Source: Myxococcales bacterium
GTDB taxonomy: Bacteria > UBA10199 > 2-02-FULL-44-16 > JAAZCA01
Assembly (NCBI GenBank): GCA_012513515.1
Contig: JAAZCA010000031.1
Span: 1 to 64,000, forward strand
Length of the DNA: 64,000 bases
Direction of reading: 5' to 3'
Of this stretch, positions 1 through 64,000 are shown piece by piece. The number at the start of each line of letters is the position of its first letter. Positions within the stretch are counted from its first letter, which is position 1. The notes under the pieces are model-generated. The model did no database searches, had not been told where the DNA came from, and was given only the letters and a program-made list of their open reading frames with translations. Made by a program: the position numbers and the translations under genes.

Positions 1-1782
1 GCGCAGCTGCGCGATGTCGCCCTGACCATCAGCTGGAGGAAGCTGCTTCAAAATGCTGTCAGCAACAATGGCAGGGGATCCTTTGACCTTCAGATAATGA
101 AGGGTTGACTCGGCTATTTCCCTGAAAACAGGAGCGGCGACCTGACCTCCGTAATAGGAAACTCCTCTTGGTTCGTCTATACCGACAAACACCGCGATCT
201 TAGGATCGTCGGCAGGTGCAAAGCCTACGAAGGAAGAATAGTATTTCCCTTTTGCATAGCCACCGGTTTTCTTGTCAGCCTTTTGCGCAGTTCCTGTCTT
301 CCCTGCAAACTTGTATTCAGAGCTAGAGGCTAAAGTTCCGGTGCCGCCCTTTTCAACGACCCTTATCAACAACTCTCTCATAATATTGGAGGTTTCGGGT
401 GAAATAGGATTCCCTTTCACCTGTGGCAGGCTCTCGTAGAACACCACTCCATCCTCCTGCACCACTTTTTTGACCAGGAAAGGTTTATAAAGAGTTCCGC
501 CGTTGGCTATGGCCGCAAAAGCCATAGTCATCTGGATGGGCGTAGCAGCTATCCCCTGGCCAAAGGCTATTGTTGCATGCTGAAGCGCAGACCAACTCCT
601 TGGTGAGGAAAGTATTCCTGAAGCCTCTCCTGGGAAATCGATCCCAGTCACCTGACCAAAACCAAACTTCCTTATGTATGAGTATATCCCATCCCAGCTG
701 AGCTTCTGCTCGACTTTGTATGCCCCTATGTTGCTGGAGACTCTTATTATATCGGCAACGGAAAGTTTTCCGTGCGGATGAGCGTCTTTTATAACCTTGT
801 TACCTATCCTCAGGCTTCCATTCTCACAGTCGAAAACATCGCTTGGCCTTACGACTCCGGCATCAAGAGCCGAAGCCACTATCACAACTTTGAATGTGGA
901 TCCGGGCTCATACGAATCCAGGACGGCGCTATTTTTCCAGTTGGATAGTGGATACTTCGAATAATTATTTGGATCAAAATTAGGCTGATTGGAAATAGCC
1001 AGTATCGCTCCGGTGTCAACATCGACCACTATTGCCGTCCCTCCGGAGGCCCGAGCTTCACGAACGCCTTTTTCGAGCTCTCTGCCTGCAATGTATTGAA
1101 GAGTTTTGTCTATCGTCAGTTCGACGTCCGAAACCTTCGGATCCTCCAATCCAGACGGAGAAAGGTACAGGTTGCCCTTGGCATCTCTCCTGTAAACTCC
1201 CGGAGATGAAGAGGATGAAAGTTCATTATTACGATGAAGCTCTATGCCACCTAGGGGCTCTGAATCCATGCCGACTGCACCGAGAATTGTAGAGGCCAGA
1301 TTCTGCCCAGGATAAAAGCGGCTATTCTCCTTCATGACATAGATTTCATCCAGATTGAGGTTCATTATTTTTTTTGCCTGCTCCTCTGTAACCCTTCTCT
1401 GAACCCAAACAAATTTCCTGTTTGATGTAAGCCTTTCAAGCAGTTTGGATCTGTTGATTTTGAGCACCTTGGATATTTCATTCGCAGCATTAACAGGATC
1501 GCTTATCCCCCTGGGGTTAGCGTAGACCGATTCCACCGGAACATCGATCGCGAGCTCCCTTCCCTTCGAATCAAGAATCCTGCCTCTCTTTGTGCTCATT
1601 CTCACGGCAGTTCTGTACTGCCTGAGGGCGACTTCCTCTAGCCTTTCATCGTGGCTAAGACGAAACGAAACCGCCCTGCAAAAGAGCACTCCAAAGGATA
1701 CGGCCAGAAACGCCCCTATGAAGAAGACTCTCTTAACAGTTCGCTTCTCTTCGCTGACTTCAACGGTCCTGTACTTCGGCAT
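1..1782 (-). CDS. ftsI: FtsI-type division transpeptidase (PBP3), C-terminus off the window
   Basis: This is the septal peptidoglycan DD-transpeptidase, anchored in the inner membrane by one N-terminal helix and acting in the periplasm. I translated it from the minus strand; 594 codons lie inside the window and no stop is reached. The start is an ATG at 1782 overlapping the ftsL 3' end by 23 bp (protein begins MPKYRTVEV). A membrane helix lies around residues 19-38. The class B dimerisation region (TKRGRILDSKGRELA) follows, then the transpeptidase motifs: STFK with nucleophile Ser295, SSN, and KTGTA with Lys495. It is last of the visible dcw genes mraZ-STAS-rsmH-ftsL-ftsI, and MurE/MurF genes would be expected beyond position 1. 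The order supports FtsI rather than SpoVD or PBP2. Confidence 0.93.
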   Translation of the reverse strand, partial: MPKYRTVEVSEEKRTVKRVFFIGAFLAVSFGVLFCRAVSFRLSHDERLEEVALRQYRTAVRMSTKRGRILDSKGRELAIDVPVESVYANPRGISDPVNAANEISKVLKINRSKLLERLTSNRKFVWVQRRVTEEQAKKIMNLNLDEIYVMKENSRFYPGQNLASTILGAVGMDSEPLGGIELHRNNELSSSSSPGVYRRDAKGNLYLSPSGLEDPKVSDVELTIDKTLQYIAGRELEKGVREARASGGTAIVVDVDTGAILAISNQPNFDPNNYSKYPLSNWKNSAVLDSYEPGSTFKVVIVASALDAGVVRPSDVFDCENGSLRIGNKVIKDAHPHGKLSVADIIRVSSNIGAYKVEQKLSWDGIYSYIRKFGFGQVTGIDFPGEASGILSSPRSWSALQHATIAFGQGIAATPIQMTMAFAAIANGGTLYKPFLVKKVVQEDGVVFYESLPQVKGNPISPETSNIMRELLIRVVEKGGTGTLASSSEYKFAGKTGTAQKADKKTGGYAKGKYYSSFVGFAPADDPKIAVFVGIDEPRGVSYYGGQVAAPVFREIAESTLHYLKVKGSPAIVADSILKQLPPADGQGDIAQLR

Positions 1783-2149
1783 ACCCAGGCACCTCTTTCG
1801 ATTCCACGAATTCTATCTCGTCGCTCATGGGAAGCCTCATTCCAAAAATCTCCATGGCGAATTTTTCCAATCTCCCTGGCGCATGAAGAGCTGCAACCTC
1901 GGCCTCAAGTCTGTTTTTCTGTTCCAACAAATCGGAAGTCGCCTTTCTCATTCCGCTGACCTCCCGTCCCATCTGTATGACCATCACCCTGGTCCATGCA
2001 AAAAAGAGAAGAAACGCCAAGACTACAAACATGAGTCCAACGACCTGCTTTATATAACGCCCTTTAACTTTAGCCGAACGTCGCGCAACAGGCTGTTGTC
2101 TGACCGCGCTAAAAGAAGGCACCGTCCCTGTGTGATATCTGGTATCCAT
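1760..2149 (-). CDS. ftsL: FtsL-like divisome protein
   Basis: A 129-aa bitopic membrane protein with a basic N-terminal cytoplasmic segment, one hydrophobic helix at about residues 31-52 (VVGLMFVVLAFLLFFAW) and a heptad-patterned periplasmic segment with QKNRLEAEVAAL. That architecture is typical of FtsL, which pairs with FtsB and FtsQ to activate FtsWI. The ATG overlaps the rsmH stop by one base (TGATG), implying translational coupling, and ftsI starts inside its 3' end. FtsL diverges quickly in sequence, so the name rests on position and topology rather than residues. Confidence 0.82.
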   Translation of the reverse strand: MDTRYHTGTVPSFSAVRQQPVARRSAKVKGRYIKQVVGLMFVVLAFLLFFAWTRVMVIQMGREVSGMRKATSDLLEQKNRLEAEVAALHAPGRLEKFAMEIFGMRLPMSDEIEFVESKEVPGYAEVQDR

Positions 2150-3030
2150 CAGCCCTTCTCGATGACCCTTAACTTTGCACTGCGAGACCTTGGGTTCTGC
2201 TCCACTTCATCTTTGGAAGGCACGACCACGCGCCTTACCGGAAGCGAAAAGCTTTTCCCGGAGACTAGCTCTCTGAATGAATGTTTCACGATCCTATCCT
2301 CAAGCGAGTGATAGCTTATTATCACAAGCCTACCTCCGCTTCTCAAAAGAGCCGGAGCAGAGCTCATAAATTTTTTCAGTTCGTCAAGCTCTCCATTGAC
2401 CGCAATCCTCAGGGCCTGAAAGGTCCTGGTAGCAGGATGTATTCTCGACCTTCTCATAGCAGGCGGATATGATCTAACGACGATATCGGCAAGTTCTCCG
2501 GTCCTTGAAACCTTTCCAAACTTTTTGATGTTGGAAGCTATCCTTCTTGCAAATCTCTCTTCACCCAGCTCTTTGAGAATCGACGAAAGTTCTTCCTCTT
2601 CAAGCGATTCCAGAAGCTCGGCAGCGCTCGGTACGCCTGTTTTATCCATTCGCATGTCAAGCTCGGCGTCTTTCAAAAAGCTGAAGCCTCTTTTGGCATC
2701 ATCGAGCTGATGGCTAGAGACTCCGAGGTCGGCGAGTATCCCGTCCACATTTTTTATTCCTATCTCTTCAAGATGATCCGATACCGAACTCATCGCACCA
2801 TTGATAAAAAACTTTTTTACTTTCAAAGATCCCAACTTCTTTTTCCCTTCAGCTATGGCTTCTCCGTCCCTGTCTATTCCGATAAAAGTACCGCGAGACG
2901 AAAGCCTGCTGGCTATCTCAAAGGCATGCCCGCCTCCTCCGAGAGTGACGTCCACGAAAATGCCGTCTTCTGATGGCCGTAAAAAATCTACAACCTCTCG
3001 CATCATAACGGGAACGTGATACTCGCTCAT
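2149..3030 (-). CDS. rsmH: 16S rRNA (cytosine1402-N4)-methyltransferase RsmH (MraW)
   Basis: A 293-aa SAM-dependent methyltransferase that modifies N4 of C1402 in the 16S rRNA decoding centre. The N-terminus MSEYHVPVMMREVV is the family signature. The glycine-rich SAM loop DVTLGGGGHAFEI and GIDRDGEAI follow, then the DLGVSSHQLDDAKRGFSF motif and late-conserved HPATRTFQALRIAVN and SYHSLEDRIVK. Length fits the family (about 300 aa). It overlaps the STAS gene by 4 bp (ATGA) and ftsL by 1 bp, so the three are almost certainly one mRNA. Confidence 0.96.
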   Translation of the reverse strand: MSEYHVPVMMREVVDFLRPSEDGIFVDVTLGGGGHAFEIASRLSSRGTFIGIDRDGEAIAEGKKKLGSLKVKKFFINGAMSSVSDHLEEIGIKNVDGILADLGVSSHQLDDAKRGFSFLKDAELDMRMDKTGVPSAAELLESLEEEELSSILKELGEERFARRIASNIKKFGKVSRTGELADIVVRSYPPAMRRSRIHPATRTFQALRIAVNGELDELKKFMSSAPALLRSGGRLVIISYHSLEDRIVKHSFRELVSGKSFSLPVRRVVVPSKDEVEQNPRSRSAKLRVIEKG

Positions 3031-3380
3031 TGCGGATCCTCACGTGGCACATCCTCGACAAAGCTCAGGAGCGCATCGTGAACCGAACCATACATCTCCT
3101 CGTCAAGTCCCATCGCTCTCATGATGCTGTTTATGTAACCGTTGGCAGCGGCCATTTTTAGATCACCGCCATCGCACTTGAATGCTATAATCTTGTCGGC
3201 GATTCTTCTCACAAGTTTATAGTCAAGGTGCCTGAGGCCTTCGAAATTTAGAACGACGTTGTTTTCATTGCACTGAGACAGCGACATCAGCAGTTTTTCA
3301 AAAACCTGCACATTGTCCTGAGACAATTCGCCGTGAACACCCACTACAGAAATGTCGTAATATTTTTTTACTTCAAACAT
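3027..3380 (-). CDS. STAS-domain protein (anti-sigma-factor antagonist type) in the dcw cluster
   Basis: A 117-aa single-domain protein. It shows the STAS pattern: an initial strand around YYDISVVGVHGEL, the central strand NVVLNFEGLRHLD where SpoIIAA-like proteins carry the phosphorylatable Ser, and C-terminal helices. The usual D-S-G/S site reads FEGLRHLDYK here, so phosphorylation by an RsbW-like kinase is doubtful. It lies between mraZ and rsmH, normally direct neighbours, and overlaps rsmH by 4 bp. That suggests a regulatory protein co-expressed with division genes. Its partner is not in the window. Confidence 0.7.
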   Translation of the reverse strand: MFEVKKYYDISVVGVHGELSQDNVQVFEKLLMSLSQCNENNVVLNFEGLRHLDYKLVRRIADKIIAFKCDGGDLKMAAANGYINSIMRAMGLDEEMYGSVHDALLSFVEDVPREDPQ

Positions 3381-3411
3381 TCCATTTTCGGATTCGCTCC
3401 CCTCTCCCGAG

Positions 3412-3446
3412 GGACGGAAGAAAAACTATTTTTCCTCCTGCCGTCC
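3412..3446 (-). other. Intra-operon hairpin between mraZ and the STAS gene
   Basis: The 110-bp gap holds a long inverted repeat: GGACGG/CCGTCC outer arms around an A-rich/T-rich inner stem (GGAAGAAAAA with TTTTTCCTCC). On the minus-strand transcript it would fold into an extended stem without a following U-tract. It could be a processing site or mRNA stabiliser; I have no basis to choose. Confidence 0.4.
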
Positions 3447-3490
3447 GGAAGAAGAGAGCGCCCCTCCCCCCTTATGGAAAAATTGAAAGA

Positions 3491-3931
3491 TCACAGCCCA
3501 AGATCCGCGAGCCTCTCGCCCAGATTGCCGAGCTTGTCTTGGGCATCGGCGAATATCTTGGCCCACCTGTCACGATCCCATATCTCAATTCTCTTCGTCG
3601 CGCCGACTATTACGACCTCACCGCTTATCGCCGCGTAATCCCTGAGCGTCTGCGGGATGAGAATCCTTCCCTGTTTGTCTATCGGACTCTCGAAGGCAGC
3701 TGATATGAATACGCGCTGCAGCGCCTTGACTTCCTCAAGAAACTGGGGAAGGGCCGCCACCTTGTTTTCAAGGGTCTGCCACTCCGCCATCGGATAGGCC
3801 CACAAGCACTGATCGAAATTCGTTATGATCAGGCGCTCGTCGTAGTTGGTCGCGAGGATCTCGCGAAACCTAGCCGGAACCGAAAGCCTCCCCTTTGAAT
3901 CGATTTGGTGTTCGTAACGTCCTCTGAACAT
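3491..3931 (-). CDS. mraZ: MraZ, transcriptional regulator of the dcw cluster
   Basis: A 146-aa protein with two AbrB/SpoVT-like halves. Each carries a conserved D-x-K-G-R box: IDSKGRLSVPARFR near the N-terminus and IDKQGRILIPQTLRDYA in the second half. This is the MraZ signature, and the length is typical. MraZ forms ring-shaped oligomers that bind phased TGGG repeats upstream of its own operon. Such repeats lie immediately upstream at 3939-3983, so autoregulation is likely. It is the first gene of the cluster. Confidence 0.96.
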   Translation of the reverse strand: MFRGRYEHQIDSKGRLSVPARFREILATNYDERLIITNFDQCLWAYPMAEWQTLENKVAALPQFLEEVKALQRVFISAAFESPIDKQGRILIPQTLRDYAAISGEVVIVGATKRIEIWDRDRWAKIFADAQDKLGNLGERLADLGL

Positions 3932-3938
3932 GGCTCAA

Positions 3939-3983
3939 ACCCACAGTTTAGGTTTATATCCCACCTTCTCCCACTATATGGGA
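3939..3983 (-). promoter_or_regulatory. Phased MraZ operator boxes upstream of mraZ
   Basis: Read on the minus strand, TGGGA occurs at 3969-3973 and 3959-3963, separated by exactly 5 nt. A TGGGT at 3939-3943 keeps the same 10-bp phase (the 3949 slot is empty). An inverted copy, TCCCA on the minus strand, sits 5 nt upstream at 3979-3983. Known MraZ sites are direct TGGGN repeats at 10-bp spacing. The boxes overlap the predicted transcription start, which fits repression. Confidence 0.75.
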
Positions 3984-4012
3984 AAATAGCGGCAAAGAAG
4001 CCGGACAGTCAA
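3983..4012 (-). promoter_or_regulatory. Predicted housekeeping promoter of the dcw cluster
   Basis: On the minus strand a -35 box TTGACT (4012-4007) is followed after 18 nt by TATTTT (3988-3983). The predicted start, near 3976, falls inside the MraZ boxes and leaves a leader of about 45 nt before the mraZ ATG. Confidence 0.55.
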
Positions 4013-4424
4013 GGCTTTTGCTTTGTAATTGCTTGAAATAATGAGGTTTTTTACGCTTTCTGCACAGCGCACCGATATGACAAAAACATTCCAAAATCCT
4101 CATGTTGTAACTACGTATAAAAGTAATATATCGAATAGATCTATAACATGTTGAAATATAAGAATTTTATTCTATAGAATTTATAGGACACATCGACGCG
4201 AGCAAATGCCTATCAGATAAGCATTTAATCGATAGATGCTCAGCAAAGACACTTATAGTCGCTTTAGATGAATCAACCTTCAGGATATGCGCTTGGCAAG
4301 CGATTTTAAAGCGATTCAAATAAAGAATGGCGCTTTAGCGGCGCTCAAACCTTTTGCACAGCAAAATTCCAGACTTTGGGAGGTAACCAAAAAAGAGGGG
4401 GATCGTGGAAAAAATTTGAACAAC
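4013..4424. other. AT-rich intergenic region, no gene seen
   Basis: About 410 bp separate the dcw promoter from the 3' end of the 960-aa gene. The stretch is AT-rich, lacks a convincing ORF on either strand, and contains no clear GC hairpin with a T-tract. Where transcription of the upstream operon stops is not evident from sequence. Confidence 0.5.
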
Positions 4425-7307
4425 CTAATGGAGCGGTATGCCCATAAGCATGAGCCCCCTCGAAAAAAGTGTTCCTGCCGAAGGAATCCCGCTGCCGACA
4501 AATCCGGCTCCTCCGATGTAAGCATGCCCAGGCATCAAAGCCTGCTGAAAATTTTGAGCCGCCACGTTTCCACCGACATATCTCTGCCACTCGCAAAATT
4601 CATTTACTCTCGTCCTCATCGCTCTCCATTCATCTTCTACCTCGCGAGCATCCTCGGTGGAGATTTTTTCATGTGTCAGTGTCGTTAACGAATTCATCCT
4701 GTGCAACAATTCGTTTATTTCTCCAAGGGAGCGAATAGCCTTCGTCCTTCCCAAAACAAGTTCATCCATGTGTGGCGCCAAGGATTCATCTTTATCAATG
4801 CCTGAATCAGCCGCTAGCATTCGCATCGCATCATTGGAGGCAGAAAGCATCTGTATGCCCCTCGCTATTTCAGGAAGCCAGTAAGAGCTTATCATTTTGC
4901 TCAGAAAAGAATTGTATTCGAAAACATCTACAGGATCTGTCGGCATTTTTCTATTCAGGAATTCATTGATATGATTTATTACTCCGGAAGAGAAAAATCT
5001 GAAAAGATCGGCGAAGTATCGCCACTGCTCCTCCAAAAAAGACATAAAATTCTGTGAATCAAACTTCATCGATGGATGAGTCGAAAAACCTGCCTTATGA
5101 GGAAATTTTTTCCTCTTCTCAAGCTCGGTAAGTAGGGAAAGTTCATCCTGGAGCTTGGAGTATTTTTCAACAGCATCTATTCCAGTTATTTCATCAAGCA
5201 TAGCCAGAACAACCGAAAGGGTCAGCGTCTTCTGAAAACGTTTCCAGCCATGGCCAAGATCAAACTCGGAAAAACGATAGCTTCCAGGGTGTGAAGATGA
5301 CTCGTATATTCCCATTCGCCTTATCGACTTTTTTCCTGTCGGACGAAGTTTTGAAAAAGACGCCCCCTTGGATTTTAGGGAGTTAAGAACTGACAATGCG
5401 TCGGTATATTCTTCCGATCCAACGGATATCATCTCTGGAATGTACAAAATACAGCGCCTGTCCCCGCCATTCACCACAAAAGGAACTGCCTGAAGCCCCA
5501 TCTCATCTGCGACTTCCTTGAGAATCAAATTCATTTTTTTAATATCGCAATCAGAGTCCAGTTCGAACTCGAACTCCAAAAGCGCAACCTTTTTCAGGTC
5601 CGGATATTTCATGACTGCATAGTTATTTTTCACCCTGCTCCAAACCTCGTGCGCCAAAGCATAGGGATCGATGCTCATTCCATCTACATCATAAGGAGAA
5701 GCGAAATGCATTACAAAGTCCCCTGCCTTCTTGCTCATAATAGAAACGGGCATCTTCCAATCGGTAGTGACATCTATGGCGGTGTTCCACACCGATTGAA
5801 AAGCCGCATCGCTGAAATCCGGTGCATATAATTTCCTGTGGTGCCTGAGAAACTGTTGAATTGAATCGGCCTCCGCCGCAAAGCCGGACCTCCAATTCAG
5901 TTTGAACAGCTCCTGAATAAATACGTTCGCATTAACCATCTCTCCCTTGCGGGTTTTAACGTAATCATCCCTCTTCAGAAAAAAAGGATTTTTAGGATCG
6001 GCCATTGATTTAGCCCACAGAACGGCTGCTATACTTCCAAAATCATCGGCGGTTTTTTTCAGTTTTTCTAAAGAATGATAGACTTTCGCCCGGTCCCCTG
6101 AGGCGTAAGCCTCATCAAGAGAATCTATCGCTGAAAATAAAATTTCTTTCGCACCGCCCGGGTTGTCCTCTCTGGGAAGGTGTGTAAGATATCCCCATTC
6201 GCGCGAAATTCTCTGCCAAATATTGAGGATCTTAGCAATCCCGTCTGCAGTATTGTAACCGAAAATTTGTAACGCACCAAAAAGAACTTCCAGGTGCGGA
6301 AGATGTCGAAAAAATCTCTCGTCTAGATGCGCAAAATTAGGCGAAGGATCGTAGGTTCCGTCCGACACGTATTTCCCAATGTCCATGTAGGATTCAAGGA
6401 CCCTGCTTCTGGATTGATCGGCCAGCACCCCATCGACGTCGGATGGCAAATACACATCGACATCGGAAAGTGGAGCGCGCTCCTTTTCAAAATATTCGAG
6501 AACGCCAGAAAGCCTTGCCAGATGATAATACGATCCCTGTAGAACAAATGCCTGCAGGATCTTGCTGCGTTGCCGAGAAGCAGGTAAGGATCCATCCCCA
6601 ACCCACCTCTTTAAAGCAGGGAAGTCAACCTTAGTATCCTTCAGCAGCGCCTTGAAAGAGGCAAAGCCATTGCCATTAGAACCTTGCGCCTCTACGCGCT
6701 TCATTGCCTCGATATCTAGATCGGTGAGATACAAAATATCGCGAAAGGTTTTAATGTCTTCAGGGGTCTGGATCGCCATGTCGAGTATGTTCCCGGAATG
6801 AAGTGGCATTACCACCGCAGTACCCCTTATTTCAAACCTATCTATGCACTCAAGCAGCCTCTTCTCATCATCGCTAAGTTTTGCCATGTCTGGAAATCTT
6901 GCGGCAAATTCTCTCCTCAACGCATTGGAAAAATTGAGTTTGAAATTACTGAAAACTTTTTCAAGGTCTTCAGGTTTGTCCACAATCAATTGATATGTGG
7001 TGTGCTCAGCCGATTGAACGGCACTTGCCACATACTGCCTCCTAGCAAGCCACTCCTTCATAACGCCCATAACAAAATTGGCGAACCTTCCGGTATCATC
7101 CATTTCATTCATGTGAGATGCATTTATGGCAAGTCTGGCAGTATATGTTTTGTTGCCACATTCGTCATCGAATATGGTATTTAGAATTCTTTCAGTATGC
7201 AGTCTCGCTATAGCATTGTGATCAAAAAAATAATACCCGAGATCGTCGACTATTTCCTGCAGGATAACCTTTACACTCCTCATCTCGTGCAAGAGATCCT
7301 CATTCAC
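4425..7307 (-). CDS. Unknown 960-aa protein, second gene of a two-gene operon
   Basis: I do not recognise a family. The protein is long, helix-rich and soluble-looking, with no signal peptide or membrane helix, no Walker motif and no catalytic signature I can name. The last 45 residues turn glycine-rich and hydrophobic (YIGGAGFVGSGIPSAGTLF), unlike the rest. An acidic patch LSDVDVYLPSDVDGVL lies near residues 285-300. Its start overlaps the upstream 187-aa gene by 4 bp (ATGA), so the two are co-translated. The pair sits behind a GCAACA-N15-CGATAA promoter shared with other unknown genes here. It could be a cytoplasmic or secreted effector-like protein; nothing in the sequence decides. Confidence 0.8.
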   Translation of the reverse strand: MNEDLLHEMRSVKVILQEIVDDLGYYFFDHNAIARLHTERILNTIFDDECGNKTYTARLAINASHMNEMDDTGRFANFVMGVMKEWLARRQYVASAVQSAEHTTYQLIVDKPEDLEKVFSNFKLNFSNALRREFAARFPDMAKLSDDEKRLLECIDRFEIRGTAVVMPLHSGNILDMAIQTPEDIKTFRDILYLTDLDIEAMKRVEAQGSNGNGFASFKALLKDTKVDFPALKRWVGDGSLPASRQRSKILQAFVLQGSYYHLARLSGVLEYFEKERAPLSDVDVYLPSDVDGVLADQSRSRVLESYMDIGKYVSDGTYDPSPNFAHLDERFFRHLPHLEVLFGALQIFGYNTADGIAKILNIWQRISREWGYLTHLPREDNPGGAKEILFSAIDSLDEAYASGDRAKVYHSLEKLKKTADDFGSIAAVLWAKSMADPKNPFFLKRDDYVKTRKGEMVNANVFIQELFKLNWRSGFAAEADSIQQFLRHHRKLYAPDFSDAAFQSVWNTAIDVTTDWKMPVSIMSKKAGDFVMHFASPYDVDGMSIDPYALAHEVWSRVKNNYAVMKYPDLKKVALLEFEFELDSDCDIKKMNLILKEVADEMGLQAVPFVVNGGDRRCILYIPEMISVGSEEYTDALSVLNSLKSKGASFSKLRPTGKKSIRRMGIYESSSHPGSYRFSEFDLGHGWKRFQKTLTLSVVLAMLDEITGIDAVEKYSKLQDELSLLTELEKRKKFPHKAGFSTHPSMKFDSQNFMSFLEEQWRYFADLFRFFSSGVINHINEFLNRKMPTDPVDVFEYNSFLSKMISSYWLPEIARGIQMLSASNDAMRMLAADSGIDKDESLAPHMDELVLGRTKAIRSLGEINELLHRMNSLTTLTHEKISTEDAREVEDEWRAMRTRVNEFCEWQRYVGGNVAAQNFQQALMPGHAYIGGAGFVGSGIPSAGTLFSRGLMLMGIPLH

Positions 7308-7867
7308 ATCAGAGAGACGAAGCTTGGATATGGCGTCCAGGATCTGTGCGATATGTATCTGCCCTTGGGTATGATGAGTGAGCGTAAATTTTGGCTGAAA
7401 TAGGATGCAAAATATCCGGCTGACGATGGATCATCCCAATCCAGCTCCAGCGGAAGATATTTACCCGCTCCTCTCAAAAGTGAGGCGTCAGGACTGGAGC
7501 TCATCTCCGCCTTGATGAACAGGTCCACCGACTTGCCAAAACTTGCAAGGTCGTCAAATGACAGTTTTTCCTTCGTCATCTTTCTCGCGAAAGTTATTAA
7601 ATTCTCGCCAGCGACGGTGTCATGAATAACCGGACGGGGGGGAGAATAGCCCTCTCTGAAAAAAGGCGGGACCCTCGGCATCACCATATCAGGTGAAACT
7701 CCGCTGTGTCTGACGTAGGAATCGAGAAATCTGCGAGCATATTGGGATTCGAAGACATCAAAATGGCTCTCCATTGGAGGCAGTGCAATCCCAGCGCCAC
7801 TCAGAAGGTCGATCAGCGAGTTGGCGAGATTGGATGTAGTCAGGAATCTTTTCAGATACTCTTCCAT
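7304..7867 (-). CDS. Unknown 187-aa protein, first gene of a two-gene operon
   Basis: No family recognised. It is a soluble, mixed helix protein with no signal peptide. A proline-rich linker (MPRVPPFFREGYSPPRPV) lies near residues 80-100 and a serine/aspartate patch (SSSPDASLL) near 130. It is coupled by a 4-bp overlap to the 960-aa gene. Candidate promoter boxes lie 46 nt upstream at 7913-7939. The 1:1 coupling with a large protein could mean a chaperone or complex partner, but that is inference only. Confidence 0.75.
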   Translation of the reverse strand: MEEYLKRFLTTSNLANSLIDLLSGAGIALPPMESHFDVFESQYARRFLDSYVRHSGVSPDMVMPRVPPFFREGYSPPRPVIHDTVAGENLITFARKMTKEKLSFDDLASFGKSVDLFIKAEMSSSPDASLLRGAGKYLPLELDWDDPSSAGYFASYFSQNLRSLIIPKGRYISHRSWTPYPSFVSLM

Positions 7868-7912
7868 GCACAGCCCCTAGTTAAGCCAATCCCCAAAAAG
7901 AGCTCTCCCATT

Positions 7913-7939
7913 TTATCGGCTGAAATGCGAAAATGTTGC
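7913..7939 (-). promoter_or_regulatory. GCAACA-N15-CGATAA promoter before the 187/960-aa operon
   Basis: On the minus strand GCAACA (7939-7934) followed by TTTT is spaced 15 nt from CGATAA (7918-7913; GCCGATAA with two preceding bases). Predicted start to ATG is about 40 nt. The same boxes with identical spacing precede three other loci here, which is the main support. The GCAAC plus T-run upstream element looks like ECF-sigma -35 elements. Confidence 0.65.
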
Positions 7940-7999
7940 CTTAATTCTGCTAGCAGCTCGACGGGAGAATTAGAACGTTTTTCAAATAATATCAGACAG

Positions 8000-8809
8000 T
8001 TAAACCTTATAGCCCCTCTTATCAAAAACCTGTTTTACCTGCGATACGGAGTATATGGCAAAAAGAAGGGCCGGGATGAGGATGGTCAGTTCGCTATAAT
8101 TGAAGCTCTCCGAGAGAGGAAATTTGATCCCCAGGTTGTGGGTGAGAATAGACCAGGCATTATTGAGCGCATGGCAAAATATCGGAGCAACGAGGGTTCC
8201 GCTCTTTTTATATACGATGCCAAAAAACAGGCCCAGGATGAAATAGAGTGGAAAATACCACGGGTTACCGTGCATCGCAGCGAATATCAGAGAGGCCGTT
8301 ATCACCCCAATCCGGCTTCCGAGCTTCGAAGAGAGAGAACCCTGGAAAAATCCCCTGAAATAGATTTCCTCACAGATTCCGGTCAAAAGACAAAATATCA
8401 GAATTTTTGCGGCAAGCTCCCACGGACTTGAAAAATCCATGACCCCTGAAAGCGAATCAAGCACGTGGACAGGCGTATGAAGATACAGATCGGAGAACCA
8501 GACCATGTAGTCGATGAATATGTCCATGCAGAAGGTACCTGCAGCCATGACCAGAAACTGCGACCACGAGGGAACCCTAAAAGGAAATAATCTGCGAAGG
8601 TCGTATCTAAAAAAAACCGCCATCGCCAGAGGAACTCCCGCCATTGCGATGATCTCGTTCAGTGAAACCCCCAGGAGCAAAAACCCCGCTTTGATAACGA
8701 AATAGGGGGCTATCTGAACTGCGGAGACGAAAACCCCCGATAGAAACACCCCCTGAGGAGGAGGAAATGCACTGCCCGGCGCTAAGAGCGTGTCGATTAT
8801 TTTTTTCAT
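8000..8809 (-). CDS. CPBP-family intramembrane metalloprotease (CAAX-like)
   Basis: A 269-aa polytopic membrane protein with the three CPBP motifs: GICEEIYFRG (EE147-148, Arg152), FAAMH (His180) and HALNN (His213, Asn217). These residues form the glutamate/histidine active site of Rce1-like proteases. Several hydrophobic helices span about residues 20-230. The bacterial family has varied, mostly unknown substrates. The nitroreductase ends 14 bp upstream on the same strand, so the two probably share a transcript. Confidence 0.88.
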   Translation of the reverse strand: MKKIIDTLLAPGSAFPPPQGVFLSGVFVSAVQIAPYFVIKAGFLLLGVSLNEIIAMAGVPLAMAVFFRYDLRRLFPFRVPSWSQFLVMAAGTFCMDIFIDYMVWFSDLYLHTPVHVLDSLSGVMDFSSPWELAAKILIFCLLTGICEEIYFRGFFQGSLSSKLGSRIGVITASLIFAAMHGNPWYFPLYFILGLFFGIVYKKSGTLVAPIFCHALNNAWSILTHNLGIKFPLSESFNYSELTILIPALLFAIYSVSQVKQVFDKRGYKV

Positions 8810-8823
8810 CTAGTGAGCATCGC

Positions 8824-9345
8824 CTATTTATAGACTACCACGTCTGACAAATCGAGCCTCGGAGGAACCCTTTTGGCTGGTTCAGCCGGACGACCTATAG
8901 GAAGCATCGCAACCGGCCTGAGTTTTTTTGAAAGCGACAGGACATCCGAAGCTACGGCCTCATCGAAAGCCCCTATCCAGCAGCTCCCCAGATCAAGCGA
9001 CGTTATGGTCAAAAGCATATTCTCTATTGCTGCAGCGGTCTCCTGAATGGAATACAGATCCCTTCCCCTTGCCCCATATCCTCTTTCCGCACGATCGTAA
9101 TCTATGCAGACGACTATTATGACCGGGGCCTTAGCTATGAACAGCTGATGTGCTGCATTTGACGCCAACATCTCCTTCATTTTAGCATCCCGGACGACCT
9201 CGAAATGCCAGCTCTGTCCATTACCGGCCGATGGCGCCATCACCGCGGATTCGAGAACCTGCCTTATCACCTCGTCACCGACATCAAAGGTCGGGTCGAA
9301 CTGCCTCACCGATCTCCTCTTGGATATAGCCTCTCTCAGTTCCAT
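8824..9345 (-). CDS. Nitroreductase-family flavoprotein
   Basis: A 173-aa FMN-dependent oxidoreductase. The N-terminus MELREAISKRRSVRQF carries the phosphate-binding RRSVR motif. APSAGNGQSWHFEVV follows, and near the C-terminus GSCWIGAF and MLPIGRPAEPAKRVPP, all typical of the NfsA/FRP-like fold. Substrate cannot be told from sequence. It probably transcribes into the CPBP protease gene and faces away from the LD-carboxypeptidase gene; the 93-bp gap would hold both promoters. Confidence 0.88.
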   Translation of the reverse strand: MELREAISKRRSVRQFDPTFDVGDEVIRQVLESAVMAPSAGNGQSWHFEVVRDAKMKEMLASNAAHQLFIAKAPVIIVVCIDYDRAERGYGARGRDLYSIQETAAAIENMLLTITSLDLGSCWIGAFDEAVASDVLSLSKKLRPVAMLPIGRPAEPAKRVPPRLDLSDVVVYK

Positions 9346-9438
9346 AGTTCCTCCATAATCACACTAAAATCTGTCGAAGCATTTCTGTCAAGAAAAGAGC
9401 TCTTGGCAAAAGCCTCACTAACGTATTTATATTACGCT

Positions 9439-10353
9439 ATGGACAATCCAAAGGCTTTGAAGGTCGGGGACACCATAGGCGTAGCAGCGTCGGCGAGCCC
9501 CTTTGACAGAAAAAAATTCATCCGGGGAATCCAGTCCCTGGAGAACATGGGGTTCAAGGTATTCTATAGAAGCGATATATTCGATCAGAGCCGATATTTG
9601 GCTGGAACGGACTCGCGAAGGGCGCAGGAGCTGGGCGAACTGTTTTCCAATCAGGAAATATCGGCCATCATGTTCGCACGCGGTGGATACGGAAGTCAGA
9701 GGATAATACCACTTCTCGACGCTGGATTCCTTTCTAAACACAGGAAGCCCGTGATAGGTTTTTCGGATGTTACCGCGCTGCTCACCTATCTTCGTCAGTC
9801 AGCAGGGGTGCCGACATTCTACGGCCCCGTGATTACCTTGCTTGGCAGCACCAGGAGCGAAATAACTGGAAAATCGCTGCTGAATGCTATCACAGCGCAA
9901 GGAGCGCTTGGAAAGATATCCTCGGAACCCGCAAAAACCATAAAGGTCGGCAAGGCATCCGGAAAAATAACGGGCGGCTGCCTCACTATGATAAACTCCA
10001 GCATCGGAACTCCATATGAGCTTAAATTCGAAGACTCGATACTTTTCATAGAAGATATCGGTGAAAAGGTGTATGTCCTAGACAGAATGCTCACACAGCT
10101 CAAAAACTGCGGGGCTCTAGCGAAGGTCAAGGGGATCATATTTGGATCCCTCATTCCTCCGGAACAGGAGCCGTATGACGTGAAATCTATGATCGAGGAC
10201 GTCCTCCGCAATTTTCACGGTCCGGTGATCATGGATTTTCCTGCCGGGCATATCGATGAATTCATAACCCTCCCACTCGGGGCCGATGTGACGCTGGATG
10301 CGCAGGAGGAATCGCCGCCAATCATAACCTATAATTCCGGCATACTATCATGA
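9439..10353 (+). CDS. ldcA: LD-carboxypeptidase (peptidase S66, LdcA-type)
   Basis: A 304-aa serine peptidase that would remove the terminal D-Ala from murein tetrapeptides in the cytoplasm. FARGGYGSQRIIPLLD carries nucleophile Ser86; ILFIEDIGEKVYVLDRML supplies the catalytic Glu and PAGHIDEF the His, completing the S66 triad. I chose the ATG at 9439 because the protein then begins MDNPKALKVGDTIGV as in the family; the longer reading frame upstream lies in the promoter gap and looks non-coding. No strong Shine-Dalgarno is visible. It overlaps the next gene by 4 bp. With mpl two genes downstream this fits peptidoglycan recycling. Confidence 0.9.
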   Translation: MDNPKALKVGDTIGVAASASPFDRKKFIRGIQSLENMGFKVFYRSDIFDQSRYLAGTDSRRAQELGELFSNQEISAIMFARGGYGSQRIIPLLDAGFLSKHRKPVIGFSDVTALLTYLRQSAGVPTFYGPVITLLGSTRSEITGKSLLNAITAQGALGKISSEPAKTIKVGKASGKITGGCLTMINSSIGTPYELKFEDSILFIEDIGEKVYVLDRMLTQLKNCGALAKVKGIIFGSLIPPEQEPYDVKSMIEDVLRNFHGPVIMDFPAGHIDEFITLPLGADVTLDAQEESPPIITYNSGILS

Positions 10354-11489
10354 CAAAAATTATAGACAGAACATTCAAGGAAGCTATCGAGGACGGAGTA
10401 TTCCCGTCTGCGGAAATACTGGTCGCCAAGGGGGATGAAATTCTTTTTCATGAACGATATGGCAATGCCCGCGAGCACACCTGCTTCGACATAGCATCAC
10501 TCACCAAGCCTCTTTCAACCGCGACATTGTGCACAATGCTGCTCGGCGATGGGCTCCTAAAATTTGACGATACGATATACCAGTGGCTCGCGGGAGCGAG
10601 GGAGCCTTTTCACAAGAAGATCACCATTCGTCATCTTCTGAATCATACCTCCGGCCTCGCAGCCTGGCAGCCCTTTTACAGGGAGCTTCCGCTCAGCCTC
10701 ATTGGAACTGAAGATGGTAAAAGAGAAATTCTCGAAAGCTGCTATAGAGAACAGACTGAAAATGAACCTGGAGAAAAAACTCTCTACAGCGACATCGGCT
10801 ACATGATACTGGGGGAAATTCTCGAACAGGCCGGAGACGCTCCGCTCGATTCTATGTTCGCGGATAGAATCGCAAAACCGCTGTTCCTTGCCGACACGTT
10901 TTTCGTAAGAAATACCGGAAGCGATCATTTCCCGAGATCGAGGACGGAAAACACCTCCTCCAGCCACGTTCACGATCCCAACCAGAAGCATCATACAGAA
11001 AAGAAAAGGCGTTTCGCACCAACTGAGGACTGCCCTTGGCGAAAACGGGTGATACACGGCGAAGTCCACGATCAAAACGCATACGCCATGGGTGGCGTGG
11101 CAGGCCATGCAGGACTTTTTTCCACAGCTCAGGATATCAACACCTTAACAGCAGAGCTGGTCAAATGTATAGATAACAAATCGTCTTTAATTCCGCCTGA
11201 AATAGCTTCTGAATTCATCGGTAAGAAAAAAGGCAAGTTGGCCGGGGAGGAATTCGTGCTGGGATGGAACCTGCCTTCCCGCAGAAATTCGGCTTCAGGA
11301 CATTTTTTCTCTGCGAGCTCGATCGGACACTTGGGGTTCACCGGCTGCTCGATATGGATCGATATTGAGGCCGGTTTTCGGATAATACTTCTCACGAACA
11401 GAATTCATCCGACGCCGATGAATGAGAAGATAAAATCCTTCAGGCCAAGAATTCACGATCTTATCTATAACGAGCTCCTTTCCGGCTGA
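10350..11489 (+). CDS. Beta-lactamase-fold serine hydrolase (S12 / class C-like)
   Basis: A 379-aa protein with the S-x-x-K motif SLTK (Ser50, Lys53), the second motif YSDIGYM, and a late HLGFTGCSIWID in place of the KTG box. GEVHDQNAYAMGGVAGHAGLFS is characteristic of the EstB/S12 esterase-peptidase group. There is no signal peptide, so a cytoplasmic role is likely. The ATGA overlap with the LD-carboxypeptidase and the nearby mpl suggest it acts on murein peptides or amino-sugar derivatives. That is context, not proof, and the substrate is unknown. Confidence 0.85.
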   Translation: MTKIIDRTFKEAIEDGVFPSAEILVAKGDEILFHERYGNAREHTCFDIASLTKPLSTATLCTMLLGDGLLKFDDTIYQWLAGAREPFHKKITIRHLLNHTSGLAAWQPFYRELPLSLIGTEDGKREILESCYREQTENEPGEKTLYSDIGYMILGEILEQAGDAPLDSMFADRIAKPLFLADTFFVRNTGSDHFPRSRTENTSSSHVHDPNQKHHTEKKRRFAPTEDCPWRKRVIHGEVHDQNAYAMGGVAGHAGLFSTAQDINTLTAELVKCIDNKSSLIPPEIASEFIGKKKGKLAGEEFVLGWNLPSRRNSASGHFFSASSIGHLGFTGCSIWIDIEAGFRIILLTNRIHPTPMNEKIKSFRPRIHDLIYNELLSG

Positions 11490-11612
11490 TCATCAGCTTG
11501 CCGTAACGCACTTTTGCTACTCACAGCGTAACCTGGCATAGCCCCCTTTTGGCTTGATTTAAGCTTTCCCATAAACTAAAAATCTTAAAAAGTTCAAACA
11601 CTTGTGGATCGT

Positions 11613-11647
11613 CAGCCCTATGGAAAAGCGTAGGACCGGAAGGGCTG
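11613..11647 (+). other. Hairpin in the mpl leader
   Basis: A 7-bp inverted repeat CAGCCCT (11613-11619) / AGGGCTG (11641-11647) with a 21-nt loop lies 25 nt before the mpl ATG and just upstream of its AGGGG ribosome-binding site. It could be a leader structure. I do not recognise a riboswitch class, and the downstream arm is not followed by a U-run, so it is not an intrinsic terminator. Confidence 0.3.
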
Positions 11648-11672
11648 CGCAGCTCTATAAAAGGGGAACGAG

Positions 11673-13109
11673 ATGAAAGTACACCTGATAGGAATAGGCG
11701 GCACTGGAATGGCATCGCTCGCTGGCCTTCTTTCTGAGTCCGGACACATTGTGAGCGGAAGCGATGGAAAGATCTATCCGCCGATGAGCGATCTTTTGGC
11801 CGACCTGAAAGTGAAAATATTCGAAGGGTACGAGGCTTCACACATAGCAGCCGCGAAACCGGATCTCGTGATCATAGGCAACGTGATACGCCGTGAAAAT
11901 CCCGAGGCCCAGGAGGCGATAAATTCGGGGGTGGAATACACCTCGATGCCCGTCGCAATCTCCAGCCTTTATCTCAAAGACCGCACCCCTCTGGTGATCA
12001 CCGGAACGCACGGAAAGACGACTATCTCCTCGCTGGTGGCATGGCTCGTAAAATCATGTGATTTCGATCCGGGATACCTGATCGGTGGAATAAGCCGCAA
12101 CTTCAACAAAAACTATGCCGTCGGGAAGGACAACTACTTCATCATCGAAGGGGATGAATACGACACCGCTTTCTTCGACAAAGGACCGAAGTTTTTGCAC
12201 TACAGACCGCAGGCGGTCATAATATCTTCGATCGAGTTCGACCATGGCGATATCTACAGCGACATCGACCAGATACTCAAATCCTTCAGGAGGCTAGTCG
12301 AAATAGTACCTCCCGACGGGGTGATAATAGCCAACGGAGACGACCCTAATGTCTCGGAAGTTGTGAAAAATTCGGCATGCAGGGTGATCACATACGGGAA
12401 AAATCCAGGCAATACGTACTATCCCAAGAACGTCAGGCTCCTTGAATCATCCGTCCGCTTTGAAATATCCAACATAAAAGGCTACTTCGAAATGAAAATG
12501 TGGGGCGAGCATAACATCCTAAACGCAGTAGGCTCAATCGCCATGCTTACGGAATGTGGAATGCCCTCTGAAAAGCTGGCGAAGGGGCTTTCCACTTTCA
12601 CTGGAGTAAGAAGGCGGCAGGAAATAGTGCACGAAGCAAAAGGCGTTACAATCATAGACGACTTTGCGCATCATCCAACCGCAGTCAAAAAGACCATCGA
12701 ATCCGTCAGGCAGCGTTTTGGCGCAAGAAGGCTTTGGGCAATTTTCGAACCGAGGTCCAACACATCACGAAGAAATTTTTTTCAGAATGAATATTCAGAG
12801 GCGTTCAGCGAAGCGGACAGAATACTGATAGCGCACCCCTATCGCGAAAACGACATCCCTGCGCATGAGCGTCTCGACGTAGAAAAGATAGCCTCATCCC
12901 TTCATAGGATGGGAAAGGATGCTCACAGCATATCTTCAACTGAAAACATAGTTGAATATGTCATGCGCGGAGTCGATCACGGAGATATAATACTCGTGAT
13001 GTCCAACGGCGCATTCGACGGAATAACGTCAAAACTCGCAGAGGGATTGAAGTGCAGAAGGATAATCAACAACCGCAGTGAAATAACCCCCAGCAGGGTG
13101 CCGAAATGA
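11673..13109 (+). CDS. mpl: UDP-N-acetylmuramate:L-alanyl-gamma-D-glutamyl-meso-DAP ligase
   Basis: A 478-aa Mur ligase that attaches recycled tripeptide directly to UDP-MurNAc. MKVHLIGIGGTGMASLAGLL is the Rossmann UDP-binding start. ITGTHGKTTISSLV (about residues 110-123) is the ATP P-loop, and IIDDFAHHPTAVKKTI and IFEPRSNTSRRN are the C-terminal Mur ligase motifs, with the Mpl-typical FEPRS. Compared with MurC it has Mpl features such as EGDEYDTAFFDKGPKFLHY. A ribosome site AAAAGGGGAACG precedes the ATG. The stop overlaps tamB by 4 bp. The upstream LdcA would provide its tripeptide substrate. Confidence 0.93.
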   Translation: MKVHLIGIGGTGMASLAGLLSESGHIVSGSDGKIYPPMSDLLADLKVKIFEGYEASHIAAAKPDLVIIGNVIRRENPEAQEAINSGVEYTSMPVAISSLYLKDRTPLVITGTHGKTTISSLVAWLVKSCDFDPGYLIGGISRNFNKNYAVGKDNYFIIEGDEYDTAFFDKGPKFLHYRPQAVIISSIEFDHGDIYSDIDQILKSFRRLVEIVPPDGVIIANGDDPNVSEVVKNSACRVITYGKNPGNTYYPKNVRLLESSVRFEISNIKGYFEMKMWGEHNILNAVGSIAMLTECGMPSEKLAKGLSTFTGVRRRQEIVHEAKGVTIIDDFAHHPTAVKKTIESVRQRFGARRLWAIFEPRSNTSRRNFFQNEYSEAFSEADRILIAHPYRENDIPAHERLDVEKIASSLHRMGKDAHSISSTENIVEYVMRGVDHGDIILVMSNGAFDGITSKLAEGLKCRRIINNRSEITPSRVPK

Positions 13110-16100
13110 ATTCGGGTCGAAGGGATACCCACCGCCTGAGAAACCTAATAGCTTCCGTAGCCCTGATGATAGGTTTCATCGGCGTGGCCTCATGGCTCGT
13201 CGACAGGCCGTTCATAGTCAGCCACGTACTATCTCTCGTAAATATGAAAAGCGCGTGGAAGGTTGAAGCTGAATTCATAGACATAGATTTCGTGACGATG
13301 TCAGTATCAGCCAGGGATATCCGCGCAGAACACAGGAAAGAGCAAAGGCGTCTGTCAATTCAAAATCTAAAGGTAGGTCTGAATCCGTTCGGGCTACTCA
13401 AAGGCGAGATACTCTTCGATGAATTCGACATCTCAGGCTTGTCGGCATCCTTCCCAAAACGCGAAATCAAGAAGAAAAAACAACCCGGCAAGATAAACCT
13501 GGCAAGGATCATACTCCTAAAGAACATCGCCCTCGATGAGGGGATTATACGCCAAATGGATATAAAGGTGGGAGATGAGTTCGAAATATCCACCGACGAG
13601 GCAAGGCTGTCGATATCATCCGACCTCTTTTCGCGGACGAACATCAAGCTGAGGGTGGATGGCGCACTCGCTGAAAAATCAGGCGAGAGGATAGCAGGTT
13701 CCGGAACCGTACTACTGGACGCATCGACAAACTTCGGAAAATGGGGCGATGAATTTCCATACGTAAACGATCTTTCCGGAAAACTCAGGATCTCCGACGC
13801 CAGGATGTCGGGCCTAGACATGAGAGAGTTCTCTGCTAAGGCCGAATATAAGTCCGATCTCCTGATTCTGAAGGATCTCTTCATAAAAACAGGGGAGCAC
13901 CCGCTCTCTGGAAGGCTATCCGCCGATCTTTCCAGCGAAGAATTCAACCTGTCGATAGGAATAAAAAATCCAATCTATCTCCCATATATAGCAAAGCCAT
14001 CCATAACCTTCGATACGGGAGGAAAAGTCTGGGGAGAAATAGAACTCGAAGGAACGGGATTTCTCCCTTCAAAAAGCGAAGGAAAGGGACATGTGGATAT
14101 ATCTTATCTCTTCGACGCCAATCCTGAGTCGCCGGTCAATCTCAAGTCGGCTCTCGACTGGAAAAATGGCATGTTGCATCTCGTAAATGCCGCTCTAACG
14201 ACAGAAGGAGTTCATATCCCAGCTTCGGGTTTCGTTGACATACCGGGAAAGAAAATGTCTTTTTCGGCAAAAGGCGAAAATTTTCCGATCGAAAACTTCT
14301 TCAAGACTTTCAACGATCCACGGCTGAAGAAGATATTTGGACGAACCGATTTTTCCGGAACATTTGAAGGCTGGGGCAAAAAATTTCAGGCGGATGTGAA
14401 GGGAACAGCCAAAAACGCCGGCTGGTTTCCCATAACGACCGAAATAGCCAACGCGCATTTTACAGCCACCTACGACCGTCTCGCCCTTGTTGGCGAGGTC
14501 TTCGACTCGCTGGGAAAAACAGGAAATGCCGATCTAGTAATAGATATGGGCGAAAAGCTTCCGTCGGGAATCAGAAGTAAAAAAATATCACTCAAGGCCA
14601 GCTTAAAAAATCATACACTTGATAATTCTTTTGAGTTCATGAACTTGACCGGGGCGGGAGATGGATCGATAGATCTCTCCGGGACACATGAATCCGTCAC
14701 TGCCAAAGCATCGGGGGCAATAAGAGGGGGGTCTATTAAAGGAATAAAATTCGAGTCCGCATCCCTCGATGCCGATATTTCAAAGAAGAAGGCGGTATTC
14801 AAAAATATACAGATCGCCGCATTCAGATCCAAATCCGCCTCCGGCGGAGAGGTCATCGCCGACATATCGCCGGACGGAACAAGGTTCCATGGCACGCCTA
14901 CGCCGGGAATCACTATAGACGCATCGTACGCGAATAACTCGCACAGGTGGAATATAAAGGAAATATCCATCGAAGCGGATGCGTCGGAAGAGGATGACCT
15001 AGGCCCCACCCGCGCCACGATGAACGGTTACATTACGCCTGAAGGGCCCATCGATCTTCGCGTCAAAGGAGTTCTCGATCTGACATACACAAGACCAGCC
15101 TTGCCGATGCTAAGAAGCGGAAGCGGAGAGGTTGGCCTCGATTTACACTTCACCGGACAGAGCGAAAATCCGGCCATAAAAGGTTCAATAGATCTGAATG
15201 GCAACAGCCTGATGTTCAGAAACTTTCCCCTCTCCATGGAAAACCTCACCGGATCATTCGTATTCGAGGGACAAAAGATCAACATGAAGGATGTAAAATC
15301 ACGTTCCGATGAAGGTCAGATGAGTTTCAACGGATGGATCGAGCACAAAAACATGAGAGAAAGCGCTGTTGATTTGTCAGTGTCTGGAAATGCGATGCGT
15401 TTCAGAAACAGCGAAAATAATCTGTCCTTGGAATTTGAAGGAAGCCTGGAGCTCAAAGGCAAATTCCCATCTCCGCATCTTTCGGGAGACATATCGATAA
15501 TAGACGGAATTTATGCCAAGGACTTCAACATACTCGATCAGTTCATAAAGGATAAATCAGACAACAAAAAAAGTTACGCCCAAGAAGTTTCATATGAAAT
15601 AAACCCATCGCTGGATCTGAGGGTAAAAAATAGCGGCGACTTCGAAATCAAGAATAACGTTGGAAGAATATGGCTGCGCTTCGACGCGGAAGTGAAAGGC
15701 TCTTTGCAAAAACCCGTCGTCTCCGGTGCTATATCAGCCTCCGAAGGGGAAATTTATTACCTGGGATTGCTCTTCGATGTGGATAAGGGCTTTGTCGAAT
15801 TCAGGGGAAACTACCAGGAACCCTATATCGAAGTACATGCCAGCAAGGAAGTCTCGATCTACAACATATCGCTCGCGCTTTACGGAAACACTGACAATCT
15901 GCGGTTGGACCTTTCAGCCACATCACCTTCCGGCCCTCTGGAAAAGAGAGATGTGGTTTCCCTCATAATGTTTGGCATTACGGAACAGGAAAGAGAGATG
16001 TACGCGCGCGAACGCTCAGGTGACTACACCTCTTCTCTGCTCGCAAAATCGCTTTCAAGCGTTGTTGAAAGGCCGTTCACGAAATATACCAGACTCGACA

Positions 16101-16333
16101 TATTCAGGCTTGAGGCCGCAGATCCCAATTCTAACAGCATATCCAGGCTTTATGTAGGCAAACAGCTCTCTGACAGACTCGGAATAAATTTTTCAACCGA
16201 CATAGGAACCAATGAATCGGAACAGACTATCATAGCCGAATATCTCCTGACCGATCATCTACTTCTGAGGGGCTCACAATCTACTGACAACGTTTCGGAA
16301 ATAAGCGGGCTTCTACGCTTTAGGATGAGATGA
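13106..16333 (+). CDS. tamB: TamB-like translocation/assembly module protein (AsmA-like family)
   Basis: A 1075-aa protein with an N-terminal signal anchor (about residues 12-31), then roughly a thousand residues of repeating amphipathic beta strands, the pattern of a lipid-shuttling beta-groove. The C-terminal DUF490 domain is clear: ASEGEIYYLGLLFDVDKGF, DLSATSPSGPLEKRD and VSLIMFGIT. E. coli TamB is about 1260 aa, so this is a slightly short member. It overlaps mpl and the Omp85 gene by 4 bp each. TamB proteins bridge inner and outer membranes and act in phospholipid transport and beta-barrel insertion with their Omp85 partner. Confidence 0.9.
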   Translation: MNSGRRDTHRLRNLIASVALMIGFIGVASWLVDRPFIVSHVLSLVNMKSAWKVEAEFIDIDFVTMSVSARDIRAEHRKEQRRLSIQNLKVGLNPFGLLKGEILFDEFDISGLSASFPKREIKKKKQPGKINLARIILLKNIALDEGIIRQMDIKVGDEFEISTDEARLSISSDLFSRTNIKLRVDGALAEKSGERIAGSGTVLLDASTNFGKWGDEFPYVNDLSGKLRISDARMSGLDMREFSAKAEYKSDLLILKDLFIKTGEHPLSGRLSADLSSEEFNLSIGIKNPIYLPYIAKPSITFDTGGKVWGEIELEGTGFLPSKSEGKGHVDISYLFDANPESPVNLKSALDWKNGMLHLVNAALTTEGVHIPASGFVDIPGKKMSFSAKGENFPIENFFKTFNDPRLKKIFGRTDFSGTFEGWGKKFQADVKGTAKNAGWFPITTEIANAHFTATYDRLALVGEVFDSLGKTGNADLVIDMGEKLPSGIRSKKISLKASLKNHTLDNSFEFMNLTGAGDGSIDLSGTHESVTAKASGAIRGGSIKGIKFESASLDADISKKKAVFKNIQIAAFRSKSASGGEVIADISPDGTRFHGTPTPGITIDASYANNSHRWNIKEISIEADASEEDDLGPTRATMNGYITPEGPIDLRVKGVLDLTYTRPALPMLRSGSGEVGLDLHFTGQSENPAIKGSIDLNGNSLMFRNFPLSMENLTGSFVFEGQKINMKDVKSRSDEGQMSFNGWIEHKNMRESAVDLSVSGNAMRFRNSENNLSLEFEGSLELKGKFPSPHLSGDISIIDGIYAKDFNILDQFIKDKSDNKKSYAQEVSYEINPSLDLRVKNSGDFEIKNNVGRIWLRFDAEVKGSLQKPVVSGAISASEGEIYYLGLLFDVDKGFVEFRGNYQEPYIEVHASKEVSIYNISLALYGNTDNLRLDLSATSPSGPLEKRDVVSLIMFGITEQEREMYARERSGDYTSSLLAKSLSSVVERPFTKYTRLDIFRLEAADPNSNSISRLYVGKQLSDRLGINFSTDIGTNESEQTIIAEYLLTDHLLLRGSQSTDNVSEISGLLRFRMR

Positions 16334-19056
16334 ATAGAACACTGAGTACAATTGCGGCTATAGCCGCTGTTTTGATATTCGCAACGGCATCGCCATCGGC
16401 GATAGCCGGACAGAGTACCGTCTCGGAAATAAATGTCGCGGGGCTTAAAAATATCTCGCCAGATACCGTAAGATCCATCATGCCCCTGAAGGTCGGCGAT
16501 GAATTTTCCTGGTCTGAGCTTGAAAGTTCTATAGGATACCTTAGGAAGTGGGGAGTCTTTGACGTCATAGAGGCAAATCCCAGGATTACGGAAGAGGGAG
16601 TCTCTATAGACATGCGGTTGGAAGAGGCACTCATAGTATTTTCGATAGACATCGCGGGAAATTATCCTTATTTGGAAAACAAAATAAGGAAATACCTCTC
16701 CCTCCACGCCGGAGATATCTACACTCCGGAAAGAGTAGATGAGCAAAAGACAAGGATCGAAGATTTCTACAAGCGCAACGGATTCTTTTCAACCAGCGTC
16801 TATTACGATGTGAAATCAGAGCCAGAATCAAATGGCGTCGCCATAACCTATTATATCAAAAGGGGTGAAATCCTCCGGTATAGGAATATCAACATATCCG
16901 GCAACAAGGCATATCCATCCGGAAGATTCATATCCAAGATAAATACGCTGAGGCCATATTCAGCGAGAAGGTTGAAGGACGCAATCCGCAGCCTGAGAGA
17001 ATTTTACAAAAACAACGGATATCCCAAAGCTCGCATAAGAATAGCTGAACAGAGAATGGATTTCGATGCAAAGCGCGTTGACTTGAATGTGGAAGTATAT
17101 GAAGGCCCGCGAGTGGAGGTTATTTTCACCGGAAGCAAACATCTGAACAAAAAAACTCTCAGAAAAGCCCTGACGATATTTTCGGAAGGAAACATAGACC
17201 AATACGAGATAGAAGTAAGCGCCGATGGGATCACCAGGCTCCTGAATAAAAAGGGATACCCGAAAGCTGAAGTAAAAGGGTCGCGCCAAACACTCAAAGA
17301 CGGAACGATCTTGATAACATTCGATATCGACGAGGGGAAATCACAAAAGATACGTTTCATTAAATTCGAAGGGCGCAAGGACGCTGATACCTCCAAAATA
17401 ATGAGCGAAATGCGGAATAATCCGGCATCTTTTAAAAAGAGTGGAGCCTACTACCCCTCCGAGAGAGATCGCGACGACAAATCCATACAGAAGGCGATGC
17501 AATCCGAAGGATATCTGGATGCAAAGGTGGGCGAATGGGATGTAAGACCCACTCCGCAAGGTTACGCGCTAGATATCGAGATACCCATAGAGGCAGGAGA
17601 AAGGACGTTCGTAGGCAAGGTCATATTCAAGAACTCAGATGGGCTTAACCACAAAAAACTCCTGAAGGCATCAGGGTATAAAATAGGAGAACCTTTTGAC
17701 CTTCCATCACTTGAAAACAGCAAAGAGAGGCTCCTCACATTTTTGGCCGATAACGGGTATCCATACGCAAAAGTAGAAGCGCACTACGAACTGAAGCGGA
17801 ATAAGAGGGAACTCCTCCAGTCAAAAATAATTTACGACATAGAAAAGGGAAACAAAGTTCGAATAGGCGAAATCTTGATAGTGGGCGACGTCCTGTCGAG
17901 CCAAAAGGCGATAAAGAGCGCCATGAACATCAAGGAAGGAGACCTGTTCAGTTACAGGAAAATAATCGAAAGCCAGTTAAACATCAGAAGGCTGGGTCCT
18001 TTCGCATCGGTAAGCGTGGCGGCGATCGGTCTGGAAGATAAGCGCGAAACTGTTTCGCTACAGGTAAAGGTGGAAGAACAGAGGCCGTTTTTGATCGATC
18101 TCGGACTGAACTATTCCACCGATGAAAGCTGGACGGGATCAATGCGATTCACAAATTTAAACGCCTTCGGCTGGGCCAAGACGAACTCATTGGAGCTAAT
18201 CGCTGGCACAAAACTGACGCGCGCCGAACTGGTATGGCACGATCCGAGATTTTTAGGTTCCAGCTTTGAAATGACATCGAACGCATGGGCGCAGCATAAG
18301 GTGCGCCCGGCCTATTCTTTCGTCCAGGTGGCCGGAGGATTCGGATGGTTCAGAAGATACCGCCGCTTTGGAATGCTCTTCAGATGGGAACTCGATAGAA
18401 ATTATTTTCTCTCAGGAAACGCCACAGTAGCCGACGCTGACAGTCTTCGAAACAACACCGTATCGAAAATAGCTATATCAGGAAACATCGATACGCGCGA
18501 TAACTTCTCAGATCCGAGAAAGGGATTCTACACAGCTCTTAACTGGGACACCTTCAACGAAATCAAGGGGGCGGAGGCCAATTTCTTCAGAATTTCATGG
18601 CAGGGCGAAAATGACATCAGCCTGTTCGACTGGCTCACGTTCAATACGGCCGGAAGATTTGCGAAGCTCCTCACGATAGGAAGCAACATCAGCATACCGA
18701 TAAACGAGATGCTATTCCTAGGAGGCGGCGATACGATACGCGGATTCGATGAGGATTCTTTAGGACCTGCGGACGCAGCAGGTAAGCCGGTCGGAGGAAG
18801 ACTGCGTTGGATCTTCAACGAGGAGATGCGCATACGCGTGATGAAAAATTTTCAGCTGGCGGGCTTCTTCGATATCGGCAGCCTCACCGATTCATTTGGT
18901 GCAATCAATTGGAATACGGTCAGGAGATCGGTAGGCCTCGGTATAAGATATGTAACGCCGGTAGGACCCATACGCGTCGACTACGGCTTCAAATTGGATC
19001 GCAAGACCGGCGAATCACGCGGAAGGGTGCATATCACGTTCGGTTATGTGTTTTGA
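16330..19056 (+). CDS. Omp85-family outer-membrane assembly protein (BamA/TamA)
   Basis: A 908-aa protein with a signal peptide (MNRTLSTIAAIAAVLIFATA...SAIAG), POTRA repeats to about residue 585, and a C-terminal 16-strand barrel of about 320 residues. The lid-loop motif MLFLGGGDTIRGFDEDSLGP (VRGF/IRGF motif) and the terminal GRVHITFGYVF with a final Phe are characteristic. About 550 residues before the barrel leave room for roughly seven POTRA domains; E. coli BamA has five and TamA three. Co-translation with tamB (ATGA) argues for a TamA-like partnership, though it could also be the cell's BamA. Confidence 0.92.
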   Translation: MNRTLSTIAAIAAVLIFATASPSAIAGQSTVSEINVAGLKNISPDTVRSIMPLKVGDEFSWSELESSIGYLRKWGVFDVIEANPRITEEGVSIDMRLEEALIVFSIDIAGNYPYLENKIRKYLSLHAGDIYTPERVDEQKTRIEDFYKRNGFFSTSVYYDVKSEPESNGVAITYYIKRGEILRYRNINISGNKAYPSGRFISKINTLRPYSARRLKDAIRSLREFYKNNGYPKARIRIAEQRMDFDAKRVDLNVEVYEGPRVEVIFTGSKHLNKKTLRKALTIFSEGNIDQYEIEVSADGITRLLNKKGYPKAEVKGSRQTLKDGTILITFDIDEGKSQKIRFIKFEGRKDADTSKIMSEMRNNPASFKKSGAYYPSERDRDDKSIQKAMQSEGYLDAKVGEWDVRPTPQGYALDIEIPIEAGERTFVGKVIFKNSDGLNHKKLLKASGYKIGEPFDLPSLENSKERLLTFLADNGYPYAKVEAHYELKRNKRELLQSKIIYDIEKGNKVRIGEILIVGDVLSSQKAIKSAMNIKEGDLFSYRKIIESQLNIRRLGPFASVSVAAIGLEDKRETVSLQVKVEEQRPFLIDLGLNYSTDESWTGSMRFTNLNAFGWAKTNSLELIAGTKLTRAELVWHDPRFLGSSFEMTSNAWAQHKVRPAYSFVQVAGGFGWFRRYRRFGMLFRWELDRNYFLSGNATVADADSLRNNTVSKIAISGNIDTRDNFSDPRKGFYTALNWDTFNEIKGAEANFFRISWQGENDISLFDWLTFNTAGRFAKLLTIGSNISIPINEMLFLGGGDTIRGFDEDSLGPADAAGKPVGGRLRWIFNEEMRIRVMKNFQLAGFFDIGSLTDSFGAINWNTVRRSVGLGIRYVTPVGPIRVDYGFKLDRKTGESRGRVHITFGYVF

Positions 19057-19093
19057 GCTATAGTCCATTGTCAATCGTCACCAGTAACGATCG
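19057..19093. repeat. Short fragment of the mosaic intergenic repeat
   Basis: The gap between the convergent Omp85 and GbsR-like genes consists of TAGTCCATTGTCAATCGTC followed by ACCAGTAACG, pieces that recur in longer copies at 22208, 24462, 32681 and 41912. Confidence 0.55.
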
Positions 19094-19690
19094 TTACTTC
19101 TTCCCCAGCTCCTCTGGATTTAAAATAATTCGGCGTATTATTTCGATATCGATGGGTTTGCCTGCGAAGAAATCTTCAAAAAAATCATTGGCTGCATAAT
19201 AGAAGAGTCCAATCATCTTCAACTGCGAAAGCATGAACTGAGCCTTTTCCTTCTCGGCCCCACTTAAAGTTATCTTGGCTTCGCTCACTCTGGCCCGCGT
19301 TCTCTCTATCGTCGTTATCGCGTCGGACAAGGTTCCATAAATCCTCTCAAGAAAATCACGCAGCACCTTCTTCGGGTAGCTCCTCTCGGCTGCGTAGTAA
19401 TCCCTTCGCGACCCCTTAACCCAGACCTTGCGAACAAGATTATAATCCTCGAGCATCCTTATATTTATGGATATATTGCTCTTTGAGACTGAAAGCCTAT
19501 CGGAAATTTCGTCCAAGGAGAGCGGATCGTCGGAAAGAAAAAGCAGTGCATATATCTGGCCGCCGACTTTGTTTATCATCCCCAAAAGCGCCGATGAAAT
19601 TTTTCCGGCTCCCTGGATAAAGGTATCCATCGCATCATCTAGAGTGACCGGTTGATCTGAAATAATCTTTTTTTTCGAAGATTTTACCAC
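19094..19690 (-). CDS. GbsR/MarR-family transcriptional regulator
   Basis: A 198-aa DNA-binding protein. The winged helix-turn-helix reads LSLDEISDRLSVSKSNISINIRML with VRKVWVKGSRRDYY as the wing, matching GbsR-like regulators that control glycine-betaine or drug-response genes. The C-terminal helices would dimerise. I start at GTG 19690, four bases after a perfect AGGAGG; an in-frame GTG at 19708 lies upstream of that ribosome site and is unlikely. It sits alone, converging on the Omp85 gene. The target is unknown, perhaps the fused transferase gene divided from it by a repeat fragment. Confidence 0.82.
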   Translation of the reverse strand: MVKSSKKKIISDQPVTLDDAMDTFIQGAGKISSALLGMINKVGGQIYALLFLSDDPLSLDEISDRLSVSKSNISINIRMLEDYNLVRKVWVKGSRRDYYAAERSYPKKVLRDFLERIYGTLSDAITTIERTRARVSEAKITLSGAEKEKAQFMLSQLKMIGLFYYAANDFFEDFFAGKPIDIEIIRRIILNPEELGKK

Positions 19691-19708
19691 AGGACCTCCT
19701 TTTTCCAC

Positions 19709-19741
19709 CAGTCACGATTCACGAGTCACCAGTAACGGTTT
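19709..19741. repeat. Mosaic repeat fragment (CACCAGTAACGG type)
   Basis: The gap holds CCAGTCACGATTCACGAGTC followed by ACCAGTAACGG, a tandem of the GTGACT/AGTCAC unit found in other intergenic repeats of this window. Confidence 0.55.
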
Positions 19742-22060
19742 TTAACCCGCACACGCCCCCTCTTCCACCTTCGCGGAAAATTCTGTGAGGGGAACTCCAT
19801 CGAGTGCGTGCGCCCCCGCTATTCCAAAGATATCGAGAACCGTGCTGAATATATCAGTGCTACGCATCGGGCCTTCCCTCAGCACAACGCTCGACAACAG
19901 CGGCACTATGATATGTTCGGAAAGAAGCGAGCCATGAGTATATTTTCCCGCACCATCATGTGATGTGGAAAGCAGTGAAACTCCGGAAGCAGCGCTTGTG
20001 ACGATATCACCAGCCCTCTTCGATCTAAAAAGACCGAGAAGCTGCACTATCGCATCCGGATAGGCGCTCTCCCAGCTGCGTTCAAGTCCCGAAGAGGCAT
20101 CGAGTACCTGACCCTGCCCTACATATCCGAATGGATCCTCTCTGGTCAGATAGGTTATCCTGCCATCGGCATCCTCGATGATCCTGGCTTTTCCGCGCGA
20201 GCTCTGGACGATTATTCCGCCTTCGTTGCTGCGGCCAGCCACGATATCGATTTCAGCTTTCTCGATTAGAGACCCTACGATTCCCTTTCTCTCGATATCC
20301 TCGAAAAAGTTTCTTTCATCCCAAGAACCGCCCTTCTTGAAGTACAGATTCGCCATCGAAGTCCCTGAGGGTAGAGAGATCACGTCGCTCTCTTGCCAGT
20401 CCTTCAAATTCCCAGATGAACCGGCGACCTTTCCCCTCTTGGAAAGAAAATTCTTGAGATCAAATCTCTTTTTTCTTTCGACCAGAGAACAGTCCGGGAC
20501 GAAAAAAAGCGCGGTCCTGTCATAAAGTCCGCGGTCTTTGAGTATGCCTATTGCCCCGCCTATGTACTCATCCAGTCTGCGGTAAGAATATTTCACCGCC
20601 TCTTCGCTAGCCTCCTCCGGATTCAAAAATGCCGCTGGCGGAAATGAATAAAATACAAAATCGGTCTCCTTCCTGGCGGCCGAGGAAAACCAGCCCAGAG
20701 CCGCATTAGCCGCAGCATCCAGGTCCGCCGCGCTTCTTGCTTTCTGGAACCTGCTGAGCGTGCTGAAAAAAGACATGTCGCGCACCAGCCCGCATCCGCG
20801 ATTGAGCGGGCCGAAGATATTGGCGGCCTGCCGCGAATATTCGAAGATCGTACGAACGGAGTTTGAAAGATCGTGATCCATCGCGTAGGTTCCCCAGCCA
20901 TCGTAGTCGCGAAACCTATTCATAGAAAAAACTTTTGAGCTGGAAATAGACCTGTCGAACCATCTGATTCCGGGTATATCGCATGTTCCAGGAAAACACC
21001 CGGTTATGTAAGGGGCAATCGCCGTTCCCGCCGTAGATGGAAAGGATCCGCACAGCTCGTATTTTCCGCCGCGCGAAGAGATGTGTCCTGAAAGATTCGG
21101 CAGCTCTCCGGAAGTTAACATCGAATCAAAAATTTTTCTGTCAACTCCACCTATGTTGAAGATGACCACATGGGCGAATCGCGCTTTGCTCCTGTCGTAT
21201 CCGTATCTCGCCTTCTCCCACAGCTCCTCGCGGCCGCTGTGCGTGGTGAGTTTGGAGAGGATCTGCACCATCGTTTCCTTGCCGCGCTTGTCCTGCGTGT
21301 CCAGCGCGTTCATCACGAATATCGTCCTGTAGGCGGAGGTCCAGATCGTCATCGCCGCTATGAATATCGTGGAGCCTATCACAAGAACCGGCGCAGGGTT
21401 GTGCCACCAATGCTCCAGAATTACATCGGCGACCGGCTGCATGATCGCAGCCACACCCATGTAAACTATCCTCTCCGGACGCTGCATGACCCCAACCGCG
21501 CAGTCGATTCCAAGCGCCTCGCCCCTCGCTCTGGTGTAGCTCACCATCGTAGAGGCGATCATCGCTATTATGGCGATCGGCATTATCCATCCATCCCTGA
21601 AATAATATGCGATCCCGAGGAAACAGGCCGCTTCCCCAACTCTGTCGGTGACAGAATCAAAGAATGCGCCGGAGCGTGTGCATTTGCCGGTTATTCTCGC
21701 GACACGGCCGTCGAAGAAATCGAAGCTCGCCCCGAATACCATCGCCCATCCGGCATAGCCAAAGGAACCTATGGCGAAGAGAAGTCCTGAAATCGCAGCG
21801 ATAAAAAGCCCCATGATGGTTATCATGTTCGGGCTTATGCGCAGTTTGATCAGGAAGCGCACTATCGGATCAGTGGTCCAGAACCACCATTCTCTGGTCG
21901 TCGAATCGAGAAAGCTGGAGCCCTGATTTTTGGCGCCGGCGAACTCCCTCTTTTTCTTCTTTGAAAACCAGATGTGGTACATGAAAAATGAGCTGACAAG
22001 GACCGCGTTTATAACAAAGAGCGGCCCGAGCGTTATCCAAATTTTGCTTATAGCAGGCAT
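19742..22060 (-). CDS. CDP-alcohol phosphatidyltransferase fused to a degenerate alkaline-phosphatase-fold domain
   Basis: A 772-aa two-domain protein. After an N-terminal helix (about 13-30), residues 65-265 form a membrane CDP-alcohol phosphatidyltransferase with the full motif D114-x2-D117G-x2-AR-x8-G131-x3-D135-x3-D139, so it should transfer a phosphatidyl group from CDP-diacylglycerol. From about residue 290 a nucleotide pyrophosphatase/alkaline-phosphatase fold begins (HVVIFNIGGVDRKIF, FPSTAGTAIAPYITG). Several metal positions look lost: IDG reads IGG, the DHG motif reads PDCSL, and the nucleophile slot after PSx is Ala. The second domain may therefore be a binding module. The polar headgroup cannot be assigned. 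Repeat fragments flank both ends. Confidence 0.87.
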   Translation of the reverse strand: MPAISKIWITLGPLFVINAVLVSSFFMYHIWFSKKKKREFAGAKNQGSSFLDSTTREWWFWTTDPIVRFLIKLRISPNMITIMGLFIAAISGLLFAIGSFGYAGWAMVFGASFDFFDGRVARITGKCTRSGAFFDSVTDRVGEAACFLGIAYYFRDGWIMPIAIIAMIASTMVSYTRARGEALGIDCAVGVMQRPERIVYMGVAAIMQPVADVILEHWWHNPAPVLVIGSTIFIAAMTIWTSAYRTIFVMNALDTQDKRGKETMVQILSKLTTHSGREELWEKARYGYDRSKARFAHVVIFNIGGVDRKIFDSMLTSGELPNLSGHISSRGGKYELCGSFPSTAGTAIAPYITGCFPGTCDIPGIRWFDRSISSSKVFSMNRFRDYDGWGTYAMDHDLSNSVRTIFEYSRQAANIFGPLNRGCGLVRDMSFFSTLSRFQKARSAADLDAAANAALGWFSSAARKETDFVFYSFPPAAFLNPEEASEEAVKYSYRRLDEYIGGAIGILKDRGLYDRTALFFVPDCSLVERKKRFDLKNFLSKRGKVAGSSGNLKDWQESDVISLPSGTSMANLYFKKGGSWDERNFFEDIERKGIVGSLIEKAEIDIVAGRSNEGGIIVQSSRGKARIIEDADGRITYLTREDPFGYVGQGQVLDASSGLERSWESAYPDAIVQLLGLFRSKRAGDIVTSAASGVSLLSTSHDGAGKYTHGSLLSEHIIVPLLSSVVLREGPMRSTDIFSTVLDIFGIAGAHALDGVPLTEFSAKVEEGACAG

Positions 22061-22207
22061 GGCGGTAGTAAAAATCAGATTGAAGGGTTTTGGTCAATAG
22101 GATTGACTGCAGGCAAGTTTAAAGGTCAACGGTGGATGGTGAAAGGTTGAGGTTAAGCAAAAATGGTTTTTCTTAACCTCGGCCTCAACCTTAACCTGTT
22201 TTTTAGG

Positions 22208-22330
22208 TCAATGGTCTATGGTCCATTGTCAATCCTCACGGTTGTTACTGGATCCTCGATTACACCACTCGAGGATGACAAACACGGTGTCATTCCCGCA
22301 TGCCTTAGGCGGGAATCCCGTTCCGACATT
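22208..22330. repeat. Mosaic intergenic repeat copy
   Basis: This copy combines GGTCTATGGTCCATTGTCAA, then CACGGTTGTTACTGGATCC, the CTCGATTACACCACTCGAGG palindrome, and GTCATTCCCGCATGCC...GGCGGGAATCCCGTTCCGAC. The same modules recur at 24462, 41912, 51520 and 60590. The remaining bases of the 22061-22438 gap (about 150 bp before it and the terminator after it) show no gene. Confidence 0.8.
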
Positions 22331-22372
22331 TTCGGTTTTCGATCATCAAACCTCGATCCTCGACCATCGAAT

Positions 22373-22405
22373 AAAAAAAGGCCCCCGTTTTCACGGGGGC
22401 CTTTT
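22373..22405 (-). terminator. Rho-independent terminator of the porin gene
   Basis: A perfect 9-bp stem GGCCCCCGT/ACGGGGGCC (22380-22401) with a 4-nt loop is followed, on the minus strand, by a run of seven T. It lies about 35 nt after the porin stop codon. Confidence 0.9.
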
Positions 22406-22438
22406 GTTTTACACCTTACATCTCTATAGCTTCAAACT

Positions 22439-23593
22439 TTAGAAGTTATAGACGAAGCCCATGACTGCGCCGAACACGTACTGCGTCTCACCTGCACCTG
22501 ATGTCGGCTTCACGATGTCAAAGCGGCCTTCGAGCTTGAACTTCGCACCGTCGGCAACCGCGTATCCGCCGCCAAGAGCGATTTCATGCACCTGTTGCTT
22601 TATGCCAGTACCGATGTAGTCGATAGGGCCGTTGGTACCCTGACGCTGCATCGCCATCGAATAACGGAGCGTTCCATCCCACACATCGGAGAACACATAG
22701 TGCAGGTTGAGGAGACCGGCGAAGGTATTTAGGTTCTCGTCCACGCCAGGAACGAGGGCGTTATCACGACGATAGATTCCCTCGAGACCGAGAGCGAAAG
22801 ACTCTGTAAGCCACCAGTTGATATCTGCATCCACGCCAAAGCTGTAGTGCCTGTTGCTGCTGCCATCGGAAGGCCCGAAGAACGGGGAGATCCCGAATGT
22901 GCTCTCTGTTCCCTCTTCGCCCCAGTTGAAACCGATTCTGGCGCCGAGAGCCGGCATGTTAGCGGTCCTACCAAAGTTATCGTCGTTGATGATCCTATTG
23001 GCAGCCCAGAAGTGCAGGTCAACCAAATCGGAGAAAGCATAGTAGATCTTTGCACCGGTGAGACCGACCGGACGGATCTGCGAGCGGATGAGGATGGTCT
23101 GGGAGATCAGATCGTTGTCAGCTACATCTACGGACTCGAAGCCGATCGGGGCGTTGAAACGACCGACCAAAAATTCTACGCCGTTACCAGCCGGGATGTT
23201 CGCGGTGGCATAGGCCTGTTCGAGTACGAAAGCCTGGGTGCCAGCAGCAAAGGAATTCACCCTGCCGAAGTCGAGGTCAGCGCGAAGACGTACGTTCTCG
23301 CCGAAGGACTTCATGATGTCGAGTTCCACGCCATCGAGGAAGAAACCGAAATAGTGCTTCTTGCTCGAGTCAGCCCCCATGTACTTGCCCATCGGGCCAG
23401 GACCGGTCAGCACTCCATCTACACCGGTAGCGATTTCCGTGTTGGCCTTGTCATTGTGGTACTGATAACCCATGCCGGTTACGATGCTGCCGGACATTTC
23501 AAAACCGCCGCCTACGTACTTTTCCTGCGCGTTGACGTTGGCCGCAAAAAAGGCCAGGCCGAGCGCTAAAGCTATAACTAGAATCTTTTTCAT
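22439..23593 (-). CDS. Outer-membrane porin-like beta barrel
   Basis: A 384-aa protein with a clean signal peptide (MKKILVIALALGLAFFAANVNAQ). The remainder is alternating polar/aromatic strands with short turns and ends in FGAVMGFVYNF, the C-terminal aromatic that directs barrel insertion. It contains repeated W/Y/F-rich strand patterns and acidic loops, as in general or phosphate-selective porins. I cannot assign a substrate. Codon use is noticeably more biased and GC-richer than neighbours, and it has a strong ribosome site (GGAGAG) and terminator, so it is probably highly expressed. Confidence 0.82.
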   Translation of the reverse strand: MKKILVIALALGLAFFAANVNAQEKYVGGGFEMSGSIVTGMGYQYHNDKANTEIATGVDGVLTGPGPMGKYMGADSSKKHYFGFFLDGVELDIMKSFGENVRLRADLDFGRVNSFAAGTQAFVLEQAYATANIPAGNGVEFLVGRFNAPIGFESVDVADNDLISQTILIRSQIRPVGLTGAKIYYAFSDLVDLHFWAANRIINDDNFGRTANMPALGARIGFNWGEEGTESTFGISPFFGPSDGSSNRHYSFGVDADINWWLTESFALGLEGIYRRDNALVPGVDENLNTFAGLLNLHYVFSDVWDGTLRYSMAMQRQGTNGPIDYIGTGIKQQVHEIALGGGYAVADGAKFKLEGRFDIVKPTSGAGETQYVFGAVMGFVYNF

Positions 23594-23628
23594 TGTTTAA
23601 CTCTCCATTTTTCCTTTCGCCCCAAGTG

Positions 23629-23644
23629 ACGTGACAATTCACGT
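23629..23644. promoter_or_regulatory. Palindrome in the porin promoter/leader
   Basis: The dyad ACGTGA-CAAT-TCACGT has perfect 6-bp arms and lies 36-51 nt upstream of the porin start. It resembles the two-fold TGTGA-N6-TCACA layout of CRP/FNR-family sites but with a 4-nt centre, so the protein is unknown. Confidence 0.4.
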
Positions 23645-23884
23645 TACCCGGGACTATTTACTGCAAGCTAGGATGTCGGACTATATTAATTTTATACGCG
23701 GACTGGCCGATTCGGAGAGTTTCACCACCTTTCCCGACCCGATTTCCGCTAATCGACTATTGAGTTTTCAACTGCAGTTCCGCTCATCTAGCGATTCGAA
23801 ACAACTCCGTCAAGCTACAAAAAAACCTGCTACGCGAGAGCTGGGAATATACGCGGGAGTGTAAAGAAAGTTCTAGGCCTCTGC

Positions 23885-23946
23885 AAGGATAACCTTGTTC
23901 TAAAAAGGAATTTTATCCTTAAAATTAAAATATAGCTAAAAAGGAT
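23885..23946. promoter_or_regulatory. AAGGAT repeats upstream of the response regulator
   Basis: AAGGAT at 23885, AAGGAA at 23905, ATCCTT at 23915 and AAGGAT at 23941 lie in an AT-rich stretch 50-110 nt before the response-regulator ATG. The middle pair forms an inverted repeat AAGGA-N6-TCCTT. The rest of the 400-bp divergent gap (23594-23995) has no gene that I can see. Confidence 0.35.
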
Positions 23947-23995
23947 CATTTTTCCCTTGACTGATGGGAGGCGGAGCAGCTAAGTATTTGAAATC

Positions 23996-24415
23996 ATGAC
24001 AATAAATCCGAGTTCCTATAGGGTGCTGGTCGTCGACGACGAGCCGGAGATCCATGCCGTGCTTGGAAAACTCCTCTCCCGCGAGGGGTATAACGTCGAA
24101 AACGCGTATAATGCGGAGGAGGCCTTCCAGTCGATAAAGGAAAACAGACCGGATCTGATCATCCTGGACATAATGATGCCCAAGATCTCCGGGATAGAGG
24201 TCTGCAACCGCCTGAAGGCGGATGAGTCAACAAGCGATATCCTTATATTAATCGTCTCCGCGCGCGATGCGCAGCGCGACCGCATCGAGGGGCTCTCCCA
24301 CGGGGCCGACGATTACGTTTCGAAGCCCTTTCACCTTCGTTCTCTGGTGCGCAAAATCGAGCACATGCTGGAGAAGCGCGATGAAGAAAAGTTTCAGAAG
24401 GAAATTGGAAGATAG
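23996..24415 (+). CDS. Orphan single-domain response regulator (CheY-like)
   Basis: A 139-aa receiver domain with all key residues: acidic pair Asp14-Asp15 (VVDDEPEIH), phospho-acceptor Asp58 (LIILDIMMPKISG), Ser88 in the switch position (IVSAR) and Lys110 (DDYVSKPF). There is no output domain, only a charged tail (KRDEEKFQKEIGR). It would act by phosphorylation-dependent binding to a partner protein. No histidine kinase is nearby, and it stands alone between the porin and a repeat-filled gap. Confidence 0.92.
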   Translation: MTINPSSYRVLVVDDEPEIHAVLGKLLSREGYNVENAYNAEEAFQSIKENRPDLIILDIMMPKISGIEVCNRLKADESTSDILILIVSARDAQRDRIEGLSHGADDYVSKPFHLRSLVRKIEHMLEKRDEEKFQKEIGR

Positions 24416-24461
24416 ACAAAAAATCGGGCGTAAGGAAAACCCGACCATGTACTGACATAAC

Positions 24462-24657
24462 TTCGACCATGGACAATTGACCATCGACCAAAACATCAAG
24501 AAGCTAGAATCTGGAAGCGAGTTACCAGTCACGGTCGTTGCTGGATCCCCGATTAAAGCACTCGGGGATGACACCATGAATGTCATTCCCGCATGATTTA
24601 AGCGGGAATCCAATTCCGACATTTCACCAGTCACGAGTTACAAGTCACGAGTCACGG
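24462..24657. repeat. Mosaic intergenic repeat copy (long)
   Basis: The modules appear in the order CTTCGACCATGGACAATTGACC, CATCAAGAAGCTAGAATCTGG, CCAGTCACGGTCGTTGCTGG, palindrome GATCCCCGA...TCGGGGATGACA, palindrome TCATTCCCGC...GCGGGAATCC, and AGTCACGAGTTACAAGTCAC. It fills the entire space between the response regulator and the ridA-like gene. Confidence 0.85.
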
Positions 24658-24661
24658 AATC

Positions 24662-25123
24662 TTATTTCACTTCAAAAACCCCCGACACTGCAACGCAGGA
24701 ATTTTTAGGAAGACTGGTGACGCCGTAGGCGTTGCGAACGTGCTTTCCATATGGGCCGAATATCTGCACGAATAGCTCGCTTGCACCGTCTGCAATCTTC
24801 TCGTGATGTATACAGTCAACCCCAGTAGCGATATGAACTTCGAGCTTCACTACGCGTTTTATCTTGTTGATAGTTCCGCCGAGGGCGCTTTGCACTATCC
24901 CAAGCATCGCTATAGCTGCCGTCTTCGCGGCGAGCTTGGCGGTATCGGGCTTTATTTCGATGCCGACCTTTCCGGAATACTGCAACTTTCCATCTACGTA
25001 TGGAAGCACGCCGCTGACGTGGAGAAGTTTCCCCGAGGTAACGAAGTTGACCGTATTGCCTATCTCTGCCGACGGCTCCGGAAGGTCTATGAAAAGCTCA
25101 TCCAACTTGTCGTCAAAATTCAT
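24662..25123 (-). CDS. RidA-family (YjgF/YER057c/UK114) protein
   Basis: A 153-aa protein of the RidA superfamily, which includes enamine/imine deaminases that clear reactive PLP-enzyme intermediates. Family features are GKLLHVSGVLPYVDGKL, the helix with TAAIAMLGIVQSALGG, KIKRVVKLEVHIA and the terminal HVRNAYGVTSLPKNSCVAVSG. The Arg in HVRNAYG occupies the substrate-carboxylate site used by active RidA enzymes. Length is slightly greater than canonical RidA (about 128 aa), closer to the YjgH/COG0251 subgroup. It lies downstream of a methyltransferase on the same strand, separated by a hairpin repeat. Confidence 0.85.
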   Translation of the reverse strand: MNFDDKLDELFIDLPEPSAEIGNTVNFVTSGKLLHVSGVLPYVDGKLQYSGKVGIEIKPDTAKLAAKTAAIAMLGIVQSALGGTINKIKRVVKLEVHIATGVDCIHHEKIADGASELFVQIFGPYGKHVRNAYGVTSLPKNSCVAVSGVFEVK

Positions 25124-25132
25124 TGAACCCCC

Positions 25133-25169
25133 TCTTCCGGGGACACAAACGGTTTATGTCCCCCGATGG
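25133..25169. repeat. Palindromic repeat P (GGGGACAC...ATGTCCCC)
   Basis: CTTCCGGGGACACAAACGG and TTTATGTCCCCCGATGG form a hairpin between the ridA-like and methyltransferase genes. Variants occur at 27986, 28054, 43819 and 61238. Confidence 0.65.
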
Positions 25170-25172
25170 AAG

Positions 25173-25940
25173 CTATTTTTTTGATTTGTAAAAGAATATG
25201 AAGATGAGCAGCGGCGTCCCTTTGAGCTGCCTATAAGCCTGGATTTCCTCGCTGGCGAATTGACCGCGCATCGTCTCATCGACAAAAACCTCGCGCACAT
25301 CGACAACGCGAAGATTCGCAGCTTTGCAAATCCTATAATAATCCTCGAACCTTCGCACCATGGAGTCCGCAGGACGAAGCTTGCCTGAGCCGCGCTTTGT
25401 ATAGAGGCCGAACGGGTGATAGTCCACAAGCACGCCCTGCCCTCCGCGAGAAAGCACCCTCCCCATTTCGGAAAGCGCCCTGCTTAAATCCCCCTGAATC
25501 GGGGTGGCCATCCTCGCCAGCAGATATGAGAAACTCTCCGCCGGAAACGGAAGCGCCTGTGCAGTGCTGCGGACGATATATCCGCGCGAGATATCCCCCT
25601 GCCGCCCCACCGAGCCACCGCCTATCTCTACCGCCACCGCCAGCTCGGCCTGACGCGCGAGAAGCTTCGAGCCGTATGCCGCAGGCCCCTCTCCGAGCTC
25701 CAGCGTAGTTTTACCGGAAAGATCGGGGATATAGCGCTCCATGATCTTATTTACAGAGAGGTCTATGAGCTCCTTCAGCTTCGGATAGTCCATCAGGCTT
25801 TCGACGGAGAGTATCGGCTGCACCCCGCTTCGGATGCTCGTCTGGACCTTCACCTCTTTGGCCTTGCCGATAACCTTTTCGATGAAGGTGCCGAGCGTGA
25901 ACATCGACTTCTTCAGAATTTTTTCGAGCTGATCGGACAT
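25173..25940 (-). CDS. Class I SAM-dependent methyltransferase
   Basis: A 255-aa protein. The SAM-binding motif I reads TLELGEGPAAYGSKLL, with AVAVEIGGGSV as the following acidic strand and LPFPAESFSYLLARM as motif II/III, the UbiE/Methyltransf_11 pattern. The motif I glycines (ELGEGPAAYG) deviate slightly from the E/DxGxGxG consensus. The N-terminal 75 residues are a helical extension without a named domain. Substrate unknown. The downstream RidA-like gene probably shares its transcript. Confidence 0.82.
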   Translation of the reverse strand: MSDQLEKILKKSMFTLGTFIEKVIGKAKEVKVQTSIRSGVQPILSVESLMDYPKLKELIDLSVNKIMERYIPDLSGKTTLELGEGPAAYGSKLLARQAELAVAVEIGGGSVGRQGDISRGYIVRSTAQALPFPAESFSYLLARMATPIQGDLSRALSEMGRVLSRGGQGVLVDYHPFGLYTKRGSGKLRPADSMVRRFEDYYRICKAANLRVVDVREVFVDETMRGQFASEEIQAYRQLKGTPLLIFIFFYKSKK

Positions 25941-26034
25941 AACATATATCTATATTAAAGCGGCCTCGCGGACAATTGTTTTATGAAAGACAAGCGATCA
26001 ACGGTGAAGGGCGAAAAATACGGCGTAAGGGAGA

Positions 26035-26063
26035 CTTCGACCATGGACTATCGACAATTGACC
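26035..26063. repeat. Mosaic repeat fragment upstream of pepA
   Basis: CTTCGACCATGGACTATCG and ACAATTGACCA match the first module of the copies at 24462 and, inverted, 32681. Confidence 0.6.
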
Positions 26064-26110
26064 AAAGATACGTTTATACTACGCCATCATTATAGTGGAG
26101 GAGAAAAGAA

Positions 26111-27622
26111 ATGAAATTCGTCACAACCCCGGAAGAAAAAGTTCTCGCAGACAAGTGCGATATTCTGGCCATCGGATGCGTACAATCCAAATTAAAAGGT
26201 AAAACTATACCTTCCTTCGGGCAACTTTTAAAAATATCTGACGAAAAACTTTCCGGCGAATTGATGAAACAGACCAGGGTCGAAAAATTTACGGCAAAAA
26301 AATCCACATCGATGACGCTCTTCTCGGCAGGGCTCGTAGCGCCGAGGTACATAATGCTGTATGGGCTGGGCGAACGTCAGGAAATATCCCTCGACGACAT
26401 AAGAAATTTCGCTTCCGCCGCAACCCGCAGCACCGAGAAAATCCACGGCAAGAAATGCGCAGTAGTCCTGCCCAAACTTCCATCATCCATCGAGCTTCCT
26501 GATGCGGCACGTGCAATAGCCGAAGGGACGATGCTAGGCTCGTATGCTTATGAAAACTACAAGAGCGACGAAGATGACAAGCACGAACGGGTCACGGAGG
26601 TTTCAATCACCATCGATCGCCCGTCGGAAAAATTCAAAAAGGCACTCGATTTCGGCGCAGCTCTGGCGGAGGCAACCGTTCGCGCGCGCGATATGATAAA
26701 CACACCCGCCAACTATATGACCCCGTCGCACCTGATCGTCGAAGCGAAGCGCATAGCCAAAACAGCAGGGCTCTCTTGCACGGTCTATGACAAAAAACGC
26801 ATGGCTGATGAAAAGATGGAATGCATACTCTCGGTGGCAAAAGGCTCTGAGGAACCTCCCGCCCTGATAATCCTCGAATATTGCCCTAAGAAAAAACCGA
26901 AGAAGCACGTTGTTCTGGTCGGGAAGGGAGTGACATTCGACGCAGGCGGAATTTCGTTAAAGCCTCCACAGGGGATGCCGACGATGAAGGATGACATGGC
27001 TGGGGCGGCCGCCGTCATCGCCGCGATGTCAACGATTGGAAATTTCAAGCCGGGCATAAAGGTGACAGCTATCATCCCGGCTGTTGAAAATCTTCCCGAC
27101 GGAAAGGCGCTGAAGCCAGGCGACATAATCCGCGCAAAAAACGGCAAGACGATAGAGATCATAACGACTGATGCCGAAGGGAGGCTTATCTTGGCCGATG
27201 CCCTGGTTCTGGCCTCCGAAATGAAGCCCAGCGCGATAGTCGATCTAGCGACGCTGACCGGTGGCGCGCTTTACTGCTGCGGCGAGCTCTATTCGCTTAT
27301 CATGGGAAATGACGAAAGGCTGATCGCCAAAATGATGGCTGCGGCGAAGAGTTCCGGCGAGCCAATGTGGCAACTCCCGATGGTAGAGGAGTACAAAAAG
27401 GGTTACACATCCGGAATCGCAGACCTGAAAAATTCCGGCAAGAGCAAGGCACAGACAATAATGGGGGCTATTTTTCTTCGCGAATTCGTGGACGAAAAAA
27501 TTCCGTGGGCGCATATCGACATCGCCGCGTCCAGCTGGACCGAAGAAAAACTCCCGCTTTCTGATCTCGGCGGCACTGGCGCGATGACAAGATCGCTCAT
27601 CGAATTTGTGATGAAGTTCTAA
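26111..27622 (+). CDS. pepA: Leucyl aminopeptidase (M17, PepA)
   Basis: A 503-aa cytosolic metallo-exopeptidase. Metal ligands and catalytic residues appear in order: VLVGKGVTFDAGGISLKP (Lys and Asp), MKDDMAGAAAV (Asp), and ITTDAEGRLILADAL (Asp, Glu, and Arg of the NTDAEGRL signature). The N-terminal macro-like domain (residues 1-165) and family length are normal. A GGAGG ribosome site precedes the ATG. It forms hexamers and trims N-terminal residues from peptides; in some bacteria it also binds DNA. Confidence 0.95.
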   Translation: MKFVTTPEEKVLADKCDILAIGCVQSKLKGKTIPSFGQLLKISDEKLSGELMKQTRVEKFTAKKSTSMTLFSAGLVAPRYIMLYGLGERQEISLDDIRNFASAATRSTEKIHGKKCAVVLPKLPSSIELPDAARAIAEGTMLGSYAYENYKSDEDDKHERVTEVSITIDRPSEKFKKALDFGAALAEATVRARDMINTPANYMTPSHLIVEAKRIAKTAGLSCTVYDKKRMADEKMECILSVAKGSEEPPALIILEYCPKKKPKKHVVLVGKGVTFDAGGISLKPPQGMPTMKDDMAGAAAVIAAMSTIGNFKPGIKVTAIIPAVENLPDGKALKPGDIIRAKNGKTIEIITTDAEGRLILADALVLASEMKPSAIVDLATLTGGALYCCGELYSLIMGNDERLIAKMMAAAKSSGEPMWQLPMVEEYKKGYTSGIADLKNSGKSKAQTIMGAIFLREFVDEKIPWAHIDIAASSWTEEKLPLSDLGGTGAMTRSLIEFVMKF

Positions 27623-27631
27623 GCAGTATTG

Positions 27632-27898
27632 TTACGCTCTTTTGAATCTGCTTATTCCCAGGAATTCAAATGACGGCGCGCGTTCGACCGTGCGGGCAGG
27701 TTTTTCCAATACTTCAAGATCGCGGCGAGGATCGGATCCCCTCACCATTTCATCCACCGGGGCATTCGGGGCAGCCCCCACCTTCTCCATCGCATCAGCT
27801 GCAAAGGAAAAAAAGAGGTCTCCCTCCCCCTGCTCTCCAACCTTGGACGGATCGCTGGAAACGAGCCACTCTATTTTGGCTACGACTCCCGTCTTCAT
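27632..27898 (-). CDS. Unknown small protein (88 aa) behind an unusual promoter
   Basis: No family recognised. The minus-strand frame is open up to a TTG at 28000, but I start at the ATG 27898 because it has an AGGGAG ribosome site 9 nt upstream and lies 38 nt downstream of GCAACT-N16-CGATAA boxes. An upstream start would read through the promoter. The protein is acidic, with two loose halves (KTGVVAKIEWLVSS and FSFAADAMEKVG) and a charged tail, and no signal peptide. The opposite-strand ORF (129 aa) looks like a shadow. Confidence 0.5.
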   Translation of the reverse strand: MKTGVVAKIEWLVSSDPSKVGEQGEGDLFFSFAADAMEKVGAAPNAPVDEMVRGSDPRRDLEVLEKPARTVERAPSFEFLGISRFKRA

Positions 27899-27935
27899 CT
27901 TTGGGAACTCTCCCTTTGCTTGCTCTCTGTTATTG

Positions 27936-27963
27936 TTATCGACAGGAGGGCGGCTGAAGTTGC
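27936..27963 (-). promoter_or_regulatory. Variant GCAACT-N16-CGATAA promoter before the 88-aa ORF
   Basis: On the minus strand GCAACT (27963-27958) and CGATAA (27941-27936) are 16 nt apart, one more than in the five exact copies. Position relative to the ribosome site and start codon is sensible. Confidence 0.45.
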
Positions 27964-27985
27964 TAGGAAAATCAAAGTGTTCTAT

Positions 27986-28021
27986 CTTCCGGGGAGACAA
28001 ATGGCTTATCTCCCCAATTGG
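27986..28021. repeat. Palindromic repeat P
   Basis: CTTCCGGGGAGACAAATGG and CTTATCTCCCCAATTGG match the palindrome at 25133. A further half copy (ACCGTTTGTCTCCCCCGAAG, 28054-28075) lies within the next gene's last codons. Confidence 0.65.
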
Positions 28022-28027
28022 AGGGGC

Positions 28028-28858
28028 TTAAAACGCCTTCTTTTTGGAATAGGTACCGTTTGTCTCCCCCGAAGAGAACTTGGCTATGAATGATGAAGGG
28101 TCCATGTCGCTTCTTATGCCGAGGCGGGTTAGGGAAAAATCATATTTTACCGGATCTTCCGGGGAAAATTCACGAAGAGAGGCGGTGATCTCAGCGGCGG
28201 TCTTGAAATCGGCGCTTTTTCTCGATGTAAAGCCGATTGAGGAGCATATCCTGTACATATGCGTATCGAGGGGAATGATCAGCTTCGAGGGGGGAATTCC
28301 TCTCCAAAAACCGGGATCGACCTCATCACACCTCACCATCCACCTCGCAAAGAGGTTCAATCGTTTGCAGGCGCTCCCCGAAATCGGCGAAGGAAGAAGA
28401 TATCCAAGCGGTTTTTCAGCCAATTTATTCATGTTATCGACAAATTTTGCCATAGCCGCGGAGATATCCGCCGCAGAAGCCGAAAAACCATCGCAAAAGC
28501 ATCCCTCCAGAGATCCAAACCTCTCCACCGCTCCCTTTACTGCAAATAGCATAGATGCAATTTCATCCCCAGTCGTAAAACGATGTTTAAAGTCCTTAAA
28601 AAGCATTCTCATCGACTTAAAATTGTTATTTTCAATAAAATTTGACGGATTTTTAACCAAATTTAGGACTTTTTCGACACTTTTTAATATCTGCGCTACC
28701 CTGCCATATGCAAGCGAGGACGCAATGAGAGCGACGATCTCTCTATCGACCCCTTCACTGTAGTTGTACAAAAACTGAAGCGGATCAGGGGAGACGTATT
28801 CCCGCCGATTTAGACGGCAGTAGAGCTCATCGAGATCCTTTTTCGATATCATGGACAT
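28028..28858 (-). CDS. TIGR02757/DUF2400-family protein
   Basis: A 276-aa conserved bacterial protein. Family hallmarks are the N-terminal YVSPDPLQFLYNYSEGVDREIVALIASSLAYGRV and the C-terminal PSKLIIPLDTHMYRICSSIGF with LTRLGIR. The fold resembles helix-hairpin-helix DNA glycosylases, but no activity is established. The ending GETNGTYSKKKAF is encoded by a copy of the palindromic repeat P, so the C-terminus has probably been altered by repeat insertion. Confidence 0.85.
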   Translation of the reverse strand: MSMISKKDLDELYCRLNRREYVSPDPLQFLYNYSEGVDREIVALIASSLAYGRVAQILKSVEKVLNLVKNPSNFIENNNFKSMRMLFKDFKHRFTTGDEIASMLFAVKGAVERFGSLEGCFCDGFSASAADISAAMAKFVDNMNKLAEKPLGYLLPSPISGSACKRLNLFARWMVRCDEVDPGFWRGIPPSKLIIPLDTHMYRICSSIGFTSRKSADFKTAAEITASLREFSPEDPVKYDFSLTRLGIRSDMDPSSFIAKFSSGETNGTYSKKKAF

Positions 28859-28950
28859 TGATATGCCTCATACTAGGAATTACTCCTGATAAACAAGTAT
28901 TTTTTAGAGGAGAGGTGCCCTTTCTGTCCTATGAGGGAAAAGGGAAAAGG

Positions 28951-28977
28951 GCAACTAATTTGAAAAATTGACGATAA
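28951..28977 (+). promoter_or_regulatory. GCAACT-N15-CGATAA promoter before the 234-aa gene
   Basis: GCAACT (28951-28956), a 15-nt spacer and CGATAA (28972-28977, preceded by GA) lie 23 nt before the ATG at 29000, in the divergent gap with the DUF2400 gene. Spacing and boxes match the copies at 7913, 46681, 61333 and 61409. Confidence 0.65.
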
Positions 28978-28999
28978 CCATACCGGAGGAGTTCGCTAA

Positions 29000-29704
29000 A
29001 TGCCGCCAAAAATCAATATCAAAAGGAGTCTGCTCGGCGGATTGGTCCCCAATGAGTTTCAAACCGACGTGGCCCATATGGTCGATTTCGCTCATAACGG
29101 CCTCCCTTTACAGCTCATCCGAAGTGGAGAGCCGGTCGAGCCGATACATCAAGATCATAAGATAGCGAAACACAACAACTGCAACGGCAAGGAGGAGTGT
29201 CTCGCCGATCACTATTTCGGAAGTTTTTTCGATGTGAAAATCGGAATATCCGAACCGCCCCCCAGAATCGCAGCCGCAATCTTTGAAGATAGGACAACGG
29301 CCCTGAAAACCACCGAAAGATACCCAAAAAGCTACATCGAATCGTTGATGATCTGCCCGAGGCCTGCGGCGTTTAACACCGGCGCACACAGGATCGTGGT
29401 AGTCTTCTGGACCTCAGCTGAAAGATTTGCCGCGGCCTTCGAGGAGGGGGGGAGCCCTCTTCGCCCCAAAGATGAAAACTTCTTCGTTGACGGCCTGACT
29501 CCCAAGGCGGAGGAGATGCTCCTAAACCCTATATTCATAGAAAATCAACTTCTCCCCTCCATCGTCGAGGCGATGACGGGCCAGCAACTTTTCAAGGATG
29601 CACATAATTTCTTAATAAAAGTAAACAATCCCTCCAAGAATTCAGGCCACACCGGTCACTGGTTTGAAGGGTGCCGCCCTTCTAACTTGATGTATAAATA
29701 TTAA
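29000..29704 (+). CDS. Unknown 234-aa protein
   Basis: No family recognised. The ATG has a GGAGGAG ribosome site 9-10 nt upstream and a promoter motif shared with other unknown genes, so it is a real gene. It is soluble, without a signal peptide or membrane segment. Mixed composition includes His/Cys spots (KHNNCNGKEEC near residues 57-67) and a central strand-like HRIVVVFWTSAERF. A glycine/histidine-rich tail (SGHTGHWFEGC) ends it. Nothing indicates a catalytic function. Confidence 0.7.
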   Translation: MPPKINIKRSLLGGLVPNEFQTDVAHMVDFAHNGLPLQLIRSGEPVEPIHQDHKIAKHNNCNGKEECLADHYFGSFFDVKIGISEPPPRIAAAIFEDRTTALKTTERYPKSYIESLMICPRPAAFNTGAHRIVVVFWTSAERFAAAFEEGGSPLRPKDENFFVDGLTPKAEEMLLNPIFIENQLLPSIVEAMTGQQLFKDAHNFLIKVNNPSKNSGHTGHWFEGCRPSNLMYKY

Positions 29705-29746
29705 AAGACCGTGCTACAGTTTGATAGCTCGATAAAAAGTAACCGC

Positions 29747-29818
29747 CATGACTGGTGACTGGTAAGCGGTCGGAACCCCGCGGTAGCGGCGGCTTAAATC
29801 ATGCGGGAATGACGGCGT
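29747..29818. repeat. Mosaic intergenic repeat copy
   Basis: CATGACTGGTGACTGGTAAG followed by the 44-bp core TCGGAACCCCGCGGTAGC...CATGCGGGAATGAC (29770-29813). The same core lies at 51561, and inverted at 42088 and 60672. Confidence 0.8.
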
Positions 29819-29835
29819 AACAAAAACCTGCGCCA

Positions 29836-32493
29836 TTAACGAGGTTTTTTAGGATTCGCGCCCATGATCCTATTCGCCCAAGATTGTGTGCGTTCTATAA
29901 AGCGCCTTTCTACTCCATCAGCAGATACGATTTGAAGAGAACCCACACCTTTGATCTTCATCTTGGATCTTATGATCTTCTCAACGTTATCCCTGCTCAT
30001 GCCCCCAGTAAGTGGGATCCTCACCTTGAACTTCCCTGTCGGGGTATCTTCTAAATCACACCAGTCTATCTTCACGCGATCATTTAACAGAGCTTCGAGC
30101 ACGCTTTGCATAACTCCCTTATCTGCAAATTCTGTTCTCTCGACCACAACATCCATAAATGTGACTTTGCCCACGTAGGGAGGGGGGGTGCCCCTGTAGG
30201 AATCCTCGAGCGTGGAGAAAAATTCGTCCACCGCCTCCAACTTGCTAGGCTCGTCGATAGGCATCTCGAATTCAAGCAAGGCCTGCTGTGATTCTCCAAC
30301 CCTTTCGAATTTTACGGATGAAAAAGAAAGCCCGTAGTCAAACGCCGACAAAAGTATGTTTTTGAGAAGCGATGAGTCGTGACGAAGGAGAAGTCTGGCC
30401 GAAACTTTTTCGTTACGATCGTAACGCGTAAAAAGTATCGAATTCGCCATTATCCTGCTCTTGACTTCGTTGACAAAATCCTGCCGCCAAGCTCCAGAAG
30501 TTTTAGAAATTTCAGAAGCTTTACGAAAAGCCCCAAGCGTTATAAAGAACTCTTCCTCAGTTTTGAATCCCAATCTGCGATAGAGACGCTCAAACGAAAA
30601 AAGGAAGGTCGGGCTGGCAGTCCCAAACTTCCTTCCCCCCTGTGAATTTATGAGCTCCTCCTTCACCTCGGATGATATCCTAGCCAGCTCAGCCTTGCCA
30701 TGTCCGGAAAGGTACTCCTTATTTATCTTTCTGGGATCAAGCGAGAAATTCTTCTCTGCGACGGTTGCAGCATATAACATCATCGCCCTGGCGTAGGGGG
30801 TTTTCACAATATGGATCCTTGTGGGAAATATAGAATGGCCCCTCGTTTGGAAATCGAACCTCTGACCGGATTCGATACGGGACTCAAGTTTTTTGGACGA
30901 ACCTTCCAAAAAACCCACATCGGCATAGAGAGCGGAAAATGCGTCCCTCGCAAAGGCGGCGTCAAGCAGGGATGGTTTTCTATCTTGGCTGCCGGTAACG
31001 ATCTTCAAAATCTTTCCGTTGGAGTCATCGATGACGAAAAAAGTTCCGGACGAATGAATCCCATCTTTTTTCGCTTTAAACAGGGTTCTGGGAGGGTCTA
31101 TGTCCGACGAGGTCGTTAGCTGCACCGTTTCCCCTGTTTTATAAGCGCCATGAGCTGCGGAACCGAACTCGGCATTCATGTGCATGGCCGACGTTCTTAC
31201 CTGTACCTCCAGGAGATATCCGCTGGAATCCTTATAATAGGCGTGTAGGGACTTATACCCGTTTGCCTTTTGTTTAACATAGATGTAGTCGTCGTAATGC
31301 TCAGGTAGATACTCCCAGCCGCGGGCGGTGAAATAAGCTTTGACCTCCTCCATCGCCTCGTAGCACATTTCGTCGCGATCGTCATTTATTATGATCCTAA
31401 TTCCGTTGGTATCGCGGTTATTCCCCTTCTTATCACGTCTGACACGGGCACTGACAGTTGTCTTCATGCGATGCTCGATATAGTGACCGATGCCTTTAGC
31501 ATCCAAAGCATCCCTGAGCTCCCTTGAAATTTCTTCCAGCCTGGCATTGGACGATCTCCTATCCATGCCGACCTGCTTGCGGAGATGTTCTTCCATTTCC
31601 TCGTAAGAGAATGGCTCCAGATGCCGGAATGCGACGTCCTCGAGGGTTCCTCCATCCTGGCTAAAACCGAAATATTTCAGTATCTGCGATGTGACGAAAC
31701 GAGATCGCTGCATCTTCTCCTCGCTCTCGCGGTCGAGGCCGGAAGAAGGGCGCTGAGATAAAAGCCCTGCGTCGACTGTGTCCTGAGCCGCGAGAAGCAT
31801 CAACTCCTCGTGGCTGTTCGAAATCGCGAATAGAAGGCTCATGAGACGGCCGTACTGATTCTTGTCAGACCAGTCGCAGGTAAAGGATTTTGTCCTCTCG
31901 AGCTGGCTCAGTAATTTTTTAACCTCCGATTTACCATTCCCGGAGATAGAATAATCCTTCTTTCCGGAGATCAGCGCGGCGGCGATCGCGGGAGTGGAGG
32001 AGTCCCAGCTGGCGAGTAAAAACGCACATCGCAAATTTCTTATTTGGCTATCGGTGGAAAGAGTGGAAAGGTTATCAAGCGCACTTCTGACAAGTTTGAG
32101 GTCCTTATGCCCCAGCTTTTCGAGCCGTTCGAGGAGCTTCTTTTTCGGCTCAGAGGTATCATCGGGATCATGGTCAGGAAAACCATAAAGCCCCGCAAAA
32201 ATCTCTGAGGACTTCAATGCAGCGCTGGCAGCGGCATCGCCGGAGGAAAAGATCGCAGCCCCGGATCCCGCATCGCCTGCAAAGGCCATCGCGTGAGATG
32301 GAGCAAAGATTGATCCGGCGGAAATGCCATGCGGCGCACCATGAGCGAACCTTTTGCAAAAATTTTTAACCTGGCAAATGGTGAAAACTGGAGCGCTTGA
32401 GCTCCCAGCCTGCCCGGCGAAAGCCACAGGAGCGAAAGAGGCAGGCGTTGCGGCAAAAGGAAAATTAAAAGGCTTAAGCACAGGAAAACGCAT
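29836..32493 (-). CDS. Degenerate long RelA/SpoT homolog
   Basis: An 885-aa protein. The ppGpp synthetase domain is at about residues 335-450: RDTNGIRIIINDDRDE, ANGYKSLHAYY, and EVQVRTSAMHMNAEFGSAAHGAYK with the catalytic Glu of EVQVRT. Before it a helical region (about 165-290, ending EDVAFRHLEPFSYEEM) aligns with the RSH hydrolase/linker, but the HDxxED and ADRLHNMR hydrolase motifs are absent, so hydrolysis is unlikely. A TGS-like region follows (about 460-570). The N-terminus is low-complexity Ala/Gly/Ser. I start at ATG 32493 (AGGGG 4 nt upstream); the open frame to 32712 runs into intergenic repeat. Product could be (p)ppGpp or another alarmone. Confidence 0.75.
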   Translation of the reverse strand: MRFPVLKPFNFPFAATPASFAPVAFAGQAGSSSAPVFTICQVKNFCKRFAHGAPHGISAGSIFAPSHAMAFAGDAGSGAAIFSSGDAAASAALKSSEIFAGLYGFPDHDPDDTSEPKKKLLERLEKLGHKDLKLVRSALDNLSTLSTDSQIRNLRCAFLLASWDSSTPAIAAALISGKKDYSISGNGKSEVKKLLSQLERTKSFTCDWSDKNQYGRLMSLLFAISNSHEELMLLAAQDTVDAGLLSQRPSSGLDRESEEKMQRSRFVTSQILKYFGFSQDGGTLEDVAFRHLEPFSYEEMEEHLRKQVGMDRRSSNARLEEISRELRDALDAKGIGHYIEHRMKTTVSARVRRDKKGNNRDTNGIRIIINDDRDEMCYEAMEEVKAYFTARGWEYLPEHYDDYIYVKQKANGYKSLHAYYKDSSGYLLEVQVRTSAMHMNAEFGSAAHGAYKTGETVQLTTSSDIDPPRTLFKAKKDGIHSSGTFFVIDDSNGKILKIVTGSQDRKPSLLDAAFARDAFSALYADVGFLEGSSKKLESRIESGQRFDFQTRGHSIFPTRIHIVKTPYARAMMLYAATVAEKNFSLDPRKINKEYLSGHGKAELARISSEVKEELINSQGGRKFGTASPTFLFSFERLYRRLGFKTEEEFFITLGAFRKASEISKTSGAWRQDFVNEVKSRIMANSILFTRYDRNEKVSARLLLRHDSSLLKNILLSAFDYGLSFSSVKFERVGESQQALLEFEMPIDEPSKLEAVDEFFSTLEDSYRGTPPPYVGKVTFMDVVVERTEFADKGVMQSVLEALLNDRVKIDWCDLEDTPTGKFKVRIPLTGGMSRDNVEKIIRSKMKIKGVGSLQIVSADGVERRFIERTQSWANRIMGANPKKPR

Positions 32494-32503
32494 AGTCCCC
32501 TGC

Positions 32504-32530
32504 TTCTCGGCTTCCTGCAAAAAAAGTTGC
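32504..32530 (-). promoter_or_regulatory. Possible degenerate GCAACT-N15-CGAGAA promoter
   Basis: On the minus strand GCAACT followed by T6 (from 32530) has the exact 15-nt spacing to CGAGAA (32509-32504), one mismatch from CGATAA. The start would leave only about 4 nt before the chosen ATG, so either the site is fortuitous or the RSH-like gene starts further in. Confidence 0.25.
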
Positions 32531-32680
32531 GTACTTCTTTCGGGGAGGCAAACGATTCGCGCCACTATAAAAAAGATACATATCAGCGACTTAACCGGTT
32601 CGGCCAGTCCATGCAAGCGAAAATACTTAAGTAACCTCCGAAAAATCAGCAAATTCAGAGCGCCTCTAAAAACCATGCGC

Positions 32681-32895
32681 TTGTCATCCCCGAGTGACGG
32701 AAAGGTCGTCATCCCCGAATGACGAGAAGGTTGTCATCCCCGAGTGGTATAATCGGGGATCCCGCAACAGCCGTGAAGTGGGAAAAACAGAAGCTAGAAG
32801 CTAGAAAAACCTCGCCTGTAGAAATCTCGCTTCTCGCTTCCAGATTCCAGCTTCTTGATGTTTTGGTCGATGGTCAATCGTCCATGGTCGAAGTT
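32681..32895. repeat. Mosaic intergenic repeat copy (long, inverted order)
   Basis: Three tandem TTGTCATCCCCGA-type units lead into GTATAATCGGGGATCCCGC, then AGAAGCTAGAAGCTAG, CTCGCCTGTAGAAATC, CCAGATTCCAGCTTCTTGA and GGTCGATGGTCAATCGTCCA. The second half is the reverse complement of the element at 41912, indicating movement in both orientations. The rest of the gap to 33082 has no gene that I can see. Confidence 0.85.
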
Positions 32896-33082
32896 ATTGT
32901 TGCCTCTAGCTTTTCAGAGGTTCCTTAAAGGATCAAAAGAAACAAAATCACAAACGAACAGCTTATTGCCTTGCCATGACGCGCTGCGTGGAATAGTCTG
33001 TGGGCATTCAAATTCGCTCTTTCATAAAGTTGCCCGCAAAATGTCCATTCTCCTTTGAACCGAATAAAACGAGGGAGGGGTT

Positions 33083-33565
33083 ATGTATTGTGGGGGAAAA
33101 GAATCGCCAAACGGAGTGCGCCTTACAAACACGCAGGTAAATGCGTTCACCAGATTTTTGAAGATTGGTTGGAATGTCGGTCACGAAGATCAGGGGACCC
33201 CTATAGATCTCTCGCTTTTCGATTCTTTCCACTCGCTGGATCAATACCGTTACTCCCTTTTCCCAAATCGCATGAAGCCATTTCAGTTCGGATATGATCT
33301 GGGCTATAAAAATTTTCTGGAAACAAATAGACGCGGATTCTTTGACAAGTTCTCCCCGGACTTCAATCTGGATGCCCTGCAACTTAGACAAAAAATTCCA
33401 TGGCCGATAGAAATAATTCTACCCAGCGCCAAGATACTCATTGGATTCGATTTCATGAATAAATATCCCAGCGAAAAAAGCCTGACGGCCATGGGGTGGG
33501 AGGAAGGGCAGCTCGACGACAACCTGAGCTCCGGCGTAGCGAAACAGTTTCAAATATCGTTCTGA
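33083..33565 (+). CDS. Unknown 160-aa protein
   Basis: No family recognised. A strong ribosome site (GAGGGAGGGG) directly precedes the ATG, and the frame ends 5 bp before the convergent TonB-receptor gene. It is soluble and aromatic-rich (FRLKIGWNVGHED, YRYSLFPNRMKPFQFGYDLGY, IPWPIEIILPSAKILIGFDF), with no signal peptide. It might be a phage- or toxin-related small protein; nothing in the sequence supports a specific role. Confidence 0.6.
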   Translation: MYCGGKESPNGVRLTNTQVNAFTRFLKIGWNVGHEDQGTPIDLSLFDSFHSLDQYRYSLFPNRMKPFQFGYDLGYKNFLETNRRGFFDKFSPDFNLDALQLRQKIPWPIEIILPSAKILIGFDFMNKYPSEKSLTAMGWEEGQLDDNLSSGVAKQFQISF

Positions 33566-33570
33566 AAATG

Positions 33571-35544
33571 TCAGATGTTGTGGAGCTTCATCCCAAGCCA
33601 GACGCTTCTGCCCGGCTCTGGAAATCCGAACTCGCTCATGTTATTCGCATCGATCACATTTCGCACCGACAGCGAGAGCTCAAGCCACTTGAAGGGGTCG
33701 CTCGTGATCTTCACGTCCCAGCGCTCGCTGGATCGGAGACTGGCCCACACCCCGCTTTCTGGATTAACATAAGGGCGCGGACCGGTGACGATCAGGCTGC
33801 TCGATACGCTGAATAGATCGAGTGGCTCCCATGCCACGGAAAATCTGCCTTTGTGTTCCGGCCTGTACTCAAGCTGACTTGCAGGATGTGAACTCGAAAG
33901 TTTTCTGGCAAAGAGGTACTGATACCCCATATCTATGTTCAGGTCGCATCCGTCGAATTTGAATTCGATCGCCACCTCCGTCCCGGCTAATCGCGCTCTA
34001 CTGCTATTTCGCAACTGGTAGAGATCCGGCGAGACAAGCTCCCTCAATATCATATCGTAAATCTCGCTATCGAACACGCTGATCCTGAAGGTGAGCCATT
34101 CTAGCGGAGTCACAGTCGCATCGAGCGAGAAGTTCCAGCCCTTCTCCGCTCCCAAATTCGGGTTTGGAAGATGCGATCCGAACGCATCAGCGAACCTCTC
34201 CTTCAGCGTTGGAAATCTGGCGCGCCTTGCAACGGAGAGACCGATCATAAAAGCATCGGAGGGTGAAAATTCGACTGCAAAGAGAGGGCTCACGGTCATC
34301 TGATTTTTAGTCTCTATCAGCGACGGAAAACTCTGTGGAATCTCCGAATCTATCTGAAGGCCGGTCTTTATGCTCCAGATCTCATCGAGCGCCCAGTTGA
34401 TCTGTGGAGATATGGTGACGAGCCAGCGTTCATAGCTGATCGAGCCTGCGGCGCCCTCGCTGCTCTCGGTATGCTTCTCTAGCCTGCCTCCAGACCACAG
34501 AAGCAGTTCTATCTTCTTCATCCACGGCGGGCTTATTACGAAAGCTCCCTGCAGTACGCCGCCAGCGGCGATGTCGCTATGGCGGGATGTAAATGAGCTG
34601 GGGAAACCTTGCGAACTGTATGAAGAATCGTCGTAGGATTTCAGAGTATTGTCGAACTTGGAAAGAAAGAGCGTCTCCTTGATCTGCATACGGTCGGAAA
34701 AATATCTCCCCTCGTGCGAAGCAGAAATCGTGCCCGCACTCCAGGGATCAAAACGCCAGAAACGCGGCCTAGATACCTGCGTATTCGGAGGAACGTAATA
34801 GTCCCCTCTAACGAGGTCGGCTGAAACAAGGAGGGTGTGATTTTGCACGAGCTCTATGTCGAGTTTGCCCCCACCATATCCCATTTGAACTTCACTGCCG
34901 ATTCGGTCTCCCCCTCCCTGAGTTGGAGTCGGAGTATAATCCCCGGAGAGCGGAAAGTGGTCCCGGTAATCGAAGCCGCCGTAAAGTACGTACCCGATTT
35001 TGCCTATCGTGTTGCTATGAAGAATCGACGCCCCTACCTTGCTCACCGGCGACCCATCGCCCCTAAACTCAAAATGCGGATTTTTGCTCGGCGATCTCGT
35101 GATGATATTGACTGCACCGCCGAGTCCGCCCGGGCCATAGCTTATCGAGCTGGCCCCCTTGACGACCTCAATTTCCTCCACCATGAAGGAGGGAAACTTT
35201 CCGAGGTCGAGATCGCCGTTATACGGAATGGCGGATGGAACCCCCTCTATCAGGACGGAGACCTCCTTCTGGTCGAACCCCCTCATGTAAAAAAGATGCT
35301 CGCCCCTAGTCCCGCTAACGACTTCCATCGATGGCAAATCGCCGAGTACGTCGGCAATGGTCTCTGAGCTCCCTTCGTCGATATCGCCTCTGTCAACGCG
35401 ATCGACCATGGTTCCCGCCGATTTTCCCGCTATCCCGGCAGTCACTGAGATGACGCCAAGATCCACCGGCTCCCCGGCGTACAATGCGGAATGGAAAAAG
35501 ATCATGGCAAGGGCCGCCATGGCTGTTCTTCCGGGAATATTCAT
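33571..35544 (-). CDS. TonB-dependent outer-membrane receptor
   Basis: A 657-aa protein with a signal peptide (MNIPGRTAMAALAMIFFHSALYAG), a TonB-box-like GVISVTAG just after it, a plug domain (IADVLGDLPSMEVVSGTRGE...FYMRGFDQKEVSVLIEGVPSAI...IEVVKGASSISYGPGGLGGAVNIITR), and a 22-strand barrel ending in SVWLGMKLHNI. Ligand class is not evident; the plug is cobalamin/siderophore-type. I prefer the start at 35544 because it yields the signal peptide, although no Shine-Dalgarno is visible; an in-frame ATG at 35640 adds 32 residues with no export character. No TonB/ExbBD is nearby. Confidence 0.88.
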   Translation of the reverse strand: MNIPGRTAMAALAMIFFHSALYAGEPVDLGVISVTAGIAGKSAGTMVDRVDRGDIDEGSSETIADVLGDLPSMEVVSGTRGEHLFYMRGFDQKEVSVLIEGVPSAIPYNGDLDLGKFPSFMVEEIEVVKGASSISYGPGGLGGAVNIITRSPSKNPHFEFRGDGSPVSKVGASILHSNTIGKIGYVLYGGFDYRDHFPLSGDYTPTPTQGGGDRIGSEVQMGYGGGKLDIELVQNHTLLVSADLVRGDYYVPPNTQVSRPRFWRFDPWSAGTISASHEGRYFSDRMQIKETLFLSKFDNTLKSYDDSSYSSQGFPSSFTSRHSDIAAGGVLQGAFVISPPWMKKIELLLWSGGRLEKHTESSEGAAGSISYERWLVTISPQINWALDEIWSIKTGLQIDSEIPQSFPSLIETKNQMTVSPLFAVEFSPSDAFMIGLSVARRARFPTLKERFADAFGSHLPNPNLGAEKGWNFSLDATVTPLEWLTFRISVFDSEIYDMILRELVSPDLYQLRNSSRARLAGTEVAIEFKFDGCDLNIDMGYQYLFARKLSSSHPASQLEYRPEHKGRFSVAWEPLDLFSVSSSLIVTGPRPYVNPESGVWASLRSSERWDVKITSDPFKWLELSLSVRNVIDANNMSEFGFPEPGRSVWLGMKLHNI

Positions 35545-35716
35545 AAAGGTGCAATACCCAATACTTCCAAAGTCCGCCGCGGTCAACCTGCCTAAAACGA
35601 ACTTTTCAACTGTCCGCCCTTTTTTACATAGCAGGAGCATCTAATCGCTCTATTGCATTTATAGCGCAAGTTTGACAGGATTCCTCGCGAAACCGGAAGA
35701 ACCAAGGAGGACTTAA

Positions 35717-36124
35717 ATGGACGACCATAGGAAAATCTATCTCTCTGAAAAGGACATGGAGAGGCTTAGAAACATAGTCGGAGAGCGGCAGCAGAGCAAG
35801 GAGCTTCAGCTCCTCGCCGACGAGCTGGACCACGCCATAGTACTTCCTCAGGAAGAAATACCGCCGAACGTGGTTACTATGAACTCCAAGGTCCTCTTCG
35901 AAGACGTCGACACCAAGAAGACCTCCGAAATAACCGTCGTCTATCCGCAGCACGCTGACGCAGCAAATCGAAAAATATCCATACTGGCACCGATAGGAGC
36001 TGCGCTCATAGGCCTCTCCGTTGGCGATACCATAGAGTGGCCCCTTCCGGGCGGAAAGAAAAAGACTCTACGAATACTGGAGGTGCTATATCAGCCGGAG
36101 GCGGCAGGAAGACGGGACCTATAA
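35717..36124 (+). CDS. rnk: Rnk / GreA-C-terminal-domain regulator
   Basis: A 135-aa protein with the GreA/GreB C-terminal FKBP-like domain but no coiled-coil: PPNVVTMNSKVLFEDVDTKKTSEITVVYPQHAD, then ISILAPIGAALIGLSVGDTIEWPLPGGKKKTLRILEVLYQPE. This is the Rnk architecture. Rnk binds RNA polymerase near the secondary channel and opposes Gre factors. AAGGAGG lies upstream of the ATG. It is followed at 15 bp by the antiporter gene. Confidence 0.9.
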   Translation: MDDHRKIYLSEKDMERLRNIVGERQQSKELQLLADELDHAIVLPQEEIPPNVVTMNSKVLFEDVDTKKTSEITVVYPQHADAANRKISILAPIGAALIGLSVGDTIEWPLPGGKKKTLRILEVLYQPEAAGRRDL

Positions 36125-36139
36125 AGGAAGCTCAGAAAA

Positions 36140-37645
36140 ATGTCCATGGAACAATTGTTAGCACTGGCAGCGGTTTTAATCTTCGTAAGCGTGGTATCAA
36201 GTAAGATTTCCGACAAGTTTGCCATTCCGGTTCTGCTGATATTTCTCGCCGTGGGGATGCTCGCCGGTTCCGAGGGAATAGGCGGCATATTTTTCAACGA
36301 CACCAGAATAGCCAAATCCATAGGCGTAATCGCGCTGATCTTCATAATATTTTCCGGAGGTTTCGACACGGACTGGAAGGAGACCAAGCCGGTGCTCTGG
36401 CATGGGGTTCTGCTTTCGACAGTCGGCGTCTTCATAACCGCTGTGATCACCGGATTTTTCGCCATGTATGCCCTTGGCTTTTCGCTTCTCGAAGGGATGT
36501 TGCTGGGCTCGATAGTCTCATCGACGGATGCCGCTGCGGTTTTCAGCATCCTGCGCTCAAGAAACATCAGCCTGAAGCCGCCGCTCAAAGCCCTTCTTGA
36601 ATTTGAATCCGGAAGCAACGACCCCATGGCCGTTTTTCTCACTCTCGGAATAATAGGAATAATTACCTCGTCGGCCGAGATCAGCGCATCGACTCTGATA
36701 CTAAAATTCCTTCTGGATATGGGCGCGGGCGCTCTCATCGGTTACCTGATGGCAAGATTCAGTATCTTTTTCATAAACTTTCTGAAGCTGGAATACGAAG
36801 GGTTGTATCCGGTAATAATGATATCGCTTGTATTGCTTACCTACTCCGCCGCCGTCATCATGAAGGGGAATGGCTTTCTTGCGGTCTACATAGCCGGCCT
36901 AATGCTCGGTAAATCCGACATCCCAAACAAGAAGATGATAATGCGATTTCACGACGGAATCGCATGGCTGATGCAGATTGTCATGTTCGTAACTCTCGGC
37001 CTTTTGGTTTTCCCCTCGAAACTGATACCTCTGGCAGGAGTCGGAATGGCTCTGACTATGGTTCTCATGTTCGTGGCAAGGCCTGTCAGCGTATTTCTTT
37101 TACTTATTCCATTCAAACTCAGCATGCGTATGAAGACAATGGTAGCATGGACCGGTCTCAGGGGATCTGTTCCCATTATACTCGCAACATTTCCTCTGAT
37201 GGCCAATATCAGCCGTTCGTCGATGATGTTCAATATCGTCTTTTTTGTAGTGATCGCATCCGTGCTTATACAGGGGATGTCGATACCATTCGTGTCTAAA
37301 ATTCTAAAGGTGAACGCCCCCTTTCCAAGGCGCACCGACCACCCGATAGAATTTGAAAGAAAGGGCAAGATCGATGCGGATCTTACTGACATCATCGTCC
37401 CTTATGAATCCGAGGCGATAGGGAAAAAAATAGGCGAGCTTCCAATTCCAAAAGAACTCCTGATAGTTCTCATCTCCAGAAACGGAAAATACGTCATCCC
37501 TTCAGGAGATACCACTTTTGAGGCAGGTGACGTCCTCCTCGTTCTGGCAAGCGATCATGATTTTGCCGCGCTCAGTCGCGAGATAAGCAGGATAAAAAAG
37601 GTTGAAAAAACCCGAGATATCCAGCAGCCGTTTACATGCGTTTGA
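36140..37645 (+). CDS. K+/H+ antiporter with C-terminal TrkA-C domain (NhaP2/CvrA type)
   Basis: A 501-aa cation/proton antiporter (CPA1). About 12 hydrophobic helices span residues 5-385, with CPA motifs GGFDTDWKE, SSTDAAAVFSILR (the ion-binding Asp pair region) and FESGSNDPMAVFLTLG. A TrkA-C nucleotide/ion-sensing domain (LTDIIVPYESEAIGKKIGEL...FEAGDVLLVLA) covers residues 415-485. Length and domain order match NhaP2/CvrA, which exports K+ or Na+ under osmotic stress. It follows rnk, perhaps in one transcript. Confidence 0.9.
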   Translation: MSMEQLLALAAVLIFVSVVSSKISDKFAIPVLLIFLAVGMLAGSEGIGGIFFNDTRIAKSIGVIALIFIIFSGGFDTDWKETKPVLWHGVLLSTVGVFITAVITGFFAMYALGFSLLEGMLLGSIVSSTDAAAVFSILRSRNISLKPPLKALLEFESGSNDPMAVFLTLGIIGIITSSAEISASTLILKFLLDMGAGALIGYLMARFSIFFINFLKLEYEGLYPVIMISLVLLTYSAAVIMKGNGFLAVYIAGLMLGKSDIPNKKMIMRFHDGIAWLMQIVMFVTLGLLVFPSKLIPLAGVGMALTMVLMFVARPVSVFLLLIPFKLSMRMKTMVAWTGLRGSVPIILATFPLMANISRSSMMFNIVFFVVIASVLIQGMSIPFVSKILKVNAPFPRRTDHPIEFERKGKIDADLTDIIVPYESEAIGKKIGELPIPKELLIVLISRNGKYVIPSGDTTFEAGDVLLVLASDHDFAALSREISRIKKVEKTRDIQQPFTCV

Positions 37646-37683
37646 AATCTGCCTAGTATGCTGTAACCTCACAGGGAGGAAAT

Positions 37684-38304
37684 ATGAAGCTGAAAAAAGC
37701 AGTTTCACTTTTCGCAGTTATTCTAATCACGGCCATCTTCTTTTCGGGCTGCGCAAAAGATGATAGCCACTGGGGTCAGAAACTAGATGTCGATAAAAAA
37801 TGGTGGAAGGTCGAAGGGCAATCTTGGGATCGCAAAAACAATCTTTTCATGGCCGTGGGATATTCCAATCCGAACTGGAGCGATAAATACGATCAGAGGA
37901 AGAGCGCAGATTTGGATGCCCGCTCTCAGGCAGCATCCTTTATGAACAGCCTCGTAAAAAATTACATGCAGGAAACGAGAAGCCACAACTATTCCTTATC
38001 TGAGAGCTTCGTCGAAATCTCAGCCAACGAAACGGTTTTGGGTTCCGTCATAGTCGCCAGAAAGTATTGGAAAAAGAGGTATCATTCTCTCGTTAAGGTC
38101 GATCTCGGCTATTTCTTTTCCAATATCTACAAGAAATACGCAGCCGATATGGAGTCGAAGATAAAAAAATCTTCCCAATCAGTTTCGGCGGAAGAGATAA
38201 GCGCGAGGGTCTCCGCTTCTGTAGAGAAACTGAAAACTTTGGAGGTTCCTGCTATTGAAAAAAGCATCGTAGCGACTCCCAAAGCGGAGGGCATAGATGA
38301 ATAA
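37684..38304 (+). CDS. LPP20-like lipoprotein (206 aa)
   Basis: Signal peptide plus lipobox (FFSGC, Cys near residue 23) mark it for the outer membrane. The mature part, GYSNPNWSDKYDQRKSADLDARSQAASFMNSLVKNY, is the LPP20/COG3018 pattern, with residues preceding a beta region and a Ser/Ala-rich tail. It overlaps the following LPP20 gene by 8 bp. The four-gene set through 41851 looks like one operon. GGGAGG lies before the ATG. Confidence 0.72.
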   Translation: MKLKKAVSLFAVILITAIFFSGCAKDDSHWGQKLDVDKKWWKVEGQSWDRKNNLFMAVGYSNPNWSDKYDQRKSADLDARSQAASFMNSLVKNYMQETRSHNYSLSESFVEISANETVLGSVIVARKYWKKRYHSLVKVDLGYFFSNIYKKYAADMESKIKKSSQSVSAEEISARVSASVEKLKTLEVPAIEKSIVATPKAEGIDE

Positions 38305-39355
38305 ATTATTGCGCTTCGCAATTTTAGTCTGCGCATTCACGTTTTTATCCTCTCAGGCATCTGCTAAAAAACCTGACTGGATAGATGGAACGTCAAAAAA
38401 ATATCCCGAGCCACACTATTTCATAGGCATGGGTGAAGCGATGCTCGGAAAGGGTTCGGAAAAACAGGTTCACTCCCTCGCTGCAGACAGGGCACGCGCT
38501 GAAATAGCCAAGTCGATAAGGAGTAGCGTATCGGTGGATGAAAGATCGGGAAGAAAGGTTGAGTCTTCGGCAAAAGGAAAAAGTCGCGACCTTTCTCAGG
38601 ACTCGTATCAGAGTTCATCGGTCAGGATATCGGCAGGCCAGATACTGGAAGATGTTCAGATCAAAGAGTACTACAAGGATAAAAAAGAGGGGCGTCTCTA
38701 TGCTCTGGCCGCGCTCGACCGCCCGAAGGCCGCCAAGAGGCTCTCGGCAAGGCTCGATCAGGTGCTGAAAGAAATCTCCACCGAAATGGAGATGGGGCGC
38801 GAGGCGCAAGATGCCGGAAACTATCTTCCAGCGATGAAACGCTATAGCAACGCACTTTCGCTCTCCTCTGGAGCTTCCGATATCGCGGAACTAATTTCAA
38901 TATTGAAGCCTGCCGGCCCGTCACCACTATCGGAGGGATTGGCCACAGCGGAGATAAAGGAGCTGATTTCGAGGCTCGGCTCGATGATCGCTTTTGAAAT
39001 AAAAATAAACGACGAAAATTCTGCGATCAGACCCTACATAGTGCGCGGACTGAAAAATTACGGATTTTCTGTCGGCGCCGACACAGCCGGAGCCAAGAAA
39101 TCTTATACGCTCGATTGCAGGATTGATATCATCGAAAAAGGAACGATCGATATGGGGCCGGGGCTTCTGATGAATGTGTATCAGGCAGATCTTGATGTTG
39201 AGATAACCGACACTTCCGACAGCAATGTCATAGGATCGATGACATGGTCCGCAAACGCAAACGAGAAAAGTTCGGTTGCTGCTGAAAAATCCGCAGTACG
39301 CGCGCTTGGAAGGCTCGTGGAAAAACAGATCGGCGAAAAGTTGGTGGGGATTTAA
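38297..39355 (+). CDS. LPP20-family exported protein (352 aa)
   Basis: It has a signal peptide (MNKLLRFAILVCAFTFLSSQASA) but no lipobox Cys, so it is probably periplasmic. Residues 40-150 match LPP20 (IGMGEAMLG...ADRARAEIAKSIRSSV...YYKDKKEGRLYALAALDRP). The C-terminal half (about 220-350) adds a second domain with a beta meander (KSYTLDCRIDIIEKGTIDMGPG). LPP20-like proteins commonly sit near lpoB homologs in Gram-negative bacteria. Confidence 0.75.
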   Translation: MNKLLRFAILVCAFTFLSSQASAKKPDWIDGTSKKYPEPHYFIGMGEAMLGKGSEKQVHSLAADRARAEIAKSIRSSVSVDERSGRKVESSAKGKSRDLSQDSYQSSSVRISAGQILEDVQIKEYYKDKKEGRLYALAALDRPKAAKRLSARLDQVLKEISTEMEMGREAQDAGNYLPAMKRYSNALSLSSGASDIAELISILKPAGPSPLSEGLATAEIKELISRLGSMIAFEIKINDENSAIRPYIVRGLKNYGFSVGADTAGAKKSYTLDCRIDIIEKGTIDMGPGLLMNVYQADLDVEITDTSDSNVIGSMTWSANANEKSSVAAEKSAVRALGRLVEKQIGEKLVGI

Positions 39356-39382
39356 GTTAAACAAAAACTGAAAGGAAAATTT

Positions 39383-39985
39383 ATGAAGCGATATCTATCC
39401 ACGATAATTGTAATAACCTCGCTCTTCATGGTCGCATCGTGTGGAAGCAAGAGCGTCTATACGAAAGGCAAATACATCAACCCTGAAGAGGTAAAACTCC
39501 TGAGCGACAAATTCGTGGAAGCCGACCTTCAGATGATTGCAGACACCCTTACGAATTCTCTTCTCTCAAGCGATCTTGTGGCCGAACAATCTAAAAAGCC
39601 TTCGATAATAATCAGCCTTTTTACCAATGGAACCGACGAGCATATCGATATCCTGTCGCTGACAAACAACATAAGAACGGACCTGATGAAATCGAAACAG
39701 TTTCGATTCCTAAATGAGCGACTCAGAAAAAAGATGGCGGAGGAATACGAATATCAGGCCTCCGGCTACGTCGATCCCGAAACTGCCAAGATGAAGGGAA
39801 AACAGATCGGCGCGGACTGGTTGATATCAGGGCACATCTCCTCCATCAGACAACCGGTTGGAAAAGATGAGATCGTCTATTACAAGACTACGCTGGAAGT
39901 CACCGATCTCGAGACCTCTGAAATACTCTGGGCAGATGAAGTAGAGCTTAAAAAAGCATTCAAGCGCAAAAAGGTTAGGTTCTAG
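39383..39985 (+). CDS. LpoB-like PBP-activator lipoprotein
   Basis: A 200-aa lipoprotein with lipobox MVASC (Cys20). The mature part has the LpoB/CsgG-like core: KFVEADLQMIADTLTNSLLSS, PSIIISLFTNGTDEHIDILSLTNNIRTDLMKS, RKKMAEEYEYQASGYVDPETAKMKGKQIGADWLISGHIS, and a final beta strand. E. coli LpoB stimulates the peptidoglycan synthase PBP1B from the outer membrane. Whether this copy contacts a PBP is untested; the neighbouring LPP20 and COG3014 genes recur with LpoB in gammaproteobacteria. Confidence 0.78.
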   Translation: MKRYLSTIIVITSLFMVASCGSKSVYTKGKYINPEEVKLLSDKFVEADLQMIADTLTNSLLSSDLVAEQSKKPSIIISLFTNGTDEHIDILSLTNNIRTDLMKSKQFRFLNERLRKKMAEEYEYQASGYVDPETAKMKGKQIGADWLISGHISSIRQPVGKDEIVYYKTTLEVTDLETSEILWADEVELKKAFKRKKVRF

Positions 39986-39988
39986 CAG

Positions 39989-41851
39989 ATGAGCAAGCCT
40001 CCCCTGCGAGCTTTGTCGATTTTATTGGCGATAGCAACAATTCCGCTGGCGTCGTGTTCATCCACTTATATGAAGAGTGCGGATGGAGCCCATCGCGCCA
40101 TGTATCGTGGCGATTATAAGCGTGCGATCAATCTGATAAATGCCGTAAAACCCGCACAGAAAGATGCGCTCCTTCACCTGATGGACAAGGGGATGATCCT
40201 GCACGCTGCCGGACACTACGAAGAGAGCAATAAGGTTCTTTTCGAAGCGGAGGATCTTGCAAAAGGGATACGTTCCAAGAGCCTTTCGCGCGAGGTTGGG
40301 GCTACGCTTGGCAGCGAAGAGGCGACCGAATACTCCGGCGACAATCATGAAGTCGTGATGATTGCCGTCACGAGGATGCTCAACTTCCTAATGCTTGACG
40401 ATTGGAATTCAGCTCTCGTGGAAGTGAGAAGGGTTGGAAATATCGCTGCGGATTATTACGGTTCTTCAAAAAATTTCGACAACGCCTTTGCGATATATCT
40501 CTCGGCTGTTATATGGGAAACGCTGGGACACTTAAATGACGCCTACATAGATTATAAAAGACTGGCGTCGCTCAATAAAAATATCCCCTATTATTCAAGC
40601 GATCTGAAAAGTTCCGCGAAGAGGCTCGGTCTTTCAGCCAATCTACCGCAAAAGCTTTCCACTCCATTGGAAACGCCTGAAAATTACAGATCGCACGGAG
40701 CTGGCGAGCTCATAGTGATACTGCAGAGCGGGCGTTCACCGAAATTCGTATCTGAATACGTATCCGATGGGCTGATCACTATGGCAGTTCCAATAGCGTT
40801 TGTATGGCCTGACTCGCCTGCGATGGCAGATGTCATCGTAGATGGAAAAAGCATCGGCGGAACTTATCCATTCTACAATGTGTCCGACGATGTGATGCGC
40901 GCAATGAAAAGCCGTCAGAAGCGCACGCTGGTCAGAAAAATTATCAAAAGCTCTGTGCAGACCGGCCTTTATGGGGCGAGCTATAACCTGATGAAATCTG
41001 ATGATTCGGCAGAACAGGGGCTCGGCCTCGCGCTTGGAATCGCCGGGCTTTTGATGTCGGCATCCGAAAAGGCGGATGAAAGGAGCTGGCGCACCCTTCC
41101 AGCCCACTATGAAATAGGAAGGTTCTATCTGAAGCCGGGAAAGAGTGAAGTCTCGGTAGTCTCCAGATCCGGGGCTAAAATAGTTTCAAAAGATGTTGAG
41201 ATCTCCAAGGAGAAACCCGTCCTTATCCTTGCCCACGTCCCTTGGGACGGAATCGATACGCCAAAGAGGTATGCTGCTAAGCAGAGTGAACAAAAAAATA
41301 TCTCCGAAAAGGAGAGGACCATCTCAAAGGAGATCAGGAAAAGACCCTCTGATGGAAATCTAAAAATAGATTTGGCGGAGGCAAAAATAGAGAACGGGGA
41401 TTACGACATCGAAAAGCTGCTTTTGGATGGAATTTCGCAGGGAGGAGATAATATCCGCGGATATTCACTTCTTACCGTATCACTAGCTGTAAAAGGGGAT
41501 TATATTCCGGCATCCAAAACCGCGCAAAAAGCAGGGCTAACATCCTATGCAGACGCACTCGCCTACGCCGGCGGTGAAAAGAGCTCCGCCCCAAAATCAT
41601 CGTACTCTCCTTCGGAGGGGAGGGTCAAAGGCTTTTCAAGTTTTACGCACGGGCTCGTTGCTGAAAAAGACGGAAATCATAAGGAGGCCTGCCGACTCTT
41701 TTTAAAATCATACGAGGATGGTTTAAAAGGCAAGCCGGTTATCAAAAAGACGCTTGCCGCCCTCGGCGCCTCCGGGGATGATTTCAAGAAATCTGCTGAA
41801 GGCAGGGCCATAGCCGACAAGTTCATCGATGAATATCTCGAGATGTACTAG
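39989..41851 (+). CDS. COG3014-like large lipoprotein
   Basis: A 620-aa lipoprotein with lipobox PLASC (Cys23). The first 230 residues are TPR-like helices (MYRGDYKRAINLINAVKP, KGMILHAAGHYEESNKVLFEAEDLA, FDNAFAIYLSAVIWETLGHLNDAYIDYKRL). A central beta domain follows (GAGELIVILQSGRSPKF...), and a second TPR-like stretch near the C-terminus (HGLVAEKDGNHKEACRLFLKSYEDG). It begins 3 nt after lpoB. The set resembles gammaproteobacterial COG3018-COG3417-COG3014 clusters tied to envelope functions. Confidence 0.75.
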   Translation: MSKPPLRALSILLAIATIPLASCSSTYMKSADGAHRAMYRGDYKRAINLINAVKPAQKDALLHLMDKGMILHAAGHYEESNKVLFEAEDLAKGIRSKSLSREVGATLGSEEATEYSGDNHEVVMIAVTRMLNFLMLDDWNSALVEVRRVGNIAADYYGSSKNFDNAFAIYLSAVIWETLGHLNDAYIDYKRLASLNKNIPYYSSDLKSSAKRLGLSANLPQKLSTPLETPENYRSHGAGELIVILQSGRSPKFVSEYVSDGLITMAVPIAFVWPDSPAMADVIVDGKSIGGTYPFYNVSDDVMRAMKSRQKRTLVRKIIKSSVQTGLYGASYNLMKSDDSAEQGLGLALGIAGLLMSASEKADERSWRTLPAHYEIGRFYLKPGKSEVSVVSRSGAKIVSKDVEISKEKPVLILAHVPWDGIDTPKRYAAKQSEQKNISEKERTISKEIRKRPSDGNLKIDLAEAKIENGDYDIEKLLLDGISQGGDNIRGYSLLTVSLAVKGDYIPASKTAQKAGLTSYADALAYAGGEKSSAPKSSYSPSEGRVKGFSSFTHGLVAEKDGNHKEACRLFLKSYEDGLKGKPVIKKTLAALGASGDDFKKSAEGRAIADKFIDEYLEMY

Positions 41852-41911
41852 CCGCAATATGATCTGACAGTCCGTATTTCCAGCCACAATCCAACCTTGC
41901 AACTGCAGATT

Positions 41912-42170
41912 AAACATCAAGAAGCTAGAATCTAGAAGTGAGAGGCGATTTCTACAGGCGAGGTTTTTCTAGCTTCTAGCCCCTCGCTTCTGGCCTCTGT
42001 TTTTCTCAGTCACGGTTGTTACGGGATCCCCGATTAAACCGCTCGGGGATGACAACCTTTTCGCCATTCGGGGATGACGACCATACTGTCATTCCCGCAT
42101 GATTTAAGCCGCCGCTACCGCGGGGTTCCGACCGCTCACCAGTTACGAGTCACCAGTCACAAGTCACGGC
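41912..42170. repeat. Mosaic intergenic repeat copy (long)
   Basis: Modules in order: AAACATCAAGAAGCTAGAAT, CTACAGGCGAGGTTTTTC, CTAGCTTCTAGCCCCTCGC, GTCACGGTTGTTACGGGATCC, TCGGGGATGACAACC, the 44-bp core inverted (42088-42131), and AGTTACGAGTCACCAGTC. The element abuts the radical SAM stop codon. Nothing else is in the 41852-42172 gap. Confidence 0.88.
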
Positions 42171-42172
42171 TG

Positions 42173-43597
42173 CTACTGGGCCGCCGCATCGGGCTCTTTT
42201 TCTGAAGTATCGGAAAATTTCTTCCTCATGCTATGAATGTAATCGGTACCTCTGCGGTAGAGCTTTTCGTATTTCTCATTCCATACCGGTTCTGTGAGTT
42301 TTGCATATTCCCTTGAGAATTGGTCGATATTTTCCTTCAGCTCCTTTGCGATCTTGTCTGCGGTTGCGTAAGAGAGCTTCGCGCCAGATTCTGCTATCGC
42401 TTCGCGCCAGCATTCCGGCACATCTATGATCATGCAGGGACGAAGGAGATTGTCGCTATACGGCTGCCTTCTTCTTATCGCCCTGAAGAGTTTCGAATCT
42501 CGAAGTATCTCGAGAAGTGAGCTGTCGTATACGTTCATATCGGAAGCTTGAGCAAATACACATGGCTCAGCATCCCCCTTATTATTGACGTGAAGGTAGC
42601 GCCTGCCGCCGGCGAGACAACCCCCTACCAGAGGGCCATCGCACCAGAAATCAGCCAGAATGATCGACTTCTCTCGCCTAAGCTGCAAAATACGTTCGAA
42701 CCTGAGCATCCTTTGCTCAGGGGTTGGGACGAGTTCAAAGGCTGGCTCACGCCCTATAGGCATATACTGAAAGTAATAACCGACGTCGCATCCAAGATTC
42801 GAATAGTAATCGACTAGCTCATCTGAAAGCAGCATATCGTTGTTCTCACGAGTCGCTGTTCCTGAGAAACCAAATGGCACGCCAGCGGCCTTCAATTTTG
42901 CCATAGCCTTTTCGACCCTTTTGAAATGCCCCTTGCCGCGACGCCTGTCTGTCTGCTCCTCGAACCCCTCTATGCTTATGCAAGGAAGGACGTTGCCGAG
43001 CCTCGCAATTTTTTCGACGTGATCCTTCTCTGCGAGCGTTACTCCGCTGGTGTAGGTCTGAAAGTAAGCATCGCTGTGCTTCTCGAATATTTCGAAAATC
43101 CTGTCGTATATGTAGGGCTCGCCGCCGCTTATAACGAAGAAGTAGATTCCCATCTCCTTGGCCTGTGTGATCAACCTGTCGAAGGCCTCAAAGCTCAGGT
43201 CGGAATCTTTTGAATGTTCGGCAGCATAGCAGCCATAGCAGCGCAAAGGACAGCGCTGAGTCGGGCTGACCACAAGAAGAACGGGGATATCGAAGCCGAG
43301 GGCATCACGAATGGCATTTCTCTTTTTCTGCCCGGCTACGCCTTCGTTTATGATCATGTTCTCGATTATGGCGCGTTTGCAATTTGAATTAGCCCTTTTG
43401 AAGACCTTGCGCAGCGTGCAAAAAATTTTCTCGATGAACTCCTGACCGGCCGGGTAGTTGTTCTCGCCGCAGAGTTTTTTCATCGTGTTTATGACCGTCT
43501 TTTCGGGAATATATGGAAGGACTTTAAAAAGCCCCTTCACAATCGGCTTCGTGAAAGCCAGCCTAACCCTCGTTGAAGTCGGGATCGTATAATGCAT
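42173..43597 (-). CDS. Radical SAM protein of unknown function
   Basis: A 474-aa radical SAM enzyme. The cluster motif CPLRCYGCY (C-x3-C-x2-C) is near residue 125, with VISGGEPYIYD (the GGE SAM motif), CISIEGFEEQTD and GFSGTATRENND as later TIM-barrel strands. A late Cys region (FWCDGPLVGGCLAGGRRYLHVNNKGDAEPCVF) resembles an auxiliary-cluster (SPASM-like) segment, and GDAEPCVFAQ is typical. I start at ATG 43597 because AAGGAG lies 6 nt upstream; the ORF's first Met is 9 codons earlier. The reaction is unknown. The stop codon lies within the edge of a mosaic repeat. Confidence 0.85.
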   Translation of the reverse strand: MHYTIPTSTRVRLAFTKPIVKGLFKVLPYIPEKTVINTMKKLCGENNYPAGQEFIEKIFCTLRKVFKRANSNCKRAIIENMIINEGVAGQKKRNAIRDALGFDIPVLLVVSPTQRCPLRCYGCYAAEHSKDSDLSFEAFDRLITQAKEMGIYFFVISGGEPYIYDRIFEIFEKHSDAYFQTYTSGVTLAEKDHVEKIARLGNVLPCISIEGFEEQTDRRRGKGHFKRVEKAMAKLKAAGVPFGFSGTATRENNDMLLSDELVDYYSNLGCDVGYYFQYMPIGREPAFELVPTPEQRMLRFERILQLRREKSIILADFWCDGPLVGGCLAGGRRYLHVNNKGDAEPCVFAQASDMNVYDSSLLEILRDSKLFRAIRRRQPYSDNLLRPCMIIDVPECWREAIAESGAKLSYATADKIAKELKENIDQFSREYAKLTEPVWNEKYEKLYRRGTDYIHSMRKKFSDTSEKEPDAAAQ

Positions 43598-43794
43598 CGT
43601 GCGCTCCTTTTCAATTGCGTTCAATCGGTTCTAAACGTTACAAACATCTGTTATATAAAGGGAAAATACCCGCGCCTTACTGCAACTTTTATCCCCATTT
43701 TTCAAGCTTTATATTTATAAAATGTGTAACTTCCCCCTCTTCCGGAGAGAGGGGTGGTGTGCGTTCCCCCAAAAAAACATTATAAATTAACTGG

Positions 43795-44037
43795 TTATTT
43801 GTGTAGACAAGAAGAATTGGGGAGAGGAGCGGTATCTCTCCCCCGAGAGAAGAGGATCGAGGCAGTGTAAAAAATCCCTCCGCGCGAGACCTTGCCGCCG
43901 GGCATCGGAGTCATTATGTATTTTATGTCCATGACCTCGAAACCCGCGCAGTCTGGATGTTCGAGCGCGGCGTTGATCCGTTCCTCCAAATCGTACGGAC
44001 TGGTCGCTTCGACAACCTTGACCTTATACTGAGACAT
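43795..44037 (-). CDS. Small conserved-looking protein, possibly Cse60-like
   Basis: An 80-aa frame. Residues 1-65 look like a compact alpha/beta protein: MSQYKVKVVEATSPYDLEERINAAL then VMDIKYIMTP and GGIFYTASILFSR, a pattern reminiscent of the small Cse60/DUF2758 proteins. The last 15 residues (DTAPLPNSSCLHK) lie in a GGGGAGAG/CTCTCCCC hairpin related to repeat P, so the natural ending may have been altered. It is downstream of serS on the same strand, 21 bp away. Confidence 0.5.
   Translation of the reverse strand: MSQYKVKVVEATSPYDLEERINAALEHPDCAGFEVMDIKYIMTPMPGGKVSRGGIFYTASILFSRGRDTAPLPNSSCLHK
43819..43843. repeat. Variant of palindromic repeat P
   Basis: GGGGAGAG-N9-CTCTCCCC lies in the last codons of the 80-aa gene. 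The loop and flanks differ from other P copies, so the relationship is tentative. Confidence 0.45.
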
Positions 44038-44058
44038 CCAACCTCCGACTGGCAGAAA

Positions 44059-45339
44059 CTACCTGCCGATCCGTTCTATTCCATCCATGTAGGGAAGGAG
44101 GGGCTTGGGGATGAGCACGCTGCCATCCTCCTGCTGATAGTTTTCCAATATGGATATGATAGCGCGGCTTACCGCGATGGCGGTCCCATTTAACATATGC
44201 ACAAAGAAAGTTTTTTTATCGGCCTCCCTTTTAAAGCGCACTTTCAGGCGACGAGCCTGATAGTCGGTGCAGTTCGATGTGGATGTCACTTCCCCCCATT
44301 CGCCGGATTCGCCACGCCCCGGCATCCACGCCTCGAGGTCGTATTTCCTGTAGGCGGGCCCTCCTAGGTCTCCGGTGCATATATCCAGAACGCGGTACGG
44401 GATACCGAGTCCCTGAAAAATTTTTTCCTCGAGGCCTACGAACTCTTCGTGCATCTCCTCAGAGCTCTCCGGAGTGGTGAAGGCGAACATCTCTATCTTT
44501 GTAAACTGGTGAACGCGGTAAAGCCCCTTCGATTCGCGCCCCGCTGCACCCGCTTCCGTTCTGAAGCAGTGCGAAACGCCGACGTATTTTTTCGGAAGTT
44601 CGGACTCGGAAAGAACCGTATCCGAAAGCATCCCGCCAAGAGTTATCTCGGCGGTGGCAATCAGGCAAAGGTCGCTGTTCTCCACGGAATAAATCTGAGT
44701 CTCCTCGCCCCTGGGATTGAAACCTATTCCGTCAAGTATCGAAGCCCTCGCAAGATCCGGCGTCATGATTGGAACAAATCCTTTGCGCCGCAGGATCGAA
44801 AGTGCGTAAGCGATAAGCGCGTTCTCCAGAAGCACCGCCTCGTTTTTCAGATAGTAGAACTTCTGACCGGCGACCTTCGCACCAGATTCAAAATCTATCA
44901 GATCGAGCTTCTCGCCGAGCTGAACATGGTCGAGCGGCTTGAATGAAAATTTTGCCGGTTCACCCCACCGCCGTATTTCGCGGTTGCCCTCCTCCCCGGC
45001 CGCAACAGGGGCAGATGGATGCGTCATATTTGGAATTTCCCGCACGAGAAGATCCAGCTCCTTCTCGACTTCGGCCAGCTCTGCGTCTGCATCTACAGCG
45101 CGCTGCTTTAATTCCTTGCCCTTTTCGATGAGTGCCGTTTTTTCCTGATCGGAGAGTTTGGCTTTCATCGACTTGGCGTTTTCATTCTGTTCGCGCCTGA
45201 TCTCCTCCGCACCCTGAATCAGAGTTCTGCGTTTTTCATCTAGGGAAGTAAATCGGGCGAGATCGACACGAACATTTCTGTCGGCGCAGTTCTTGCGCAC
45301 GGCATCGAGATTTTCTCTTATAAATTTCAGATCGAGCAT
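44059..45339 (-). CDS. serS: Seryl-tRNA synthetase
   Basis: A 426-aa class II aminoacyl-tRNA synthetase. The N-terminal coiled-coil that grips the tRNA variable arm is present (RFTSLDEKRRTLIQGAEEIRREQNENAKSMKAKL...AELAEVEKELDLLV). Motif 2 (SHCFRTEAGAAGRESKGLYRVHQFTKIEMF) and motif 3 (NGTAIAVSRAIISILENYQ) are complete. MLDLKFIRENLDAVRKN is the standard start. Followed by the 80-aa gene; preceded by the DsbA-type lipoprotein gene on the same strand with a 23-bp gap. Confidence 0.97.
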   Translation of the reverse strand: MLDLKFIRENLDAVRKNCADRNVRVDLARFTSLDEKRRTLIQGAEEIRREQNENAKSMKAKLSDQEKTALIEKGKELKQRAVDADAELAEVEKELDLLVREIPNMTHPSAPVAAGEEGNREIRRWGEPAKFSFKPLDHVQLGEKLDLIDFESGAKVAGQKFYYLKNEAVLLENALIAYALSILRRKGFVPIMTPDLARASILDGIGFNPRGEETQIYSVENSDLCLIATAEITLGGMLSDTVLSESELPKKYVGVSHCFRTEAGAAGRESKGLYRVHQFTKIEMFAFTTPESSEEMHEEFVGLEEKIFQGLGIPYRVLDICTGDLGGPAYRKYDLEAWMPGRGESGEWGEVTSTSNCTDYQARRLKVRFKREADKKTFFVHMLNGTAIAVSRAIISILENYQQEDGSVLIPKPLLPYMDGIERIGR

Positions 45340-45362
45340 ATTTCACCAGCCAGTCCTGTGGT

Positions 45363-46385
45363 CTATCTGTTGAGCTCGCCCTCTATGACTTCTATGAACG
45401 ACTGGGCGGGCTGCGCTCCGGAGAGCATGATTCCGTTAATAAAGAAAGCGGGCGTTCCAGTGACTCCGGCATCAACTCCCTTTCGGATACCTTCATCGAC
45501 GAGGCTGGCGTACTTTCCACCATCGAGGCACTGGTCGAACTTCTTGCTGTCCAGTTTCAAATCCTTGGCGTATTTCTTCAAAGCAGGAATCTCGAGGCTG
45601 TTCTGATTGTCGAAGACCTTCTGGTTGTAATCGTAGTACTTGCCCTGATCGCCAGCGCATCTAGCCGCTTCGTGTGCCTTCTTGGCCTGGCGGTGAAAAG
45701 AAAGCGGAAAGTCCACAAAGACGTATTTCACTTTCCCCTTGTAATCCTCCATCAGCTTCCAGATGGTCGGACGAACCCTCTTGCAAAAGGGGCACTGGTA
45801 ATCAGAAAATTCCACGATGCTGATCTCGGCCCCCTTGTTACCAAACACCGGAAGGTCCGCTGTATCGATATTCATTCTGGGGGGGGATAGGTGGATTTTG
45901 ACTTCCGAGGCCTGACGCAAACGCGAGATCATATCCCTGCGTGCCACCGACCTCTTGGTCTGTTCCAGGTGGGCCCTGACCCTATCCTTCACTTCTTCAA
46001 AAGTCTGCTTTCCATCTTCCTTCCTGGCTTCGTAGAAGGCCTTCATCTCGGCCTCCGTAGGCGGAGTCAATTTCGCCTCAATCTCGGATGCCAAAAAATC
46101 CCCAACCTTCATCCCCTTGGCCTTTGCCGCTTGGGCTATGAGTTTCTCTTCAAGCATGTCATTGAGCACTCTTTTCTTGATCTGATATACCTGAGTCGCG
46201 ACCTTCTGAAGCTGGCTTTTTGCAGCCTCGTCAAGCTCCGCCATTGTGATGACTTCGCCGCCCACAACCGCGGCATCGCCGGACTCGGGGGCAGCGCCGG
46301 TTGGCGATGGCGATGGCGACGAACATGAAACCATAGTTACAGCCAAGAACAATGAAACAAAACCTGCCACATTACGCTTCATCAA
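45363..46385 (-). CDS. DsbA-type thiol oxidoreductase lipoprotein with SurA-like N-terminal segment
   Basis: A 340-aa lipoprotein (TMVSC lipobox, Cys about 21) with a Pro/Ala linker. Residues 40-140 resemble the helical N-domain of SurA/peptidyl-prolyl-isomerase chaperones (VITMAELDEAAKSQLQKVATQVYQIKKRVLNDMLEEKLI). The C-terminal half is thioredoxin-like: SDYQCPFCKRVRPTIW with the CPFC redox pair, then VTGTPAFFING with the cis-Pro. It would introduce or shuffle disulfides in the envelope. It probably transcribes toward serS. Confidence 0.88.
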   Translation of the reverse strand: MMKRNVAGFVSLFLAVTMVSCSSPSPSPTGAAPESGDAAVVGGEVITMAELDEAAKSQLQKVATQVYQIKKRVLNDMLEEKLIAQAAKAKGMKVGDFLASEIEAKLTPPTEAEMKAFYEARKEDGKQTFEEVKDRVRAHLEQTKRSVARRDMISRLRQASEVKIHLSPPRMNIDTADLPVFGNKGAEISIVEFSDYQCPFCKRVRPTIWKLMEDYKGKVKYVFVDFPLSFHRQAKKAHEAARCAGDQGKYYDYNQKVFDNQNSLEIPALKKYAKDLKLDSKKFDQCLDGGKYASLVDEGIRKGVDAGVTGTPAFFINGIMLSGAQPAQSFIEVIEGELNR

Positions 46386-46680
46386 CTCCCCCTTTTCCCT
46401 GTATCTAAAATTTTGCCGAAGGCTCGCAACAGGCGCATCTTCGGATATCGCTTCCCCCTTTTAAGGCGTGAAATCTATATCACAGCGATTCCCCGTGCAA
46501 TGGAAAATCTGGCCTGTTTTATTGCTTTTCGGACGAACCTTTGCGGCATATAAGTAAGCTCCGACAGGGATTTTAAAGGCAGCCGACATCGCAAGGCTCT
46601 GAACTCGGCAATTGTTGCCCTGAAGGAAAATTTCTCCAAAACAGCGGCGATAAAACTTTAAAGGGTCACACAAAAAGCTC
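46386..46680. other. Divergent gap between the DsbA-type lipoprotein and the subtilase, no gene seen
   Basis: Up to the subtilase promoter, this AT/GC-mixed 295 bp contains no supported ORF. A CGATAA occurs at 46648-46653 but lacks a matching GCAAC at the required distance. Confidence 0.4.
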
Positions 46681-46707
46681 GCAACATTTTTTGGACTCCG
46701 ACGATAA
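46681..46707 (+). promoter_or_regulatory. GCAACA-N15-CGATAA promoter before the subtilase
   Basis: GCAACA followed by TTTTTT (46681-46692), then CGATAA (46702-46707, preceded by GA), 42 nt before the GTG start. Identical boxes and spacing to 61409-61435, with even the flanking TC and GA bases shared. Confidence 0.7.
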
Positions 46708-46748
46708 GTAGTATGTGAGGGTGTTGTAAGGGGGTTAGGGGGTAATAA

Positions 46749-48890
46749 GTGAAAGTTCTGAAGCTCTTTCTCTGCGTATTGTGCTCCATCCAAGTCGCGC
46801 TGGCATCGGCATCTGCTCTGGCCAATCCAAAAATAGATTCCTTTATAAAGACCTCCAAACTCCGCAAGAGCGCGGTTTCATACAAGGCGCTTTCCATGAA
46901 AGCCTCTGTAAAATCTGAAGATTCCGAAATGGTGGAAGTCTTTATAAAGAGCTCCGATCCGGAGTCGACAAAGTCAAAAATTAAAAGGGCCCAGGGGTGG
47001 GTACACACCTCAACCGATTCGGTGATCACGGCTTCTATCGCCAGCGACTCGCTGGAGTCGATCGCCGAATCGGAGGAGGTACAGTTCATTGAAGGCGGCA
47101 AGCCAATCGGAAAGAGCAATGACAAGGCAGCAATTGAAATCAACGCTGGAGAGGTCAGCAAAAGTCTGAATCTTCCCGAAGGCTATACCGGAGAGGGAGT
47201 GATCATCGGAATCATCGACACCGGGATCGACTATTCCCACGCCGATTTTAAAGACGCCGAAGGGCGCAGCCGCATCATATCGATCTGGAATCAGATGCAC
47301 TCCGGCGGAAAATCTCCCAGCGAAATCGAAAACAGCTTTGGAACGGAATGTGATTCCGATTCGATAGCTGACGGAAGCTGTCCCCTCGCGGATTCCGATG
47401 GACATGGAACCCATGTCGCCGCCACCGCGGCAGGAAGCGACGAGACCTACAGGGGAATTGCTCCCGACGCCAACATAATAGTTGTCAGCTACGACTCCAG
47501 CGTTTCGATGGACACGGGATATGCCAAGCCGATCTTTTCAACAAAAATCTGCCAGGCCGCTTATTACATCTTCAAAAAAGCCGACTCGTTAGGCATGCCG
47601 GCCGTAATCAACTTGAGCCTTGGGACCCACATCGGGTCGCACGACGGGTCATCACTTTTCGAATCATGCCTCAGCGAATTGCTGAAAGACTCCGCGGGTC
47701 GCGCAATAGTTGCGGCCGCCGGAAATGAATACACCGAAGGCAAAAACGGATTCACAGGAATACACGTCGGAGGCGAGATAAGCGAAACGACTGCCTCGAA
47801 CTTCGTCATAAGAAGAATAACATCCGACAGGATATATTACATAGACCTATGGGGATCGAAGGGAAGCGATCTCTCAGTTGGCCTCGCATTTCACAATGGA
47901 CGCGCAGGAGGAACGCCTGAAAAATTTTCGGGCCTCGTTGAAATGGGGGCGAGTTCAAGCGGATCGTTTCTCGACGGAAAGATAAATTATGTTATCAATT
48001 TCACCGAAGAATCGTCAGCCTTAAATGGCAAGCCGCATGCCGGCATAAGGATAATGGTCGATCCATCGCTAAACGATATTTCCCGGCACAGCTTCGATCT
48101 CGTAGTCTCAGGAAACGGGTCTTACGATGCATGGCTCTTTCCGGACAAGCCGTCAGAGACGATACAATTTACAGATTTTCAGGGCGGCGCCAACACATGG
48201 AATTACGTGCCGGGGGACAGCATGAAGAGCATAGCGATGCCCGCCACATCCCCTGAAGTTATCGCCGTAGCCGGATACACAACGCGCAACAGCTGGAACA
48301 GAGGCTCCGGATGCTGCGAAGTAGCCTTCAATCTCGGAGCCATACTCGATTTCTCGAGTTCAGGCCCCAGCGCGGATCCTTCAGCTACAGGCCAGAAGCC
48401 AGAAATAGCAGCGCCGGGCGGAATGATAGCCTCCGCGCTATCCTCGACGGCGACTCACAATAGCCTGATGATCATGCCCGATGGCAAACATGCTCTCCAG
48501 GCCGGCACCAGCATGGCGGCCCCATTTGTGACGGGGACAATCGCTCTGATGTTCTCAGCCGATTCCAACTACACCCACGATGACGTAAAAAAATACATAG
48601 TCGAAAGCGCCTACGTCGATGAAGACGTTGGCGAAGCTCCCAACAACAGATGGGGTTTTGGAAAACTCGACGTGCTGGCCGCACTCGAAACAGCGATCAA
48701 CGGAGGTTCATCCGGCCGCTTCGACGGGAATCAAAGCCTCAGCGAACCTGAAGGCGCAGGCGCTTCCGGAGGAAGCCTTGGTTGCACGCTCTCCTCGGAG
48801 GTGAGCGGATCCGACAAAAAGATAGTCTTGGCAGGAATGTTCTTCATCGCAGCGGCCCTGATAGCGGCGAGAAGGCGTTCGATGAGATAG
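46749..48890 (+). CDS. Subtilisin-family (S8) protease with a MYXO-CTERM-like C-terminal anchor
   Basis: A 713-aa exported protease. GTG start after AGGGGG; signal peptide through ASALA. Catalytic triad: Asp157 (IIDTGIDYSHADF), His219 (SDGHGTHVAA), Ser588 (AGTSMAAPFVTG), with Asn326 (AAAGNEY) as oxyanion residue. The N-terminal segment (30-135) would be a propeptide-like domain. The tail carries a Gly-Cys pair (G678 C679), a hydrophobic helix (IVLAGMFFIAAALIAA) and RRRSMR, the pattern of MYXO-CTERM sorting signals cut by a myxosortase. That suggests surface anchoring. The promoter is the GCAAC-CGATAA type. Confidence 0.92.
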   Translation: MKVLKLFLCVLCSIQVALASASALANPKIDSFIKTSKLRKSAVSYKALSMKASVKSEDSEMVEVFIKSSDPESTKSKIKRAQGWVHTSTDSVITASIASDSLESIAESEEVQFIEGGKPIGKSNDKAAIEINAGEVSKSLNLPEGYTGEGVIIGIIDTGIDYSHADFKDAEGRSRIISIWNQMHSGGKSPSEIENSFGTECDSDSIADGSCPLADSDGHGTHVAATAAGSDETYRGIAPDANIIVVSYDSSVSMDTGYAKPIFSTKICQAAYYIFKKADSLGMPAVINLSLGTHIGSHDGSSLFESCLSELLKDSAGRAIVAAAGNEYTEGKNGFTGIHVGGEISETTASNFVIRRITSDRIYYIDLWGSKGSDLSVGLAFHNGRAGGTPEKFSGLVEMGASSSGSFLDGKINYVINFTEESSALNGKPHAGIRIMVDPSLNDISRHSFDLVVSGNGSYDAWLFPDKPSETIQFTDFQGGANTWNYVPGDSMKSIAMPATSPEVIAVAGYTTRNSWNRGSGCCEVAFNLGAILDFSSSGPSADPSATGQKPEIAAPGGMIASALSSTATHNSLMIMPDGKHALQAGTSMAAPFVTGTIALMFSADSNYTHDDVKKYIVESAYVDEDVGEAPNNRWGFGKLDVLAALETAINGGSSGRFDGNQSLSEPEGAGASGGSLGCTLSSEVSGSDKKIVLAGMFFIAAALIAARRRSMR

Positions 48891-48941
48891 AAGGGGAAGA
48901 AGATCCGCTATTTGCGATGGACGATTGAAAATTTTATATAG

Positions 48942-49001
48942 ACCCGGCTTGACCGCTCGGCACCCCTCCCCCATGCCTTTGAGCCCAAGCCGGGTTTTTT
49001 G
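48942..49001 (+). terminator. Rho-independent terminator after the subtilase gene
   Basis: A 10-bp stem ACCCGGCTTG/CAAGCCGGGT (48942-48951 and 48986-48995) with a 34-nt loop is followed by six T, 52 nt after the subtilase stop. Confidence 0.75.
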
Positions 49002-49276
49002 TTGCCTGAATGCAAAATTACGCCGAGTTCCAGATCGAGCATCTCCGGTAGAGCCCTTCGAGCTTTTTAGGCGCTTGCTGAACGATGGGATTGAAAGGGG
49101 GATCGAAAGAGGGATCGCTTGAGTTAAAATGGGAATCCTAAAGAGTAACCGCGGAAAAAACAGGAACAGGATCTTCTCCCGTGTCAGATCGCCTGATTAC
49201 CGCTTTCTCAGGTGAGAATCCTGACCGCTGCTTTTTCATGGGGGATCGTCAATACATCGCGACAGAGAATGTCGAG
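49002..49276. other. Non-coding gap before the tRNA, no gene seen
   Basis: About 275 bp of mixed sequence with short AGGGGGATCGAAAGAGGGATCG-like direct repeats (near 49096-49118) but no supported ORF or structured RNA that I can identify. Confidence 0.4.
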
Positions 49277-49305
49277 TTGACAGGTGAGAGCATTTCCACT
49301 AATCA
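49277..49305 (+). promoter_or_regulatory. Housekeeping promoter of tRNA-Pro
   Basis: TTGACA (49277-49282), 17-nt spacer, TAATCA (49300-49305). Predicted start near 49312 leaves a leader of about 20 nt before the mature tRNA 5' end. Confidence 0.6.
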
Positions 49306-49332
49306 GCCGGAGCTTTCGGAATCTGCATCGAT

Positions 49333-49408
49333 CGGGGTGTAGCTCAGCTTGGCTTAGAGCGCACGGTTCGGGTCCGTGAGGCCGGAGGTTCGAATCCTCT
49401 CACCCCGA
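49333..49408 (+). tRNA. tRNA-Pro (anticodon CGG)
   Basis: A 76-nt cloverleaf: acceptor CGGGGTG/CACCCCG, D arm GCTC...GAGC, anticodon stem CACGG/CCGTG around loop TTCGGGT with anticodon CGG at 49369-49371, T arm GGAGG-TTCGAAT-CCTCT. It reads CCG. The 3' CCA is not encoded (A then CAAG). Confidence 0.95.
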
Positions 49409-49425
49409 CAAGAACAAACATAGAA

Positions 49426-49454
49426 GGGCTGGCGTTTTGCGCCGGCCCTTTTTC
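49426..49454 (+). terminator. Rho-independent terminator of tRNA-Pro
   Basis: GGGCTGGCG (49426-49434), loop TTTTG, CGCCGGCCC (49440-49448) and a T-run, 18 nt after the tRNA. Confidence 0.85.
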
Positions 49455-49536
49455 ATGTCCGTTCAACAAATCCGCAAAATCAAACGAGCCCTCCCTGTGA
49501 GCCTCATGACCAAAGGAATTTTTAATCCCTTCCAGG

Positions 49537-49794
49537 CTATGATCTCTGCCCGCGCAAAAGGGAAAGCTTTTTATGTCGTTTGAATTTTTTAATTTCGGCC
49601 TCGCGCACCATAGCAGCAGATTTGTTCTGCGCCGACTCTACGTGAAGGAGGCGGGCGAAGCCCCTCGCCCTTACATACTTCGCTCCGCGCCCCGCGGCGT
49701 GCATCGCGATCCTGCGCTCTATGTCGTTGGTAGCTCCGGTGTAGAGAGTGCCATCGCGACACTCAAGAATATATACCGACCAGGTTTTTTTCAT
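49537..49794 (-). CDS. GIY-YIG nuclease-superfamily protein (YhbQ-like)
   Basis: An 85-aa single-domain GIY-YIG protein: WSVYILECRDGTLYTGATNDIERRIAMH has the VYI...YTG strands (GIY-YIG reads VYI-YTG) and catalytic-type Arg, with KYVRARGFARLLHVE and the later Glu of AAMVREAEIKKFKR. UPF0213/YhbQ proteins of this size have DNA-binding or nuclease activity of unclear purpose. It overlaps the upstream membrane-anchored gene by 4 bp. Confidence 0.85.
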   Translation of the reverse strand: MKKTWSVYILECRDGTLYTGATNDIERRIAMHAAGRGAKYVRARGFARLLHVESAQNKSAAMVREAEIKKFKRHKKLSLLRGQRS

Positions 49795-50729
49795 CTCATC
49801 AGAAGATCGATAATGTTCGTGCTGATTCGAATATGCGTCCCTTCGCTCTCTATCGATACCCTCTCGAGAAGCGATGCGAGCCTGTGATCACCCGGATTCT
49901 CGAGGATTAAAAGCGCCCTAAGCCCCTCGAGCGCATCCTTGAGATTCTTCGCTGCAGTTGCGTCCGCTGCCGAAAGCGTGGCGGTAAGGCGTTTGCCATT
50001 CTGGCTTAGAAAATAAAGGAGCGTCCTGCCGCCGTCATCTGCGCCGAAAAATTTTGAAATTTCAGGAGAAAGCCTGAGATAACCGTAGATCACACCAACC
50101 GGAAACGAGCCCTCGTCCGAGACATCACGAGGAAGCTTCTTAGAAACTCTTTCGAAGGCCGAAATCGAAGCGACCGCCATGTGAATGTCATCTAGAAACC
50201 TGAAGCAATATGATTCATCCACACCATCCTCGCAGAATGTGGAGATCCCGCTTTTTTCGTCCAAAATTTCCGTAAAGGACTCCTCCTCGCCGAGAGCAGC
50301 CCTGACATCGGAAACAATCTTCTCCTTTTTGAAATCCCCCTGAATTATGAAGATCGTATTCGAAGGCGAATCTCCGGAAGCGGGAAGGATCGCTGCGGAG
50401 AAAAGCCCTACCGAATCCCCCTTGGCCAGAAGCCCTTTGAGAAGATCCGCAGCGGCTCCTCCCTCATTCTGCAGTTTTGAAATTATCGCAGCGCCGATCA
50501 GCGGATCTTCGAACAACCTCCAGGCATCCACCGATGCGTAAAAATCACATTCCGCAGGAATCCACCTGGCGACCATTTGAAATTTTTCCGAGGATGGGGA
50601 TGTGATATCGTAGAGGCGGCTCTTTTCAGATATCGTCGAATCACCCGAAAATTTCAGCGCGTACACGATCGCGGCTGCGAGGAAGAGGATCAAAAGGACT
50701 CTAAACGCCATCCTTCCTTTTCTCACCAT
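49791..50729 (-). CDS. Membrane-anchored periplasmic protein of unknown function
   Basis: A 312-aa protein with an N-terminal signal anchor (MAFRVLLILFLAAAIVYAL) and a soluble region. I start at ATG 50729 because GAGGAGG lies five bases upstream; the ORF's first ATG is 6 codons earlier. No family recognised. The body has alternating helices and strands (FYASVDAWRLFEDPLIGAAIISKLQ, AAILPASGDSPSNTIFIIQGDF, VGVIYGYLRLSPE). It overlaps hpnG upstream and the GIY-YIG gene downstream, so hpnG-this-GIY form one operon. A hopanoid-related role is possible but unsupported. Confidence 0.6.
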   Translation of the reverse strand: MVRKGRMAFRVLLILFLAAAIVYALKFSGDSTISEKSRLYDITSPSSEKFQMVARWIPAECDFYASVDAWRLFEDPLIGAAIISKLQNEGGAAADLLKGLLAKGDSVGLFSAAILPASGDSPSNTIFIIQGDFKKEKIVSDVRAALGEEESFTEILDEKSGISTFCEDGVDESYCFRFLDDIHMAVASISAFERVSKKLPRDVSDEGSFPVGVIYGYLRLSPEISKFFGADDGGRTLLYFLSQNGKRLTATLSAADATAAKNLKDALEGLRALLILENPGDHRLASLLERVSIESEGTHIRISTNIIDLLMR

Positions 50730-51472
50730 ACATCCCTCCTCTGCCATGAATCGATAAATGCGGCTATCGATTGTCTCGCCTGCATCGCACAGTATTGAAG
50801 CCGTGGCATTTTCAAAATTTGCTTTGGATTTTTTACGAGCTTGCCAGCCATCGCCACCGGATCAAGATCACCTGAGTCGGTGACGGCGTCTCCAAACAGA
50901 GGAAGGGTCAAATCCAAGGGATCCAAAACGGCGCGCACTATCACAAAAGGCAGAGAATGATCCGCGCAGGCTGCTGCGAGATCGTAGCTCTCCATGTCTA
51001 TGCCTACCGCCTCGAATTTGGTTCCGGTATATGCCTTATCGTGAGATTCGGAAACGGGCAGCGCAACGGTAACCACCGATCCGGCCTTTCCCCTGATGCC
51101 ATCCTCATTACATATTTTTATGGCGCTTTCGACGTACCTGGGCTCGAGATCGATCTTCTCCGAACCGCTCTCATCCACAACCCGGTCGGCTATTACGAGA
51201 TCTCCGGCGGCAAACCTGGGATCTGCCCCCCCGCAATATCCAACATGAAGGCAGAAATCAGGGCGGTGGTTTTCTATGAGGTACGATATCGCCCTGCGCA
51301 TCGCCTCGCGCCCTATTCCACTTCTGGCGAGTATCACCGGTTTGCCATTATATTTGCCGATTATGATCTGTGCAGGCCTGACATGAATCCGTAAATCCAT
51401 CTCGATCTTCGATCTGATAGGTCTTATCTCATCATCCATTGCCGCAACGATAGCGAGCCTCTTATTTTCCAT
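50723..51472 (-). CDS. hpnG: Hopanoid-associated nucleosidase/phosphorylase HpnG-like
   Basis: A 249-aa protein of the purine nucleoside phosphorylase/MTAN fold: LAIVAAMDDEIRPI start, LHVGYCGGADPRFAAGDLVIADRVV (the phosphorylase GxxG strand), and DMESYDLAAACADHSLPFVIVRAVLDP (the E-x-Y base-binding Glu). HpnG removes adenine from adenosylhopane to give ribosylhopane. HpnH lies 210 bp upstream on the same strand, which turns a generic nucleosidase into a strong HpnG candidate. The start could also be a TTG two codons earlier. It overlaps the next gene. Confidence 0.85.
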   Translation of the reverse strand: MENKRLAIVAAMDDEIRPIRSKIEMDLRIHVRPAQIIIGKYNGKPVILARSGIGREAMRRAISYLIENHRPDFCLHVGYCGGADPRFAAGDLVIADRVVDESGSEKIDLEPRYVESAIKICNEDGIRGKAGSVVTVALPVSESHDKAYTGTKFEAVGIDMESYDLAAACADHSLPFVIVRAVLDPLDLTLPLFGDAVTDSGDLDPVAMAGKLVKNPKQILKMPRLQYCAMQARQSIAAFIDSWQRRDVW

Positions 51473-51519
51473 CTTCAATATCTAATTCCGTCGAAAGAGG
51501 AAGTCAACGCGGCAAAAAA

Positions 51520-51654
51520 CTGCCGTGACTGGTGACTGATGACTCGTAACTGGTGAGCGGTCGGAACCCCGCGGTAGCGGCGGCTTAAATCATGCGGGAA
51601 TGACATTCATAGTGTCATCCCCGAGTGCTTTAATCGGGAATCCCGTAACAGCCG
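51520..51654. repeat. Mosaic intergenic repeat copy between hpnG and hpnH
   Basis: CTGCCGTGACTGGTGACTG, ACTCGTAACTGGTGAGCGG, the 44-bp core (51561-51604), then GTGTCATCCCCGAGTGC and AATCGGGAATCCCGTAAC. It splits hpnG from hpnH. Confidence 0.88.
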
Positions 51655-51681
51655 GCGCTAAAAAGGATTAAGGTAAATGGT

Positions 51682-52683
51682 TTAAAATAGCGTCCATTTG
51701 GCCATGCGAAGGATATCCCCTACGGATTTCATGGAGCTCAGCGCAACGGTGGCCTCGAATCCGCAGTGAGCCATGCAATTGGCACACCGCCTGTCTCTGC
51801 CGGGGCCGTAGCGCTCCCAGTCAATATCGTTTATGAAGTCAGAATATCTCTCGTAATGCCTGTCCGTAACGAGGTAACAGGGCGCCTTCCATCCGCATAC
51901 GTTGTAGGTGACATTTCCCCACGGCGTACACGAATAATCCCGCTTGCCCTGGAGAAAATCGTAGAAGAGTGGAGTATTCCATACGCGCGGGCCTCGCACT
52001 ACATCATCCAGAGCTTTGAACTTCTCAACTATAGCGGTCCTGTCGAGAAACTGCGACTGATCTTCCACATCCGAATAGTCGAAAGCCGGAGATATGAGCA
52101 GGCCGTCAACTCCGAGTGAGCCGAGGTACTTGGCCAGCTGCCTGATTTCTTCGACATCGCTCTGTTTATAGACGGTGGTGTTTGTGCATACAGAAAAACC
52201 GGCCTTCTTCGCCGCTACCACCCCCGCCACAGCCTTGTCAAAGGCCCCCTGCTTCTCAACTATCGCGTCGTGGATCTTTGCCGTTCCGTCGATGTGAACG
52301 TTTATGTTGAACATTCCGTTCGGACGCAGCGAAGAGATCCTCTTCTCCAGCACCTGCCCGTTGGTGCATAGATAGGCAACCTTTCCTCTGGCGACTATCC
52401 CGTCGATGAGCGCAGAGATATCCGGGTATAGTAGGGGCTCTCCGCCGCATACTGAAACCACCGGGGCATCGCACGCATCTATCGCAGCGAAGCACTTCTC
52501 CAGCGGAAGCATCTCGGACATATGTTCCCTATACTCGCGAATCCTCCCGCAACCGCTGCATGCAAGATTGCAGGCGTGGAGAGGCTCGAGCATGAGCACG
52601 AGAGGAAATTTCTTAACCCCAGCTCTTTTCTGTTTTGAGATATGCTTGGCAACCGCCATCGTCTGTCTTAAAGGGAATCTCAT
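51682..52683 (-). CDS. hpnH: Hopanoid biosynthesis radical SAM protein HpnH
   Basis: A 333-aa radical SAM enzyme that adds a 5'-deoxyadenosyl group to diploptene to form adenosylhopane. The start MRFPLRQTMAVAKHISKQK, the cluster motif CNLACSGCG, CGGEPLLYPD, VYLCTNG-like AYLCTNGQ, and late CTPWGNVTYNVCGWKAPCYLV and CANCMAHCGFEAT match HpnH over its whole length (about 330-350 aa). Squalene-hopene cyclase and other hpn genes are outside the window. Together with hpnG it gives C35 hopanoid side chains. Confidence 0.93.
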   Translation of the reverse strand: MRFPLRQTMAVAKHISKQKRAGVKKFPLVLMLEPLHACNLACSGCGRIREYREHMSEMLPLEKCFAAIDACDAPVVSVCGGEPLLYPDISALIDGIVARGKVAYLCTNGQVLEKRISSLRPNGMFNINVHIDGTAKIHDAIVEKQGAFDKAVAGVVAAKKAGFSVCTNTTVYKQSDVEEIRQLAKYLGSLGVDGLLISPAFDYSDVEDQSQFLDRTAIVEKFKALDDVVRGPRVWNTPLFYDFLQGKRDYSCTPWGNVTYNVCGWKAPCYLVTDRHYERYSDFINDIDWERYGPGRDRRCANCMAHCGFEATVALSSMKSVGDILRMAKWTLF

Positions 52684-52733
52684 AGGGACGATGCCCTAAC
52701 ATCGCACAGGGTTGGAGTCAACCATCTCAACCA

Positions 52734-52762
52734 TTGACGAGAGTCCGGCGTCGTGACTATCT
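52734..52762 (+). promoter_or_regulatory. Promoter giving a probably leaderless RNHCP mRNA
   Basis: TTGACG (52734-52739), 17-nt spacer, CTATCT (52757-52762). Predicted initiation near 52769-52770 coincides with the ATG, and no Shine-Dalgarno is present. Confidence 0.45.
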
Positions 52763-52769
52763 CAGCCCT

Positions 52770-53111
52770 ATGGAGTTGGAAACGAAGAGATTCAGAATCA
52801 TCAATGAGGGCTTTATCTGCAACAACTGCGGCGCCAGAGTCCCTCCGACATCCGGCACGACCCCAAGAAATCACTGTCCTTTCTGCCTGTGGTCGAAGCA
52901 CCTCGACATAAATCCCGGAGACAGGGCAAGCGAATGCCGCGGAATGATGCGCCCGATCGGAATCAACACGGACTCAAAAAAGGAATATGTCATAGTTCAC
53001 GAATGTGTGAAATGCGGCATAAAAATGAGATCGAAAAGCATACGAAACGACGGAAATGAATCCGATGATTTCGCTGTAATTCTGGAACTCTCGACTCATC
53101 CAGTCAAATAG
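52770..53111 (+). CDS. RNHCP-domain zinc-ribbon-like protein
   Basis: A 113-aa protein with CNNC, the signature RNHCPFCLWSKHLD, and a late CVKC, so a zinc-binding fold is likely. The RNHCP family is widespread in bacteria and has no known biochemical role. I start at ATG 52770 (MELETKRF); the longer frame begins inside the promoter. It follows hpnH divergently and stands alone. Confidence 0.85.
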   Translation: MELETKRFRIINEGFICNNCGARVPPTSGTTPRNHCPFCLWSKHLDINPGDRASECRGMMRPIGINTDSKKEYVIVHECVKCGIKMRSKSIRNDGNESDDFAVILELSTHPVK

Positions 53112-53201
53112 TCCGCTGCTCGAGATTAGATGGTCGAACCTCGAATGCTCCGTAATCAATTGCTATTGCAAGAATTCCCCGCCGGGTGATAAACATTCGG
53201 C

Positions 53202-53567
53202 ATGAAAAACGCCGTAGCCCCTTTTCTTCTAAGAACATTGATAGCATCGGCAGCCATATCTGCGATATCGGCCGGAGCGGCTTACATCTTTTTCGATTCA
53301 TCGGCTGCTCTTTCAATCGCGGCCGGATGGCTCGTCTCGCTTACGTTTGCAGCAGTGCTGTCGATGACCATAAGCAGATCGTTTTGCGGAAAATGCGTTC
53401 AAAGCGGAATAGCCATAGCCGGAATCGTGATCATGGCAGGCATAGGAGCCTCGCTGTGGCTCATGATATCGAAGGGATATGCGGACCCCGTTTTTTTTAT
53501 GGCGGGATTTTCCGCAACCATAATCTCGCTCGCAATTGAAATGATGCGCCTGAAGAGAAAAAAATAA
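53202..53567 (+). CDS. Small four-helix membrane protein (AtpI-like)
   Basis: A 121-aa protein that is nearly all hydrophobic helices (LLRTLIASAAISAISAGAAYIF, LSIAAGWLVSLTFAAVL, IAIAGIVIMAGIGASLWLMI, MAGFSATIISLAIEMM). The layout and small charged ends resemble ATP synthase subunit I/AtpR proteins, but no atp genes are in the window and no signature residue decides it. Function unknown. Confidence 0.65.
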   Translation: MKNAVAPFLLRTLIASAAISAISAGAAYIFFDSSAALSIAAGWLVSLTFAAVLSMTISRSFCGKCVQSGIAIAGIVIMAGIGASLWLMISKGYADPVFFMAGFSATIISLAIEMMRLKRKK

Positions 53568-53575
53568 AATTCCTT

Positions 53576-53660
53576 TGTCATCCCCCGAATGTTTTTATCC
53601 TCCGCCTTTGGCGGGGCAGGCGGGAATCCACCAACTGCCGTTCTGGACAAATGGGAATCC
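53576..53660. repeat. Mosaic repeat copy
   Basis: TTTGTCATCCCCCGAATG, an internal CCGCCTTTGGCGG hairpin and GCGGGAATCCACCAAC, a diverged version of the CCCGC...GCGGG module. Confidence 0.7.
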
Positions 53661-53714
53661 ATCGCCTAAAATGCCCCGTCTTTAAACAGGTCCAAATCCA
53701 ACAGGGGGAATGAT

Positions 53715-56264
53715 ATGCCTGCCAGAAAAATTCCGGCATCGGAACTGAGATGGAGTCCGCCAAAGTCGATGCTCAATAAGTTCAAAAATCCGCTAAAAAT
53801 ACAGCCCACCGAAGCTATTGTAGGACAGCGAAAGGCCACCGACGCGCTGGACGTGGGGCTCAAGCTCTACAAGAGGGGTTACAACATCTATGTGGCCGGC
53901 ATAGCTGGCACCGGCAGGATGACGACCATCCGGAGGGCGCTCCAAAAAGTCTGCAAGGAGGCATCATGCCGTCCGGAGGGAAGGATCGTTCCCCCCGACA
54001 GATGTTACGTTTACAATTTTATCGATGCGTCGCAGCCGATACTGCTTACCTTCCCGAGGGGTCAGGGGCGCGTCTTCAAAGACGACATAAACGAGTTTAT
54101 AAGGTTCCTCAGGACGGAGATACCGAAGGTCCTCGAGTCGCAAAACGTCTCTAAAGAACGCGAGATGATCGTGGAGAGGTACCAGCGCCAGGAGAAGAAA
54201 ATTTTCGAGGAATTCGCTGAAAGCCTGAAGAGGGAAGGCTTCGCCCTCATACAGGTTCAGGAGGGCGGATATATAGCGCCGAGCGTTTTTCCGATCATAG
54301 GCAACGAAGCGGTCTCGGTCGATTATCTGGACGTACTCGTCAAAGAGGAAAAGCTGGACGCCGCGGAACGCGACAAGAAGGTGAAGCGACACCGCGAACT
54401 GATGGCCGACCTGAAAAGGGTCCTCGCTAGCGCAAAGGGAGTGGGCAAGGAGATGCACCAGTCCCTTGAAAGGCTCGTGGAAAGAGCCGCCTCGACAGTT
54501 CTCGACAGCGCCATGGACGACCTTCTCGTCAGATACAAAGATGAAAAGGTGAAAAAATATCTCCTGCGCGTAAAAAATCACATCCTCAAGAATATAGAGA
54601 ACTTCTCGGGTAAGAAGGAAAATGAAAAACATCAGGAGGGAATACTGGTAATAGGCGGCGGATCGCGCCAGCCGGAGGACCCCTTCTGGTACTATGAAGT
54701 CAACCTCCTCTACGACACCTCTTCCGTCCCTTCCGAACATGGTGACGCCCCGATAGTTGAAGAGCATAACCCCAGCTACATAAATCTTTTCGGAGCCATC
54801 GAATACAACGTGGGATCGGGAGGATTCTGGAGCACCGACTTTCGGCATATCAAAGCAGGTTCGCTTCTCAGGGCGGACGGCGGATACATAATAGTCAACG
54901 CGATGGATCTTCTTCGCAGGCCTCTCGTATGGGATCAGCTCAAGAGGGTGCTCAAGACCGAGCAGCTCTCCATCCAGCAGCCAGAAAGCTATTTTCAGAT
55001 AGCCCCCCTCACGCTGAAGCCCGAACCGATAGACCTCAGCGTGAAGGTGATCATGATCGGTCCGTCGTGGCTATACAATGTCCTCTACCACTATGAAGAG
55101 GATTTCCCAAAAACGTTCAAGGTGCTTTCCGACTTCGGAACTACTATGCCGCTCGATGACAACGCGGCGATCAACTACGCGGCCGTTCTTCGCGCCGTTT
55201 GCGAACGCGGCAAAATCAGGCATTTCGACCAGGAAGGGCTGGTCGCCATGCTGGAACACGGAATCGAGGAGGCAGGACAGCGCGACCGCATATCGACGCG
55301 CTTCGCGTATATCACCGACGTCCTTCGCGAAGCGGATTTCTTCGCATCGCAAGATGGAAAATCTAAGATAGGCAGAAAGCACGTCGAACAGGCGATAGAC
55401 AGCAAGAGGGATCGTCACAGCCTGACCGAAGAGAGAGTACAGCGCATGATAGACGAGGGAGTGCTATTGATAGACTGCAAGGGAAAACGCGTAGGTCAGG
55501 TCAACGGTCTTTCGGTCTATCAGATGGGGCATGTCTCATTCGGAAAGCCGTCGCGCGTAACCGCAACCACTTCGGTTGGAACGGGCGGTATAGTAAACGT
55601 AGAGCGCGAAGCGAAGTTATCCGGGCCAATACACGACAAGGGAGTCCTTATCATCAATGGATATCTCCGCCAGAAATATGCGCAGCGCGAACCGCTAAAC
55701 CTTTCCGCATCGATCTGTTTCGAACAGTCCTACGGCGGCGTGGACGGCGACTCGGCATCTTCAACTGAAATATACGCGATCCTCTCATCGCTTTCCGGAC
55801 TTCCCATAAGGCAGGATATCGCCGTAACGGGATCCGTGAATCAGCTCGGCGACATTCAGCCGATCGGCGGAGCCAATGAAAAAATAGAGGGGTTCTTCGA
55901 CGTCTGCAAGGCCAAGGGGCTTACCGGCAAACAGGGCGTGATGATTCCGGCGCAGAACGAAAGGCATCTGATGCTGAGGCGCGATATCGTCACAGCGGTC
56001 AAGAAGGGAAAGTTTCACATCTATTCGATAAGGGATATAGACGAAGGGCTTGAACTTCTCCTCGGAAAATCGGCCGGCAAGATGCGCTCAGACGGCAGCT
56101 ATCCTCCCGAGACGGTTCACGGCATGGTGGCCAAGCGCATCGCTAAGATGAACGAAGTTCTCGCCACGATGGGAGGCGGCAAGGCCCCGGGCAAAAACAG
56201 CGAGAAGAAAGACACTGAAAAGAAAAATAAAGCGAAGAAAAAAACCAAAAAGCGCGGCAGGTAA
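53715..56264 (+). CDS. Lon-like ATP-dependent protease (AAA_32/LonB-LonC type)
   Basis: An 849-aa protein: N-terminal and AAA-like region, then a C-terminal S16 Lon protease domain with nucleophile Ser680 (GDSASSTEIYAILSSL) and Lys723 (GGANEKIEGF), the same 43-residue spacing as E. coli Lon. The P-loop reads GIAGTGRMT (62-70), with Arg in place of Lys. A long helical insertion (about 150-290) separates the parts. A Lys-rich tail (about 820-849) is unusual. It belongs to the AAA_32/Lon-like group rather than classical LonA, since it lacks the LAN substrate domain. AGGGGGAATGAT precedes the ATG. Confidence 0.88.
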   Translation: MPARKIPASELRWSPPKSMLNKFKNPLKIQPTEAIVGQRKATDALDVGLKLYKRGYNIYVAGIAGTGRMTTIRRALQKVCKEASCRPEGRIVPPDRCYVYNFIDASQPILLTFPRGQGRVFKDDINEFIRFLRTEIPKVLESQNVSKEREMIVERYQRQEKKIFEEFAESLKREGFALIQVQEGGYIAPSVFPIIGNEAVSVDYLDVLVKEEKLDAAERDKKVKRHRELMADLKRVLASAKGVGKEMHQSLERLVERAASTVLDSAMDDLLVRYKDEKVKKYLLRVKNHILKNIENFSGKKENEKHQEGILVIGGGSRQPEDPFWYYEVNLLYDTSSVPSEHGDAPIVEEHNPSYINLFGAIEYNVGSGGFWSTDFRHIKAGSLLRADGGYIIVNAMDLLRRPLVWDQLKRVLKTEQLSIQQPESYFQIAPLTLKPEPIDLSVKVIMIGPSWLYNVLYHYEEDFPKTFKVLSDFGTTMPLDDNAAINYAAVLRAVCERGKIRHFDQEGLVAMLEHGIEEAGQRDRISTRFAYITDVLREADFFASQDGKSKIGRKHVEQAIDSKRDRHSLTEERVQRMIDEGVLLIDCKGKRVGQVNGLSVYQMGHVSFGKPSRVTATTSVGTGGIVNVEREAKLSGPIHDKGVLIINGYLRQKYAQREPLNLSASICFEQSYGGVDGDSASSTEIYAILSSLSGLPIRQDIAVTGSVNQLGDIQPIGGANEKIEGFFDVCKAKGLTGKQGVMIPAQNERHLMLRRDIVTAVKKGKFHIYSIRDIDEGLELLLGKSAGKMRSDGSYPPETVHGMVAKRIAKMNEVLATMGGGKAPGKNSEKKDTEKKNKAKKKTKKRGR

Positions 56265-56272
56265 ATTGTTAG

Positions 56273-56390
56273 AACGGGATTCCCGCCTAAAGCATGCGGG
56301 AATGACTGCGCACTGAAAGGTTGTCATCCTCGAGTAGTGAGAAGGTTGTCATCCCCGAATGATTTTATCGGGGATCCAGCAACAACCGCA
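56273..56390. repeat. Mosaic intergenic repeat copy
   Basis: CGGGATTCCCGCC and CATGCGGGAATGAC palindrome, GTTGTCATCCTCGAG, GTTGTCATCCCCGAATG and ATCGGGGATCCAGCAAC. It fills the Lon/M42 gap. Confidence 0.85.
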
Positions 56391-56412
56391 ACATGCGAAA
56401 GGTAAAAATATC

Positions 56413-57486
56413 ATGCAAAAATTCAACAAGACCCTTCTTGAAGAGATCCTGTCGCTCCCCACAATGAGTTTCCATGAAACCGCAGTGGCGACATTCGTAA
56501 GAATCTATTCTGCAGCGATAGGCCTTAAAGTCGATGAAGATCGCTTCGGCAATATACTTGTCAAATACAAGGGCGGTTCGGGAAGGCCGGTTACATTCAC
56601 AGCGCACATGGACCATCCCGGATTCGAAATCGTATCCTCATCAGGAAAGAAGGGGACCGCCGCCCTGTGGGGGCGCGTCGACGTAAAGTTCTTTTCAGGA
56701 TCAAGCGTAGCGATCCATACGGAGAGAGCTAAGATCAAGGGGAAGATTGGAAAGCTCATCAAATCCAAAAAATATTTTGGCAAGCCATGCTTCGAAATCT
56801 CATCGGATGAAGAATTTTCGGAAGGCGATTTCGGGCATTACGATCTCCCCGGTTTCAAACAGAAGAAAGATATCCTCCATGCCAGAGCGGCGGACAACCT
56901 CGCCAGCGTAGCAGCGATATTGGAACTCATGACGAGGCTGGTCGCCAAAAAATCCAAGTCGAATGTCTGCGGCCTCTTTACGCGTGCGGAGGAAGCCGGC
57001 TTCATCGGCGCCTTCGGTGCCATCGAGGCCGGAACAGTTTCCGCTAAGGATCCCATAATAGTCATGGAATGCAGCTCCGCGCCCGGAGGCAAGGTCGATA
57101 TCGGCGGAGGGCCTGTAATCAGGTCCGGCGATGCCCAGAGTTCCTACGACCCCGCGGTTGAGGCGTGGCTGATCGACTGTGCAGCCTCGGCAAAATCCAG
57201 ATCGAAGGGATTCAAAAGCCAACGGGCGCTTCTAAAAGGCGGCCGCTGCGAAGCATGCGTATATGTTGCGGAAGGCTTCCCTGTCGGCGGGCTGGCGCTG
57301 GCACTTGGCAACTATCACAACCACGGCCCGAAGGGATACGCTGCGGAATACATCTCGGCATGCGACTATGAAAACATGATTTTACTCATGGAAGAGGTCG
57401 CCGCATCCCCGATGCCCAAGAATATCTTCAAGAAAAAACTCGCCCCGCTATGGAAAAATTACAGGGATCTGAAAAAGAAATTATAA
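56413..57486 (+). CDS. M42-type metallopeptidase
   Basis: A 357-aa cytosolic zinc aminopeptidase-like protein. Ligands in order: AHMDHPGFE (His/Asp), ARAADNLASVAAILEL (bridging Asp), TRAEEAGFIGA (catalytic Glu-Glu), VMECSSAPGG, and HNHGPKGYAAEYIS (late His). This is the M42/M20-like pattern. The start is ATG 56413, giving MQKFNKTLLEEILSLPT as in the family; the longer frame starts within a repeat. The last codons form part of a 114-bp sequence repeated after the Fic gene at 58824. Confidence 0.85.
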   Translation: MQKFNKTLLEEILSLPTMSFHETAVATFVRIYSAAIGLKVDEDRFGNILVKYKGGSGRPVTFTAHMDHPGFEIVSSSGKKGTAALWGRVDVKFFSGSSVAIHTERAKIKGKIGKLIKSKKYFGKPCFEISSDEEFSEGDFGHYDLPGFKQKKDILHARAADNLASVAAILELMTRLVAKKSKSNVCGLFTRAEEAGFIGAFGAIEAGTVSAKDPIIVMECSSAPGGKVDIGGGPVIRSGDAQSSYDPAVEAWLIDCAASAKSRSKGFKSQRALLKGGRCEACVYVAEGFPVGGLALALGNYHNHGPKGYAAEYISACDYENMILLMEEVAASPMPKNIFKKKLAPLWKNYRDLKKKL

Positions 57487-57535
57487 ACATTTTAAAATTA
57501 TTTAATACTGCATCTTGATTCTTAATCTTCATCTT
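57422..57535. repeat. Direct repeat flanking the Fic islet (left copy)
   Basis: This 114-bp segment (last 22 codons and stop of the M42 gene plus ATTTAATACTGCATCTTG-type 3' sequence) is repeated without mismatch at 58824-58937. Similarity continues with changes into the pyrimidine-rich CTTAATC repeats to about 57575. Confidence 0.9.
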
Positions 57536-57707
57536 TATCTTTATCTTAATCCTGATTCTGATCTTAATAACGATATTTTCGAATATAAGTTAGTTTTACA
57601 AATGCTGATCAAAGATCAGCGATCAGGATTCGCCCCCTCCCGCAACAACCGTGACTGGTGACTCGTATTAAAATTTGCTCGACCATCCGGCAGTATTGGT
57701 AAGCACA
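57536..57707. other. Pyrimidine-rich simple repeat and mosaic fragment, no gene
   Basis: Degenerate TCTTTATCTTAATCCTG-type hexamer repeats (to about 57575), an inverted repeat GCTGATC-AAA-GATCAGC (57604-57620) and a mosaic fragment CCGTGACTGGTGACTCGT (57650-57667). Confidence 0.55.
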
Positions 57708-57741
57708 TTTACAATCGTCTAACTATCGTCTATAATTAGAC
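57708..57741 (+). promoter_or_regulatory. Fic promoter with overlapping operator palindrome
   Basis: TTTACA (57708-57713), 17-nt spacer, TATAAT (57731-57736), near consensus. The palindrome GTCTA-TAAT-TAGAC (57728-57741) covers the -10 box, and ATCGTCTA occurs twice just upstream. The start is predicted 1-2 nt before the ATG 57745, so the mRNA is probably leaderless. Confidence 0.6.
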
Positions 57742-57744
57742 TAT

Positions 57745-58779
57745 ATGTTACAGCCCAAGTATAGCGTTTCTGATAAATTACTTAATAATATCAAGACTAT
57801 AGCAGTGATATGCTCAGAGCTTAATAATCAGGCATTTGCCAAAACAATACTATCTAGTTTTGAGGCAAAGGCTAATTCCCTCTCTGCATATTCATCCACG
57901 AGCATTGAAGGAAATCCAATCCCCCTTACGGATGTCAAAAGACTTATTAAATCAAAACCGGAAAAGATCAGAGATACCGAGCGGGAGGTGCTGAACTATA
58001 ACAGCGCCTTTGAATACCTTAAAAATGAAATTGCTGGCGGTCAAATATCCATAAGTGAAAAACTGATCTGCACTATCCAAAAGAAAATTACCGAAGGGCT
58101 GATCGAAAAGCACAGATGTGGAAAATTCAGAACTGAACCTGTTTTCGTAAACGACCCCAGAACGGGAAAGCCGGCATATCTCCCTCCCGACCATCAAGAT
58201 GTTGGCAAGCTGATGAAAGAATTATTAGATTTTGTAAAGCAAAAGCGTGGCAAGATCGATGCGCTCATTCTGGCCGGAATTTTTCACAAGGAATTTGTGA
58301 TCATTCATCCGTTTGTAGATGGTAATGGTAGAACTGCAAGACTAATCACAAAAGCACTTCTTGCAGATATGGGGTTGAACACATTCAATCTCTTCAGCTT
58401 CGAAAATTATTACAACAGAAATGTCACCAAATATTTTGTAAAGGTTGGAGCGCTTGGTAACTTTTACGATATTGGAAACGACCTTGATCTTACAGAATGG
58501 CTGGAATATTTTACCGATGGAATAATAGATGAGTTGTTGCGCGTTAAAAAGGAGCTCTCTGCCGAAACTATTTCACCTAAAACCAAACTATTTCCCCATC
58601 ACAACAAGATTCTCGATTTTATAGATCGCAACGGATTCATAACGGATAGGGACTATTCAAAGCTGACCAAGCGTGCAAAGGCAACCAGAGCTTTGGATTT
58701 TAAAAAGTTGATGGAACTTGGACTTATTAAACGCTTTGGCAAAGGACGAGCGATTCATTACAAGAAAAAGACAAGATGA
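57745..58779 (+). CDS. Fic-domain AMPylase-like protein with N-terminal inhibitory motif
   Basis: A 344-aa Fic/DOC protein. The active-site motif HPFVDGNGR (188-196) is complete (His for attack, Asn/Gly/Arg for phosphate binding). STSIEG at residues 51-56 fits the (S/T)xxxE(G/N) self-inhibitory helix of class II Fic proteins. A winged-helix region at the C-terminus (NKILDFIDRNGFITDRDYSKLTKRAKATRALDFKKLMELGLIKR) may autoregulate. Codon use is AT-richer than neighbours, and the gene is bounded by 114-bp direct repeats, so it was probably acquired. Fic proteins usually transfer AMP to a protein; target unknown. Confidence 0.9.
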   Translation: MLQPKYSVSDKLLNNIKTIAVICSELNNQAFAKTILSSFEAKANSLSAYSSTSIEGNPIPLTDVKRLIKSKPEKIRDTEREVLNYNSAFEYLKNEIAGGQISISEKLICTIQKKITEGLIEKHRCGKFRTEPVFVNDPRTGKPAYLPPDHQDVGKLMKELLDFVKQKRGKIDALILAGIFHKEFVIIHPFVDGNGRTARLITKALLADMGLNTFNLFSFENYYNRNVTKYFVKVGALGNFYDIGNDLDLTEWLEYFTDGIIDELLRVKKELSAETISPKTKLFPHHNKILDFIDRNGFITDRDYSKLTKRAKATRALDFKKLMELGLIKRFGKGRAIHYKKKTR

Positions 58780-58823
58780 AGCCGGGCGTTTTTTTGCCTG
58801 TGTCGAGATTGCGTGGCCCCCAC

Positions 58824-58937
58824 ATATCTTCAAGAAAAAACTCGCCCCGCTATGGAAAAATTACAGGGATCTGAAAAAGAAATTATAAACATTTTAAAAT
58901 TATTTAATACTGCATCTTGATTCTTAATCTTCATCTT
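58824..58937. repeat. Direct repeat flanking the Fic islet (right copy)
   Basis: The 114-bp copy of 57422-57535 begins ATATCTTCAAG and contains the M42 3' end, including its TAA, now a non-coding remnant. Confidence 0.9.
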
Positions 58938-59131
58938 CGTCTTTATCTTAATCTTGATTCTTAATCTTAATCTTGATTTTGTTGTACTTAAATATGATGG
59001 TGAGATTCCTTCGTTTTTAAGCTTTGATTATAATGAGGAATGAGTTTGGTAAAAAAATGTTATAAATAGATAAAGTGTTTGCCCCGCGCCCGTGCGGCTG
59101 ATATAGCGCTGCGAGACAGTCAGGAGGATTT
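58938..59131. other. Gap upstream of tryptophanase, AT-rich simple repeats
   Basis: CTTAATCTTGATTC-type simple repeats continue to about 58980, then AT-rich sequence with TATAAT at 59029-59034 but no clear -35. No TnaC-like leader peptide is evident. A CAGGAGG ribosome site precedes the ATG. Confidence 0.45.
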
Positions 59132-60505
59132 ATGGTCAGAAAAGTCGTCCCATATAAGATCAAGATCGTAGAGCCGATAGCGCTGCTATCCCGCGAGGAT
59201 CGCGAGGCAAAGATTTCCGAGGCAGGGCTCAACATTTTTCGCCTCAGATCTAAGCACGTCTACATAGACCTTCTCACCGATTCGGGAACCGGCGCGCTCA
59301 GTCAGGAGCAGCTTTCACAGATGATGATAGGGGATGAATCGTATGCTGGATCCGAGTCCTTCTTCAGGCTGGAGAAGGCGATCCGCGACATCATGCATCT
59401 TCCTTACGTGATCCCGGTCCATCAGGGGCGTGCGGCAGAACAGGTTCTTGATTTCACTCTTGTAAGGGAAGGGCAGGTCGTCCCCGGCAACACGCATTTC
59501 GACACGACCAAGGCGCATATCGAATTCCGCGGAGGGCGAACTATAGATTGCACTATCGCGGAGGGGCGCGATTCGACGGTGATGTATCCGTTCAAGGGGA
59601 ATATAGATATGAATCTCCTCGAGCATGCGTACAAAAAGTATGGCCGTGAAAAGATATCGTATGTTCTCATAACGGTCACGTGCAATTCCGGCGGGGGGCA
59701 GCCGGTCTCGATGGAAAATATCAGGCAGGTTTCGAGCTTCTGCGCCGAGAAAGGGCTGCGCCTCTTCTTTGACGCCGCGCGTTTCGCGGAAAACGCCTAT
59801 TTCATACAGCAGCGCGAACCGGGCTACGCCGACAAATCTATAAAGGGAATCGTGCGCGAGATGTTTTCATATGTCGAAGGATGTACGATGTCGGCGAAGA
59901 AGGACGGCCTCGTTCCGATCGGCGGTTTCCTCGCCCTGCGCGATGAGAAACTCTATGAAGAGATGAAGCCCACGGACATCCTCTTCGAGGGTTTCTACAC
60001 CTACGGCGGAATGAGCGGCATGAACATGGATGCGATGGCGCAGGGGCTTTGCGAGGTCGTAGAGGAAAGTTATCTAGCGCACCGCATAGGTCAGACATCA
60101 TATCTCGGCGAAGAGCTTACTAAGAGGGACGTTCCGATAGTGAGGCCTGTCGGAGGTCACGCTGTATTTATCGATGGGAGAAGATTTTTCCCGAACGTTC
60201 CAGAAAGCGAATTTCCCGCGCAGCTTCTCGTTGTGGAGCTATATCGCGAAGGCGGAGTGAGGGCGGTAGAGGTCGGCTCATGCCTCGCTGGTCGCGATCC
60301 CGATAGCGGAGATAACATCCGTCCAGCCCTTGATCTATGCAGACTTACGATCCCGAGGCGCGTTTACACCGAGGAGCATTTCGATTACGTAGCCGACGTC
60401 GTTGACGAGGTTTTCAAGAAACAGCGAAGCAGAAAGCGCGGCCTCGGATTCGATGTGGAGACCAAGGGAATTCGCCACTTCACGTCGACGTTTAAGGAGT
60501 TGTAA
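59132..60505 (+). CDS. tnaA: Tryptophanase (tryptophan indole-lyase) family enzyme
   Basis: A 457-aa PLP-dependent beta-eliminating lyase. IDLLTDSGTGALS, GDESYAGSESF, HQGRAAEQ, FDAARFAENAYFI, the PLP lysine in MSAKKDGLVPIGG, and the C-terminal LTIPRRVYT match the tryptophanase/tyrosine phenol-lyase family over full length. GVRAVEVGSCLAGRDPDSG matches tryptophanase (GIRAVEIGSFLLGRD) rather than tyrosine phenol-lyase (SMERG with Arg), and SAKKD rather than SGKKD. It would make indole, pyruvate and ammonia. The Fic islet lies upstream and a repeat array downstream; no permease is adjacent. Confidence 0.85.
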   Translation: MVRKVVPYKIKIVEPIALLSREDREAKISEAGLNIFRLRSKHVYIDLLTDSGTGALSQEQLSQMMIGDESYAGSESFFRLEKAIRDIMHLPYVIPVHQGRAAEQVLDFTLVREGQVVPGNTHFDTTKAHIEFRGGRTIDCTIAEGRDSTVMYPFKGNIDMNLLEHAYKKYGREKISYVLITVTCNSGGGQPVSMENIRQVSSFCAEKGLRLFFDAARFAENAYFIQQREPGYADKSIKGIVREMFSYVEGCTMSAKKDGLVPIGGFLALRDEKLYEEMKPTDILFEGFYTYGGMSGMNMDAMAQGLCEVVEESYLAHRIGQTSYLGEELTKRDVPIVRPVGGHAVFIDGRRFFPNVPESEFPAQLLVVELYREGGVRAVEVGSCLAGRDPDSGDNIRPALDLCRLTIPRRVYTEEHFDYVADVVDEVFKKQRSRKRGLGFDVETKGIRHFTSTFKEL

Positions 60506-60589
60506 ATCAACGTATCTTATAATTACTCAGTGATGATTGCGAATATAATCTTTTTAAAATCCTAAATTGTCGTCGCCGCGACGGGAAAA

Positions 60590-60747
60590 TCCCGTTCCAA
60601 CCGTTCACCACTCACCAGTCACGGTCGTTGCTGGATCCCCGATTACACCATTCGGGGATGACACTATGAATGTCATTCCCGCGGCATTAAGCCGCCGCTA
60701 CCGCGGGGTTCCAACCGCTCACCAGTCACCAGTCGCGAGTTACGGCA
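60590..60747. repeat. Mosaic intergenic repeat copy (60506-60843 gap)
   Basis: Modules CGTTCCAACCGTTCACCACT, GTCACGGTCGTTGCTGGATCC, CCGATTACACCATTCGGGG, the 44-bp core inverted (60672-60714) and CCAGTCACCAGTCGCGAG. Otherwise the gap holds only the cdd ribosome site GGGGAGG. Confidence 0.88.
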
Positions 60748-60843
60748 GTCCCCACTTGCGCCTTACATGGTATAGTTATAATGATAGCGCAGCATGCTAT
60801 TATCCGTTGGCGCATGAGATGCACCTCAACCGGGGAGGATTCA

Positions 60844-61236
60844 ATGTCAATGACCGACAAAGAGCTCATAAAAATCGCGACGGAGGCGAGAAAAAAGGCG
60901 TATGCGCCGTACTCAAAATTCAAGGTGGGAGCGGCACTTCTTTGTAGCGATGGCCGGGTTTTTACCGGCTGCAACGTCGAAAATGCCACGTATGGCGCCA
61001 CCTGCTGCGCCGAGCGCACCGCCATATTCAAGGCCGTCTCGGAAGGGGCGCGCGAATTCCTTAAAATAGCGGTGGTGACAGGGAGTTCGCATATCGATTC
61101 GCCGTGCGGGATATGCCGGCAGGTCCTTTTTGAATTCACCCCCGACCTCAGGGTCATAATGGCAAATACTAAAGGAAAATCAGCAGGTTACACCATTAAA
61201 AAGCTCCTCCCCGCCGCATTTTCACTGAAAAAATAG
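60844..61236 (+). CDS. cdd: Cytidine deaminase
   Basis: A 130-aa tetrameric Zn deaminase converting cytidine to uridine. TGCNVENATYGATCCAERTAIF contains Cys-Ala-Glu (zinc ligand and proton shuttle), and SPCGICRQVLFEF supplies the other two Cys ligands. Typical length for the short Cdd group. I start at ATG 60844 because GGGGAGG is upstream; the longer frame enters the repeat. It salvages pyrimidine nucleosides. Confidence 0.95.
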   Translation: MSMTDKELIKIATEARKKAYAPYSKFKVGAALLCSDGRVFTGCNVENATYGATCCAERTAIFKAVSEGAREFLKIAVVTGSSHIDSPCGICRQVLFEFTPDLRVIMANTKGKSAGYTIKKLLPAAFSLKK

Positions 61237-61237
61237 C

Positions 61238-61275
61238 CCCCTCCTCGGGGGAGACAAGCCGTTTGTGCCCCCGGA
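61238..61275. repeat. Palindromic repeat P after cdd
   Basis: CCTCCTCGGGGGAGACAAGC and CGTTTGTGCCCCCGGAG form a hairpin immediately after the cdd stop codon. Confidence 0.65.
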
Positions 61276-61332
61276 GCATACCGGGGTGAAATACGCCGCC
61301 AAAAATTTTCTCAAAAATTGGCATTTTTTTTA

Positions 61333-61359
61333 GCAACTAAACCACAGAGGGATCGATAA
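61333..61359 (+). promoter_or_regulatory. GCAACT-N15-CGATAA promoter, upstream copy
   Basis: GCAACT (61333-61338) preceded by a T-run, 15 nt, CGATAA (61354-61359). Lies 76 bp upstream of the second copy; together they precede the 452-aa gene. Confidence 0.6.
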
Positions 61360-61408
61360 CACTGCGGTATAGCGCTTTTGGATAAAGCGCTGAAGGGAAA
61401 GAAAGTTC

Positions 61409-61435
61409 GCAACAAATAATTTTTTCGGACGATAA
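61409..61435 (+). promoter_or_regulatory. GCAACA-N15-CGATAA promoter, downstream copy
   Basis: GCAACA (61409-61414), 15 nt containing TTTTTT, CGATAA (61430-61435, preceded by GA). Predicted leader to the ATG 61504 is about 60 nt. Confidence 0.7.
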
Positions 61436-61503
61436 AACTAGTGGATGGGCATGGGGGCTTTATCCGTGCAAATCCTCTTCAACGGACGGCAAAAGGAGGC
61501 ACA

Positions 61504-62862
61504 ATGTTAGCAGGTTCACAAAGATGCGAATTCAGGTCACAACTATGGCTCGATAGCGATTCATTTAAAACGATGATGGAGGTCCTAAAGGCTGACTGCG
61601 AAATAGATTCGAAGAGGTGCGTCGAGACGGAAGGATTCAAACTAGACAACACGAGCGAGCCCTCCGAAGGTGGATGCAGGCGCCAGGTAAAAAGGGGCGC
61701 AGAGTTTGAAGATGTCTTCCGGAAAGTAGTCGATGGCAGACTAATTTTAGGTCGTATACTCCCGGCCACCCTGCTGTGGAACGCTATGCAAGCCATGGAC
61801 GTCTGTAAATGGGGAAGCCGCGCCGGATATCTCTTCGCCGCCGGGACGGAGCTCATAAGAGGGCTTAGGGAAAGCTTCGATCTAGGCAAGGCCGACATCA
61901 AATATGACGAATCATTCAAACTAATAAAAGACCTGGGAGACAACCCAGTGAAAGCTCTCGTTGAAGCCAAGGCCGAGTTAAAAGCTGACATCGAAAGCAC
62001 GCAAATAACCACCAGTGCGAAAGCTGGAAAGCAAACGCAACTTGACACGCTCAAAAGCCACGAAGAGGACTTGGCGGTTACGTATGCGCGCGCCTCAATC
62101 GCTTTCATCAGGGATAACGCCGCCAAATCCGACCATCTTGAAATGCTTATAAATCTGGGGATGGATGAAGAGACAGCGATGGTCCTCTACTCGCTCGCTC
62201 CGGCCTATAGAGAAGATGGAGAAACGAAGCTAGACGAACTGTGCGTAAGTGTCGCAGTCGAAAAACTCGTTGAAAATAAGTCGATCAGCAGAAGCTGGGG
62301 AGATGTAATAATCGCATTCAAGAAGATCGTCGACATCAGCGCCGCAATTCAAAAGGCATCCGAAAGTGAAGATGTAAAAAAAATCGATAGTGCATTTGTC
62401 GCCGCAACTGCCGCCAGACAGCCTACGAAAGAGATGATTCAAGGATGGCTCACTAAAAGAATGCAGGCGATAAGGACCGCGATTGGTGAAGATGGGGCAT
62501 CGAAGCTCGTTACCTCTTATGAGGAAGCCGTAAATCTCCTGACGGATCTCGTACAGATCACGACGGCCCAGAGCGCCCTTGTGAATTCCTTAACCCCCTT
62601 GCTGACAGAACTTAATCGGTACGTGGCGCTTTTACAATCCGCCACGCAGCCCGACACCAAATCCGACCCTAAAAAGTCCGAACGAGTAAAAAAGGTACCC
62701 CCTAGAGTCATCAGAACAAAAAGCTCTGGCGGTAAAGCTAGCAGAACCTCTTCTAAGACAAATTATGAAGCAATCTGCCGTTCTACCATTGTGCAACGCG
62801 CCCAAGACGCTGGTCTGCGCGCTGCTTACGCCAAAGCCGTAAAAGAGGGGAAATGTAAGTAA
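61504..62862 (+). CDS. Unknown 452-aa protein behind tandem GCAAC-CGATAA promoters
   Basis: No family recognised. The ATG 61504 follows AAAGGAGG; an in-frame GTG at 61441 lies between promoter and ribosome site and is not used. The protein is soluble and strongly helical (KALVEAKAELKADIEST, KAGKQTQLDTLKSHEEDLAVTYARA, VNLLTDLVQITTAQSALVNSL), with no signal peptide, Cys-containing N-terminus and a lysine-rich tail. It is followed at 36 bp by another unknown gene and may be co-transcribed. Possibly an effector or scaffold; no motif decides. Confidence 0.7.
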   Translation: MLAGSQRCEFRSQLWLDSDSFKTMMEVLKADCEIDSKRCVETEGFKLDNTSEPSEGGCRRQVKRGAEFEDVFRKVVDGRLILGRILPATLLWNAMQAMDVCKWGSRAGYLFAAGTELIRGLRESFDLGKADIKYDESFKLIKDLGDNPVKALVEAKAELKADIESTQITTSAKAGKQTQLDTLKSHEEDLAVTYARASIAFIRDNAAKSDHLEMLINLGMDEETAMVLYSLAPAYREDGETKLDELCVSVAVEKLVENKSISRSWGDVIIAFKKIVDISAAIQKASESEDVKKIDSAFVAATAARQPTKEMIQGWLTKRMQAIRTAIGEDGASKLVTSYEEAVNLLTDLVQITTAQSALVNSLTPLLTELNRYVALLQSATQPDTKSDPKKSERVKKVPPRVIRTKSSGGKASRTSSKTNYEAICRSTIVQRAQDAGLRAAYAKAVKEGKCK

Positions 62863-62898
62863 GTAGTTGTAGGATAAATTCCTTTAATAGGAGGCTAA

Positions 62899-64000
62899 AA
62901 TGTTTTCTGCCGGTGACGATAGATATAAACTTGGGCTTACCCCGATACAAACAGCGATTGTCGATGCCATTGCACCGGCGTTTTGTCCGGTACAAAAGTT
63001 TGACAACAACCCTGTGAAAAAAGACGATTGCGACCTTCTGCTTGCGAAGGTGCTGGCGGATTCAACCGCGGCTCTCCAGGACGACGAGGCAAAAAACAGG
63101 TTCACCGCCGAGATATTCCTCCCTGCAGCGCAGACAGTAGGGCACCAGTGCCAAGAACAAAAAGCAAAGAGAATGGTAGGAGATGAGAGACAATGCTCAC
63201 TCGACTCCTACAGGGATGAAAAAAAACCTAGGGTTCAAATTTTAACATCGAGAGATAGCGGTCTTTTAGAGATGCCCTTCATCCCATACCTAAGAGAGGC
63301 AGCTGCAGGAAGAGTGTCAGGAATCTTAAACGCACCGTCAGCCGGCTCCACACGTACAGTAGCTATGTTAACCGCCCCTCTGCCCAATGCAGAGTTTTCA
63401 AATTTTCTAAAAGAGCTCAGGGATAACGGAATGGTAAGGCTCGCCCGCGAGGCAATGCGCCTATTTAACGACGCGGCAGAGCGCGAGGGTTTCAACCGGT
63501 CAAAGATCGACCCCCTAGTTGATTCTATAATAGAGCTCGTAAAAGCGTTCTCAGATCATGTTCCGAGTTCATCAGATAAAGATCATGCAATCGATGCCGC
63601 ACATGAGGCGCTTTCGAAGACTATCATCTATAAATTCGAAGAGGACGGAAGAGGTGATTTTCGTACCCTCCCCGAAAGTGTGTGGGGAGCCGGGAGTAAA
63701 CTGACGGAAAAGGATGCTTTGAGAAAACTCTTCACAAATGCAATTCCGCGTTATCTCGCAAATAAAACAGCCCCGGCATACGCTGATAAAGATGTCACCA
63801 AAGCTCTGGGCGAACTCGGCGACGCGATGCTGAGTGCGATCCAAAAGAGCGCTGAAAAAGATCCCGCAAAGCTAGTCGTAAAAGAGGTGAAGACCGACGG
63901 AAGTGGGAAACCGACCGAGGTGATCTTTATGGATGGAGCCGAAGCCGCCAAAGCTCTGGCTGCTTCAGGTCTGGAAGATACGGACGGCAGGGCGCTTCCA
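62899..64000 (+). CDS. Unknown protein, 3' end beyond the window
   Basis: The ATG 62899 follows AGGAGG, and 367 codons lie inside the window with no stop. No family recognised. It is soluble, mixed helical (ALQDDEAKNRFTAEIFLPAAQ, REAMRLFNDAAEREGF, KALGELGDAMLSAIQKSAEKD), no signal peptide in the first residues (MFSAGDDRYKLG). It is 36 bp after the 452-aa gene and probably shares its promoters. Confidence 0.7.

What the first reader, a model, noticed from the sequence alone, without database searches (positions are those of the whole stretch)
7913..61435. A scattered regulon with an invariant GCAAC(A/T)-N15-CGATAA promoter before unknown genes
Five exact copies (7913-7939 minus; 28951-28977, 46681-46707, 61333-61359, 61409-61435 plus) all lie in intergenic DNA, face their gene and sit 20-145 nt before a start. 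With uniform bases and both strands, about 0.02 matches would be expected in 64 kb, though I found the motif after the fact. I saw no copy in coding DNA. GCAAC plus T-run resembles ECF-sigma -35 elements, and CGATAA is not the housekeeping -10. Targets are the 187/960-aa operon, 234-aa gene, subtilase and 452-aa/next gene, nearly all unknown. This looks like a coordinated system, with HrpL-like control only an analogy.
Basis: partly seen in the sequence, partly recalled or inferred. Interest (0 to 1): 0.85.

Follow-up and report, generated by a model that had tools for sequence, protein, structure and literature searches.

The report
Sigma-28-type promoter regulon for secreted effectors
The repeated sequence is a real genome-wide promoter, most likely read by a flagellar-type sigma factor whose gene sits inside an injection-machine (type III secretion) operon, and it switches on dozens of scattered, mostly unknown genes that look like exported proteins, across a whole uncultured bacterial class.

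Summary
The five exact copies exist (0.04 expected). The 1.79 Mb genome holds 33 (reversed-pattern control 0): 32 intergenic, nearly all just ahead of a gene, and one inside a gene. All 46 genomes of the class carry 8-84 copies; outside it counts are at background except near one relative.

The ECF reading fails. The genome has three sigma-70-family factors: RpoD, RpoH and a FliA-like protein encoded inside a type III secretion (T3SS) operon. The site, GCAAC(T/A)TT-n11-GCCGATAA, matches the sigma-28 consensus TAAAGTTT-n11-GCCGATAA in length, register and -10; only the -35 differs. The sigma's DNA-reading regions follow suit: region 2.4 is FliA-like, region 4.2 is not. Orthologues occur in 42 of 46 class genomes; the four lacking it also lack the T3SS gene sctR. 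Myxococcota relatives carry the site inside their own T3SS/sigma locus.

Targets include a SET-domain protein, a RelA/SpoT-domain protein, a subtilase (site conserved before 8 of 8 orthologues) and many unknowns with Ser/Thr/Pro-rich N-termini typical of T3SS substrates. It works like HrpL control but uses a sigma-28 relative. Sigma dependence and secretion are inferred; no transcript start is mapped.

The parts
7913..7939 (-). exact promoter copy GCAACA-N15-CGATAA
7304..7867 (-). target 1a: 187-aa gene, no Pfam family; first gene of a two-gene unit overlapping the 960-aa gene
4425..7307 (-). target 1b: 960-aa gene, no Pfam family, no convincing match to solved structures
28951..28977 (+). exact promoter copy
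29000..29704 (+). target 2: 234-aa gene, no Pfam family
32504..32530 (-). sixth promoter copy, -10 CGAGAA (missed by the exact pattern)
29836..32490 (-). target 3: 884-aa protein with a Ser/Pro/Ala/Phe-rich N-terminus and a RelA/SpoT nucleotide-synthetase domain at residues 354-454; start re-assigned to 32490
46681..46707 (+). exact promoter copy
46749..48890 (+). target 4: 713-aa subtilase (Peptidase_S8) with signal-peptide-like N-terminus; motif conserved upstream of all 8 orthologues found in the order
61333..61359 (+). exact promoter copy, distal one of a tandem pair
61409..61435 (+). exact promoter copy, proximal one of a tandem pair
61504..62862 (+). target 5: 452-aa gene (ATG 61504, RBS aaaggagg), no Pfam family for the 473-aa form
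62900..64000 (+). gene after target 5 (runs off the window), no Pfam family; probably the same transcription unit

Best explanation
The motif is the promoter of an alternative RNA polymerase holoenzyme carrying a sigma-28 (FliA/WhiG)-related sigma factor encoded inside a non-flagellar type III secretion operon (own genome C17; order SctJ, x141, SIGMA, x166, FliG-like, SctL-like, SctN, SctQ, SctR, SctS, SctT). Region 2.4 keeps the FliA-type reading of the -10 (GCCGATAA); a diverged region 4.2 reads GCAAC in place of TAAA at -35. When the sigma is active it turns on 30-50 scattered promoters whose products are mostly proteins of unknown family with T3SS-type N-termini, plus secreted or lipoprotein enzymes. 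Shown by computation: the promoter-like anatomy, the genome- and class-wide enrichment, conservation before orthologous targets, and the match between sigma and motif distribution. Inferred: that this sigma binds the site, that the transcript start lies about 8 nt after CGATAA, and that the unknown targets are T3SS substrates delivered to prey or host cells.
For: 33 genomic copies versus 0 control; fixed spacing. Bases outside the searched pattern are also conserved: an A-tract just upstream, a T-tract after GCAAC, G at +8, and GC before CGATAA in 43 of 113 sites in the same order versus 7 expected, which restores the full sigma-28 -10. Length and register equal TAAAGTTT-n11-GCCGATAA. Only three sigma-70 region-2 proteins in the genome; the third is FliA/WhiG-like, lies among SctJ/SctN/SctRST genes, and no flagellin was found. 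Every class genome has 8-84 copies against 0-3 in the control; an orthologous sigma in 42 of 46, absent outside the class except in Myxococcota. Exceptions G006, G024, G025 and G041 also lack the T3SS SctR. In Myxococcota genomes of 7-10 Mb with 1-6 hits in all, most have a hit in the T3SS/sigma locus: before a 185-aa gene, and overlapping the end of the sigma gene 23-32 nt before the next one. T3SS sigmas form a clade apart from flagellar FliA (100/100), with their own region 4.2, SKSW(T/A/V)SRLHARA. 8 of 8 subtilase orthologues and none of 12 more distant homologues carry the site; DnaJ-PilZ and PHP-domain lipoprotein orthologues carry it too. Ser+Thr+Pro in the first 50 residues of targets 0.23 versus 0.16, p=1e-5 own and 1e-6 relatives. 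SET and RelA/SpoT domains among targets.
Against: No binding or transcription data exist. Four class genomes keep the motif without a detectable sigma (probably assembly gaps, since SctR is missing too, but not proven). The T3SS apparatus genes in the own genome lack the site. The targets also include non-effector-like genes (uridine kinase family, GGDEF protein, lipoproteins). The Myxococcota site at the end of the sigma gene overlaps conserved codons, so part of its conservation could be protein-level (though Gln is CAA in 12 of 12 where CAG is used 86% of the time). The orthologues share ancestry, so site counts are not independent. Start codons were assigned by a simple rule.
Confidence: 0.82

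Rival explanations
1. An ECF (group 4) sigma factor drives the motif, as in HrpL control.
For: GCAAC followed by T resembles ECF -35 elements; scattered targets and the T3SS link resemble the HrpL regulon (PMC4149516).
Against: Pfam Sigma70_r2 finds only RpoD, RpoH-like and the FliA-like factor in a 99.3% complete genome. The -10 CGATAA with preceding GC is the sigma-28 element, and the hrp box is GgAACc-N16-17-CCAN.
Confidence: 0.04
2. The housekeeping or heat-shock sigma (RpoD or RpoH) uses the motif, perhaps with an activator bound at GCAAC.
For: Both sigmas are present; four class genomes have the motif without a detected FliA-like gene of this type.
Against: RpoD and RpoH types are widespread, yet the motif is enriched only where the T3SS sigma lineage occurs. 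The spacing is invariant and the -10 is of sigma-28 type.
Confidence: 0.07
3. It is a transcription-factor site (a T3SS master regulator of AraC or response-regulator type), not a sigma promoter.
For: Regulators of T3SS regulons with conserved boxes are common (for example HrpG/HrpX, listed).
Against: The motif is asymmetric, nearly always faces the gene, has -35/-10 geometry identical to sigma-28 promoters, an UP-element-like A-tract and a preferred G at +8.
Confidence: 0.05
4. The sigma-28-type promoter is real, but the regulon is general surface or lifestyle control (attack phase, attachment) and most unknown targets are not T3SS substrates.
For: Targets include Sec-signal proteins, lipoproteins, a GGDEF protein and a uridine kinase family protein. 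T3SS apparatus genes lack the site here. The Ser/Thr/Pro bias is indicative only.
Against: Sigma encoded in the T3SS operon in every class locus with readable neighbours; effector-type domains (SET, RelA/SpoT, alpha/beta-hydrolase) behind T3SS-like N-termini; Myxococcota copies inside the T3SS locus.
Confidence: 0.25

Closest known systems
FliA / sigma-28 flagellar regulon (E. coli, Salmonella)
   Same: Promoter length, register, T-tract and -10 GCCGATAA; sigma region 2.4 FliA-like; sigma tied to a type III export system and regulating scattered genes
   Different: -35 is GCAAC not TAAA; region 4.2 diverged; the linked machine is a non-flagellar T3SS and no flagellin was found; below NCBIfam's FliA/WhiG cut-off (131.5 of 189.6 bits)
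HrpL regulon of Pseudomonas syringae
   Same: A dedicated sigma linked to the T3SS controls many scattered effector and non-effector promoters of one sharp consensus
   Different: HrpL is an ECF sigma with GgAACc-N16-17-CCAN; HrpL also transcribes the T3SS apparatus, which here lacks the motif
Chlamydia sigma-28
   Same: Sigma-28 family factor in a non-flagellated bacterium with a T3SS
   Different: Chlamydial regulon is two genes, hctB and tsp (PMC10597470, PMC12282069), not effectors; chlamydial T3SS-associated late genes have been tied to sigma-54 instead (PMC7482065)
Myxococcus/Archangium needleless T3SS* (Kil-associated predation system)
   Same: Homologous sigma gene in the T3SS locus and motif copies there; no T3SS secretin in the operon; Tad secretion genes elsewhere in both
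   Different: Only 1-6 motif copies per genome, mostly local; in the window's class the regulon has dozens of scattered members. No sigma is mentioned in the main text of a 2025 T3SS* study (PMC12075869)

Membership tests
Sigma-28 (FliA) promoter | -10 GCCGATAA with the 27-bp total length from the start of the -35 element | tested here: met
   CGATAA fixed by the search; GC before it enriched 43 of 113 versus 7 expected; same register as TAAAGTTT-n11-GCCGATAA
Sigma-28 (FliA) promoter | -35 TAAA | tested here: not met
   GCAAC in all 33 sites; so a variant promoter class, not a canonical FliA promoter
FliA/WhiG sigma family | Sequence above the curated FliA_WhiG cut-off | tested here: not met
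   Best family but 131.5 bits against 189.6; best solved relatives are WhiG and FliA
FliA/WhiG sigma family | Conserved region 2.4 and FliA-type region 4.2 | tested here: inconclusive
   RI(K/R)GA-x2-D-x-LR retained, region 4.2 replaced by SKSWxSRLHARA; separate clade
Flagellar regulon | Flagellin and flagellar FlhA present | tested here: not met
   No flagellin; the sole FHIPEP protein passes the SctV cut-off and fails FlhA's
Non-flagellar T3SS | SctV, SctN, SctJ, SctR, SctS, SctT together | tested here: met
Host-injecting T3SS (injectisome) | T3SS secretin, needle and translocon in the locus | tested here: not met
   The three secretins lie on other contigs; two were inspected and are Tad- and PilQ-like; no needle family among the operon proteins scanned. 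Like the Myxococcota systems (PMC3459982)
HrpL regulon (ECF sigma) | ECF sigma and hrp box | tested here: not met
   No ECF gene found; box differs
T3SS effector regulon (by function) | Targets secreted in a T3SS-dependent way | not testable with these tools
   Only indirect: Ser/Thr/Pro-rich N-termini p=1e-5, effector-type domains

The most novel reading that the evidence does not exclude
A sigma-28-family factor, split from the flagellar one and with a re-specified -35, is the dedicated regulator of T3SS-linked genes in two bacterial phyla: local in predatory Myxococcota, expanded to dozens of scattered effector genes across an uncultured class, where the promoter is a barcode that marks its unknown T3SS effector repertoire.
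Probability: 0.6. Interest if true: 0.85.

Novelty: new variant of a known kind. Interest (0 to 1): 0.78.

Why it matters
Effector repertoires of uncultured lineages are nearly invisible because effectors share no sequence. If this promoter marks them, one 27-bp pattern lists up to some 80 candidates per genome across a whole class. It would also document a sigma-28 lineage that left the flagellum with its export machine and took on control of a needleless T3SS, and it predicts a testable regulator for the Myxococcus predation T3SS*, for which I found no described sigma factor.

Tried and rejected
ECF sigma: none found. Other spacers: no enrichment beyond 1-3 hits. The 1-mismatch copy at 26221: inside leucyl aminopeptidase, dropped. 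C20:40480: inside a zinc-ribbon gene; an orthologue in G005 also carries the motif in its coding sequence, so coding coincidence or an intragenic promoter, left open. G006/G024/G025/G041 as counter-examples: they lack SctR as well, so weak. Acidic-residue and no-acid-in-12 criteria did not separate the own-genome targets from other genes, and serine alone did so less well than Ser+Thr+Pro. PDB sequence search of the 960-aa protein gave nothing usable. A literature search for named sigma-28 contact residues found no usable paper, so no claim is made on individual DNA contacts.

Full report
1. The observation. All are intergenic and oriented towards a gene, 22-144 nt ahead of the most likely start. 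Shuffled sequence gives 0.04 per window. The pattern was found after the fact, so the independent tests matter: the rest of the same genome holds 28 further copies, with none for the pattern read backwards, and other genomes of the class hold 8-84 each. Allowing any base after GCAAC and CGANAA at -10 raises the own-genome total to 49 against 2.

2. Promoter anatomy. Across the 33 genomic sites, bases that were not part of the search are conserved: A-rich 5-9 nt upstream of GCAAC, T-rich for four to five bases after it, and G at the eighth position after CGATAA. The spacer is fixed. In five genomes of the same order the two bases before CGATAA are GC in 43 of 113 sites, 7 expected. The composite, GCAAC(T/A)TT-n11-GCCGATAA, has the same length and register as the E. 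coli sigma-28 consensus TAAAGTTT-n11-GCCGATAA (PMC2859248). So the -10 and T-tract are those of sigma-28 and the -35 is not.

3. Which sigma. The genome encodes three proteins with sigma-70 region 2: RpoD, an RpoH-like protein and a 293-aa FliA/WhiG-like protein. The last lies on contig C17 between SctJ and a FliG-like gene in an operon with SctL-like, SctN, SctQ, SctR, SctS and SctT proteins. The genome has SctV (passes the hrcV cut-off, fails FlhA's), and no flagellin was found. No ECF sigma was found.

4. Co-distribution. Orthologues of this sigma are found in 42 of 46 class genomes, in the same T3SS gene order in the class loci with readable neighbours. The four without it (G006, G024, G025, G041) also lack the operon's SctR, although SctV is present; an assembly gap is likely but not proven. 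Outside the class, copy number falls to background. The nearest outside relatives of the sigma (37-42%) are in Archangium and Myxococcaceae, many visibly beside SctJ/SctN/SctR genes. In the ten such genomes searched the motif occurs 1-6 times in 7-10 Mb. In most of them, hits fall in the T3SS/sigma locus: one intergenic 61-75 nt before a 185-aa gene in Archangium, another overlapping the end of the sigma gene, 23-32 nt before the next gene. All 12 readable homologues have GCAAC and CGA(T/C)AA at that end, using the minor Gln codon CAA (14% in these genes). In a tree the T3SS-linked sigmas of both groups separate from flagellar FliA, including the FliA of flagellated class members, with full support; region 2.4 is shared with FliA, region 4.2 is distinctive. 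A changed -35 reader with an unchanged -10 reader is what the motif predicts.

5. Targets. Of about 32 first genes in the own genome more than half have no Pfam family. Recognised ones: a SET-domain protein (C17; its closest NCBIfam model is a Legionella secreted SET effector, far below that model's cut-off), subtilase, glycosyltransferase, AAA protein, DnaJ-PilZ, TPR, thrombospondin-3 repeats, GGDEF, uridine kinase family, and a lipoprotein with a weak PHP-domain match. The window's sixth site precedes an 884-aa protein with an effector-like N-terminus and a RelA/SpoT synthetase domain. The motif is kept before orthologues in other genera: subtilase in 8 of 8 genomes of the order while the spacer bases change, and in none of 12 more distant homologues; the DnaJ-PilZ and PHP-domain lipoprotein orthologues as well. 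Targets without a signal peptide are richer in Ser, Thr and Pro over the first 50 residues than other genes (0.235 versus 0.161, p=1e-5; relatives 0.229, p=1e-6); serine-rich, polar N-termini are known for T3SS substrates (PMC3338616). About a fifth of targets look Sec-exported instead.

6. Mechanism. Most likely the sigma directs RNA polymerase to these sites when the T3SS is to be used, so that effectors and surface enzymes scattered over the chromosome appear together. The apparatus genes lack the site in the own genome, so the machine itself is probably made under another promoter. How the sigma is held inactive is unknown; export of an anti-sigma through the T3SS, as FlgM through the flagellum, is a guess. 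The T3SS has no secretin in its operon, like the Myxococcota systems (PMC3459982), and the genome has a Tad locus, the partner of T3SS* in Myxococcus predation (PMC10849154, PMC12075869). A predatory or epibiotic life is therefore plausible; the SET domain would also fit a eukaryotic target. Neither is shown.

7. Known or new. Sigma-28 promoters, HrpL-type regulons and T3SS* are known. I found no description of a sigma-28-family factor dedicated to T3SS effectors, nor of this promoter; the Chlamydia sigma-28 regulon is two unrelated genes. I file it as a new variant of a known kind. Named members of the class are 'Deltaproteobacteria bacterium' metagenome assemblies, several from groundwater; I think the class is GTDB UBA10199, from memory and untested.

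Noticed in passing
L014:8331-9389 (own genome C17): The non-flagellar T3SS operon encodes a FliG-like protein (FliG_C and FliG_M domains) and a FliM-like SctQ, unusual for a T3SS without flagellum and conserved across the class.
   Followed up: partly
L241:5500-12813 (own genome C36): A Tad/Flp pilus locus (TadE/G-like, CpaB, secretin, CpaF-type ATPase, T2SSF protein) in a genome with a secretin-less T3SS; a review (PMC10849154) says T3SS* with Tad occurs only in Cystobacterineae.
   Followed up: partly
L021:7300-7443 (own genome C15): One exact promoter copy has no ORF of 60 aa or more behind it but a strong hairpin (z -2.9) before an antisense tRNA-like stretch; possible small RNA of the regulon.
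   Followed up: partly
L012:1492-4722 (own genome C17): Two adjacent targets (698 and 279 aa) share a near-identical N-terminus (MTI-x-GTGAPFGLASTAFI-x-NAV) ahead of different bodies, each behind its own promoter copy (one with C at the W position); looks like a reusable export signal.
   Followed up: partly
L242:263-535 (own genome C36): Spurious ORF reading FNPRARTGRD/SIHAPARGAT repeats, a typical sign of a CRISPR array.
   Followed up: no
window 32660-32760: Three near-copies of a TCATTCGGGGATGAC-type short repeat upstream of the sixth promoter.
   Followed up: no
L247 (G043 C241): A second, divergent sigma with the T3SS-type region 4.2 (SKSWASRLHDRA) in a genome that also has a second FHIPEP gene; possibly a duplicated T3SS-sigma system.
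   Followed up: no

What the first reader, a model, noticed from the sequence alone, without database searches (positions are those of the whole stretch)
57422..58937. Fic gene on a 1.4-kb islet bounded by 114-bp perfect direct repeats
The repeat contains the last 22 codons and stop of the M42 gene, leaving a non-coding copy after fic. This resembles integration at the 3' end of a gene or tandem duplication and replacement. The fic gene is AT-richer, has its own near-consensus promoter with an operator, and no integrase is present.
Basis: partly seen in the sequence, partly recalled or inferred. Interest (0 to 1): 0.65.

Follow-up and report, generated by a model that had tools for sequence, protein, structure and literature searches.

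The report
Captured fic gene between duplicated ends
A single bacterial AMP-transferase gene that came in from distant relatives, with its own promoter, sits between two identical 114-base copies of a neighbouring gene's tail; most likely ordinary recombination without an integrase made this arrangement, and the gene's conserved three-part operator is the most useful part to test.

Summary
A perfect 114-bp direct repeat (57422-57535 and 58824-58937) brackets fic. It carries the last 20 complete codons plus the stop of the upstream M42 gene, not 22. Similarity continues to 148 bp (96.6%) and fades inside an ATCTTA-type tract; the left edge is abrupt. The left copy runs on into a 72-bp dispersed repeat with 22 good copies in this genome and none in sister genera. 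fic is horizontally acquired: homologues of 59-69% identity occur only in distant families where the control gene BamA is 32-34% identical, while sister genera keep lonB-M42 without fic or a second tail. The transferred unit carries a leaderless promoter with three operator half-sites about 11 bp apart; that motif occurs once in each of six fic-bearing genomes and in none of 40 others. Apart from XerC and XerD, no tyrosine recombinase was found in the 99.3%-complete genome, and no serine recombinase. Best reading: integrase-free capture by one-sided homologous recombination in the M42 tail/tract with an illegitimate joint at the other end, duplicating native DNA. A later local duplication around an older fic is not excluded, because no conspecific empty site was available. 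The protein is a class II-type relative of SoFic. Interest is modest.

The parts
56413..57486 (+). M42-family aminopeptidase gene; its 3' end was duplicated
   Evidence: Pfam Peptidase_M42 E 8.9e-22; 66% and 57% identical in sister genera
57422..57535 (+). left copy of the perfect 114-bp direct repeat (M42 tail, stop, spacer, start of hexamer tract)
57510..57568 (+). ATCTTA-type hexamer tract in which the two copies begin to differ; presumed crossover zone
   Evidence: pairwise alignment; 148 bp at 96.6%
57563..57632 (+). copy of the 72-bp dispersed core (22 good copies in this genome)
57633..57667 (+). CCCCCTCCCGCAACAACCGTGACTGGTGACTCGT module of the dispersed repeat, breaking off at the fic side
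   Evidence: multiple alignment of copies
57708..57736 (+). fic promoter TTTACA-17-TATAAT; the -10 box ends 8 nt before the ATG, so the mRNA is probably leaderless
57713..57744 (+). operator: three (C/A)GTCTA-type half-sites about 11 bp apart, at -29, -18 and -8 from the ATG
   Evidence: conserved in six genomes; unique to fic promoters in 46 genomes
57745..58779 (+). fic: Fic-domain AMP-transferase with inhibitory motif STSIEG, catalytic motif HPFVDGNGRTAR and a C-terminal winged helix
58780..58823 (.). 44-bp unique spacer after fic, ending at the presumed illegitimate joint (58823/58824)
   Evidence: no match elsewhere in the loci held; no stable fold
58824..58937 (+). right, non-coding copy of the 114-bp repeat
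58912..58980 (+). right hexamer tract, without core, running into the tnaA upstream region
59132..60505 (+). tryptophanase/tyrosine phenol-lyase family gene, the native right-hand neighbour
   Evidence: Pfam Beta_elim_lyase; 81% identical and next to M42, convergent, in sister genus G002

Best explanation
The islet is an integrase-free capture. (1) Shown: a single-gene unit, promoter plus three-site operator plus fic, moved between distant lineages. (2) Inferred: a DNA piece carrying fic next to M42-tail/tract/core sequence recombined by homology in the tract downstream of M42, while its other end was joined without homology at position 57422 inside the M42 3' end. This could be homology-facilitated illegitimate recombination, or equivalently a single crossover by an end-joined circle. 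It duplicates exactly the native DNA between the joint and the crossover, leaves M42 intact on the left and strands a dead copy of its tail on the right. (3) Inferred from relatives: fic makes a self-inhibited class II-type Fic AMP-transferase, probably a SoFic-like toxin or anti-phage protein. Its winged helix probably binds the three-site operator and limits its own leaderless transcription. (4) Inferred: recombination between the two copies would delete fic cleanly and restore M42-tract-tnaA.
For: HGT: fic is 59-69% identical in families f4, f7, f17 and f20, where BamA is 32-34% (29% partial in G038), against 52-59% in sister genera. Sister genera have lonB-M42 without this fic and with one tail. 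fic is about 8-12 GC points below its flanks in five other host genomes. A viral contig carries a 64% homologue. Unit: promoter and operator are conserved in six genomes and occur once per fic-bearing genome and nowhere else in 46 genomes. Capture: abrupt left edge, fading right edge inside a tract, 114/114 native tail; the left copy continues into a species-restricted dispersed repeat. No integrase. Precedent: in E. coli, 56 of 60 such integrations carried a duplication of the homologous segment, sized 109-950 bp in the 14 sequenced (PMC3240628). Protein: catalytic and inhibitory motifs, SoFic model E 1.8e-46, C-terminal H-H-H-E-E fold at pLDDT 73-91.
Against: No conspecific or congeneric fic-less genome was available, so the empty site is a prediction. 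The donor end at the joint is unknown, so microhomology cannot be tested; only GCCC is shared nearby, in register. The circle version needs a donor that already carried the M42 tail. A duplication made later around an existing fic gives the same map. The dispersed repeat next to fic could be a coincidence: such mosaic repeats occur about every 8 kb in the window.
Confidence: 0.5

Rival explanations
1. fic was already downstream of M42; later a tandem duplication of 57422-58823 followed by tract-to-tract deletion, or a template switch from the right tract into the left one, added the second tail. The repeat then has nothing to do with the arrival of fic.
For: All differences lie in the hexamer tract, as expected of a tract-mediated event. 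The repeat is young (0 of 114) while the age of fic is unknown. Repeated modules are abundant in this genome.
Against: It needs two or more independent events, and coincidence to bracket exactly the one foreign gene.
Confidence: 0.3
2. Site-specific integration at the 3' end of M42 by an element carrying a replacement gene end (as known for phages at gene 3' ends), now reduced to fic.
For: The M42 3' end is rebuilt on the left and a displaced copy lies on the right; this geometry fits attL/attR. A fic homologue occurs on a viral contig.
Against: No tyrosine recombinase beyond XerC/XerD and no serine recombinase. The core of the tail has no exact match in IMG/VR. A foreign element would carry a diverged tail, not an identical one. 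The other fic homologues sit in unrelated places without flanking repeats.
Confidence: 0.07
3. Assembly artefact: an assembler joined two strain variants through the repeat.
For: The genome is a 42-contig draft and many contig ends fall in repeats.
Against: The joint CCCCCAC|ATATCTTC at 58823/58824 is not itself a repeat and needs reads that span it. The two copies also differ beyond 114 bp, which a copied k-mer would not.
Confidence: 0.06
4. Transposition: dispersed or MITE-like elements on both sides mobilised fic as a composite.
For: fic2 on contig C6 lies between direct copies of the same repeat family, and a 23S-IVP gene pair on C14 lies between 98%-identical copies.
Against: The fic1 islet has no terminal inverted repeats or target duplication, and its repeat contains host coding DNA. 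Two close core pairs are not clearly above chance (expected 0.41, P(>=2) = 0.06).
Confidence: 0.05

Closest known systems
SoFic and class II Fic AMP-transferases (SoFic of Shewanella; EcSofic, single-protein anti-phage toxin, PMC12249575)
   Same: Fic fold, HPFxDGNGRxxR, N-terminal (S/T)xxxE(G/N) inhibitory motif, C-terminal winged helix, single gene; PADLOC SoFic model E 1.8e-46
   Different: Far below the NCBIfam SoFic equivalog cut-off (52 vs 550 bits), no Fic_N hit; carries a conserved leaderless promoter with a three-site operator
Homology-facilitated illegitimate recombination and single-crossover integration of end-joined DNA (PMC3240628)
   Same: Foreign DNA flanked by a direct duplication of about 0.1-1 kb of host sequence, one homologous and one illegitimate joint, no integrase
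   Different: Here inferred from one genome only; the anchor would be a repetitive tract
Small variable segments flanked by direct repeats (PMC2884548)
   Same: Short gene-sized insert between backbone genes, bounded by direct repeats
   Different: 66-94% of those repeats were under 30 bp; this one is 114 bp and contains the end of a gene
Mobile insertion cassettes (passenger gene between IS or MITE ends)
   Same: Small passenger gene without transposase; fic2 on contig C6 has MITE-like copies on both sides
   Different: fic1 has no inverted-repeat ends or target duplication

Membership tests
Class II Fic AMP-transferase | Fic domain with HxFx(D/E)GNGRxxR | tested here: met
   HPFVDGNGRTAR at residues 188-199; Pfam Fic E 6.8e-19
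Class II Fic AMP-transferase | (S/T)xxxE(G/N) inhibitory motif N-terminal to the Fic core | tested here: met
   STSIEG at residues 51-56, identical in all five homologues that cover that region
Class II Fic AMP-transferase | AMP transfer activity relieved by loss of the inhibitory helix | not testable with these tools
   needs enzyme assay
SoFic equivalog (NCBIfam NF046030) | score over the curated cut-off | tested here: not met
   52.1 bits against 550
Integrative element with att sites at a gene 3' end | integrase in the element or elsewhere in the genome | tested here: not met
   no integrase in the islet; only XerC and XerD genome-wide, no serine recombinase
Integrative element with att sites at a gene 3' end | direct repeats with the host gene rebuilt at one end | tested here: met
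   114-bp repeat, M42 intact on the left
Transposon or MITE cassette | terminal inverted repeats and short target duplication around fic | tested here: not met
   no inverted-repeat pair closely brackets fic
One-sided (homology-facilitated) integration | one homologous and one non-homologous joint | tested here: inconclusive
   abrupt left edge and fading right edge fit, but donor and empty site are unknown
Horizontally acquired gene | similarity and distribution conflict with vertical genes | tested here: met
   fic 59-69% against BamA 32-34% in the same genomes; absent from sister genera

The most novel reading that the evidence does not exclude
This lineage repeatedly captures solo accessory genes (fic1 here, fic2 on C6, a 23S-IVP pair on C14) without integrases by using its own dispersed tract/core repeats behind gene 3' ends as homology anchors. 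It would be an integrase-free route for single-gene defence cassettes, and the Fic family it carries would regulate itself through a three-site operator over a leaderless start.
Probability: 0.15. Interest if true: 0.55.

Novelty: new member of a known kind. Interest (0 to 1): 0.33.

Why it matters
It shows how a single toxin or defence-type gene can be gained, and be easily lost again, without any mobile element, leaving a readable scar. The operator found only in front of this Fic subfamily gives a direct test of whether Fic proteins with a winged helix control their own synthesis.

Tried and rejected
Att-site or phage origin of the tail: no exact match to its 39-bp core in IMG/VR. Rfam RNA in the region: none. 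Terminator after fic: no stable fold. A second M42 paralogue as source of the right tail: only one M42 in the genome, and the flank of the right copy is not homologous (12 of 40 bases). fic on plasmids: only distant relatives, all under 60% identity. Operator pattern in viral contigs: none. Flanking repeats around the fic homologues: none bracketing fic. Phylum search added nothing, because the held phylum is this class. Whole-protein fold comparison was not run, because model confidence was low outside the C-terminal domain (mean pLDDT 54.7).

Full report
What is there. The exact 114-bp direct repeat is at 57422-57535 and 58824-58937, 1402 bp apart. It starts two bases before a codon boundary of the M42 gene and holds its last 20 complete codons, the stop and a spacer. 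It is the only exact repeat of 50 bp or more in the window. Similarity runs on to 148 bp at 96.6%. The differences all lie in a tract of ATCTTA-like hexamers, after which the copies part: the left one continues into a dispersed repeat and fic, the right one into the upstream region of tnaA. To the left of the repeat only 12 of 40 bases agree. So one edge is sharp and the other fades in a repetitive tract.

The dispersed repeat. The sequence after the left tail is not unique. A 72-bp core, CTTAATAACGATATTTTCGAATATAAG...GGATTCGA, usually preceded by the hexamer tract, has 22 good copies in this 1.79-Mb, 42-contig genome and none in the sister genera (alignment). In 17 of 22 cases the gene before it points the same way, so it tends to sit behind gene 3' ends.

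fic is foreign. The two best sister-genus loci (L009/G002, L010/G001) keep lonB-M42. In one, tnaA follows at once in the opposite direction; in the other a transporter-like gene follows. Neither has fic or a second tail at this site. Homologues of 59-69% identity occur in four other families of the class. In those genomes BamA (window 16330-19056) is 32-34% identical where found whole, but 52-59% in the sister genera. fic is about 8-12 GC points below its flanks in the five other host genomes, and a short viral contig holds a 64% homologue beside a phage-type methyltransferase.

The unit that moved. DNA similarity to the homologues begins about at the promoter. All six upstream regions share TTTAC, then three half-sites of the type (C/A)GTCTA near -30, -19 and -8 from the ATG, the third sometimes inverted. 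A pattern for this operator occurs exactly once in each of the six fic-bearing genomes, in front of fic, and in none of the other 40, with zero control hits. The -10 box ends 8 nt before the ATG, so the message is probably leaderless (inference). The C-terminal domain is predicted with good confidence as H-H-H-E-E, a winged helix (residues 281-344, pLDDT 73-91), while the rest of the model is poor. Self-regulation by this domain is therefore likely but untested.

The protein. It has HPFVDGNGRTAR and the inhibitory motif STSIEG (motif definition in PMC3667792), matches the PADLOC SoFic model with E = 1.8e-46 and falls far below the NCBIfam SoFic equivalog cut-off. It is a class II-type Fic related to SoFic, which is reported as a single-protein anti-phage toxin (PMC12249575). 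Function here is inferred.

How the islet arose. The genome has no mobile integrase: the two tyrosine recombinases over the cut-off are XerC and XerD, and no serine recombinase was found. The repeat consists of native DNA identical between copies (95% upper limit of divergence 2.6%), although the right copy codes for nothing, so the duplication is recent (or kept alike by gene conversion). A one-sided event explains both edges at once: homology in the tail/tract, an illegitimate joint at 57422. In E. coli, integration of non-replicating DNA by this kind of route gave duplications of the homologous segment in 56 of 60 clones, 109-950 bp in the 14 sequenced (PMC3240628). The rival is that fic came first and a tract-mediated duplication came later; both give the same map, and no conspecific fic-less genome was available to decide.

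Parallels. A second Fic gene (fic2, contig C6, L111 3389-4528) lies between direct copies of the same repeat family (84% over 318 bp), its stop codon lying in the hexamer tract; a pair of 23S-IVP genes on C14 lies between copies 98% identical over 105 bp. Two such close pairs are not clearly beyond chance (expected 0.41, P = 0.06), and a third Fic gene on C9 has no such repeats. This is a lead only.

Verdict. Real, mostly explained by known processes: a horizontally gained single gene with its own promoter and a recombination scar. The operator is the most testable new detail.

Noticed in passing
window 57708-57744: Three-site operator over a leaderless fic start, unique to this Fic subfamily in 46 genomes of the class.
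   Followed up: yes
window 32629-32926; many contigs of G000: MITE-like family with terminal inverted repeats TTAAGTAACCTCTGAAAA (76 hits against 4 control), about 140-380 bp, with mosaic interiors of shared modules; many assembly contigs end inside one.
   Followed up: partly
L111 2966-4822 (G000 contig C6): Second Fic gene between direct copies of the MITE-like/core repeat; its stop codon is supplied by the hexamer tract.
   Followed up: partly
L110 3071-4108 (G000 contig C14): Two related 23S-rRNA-IVP (four-helix bundle) genes in inverted order between 98%-identical direct copies of the core.
   Followed up: partly
22 core copies in G000, e.g. window 57563-57632: The 72-bp core lies downstream of a gene in the same orientation in 17 of 22 cases, so insertion preference or a role in transcript ends is possible.
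   Followed up: no
window 59132-60505; L009 7093-8466: tnaA-like gene is convergent with M42 in the sister genus but codirectional here, so the neighbourhood was rearranged at least once.
   Followed up: no
window 58780-58800: AAGCCGGGCGTTTTTTTGCC right after fic looks like the 3' half of a terminator without its 5' arm.
   Followed up: partly
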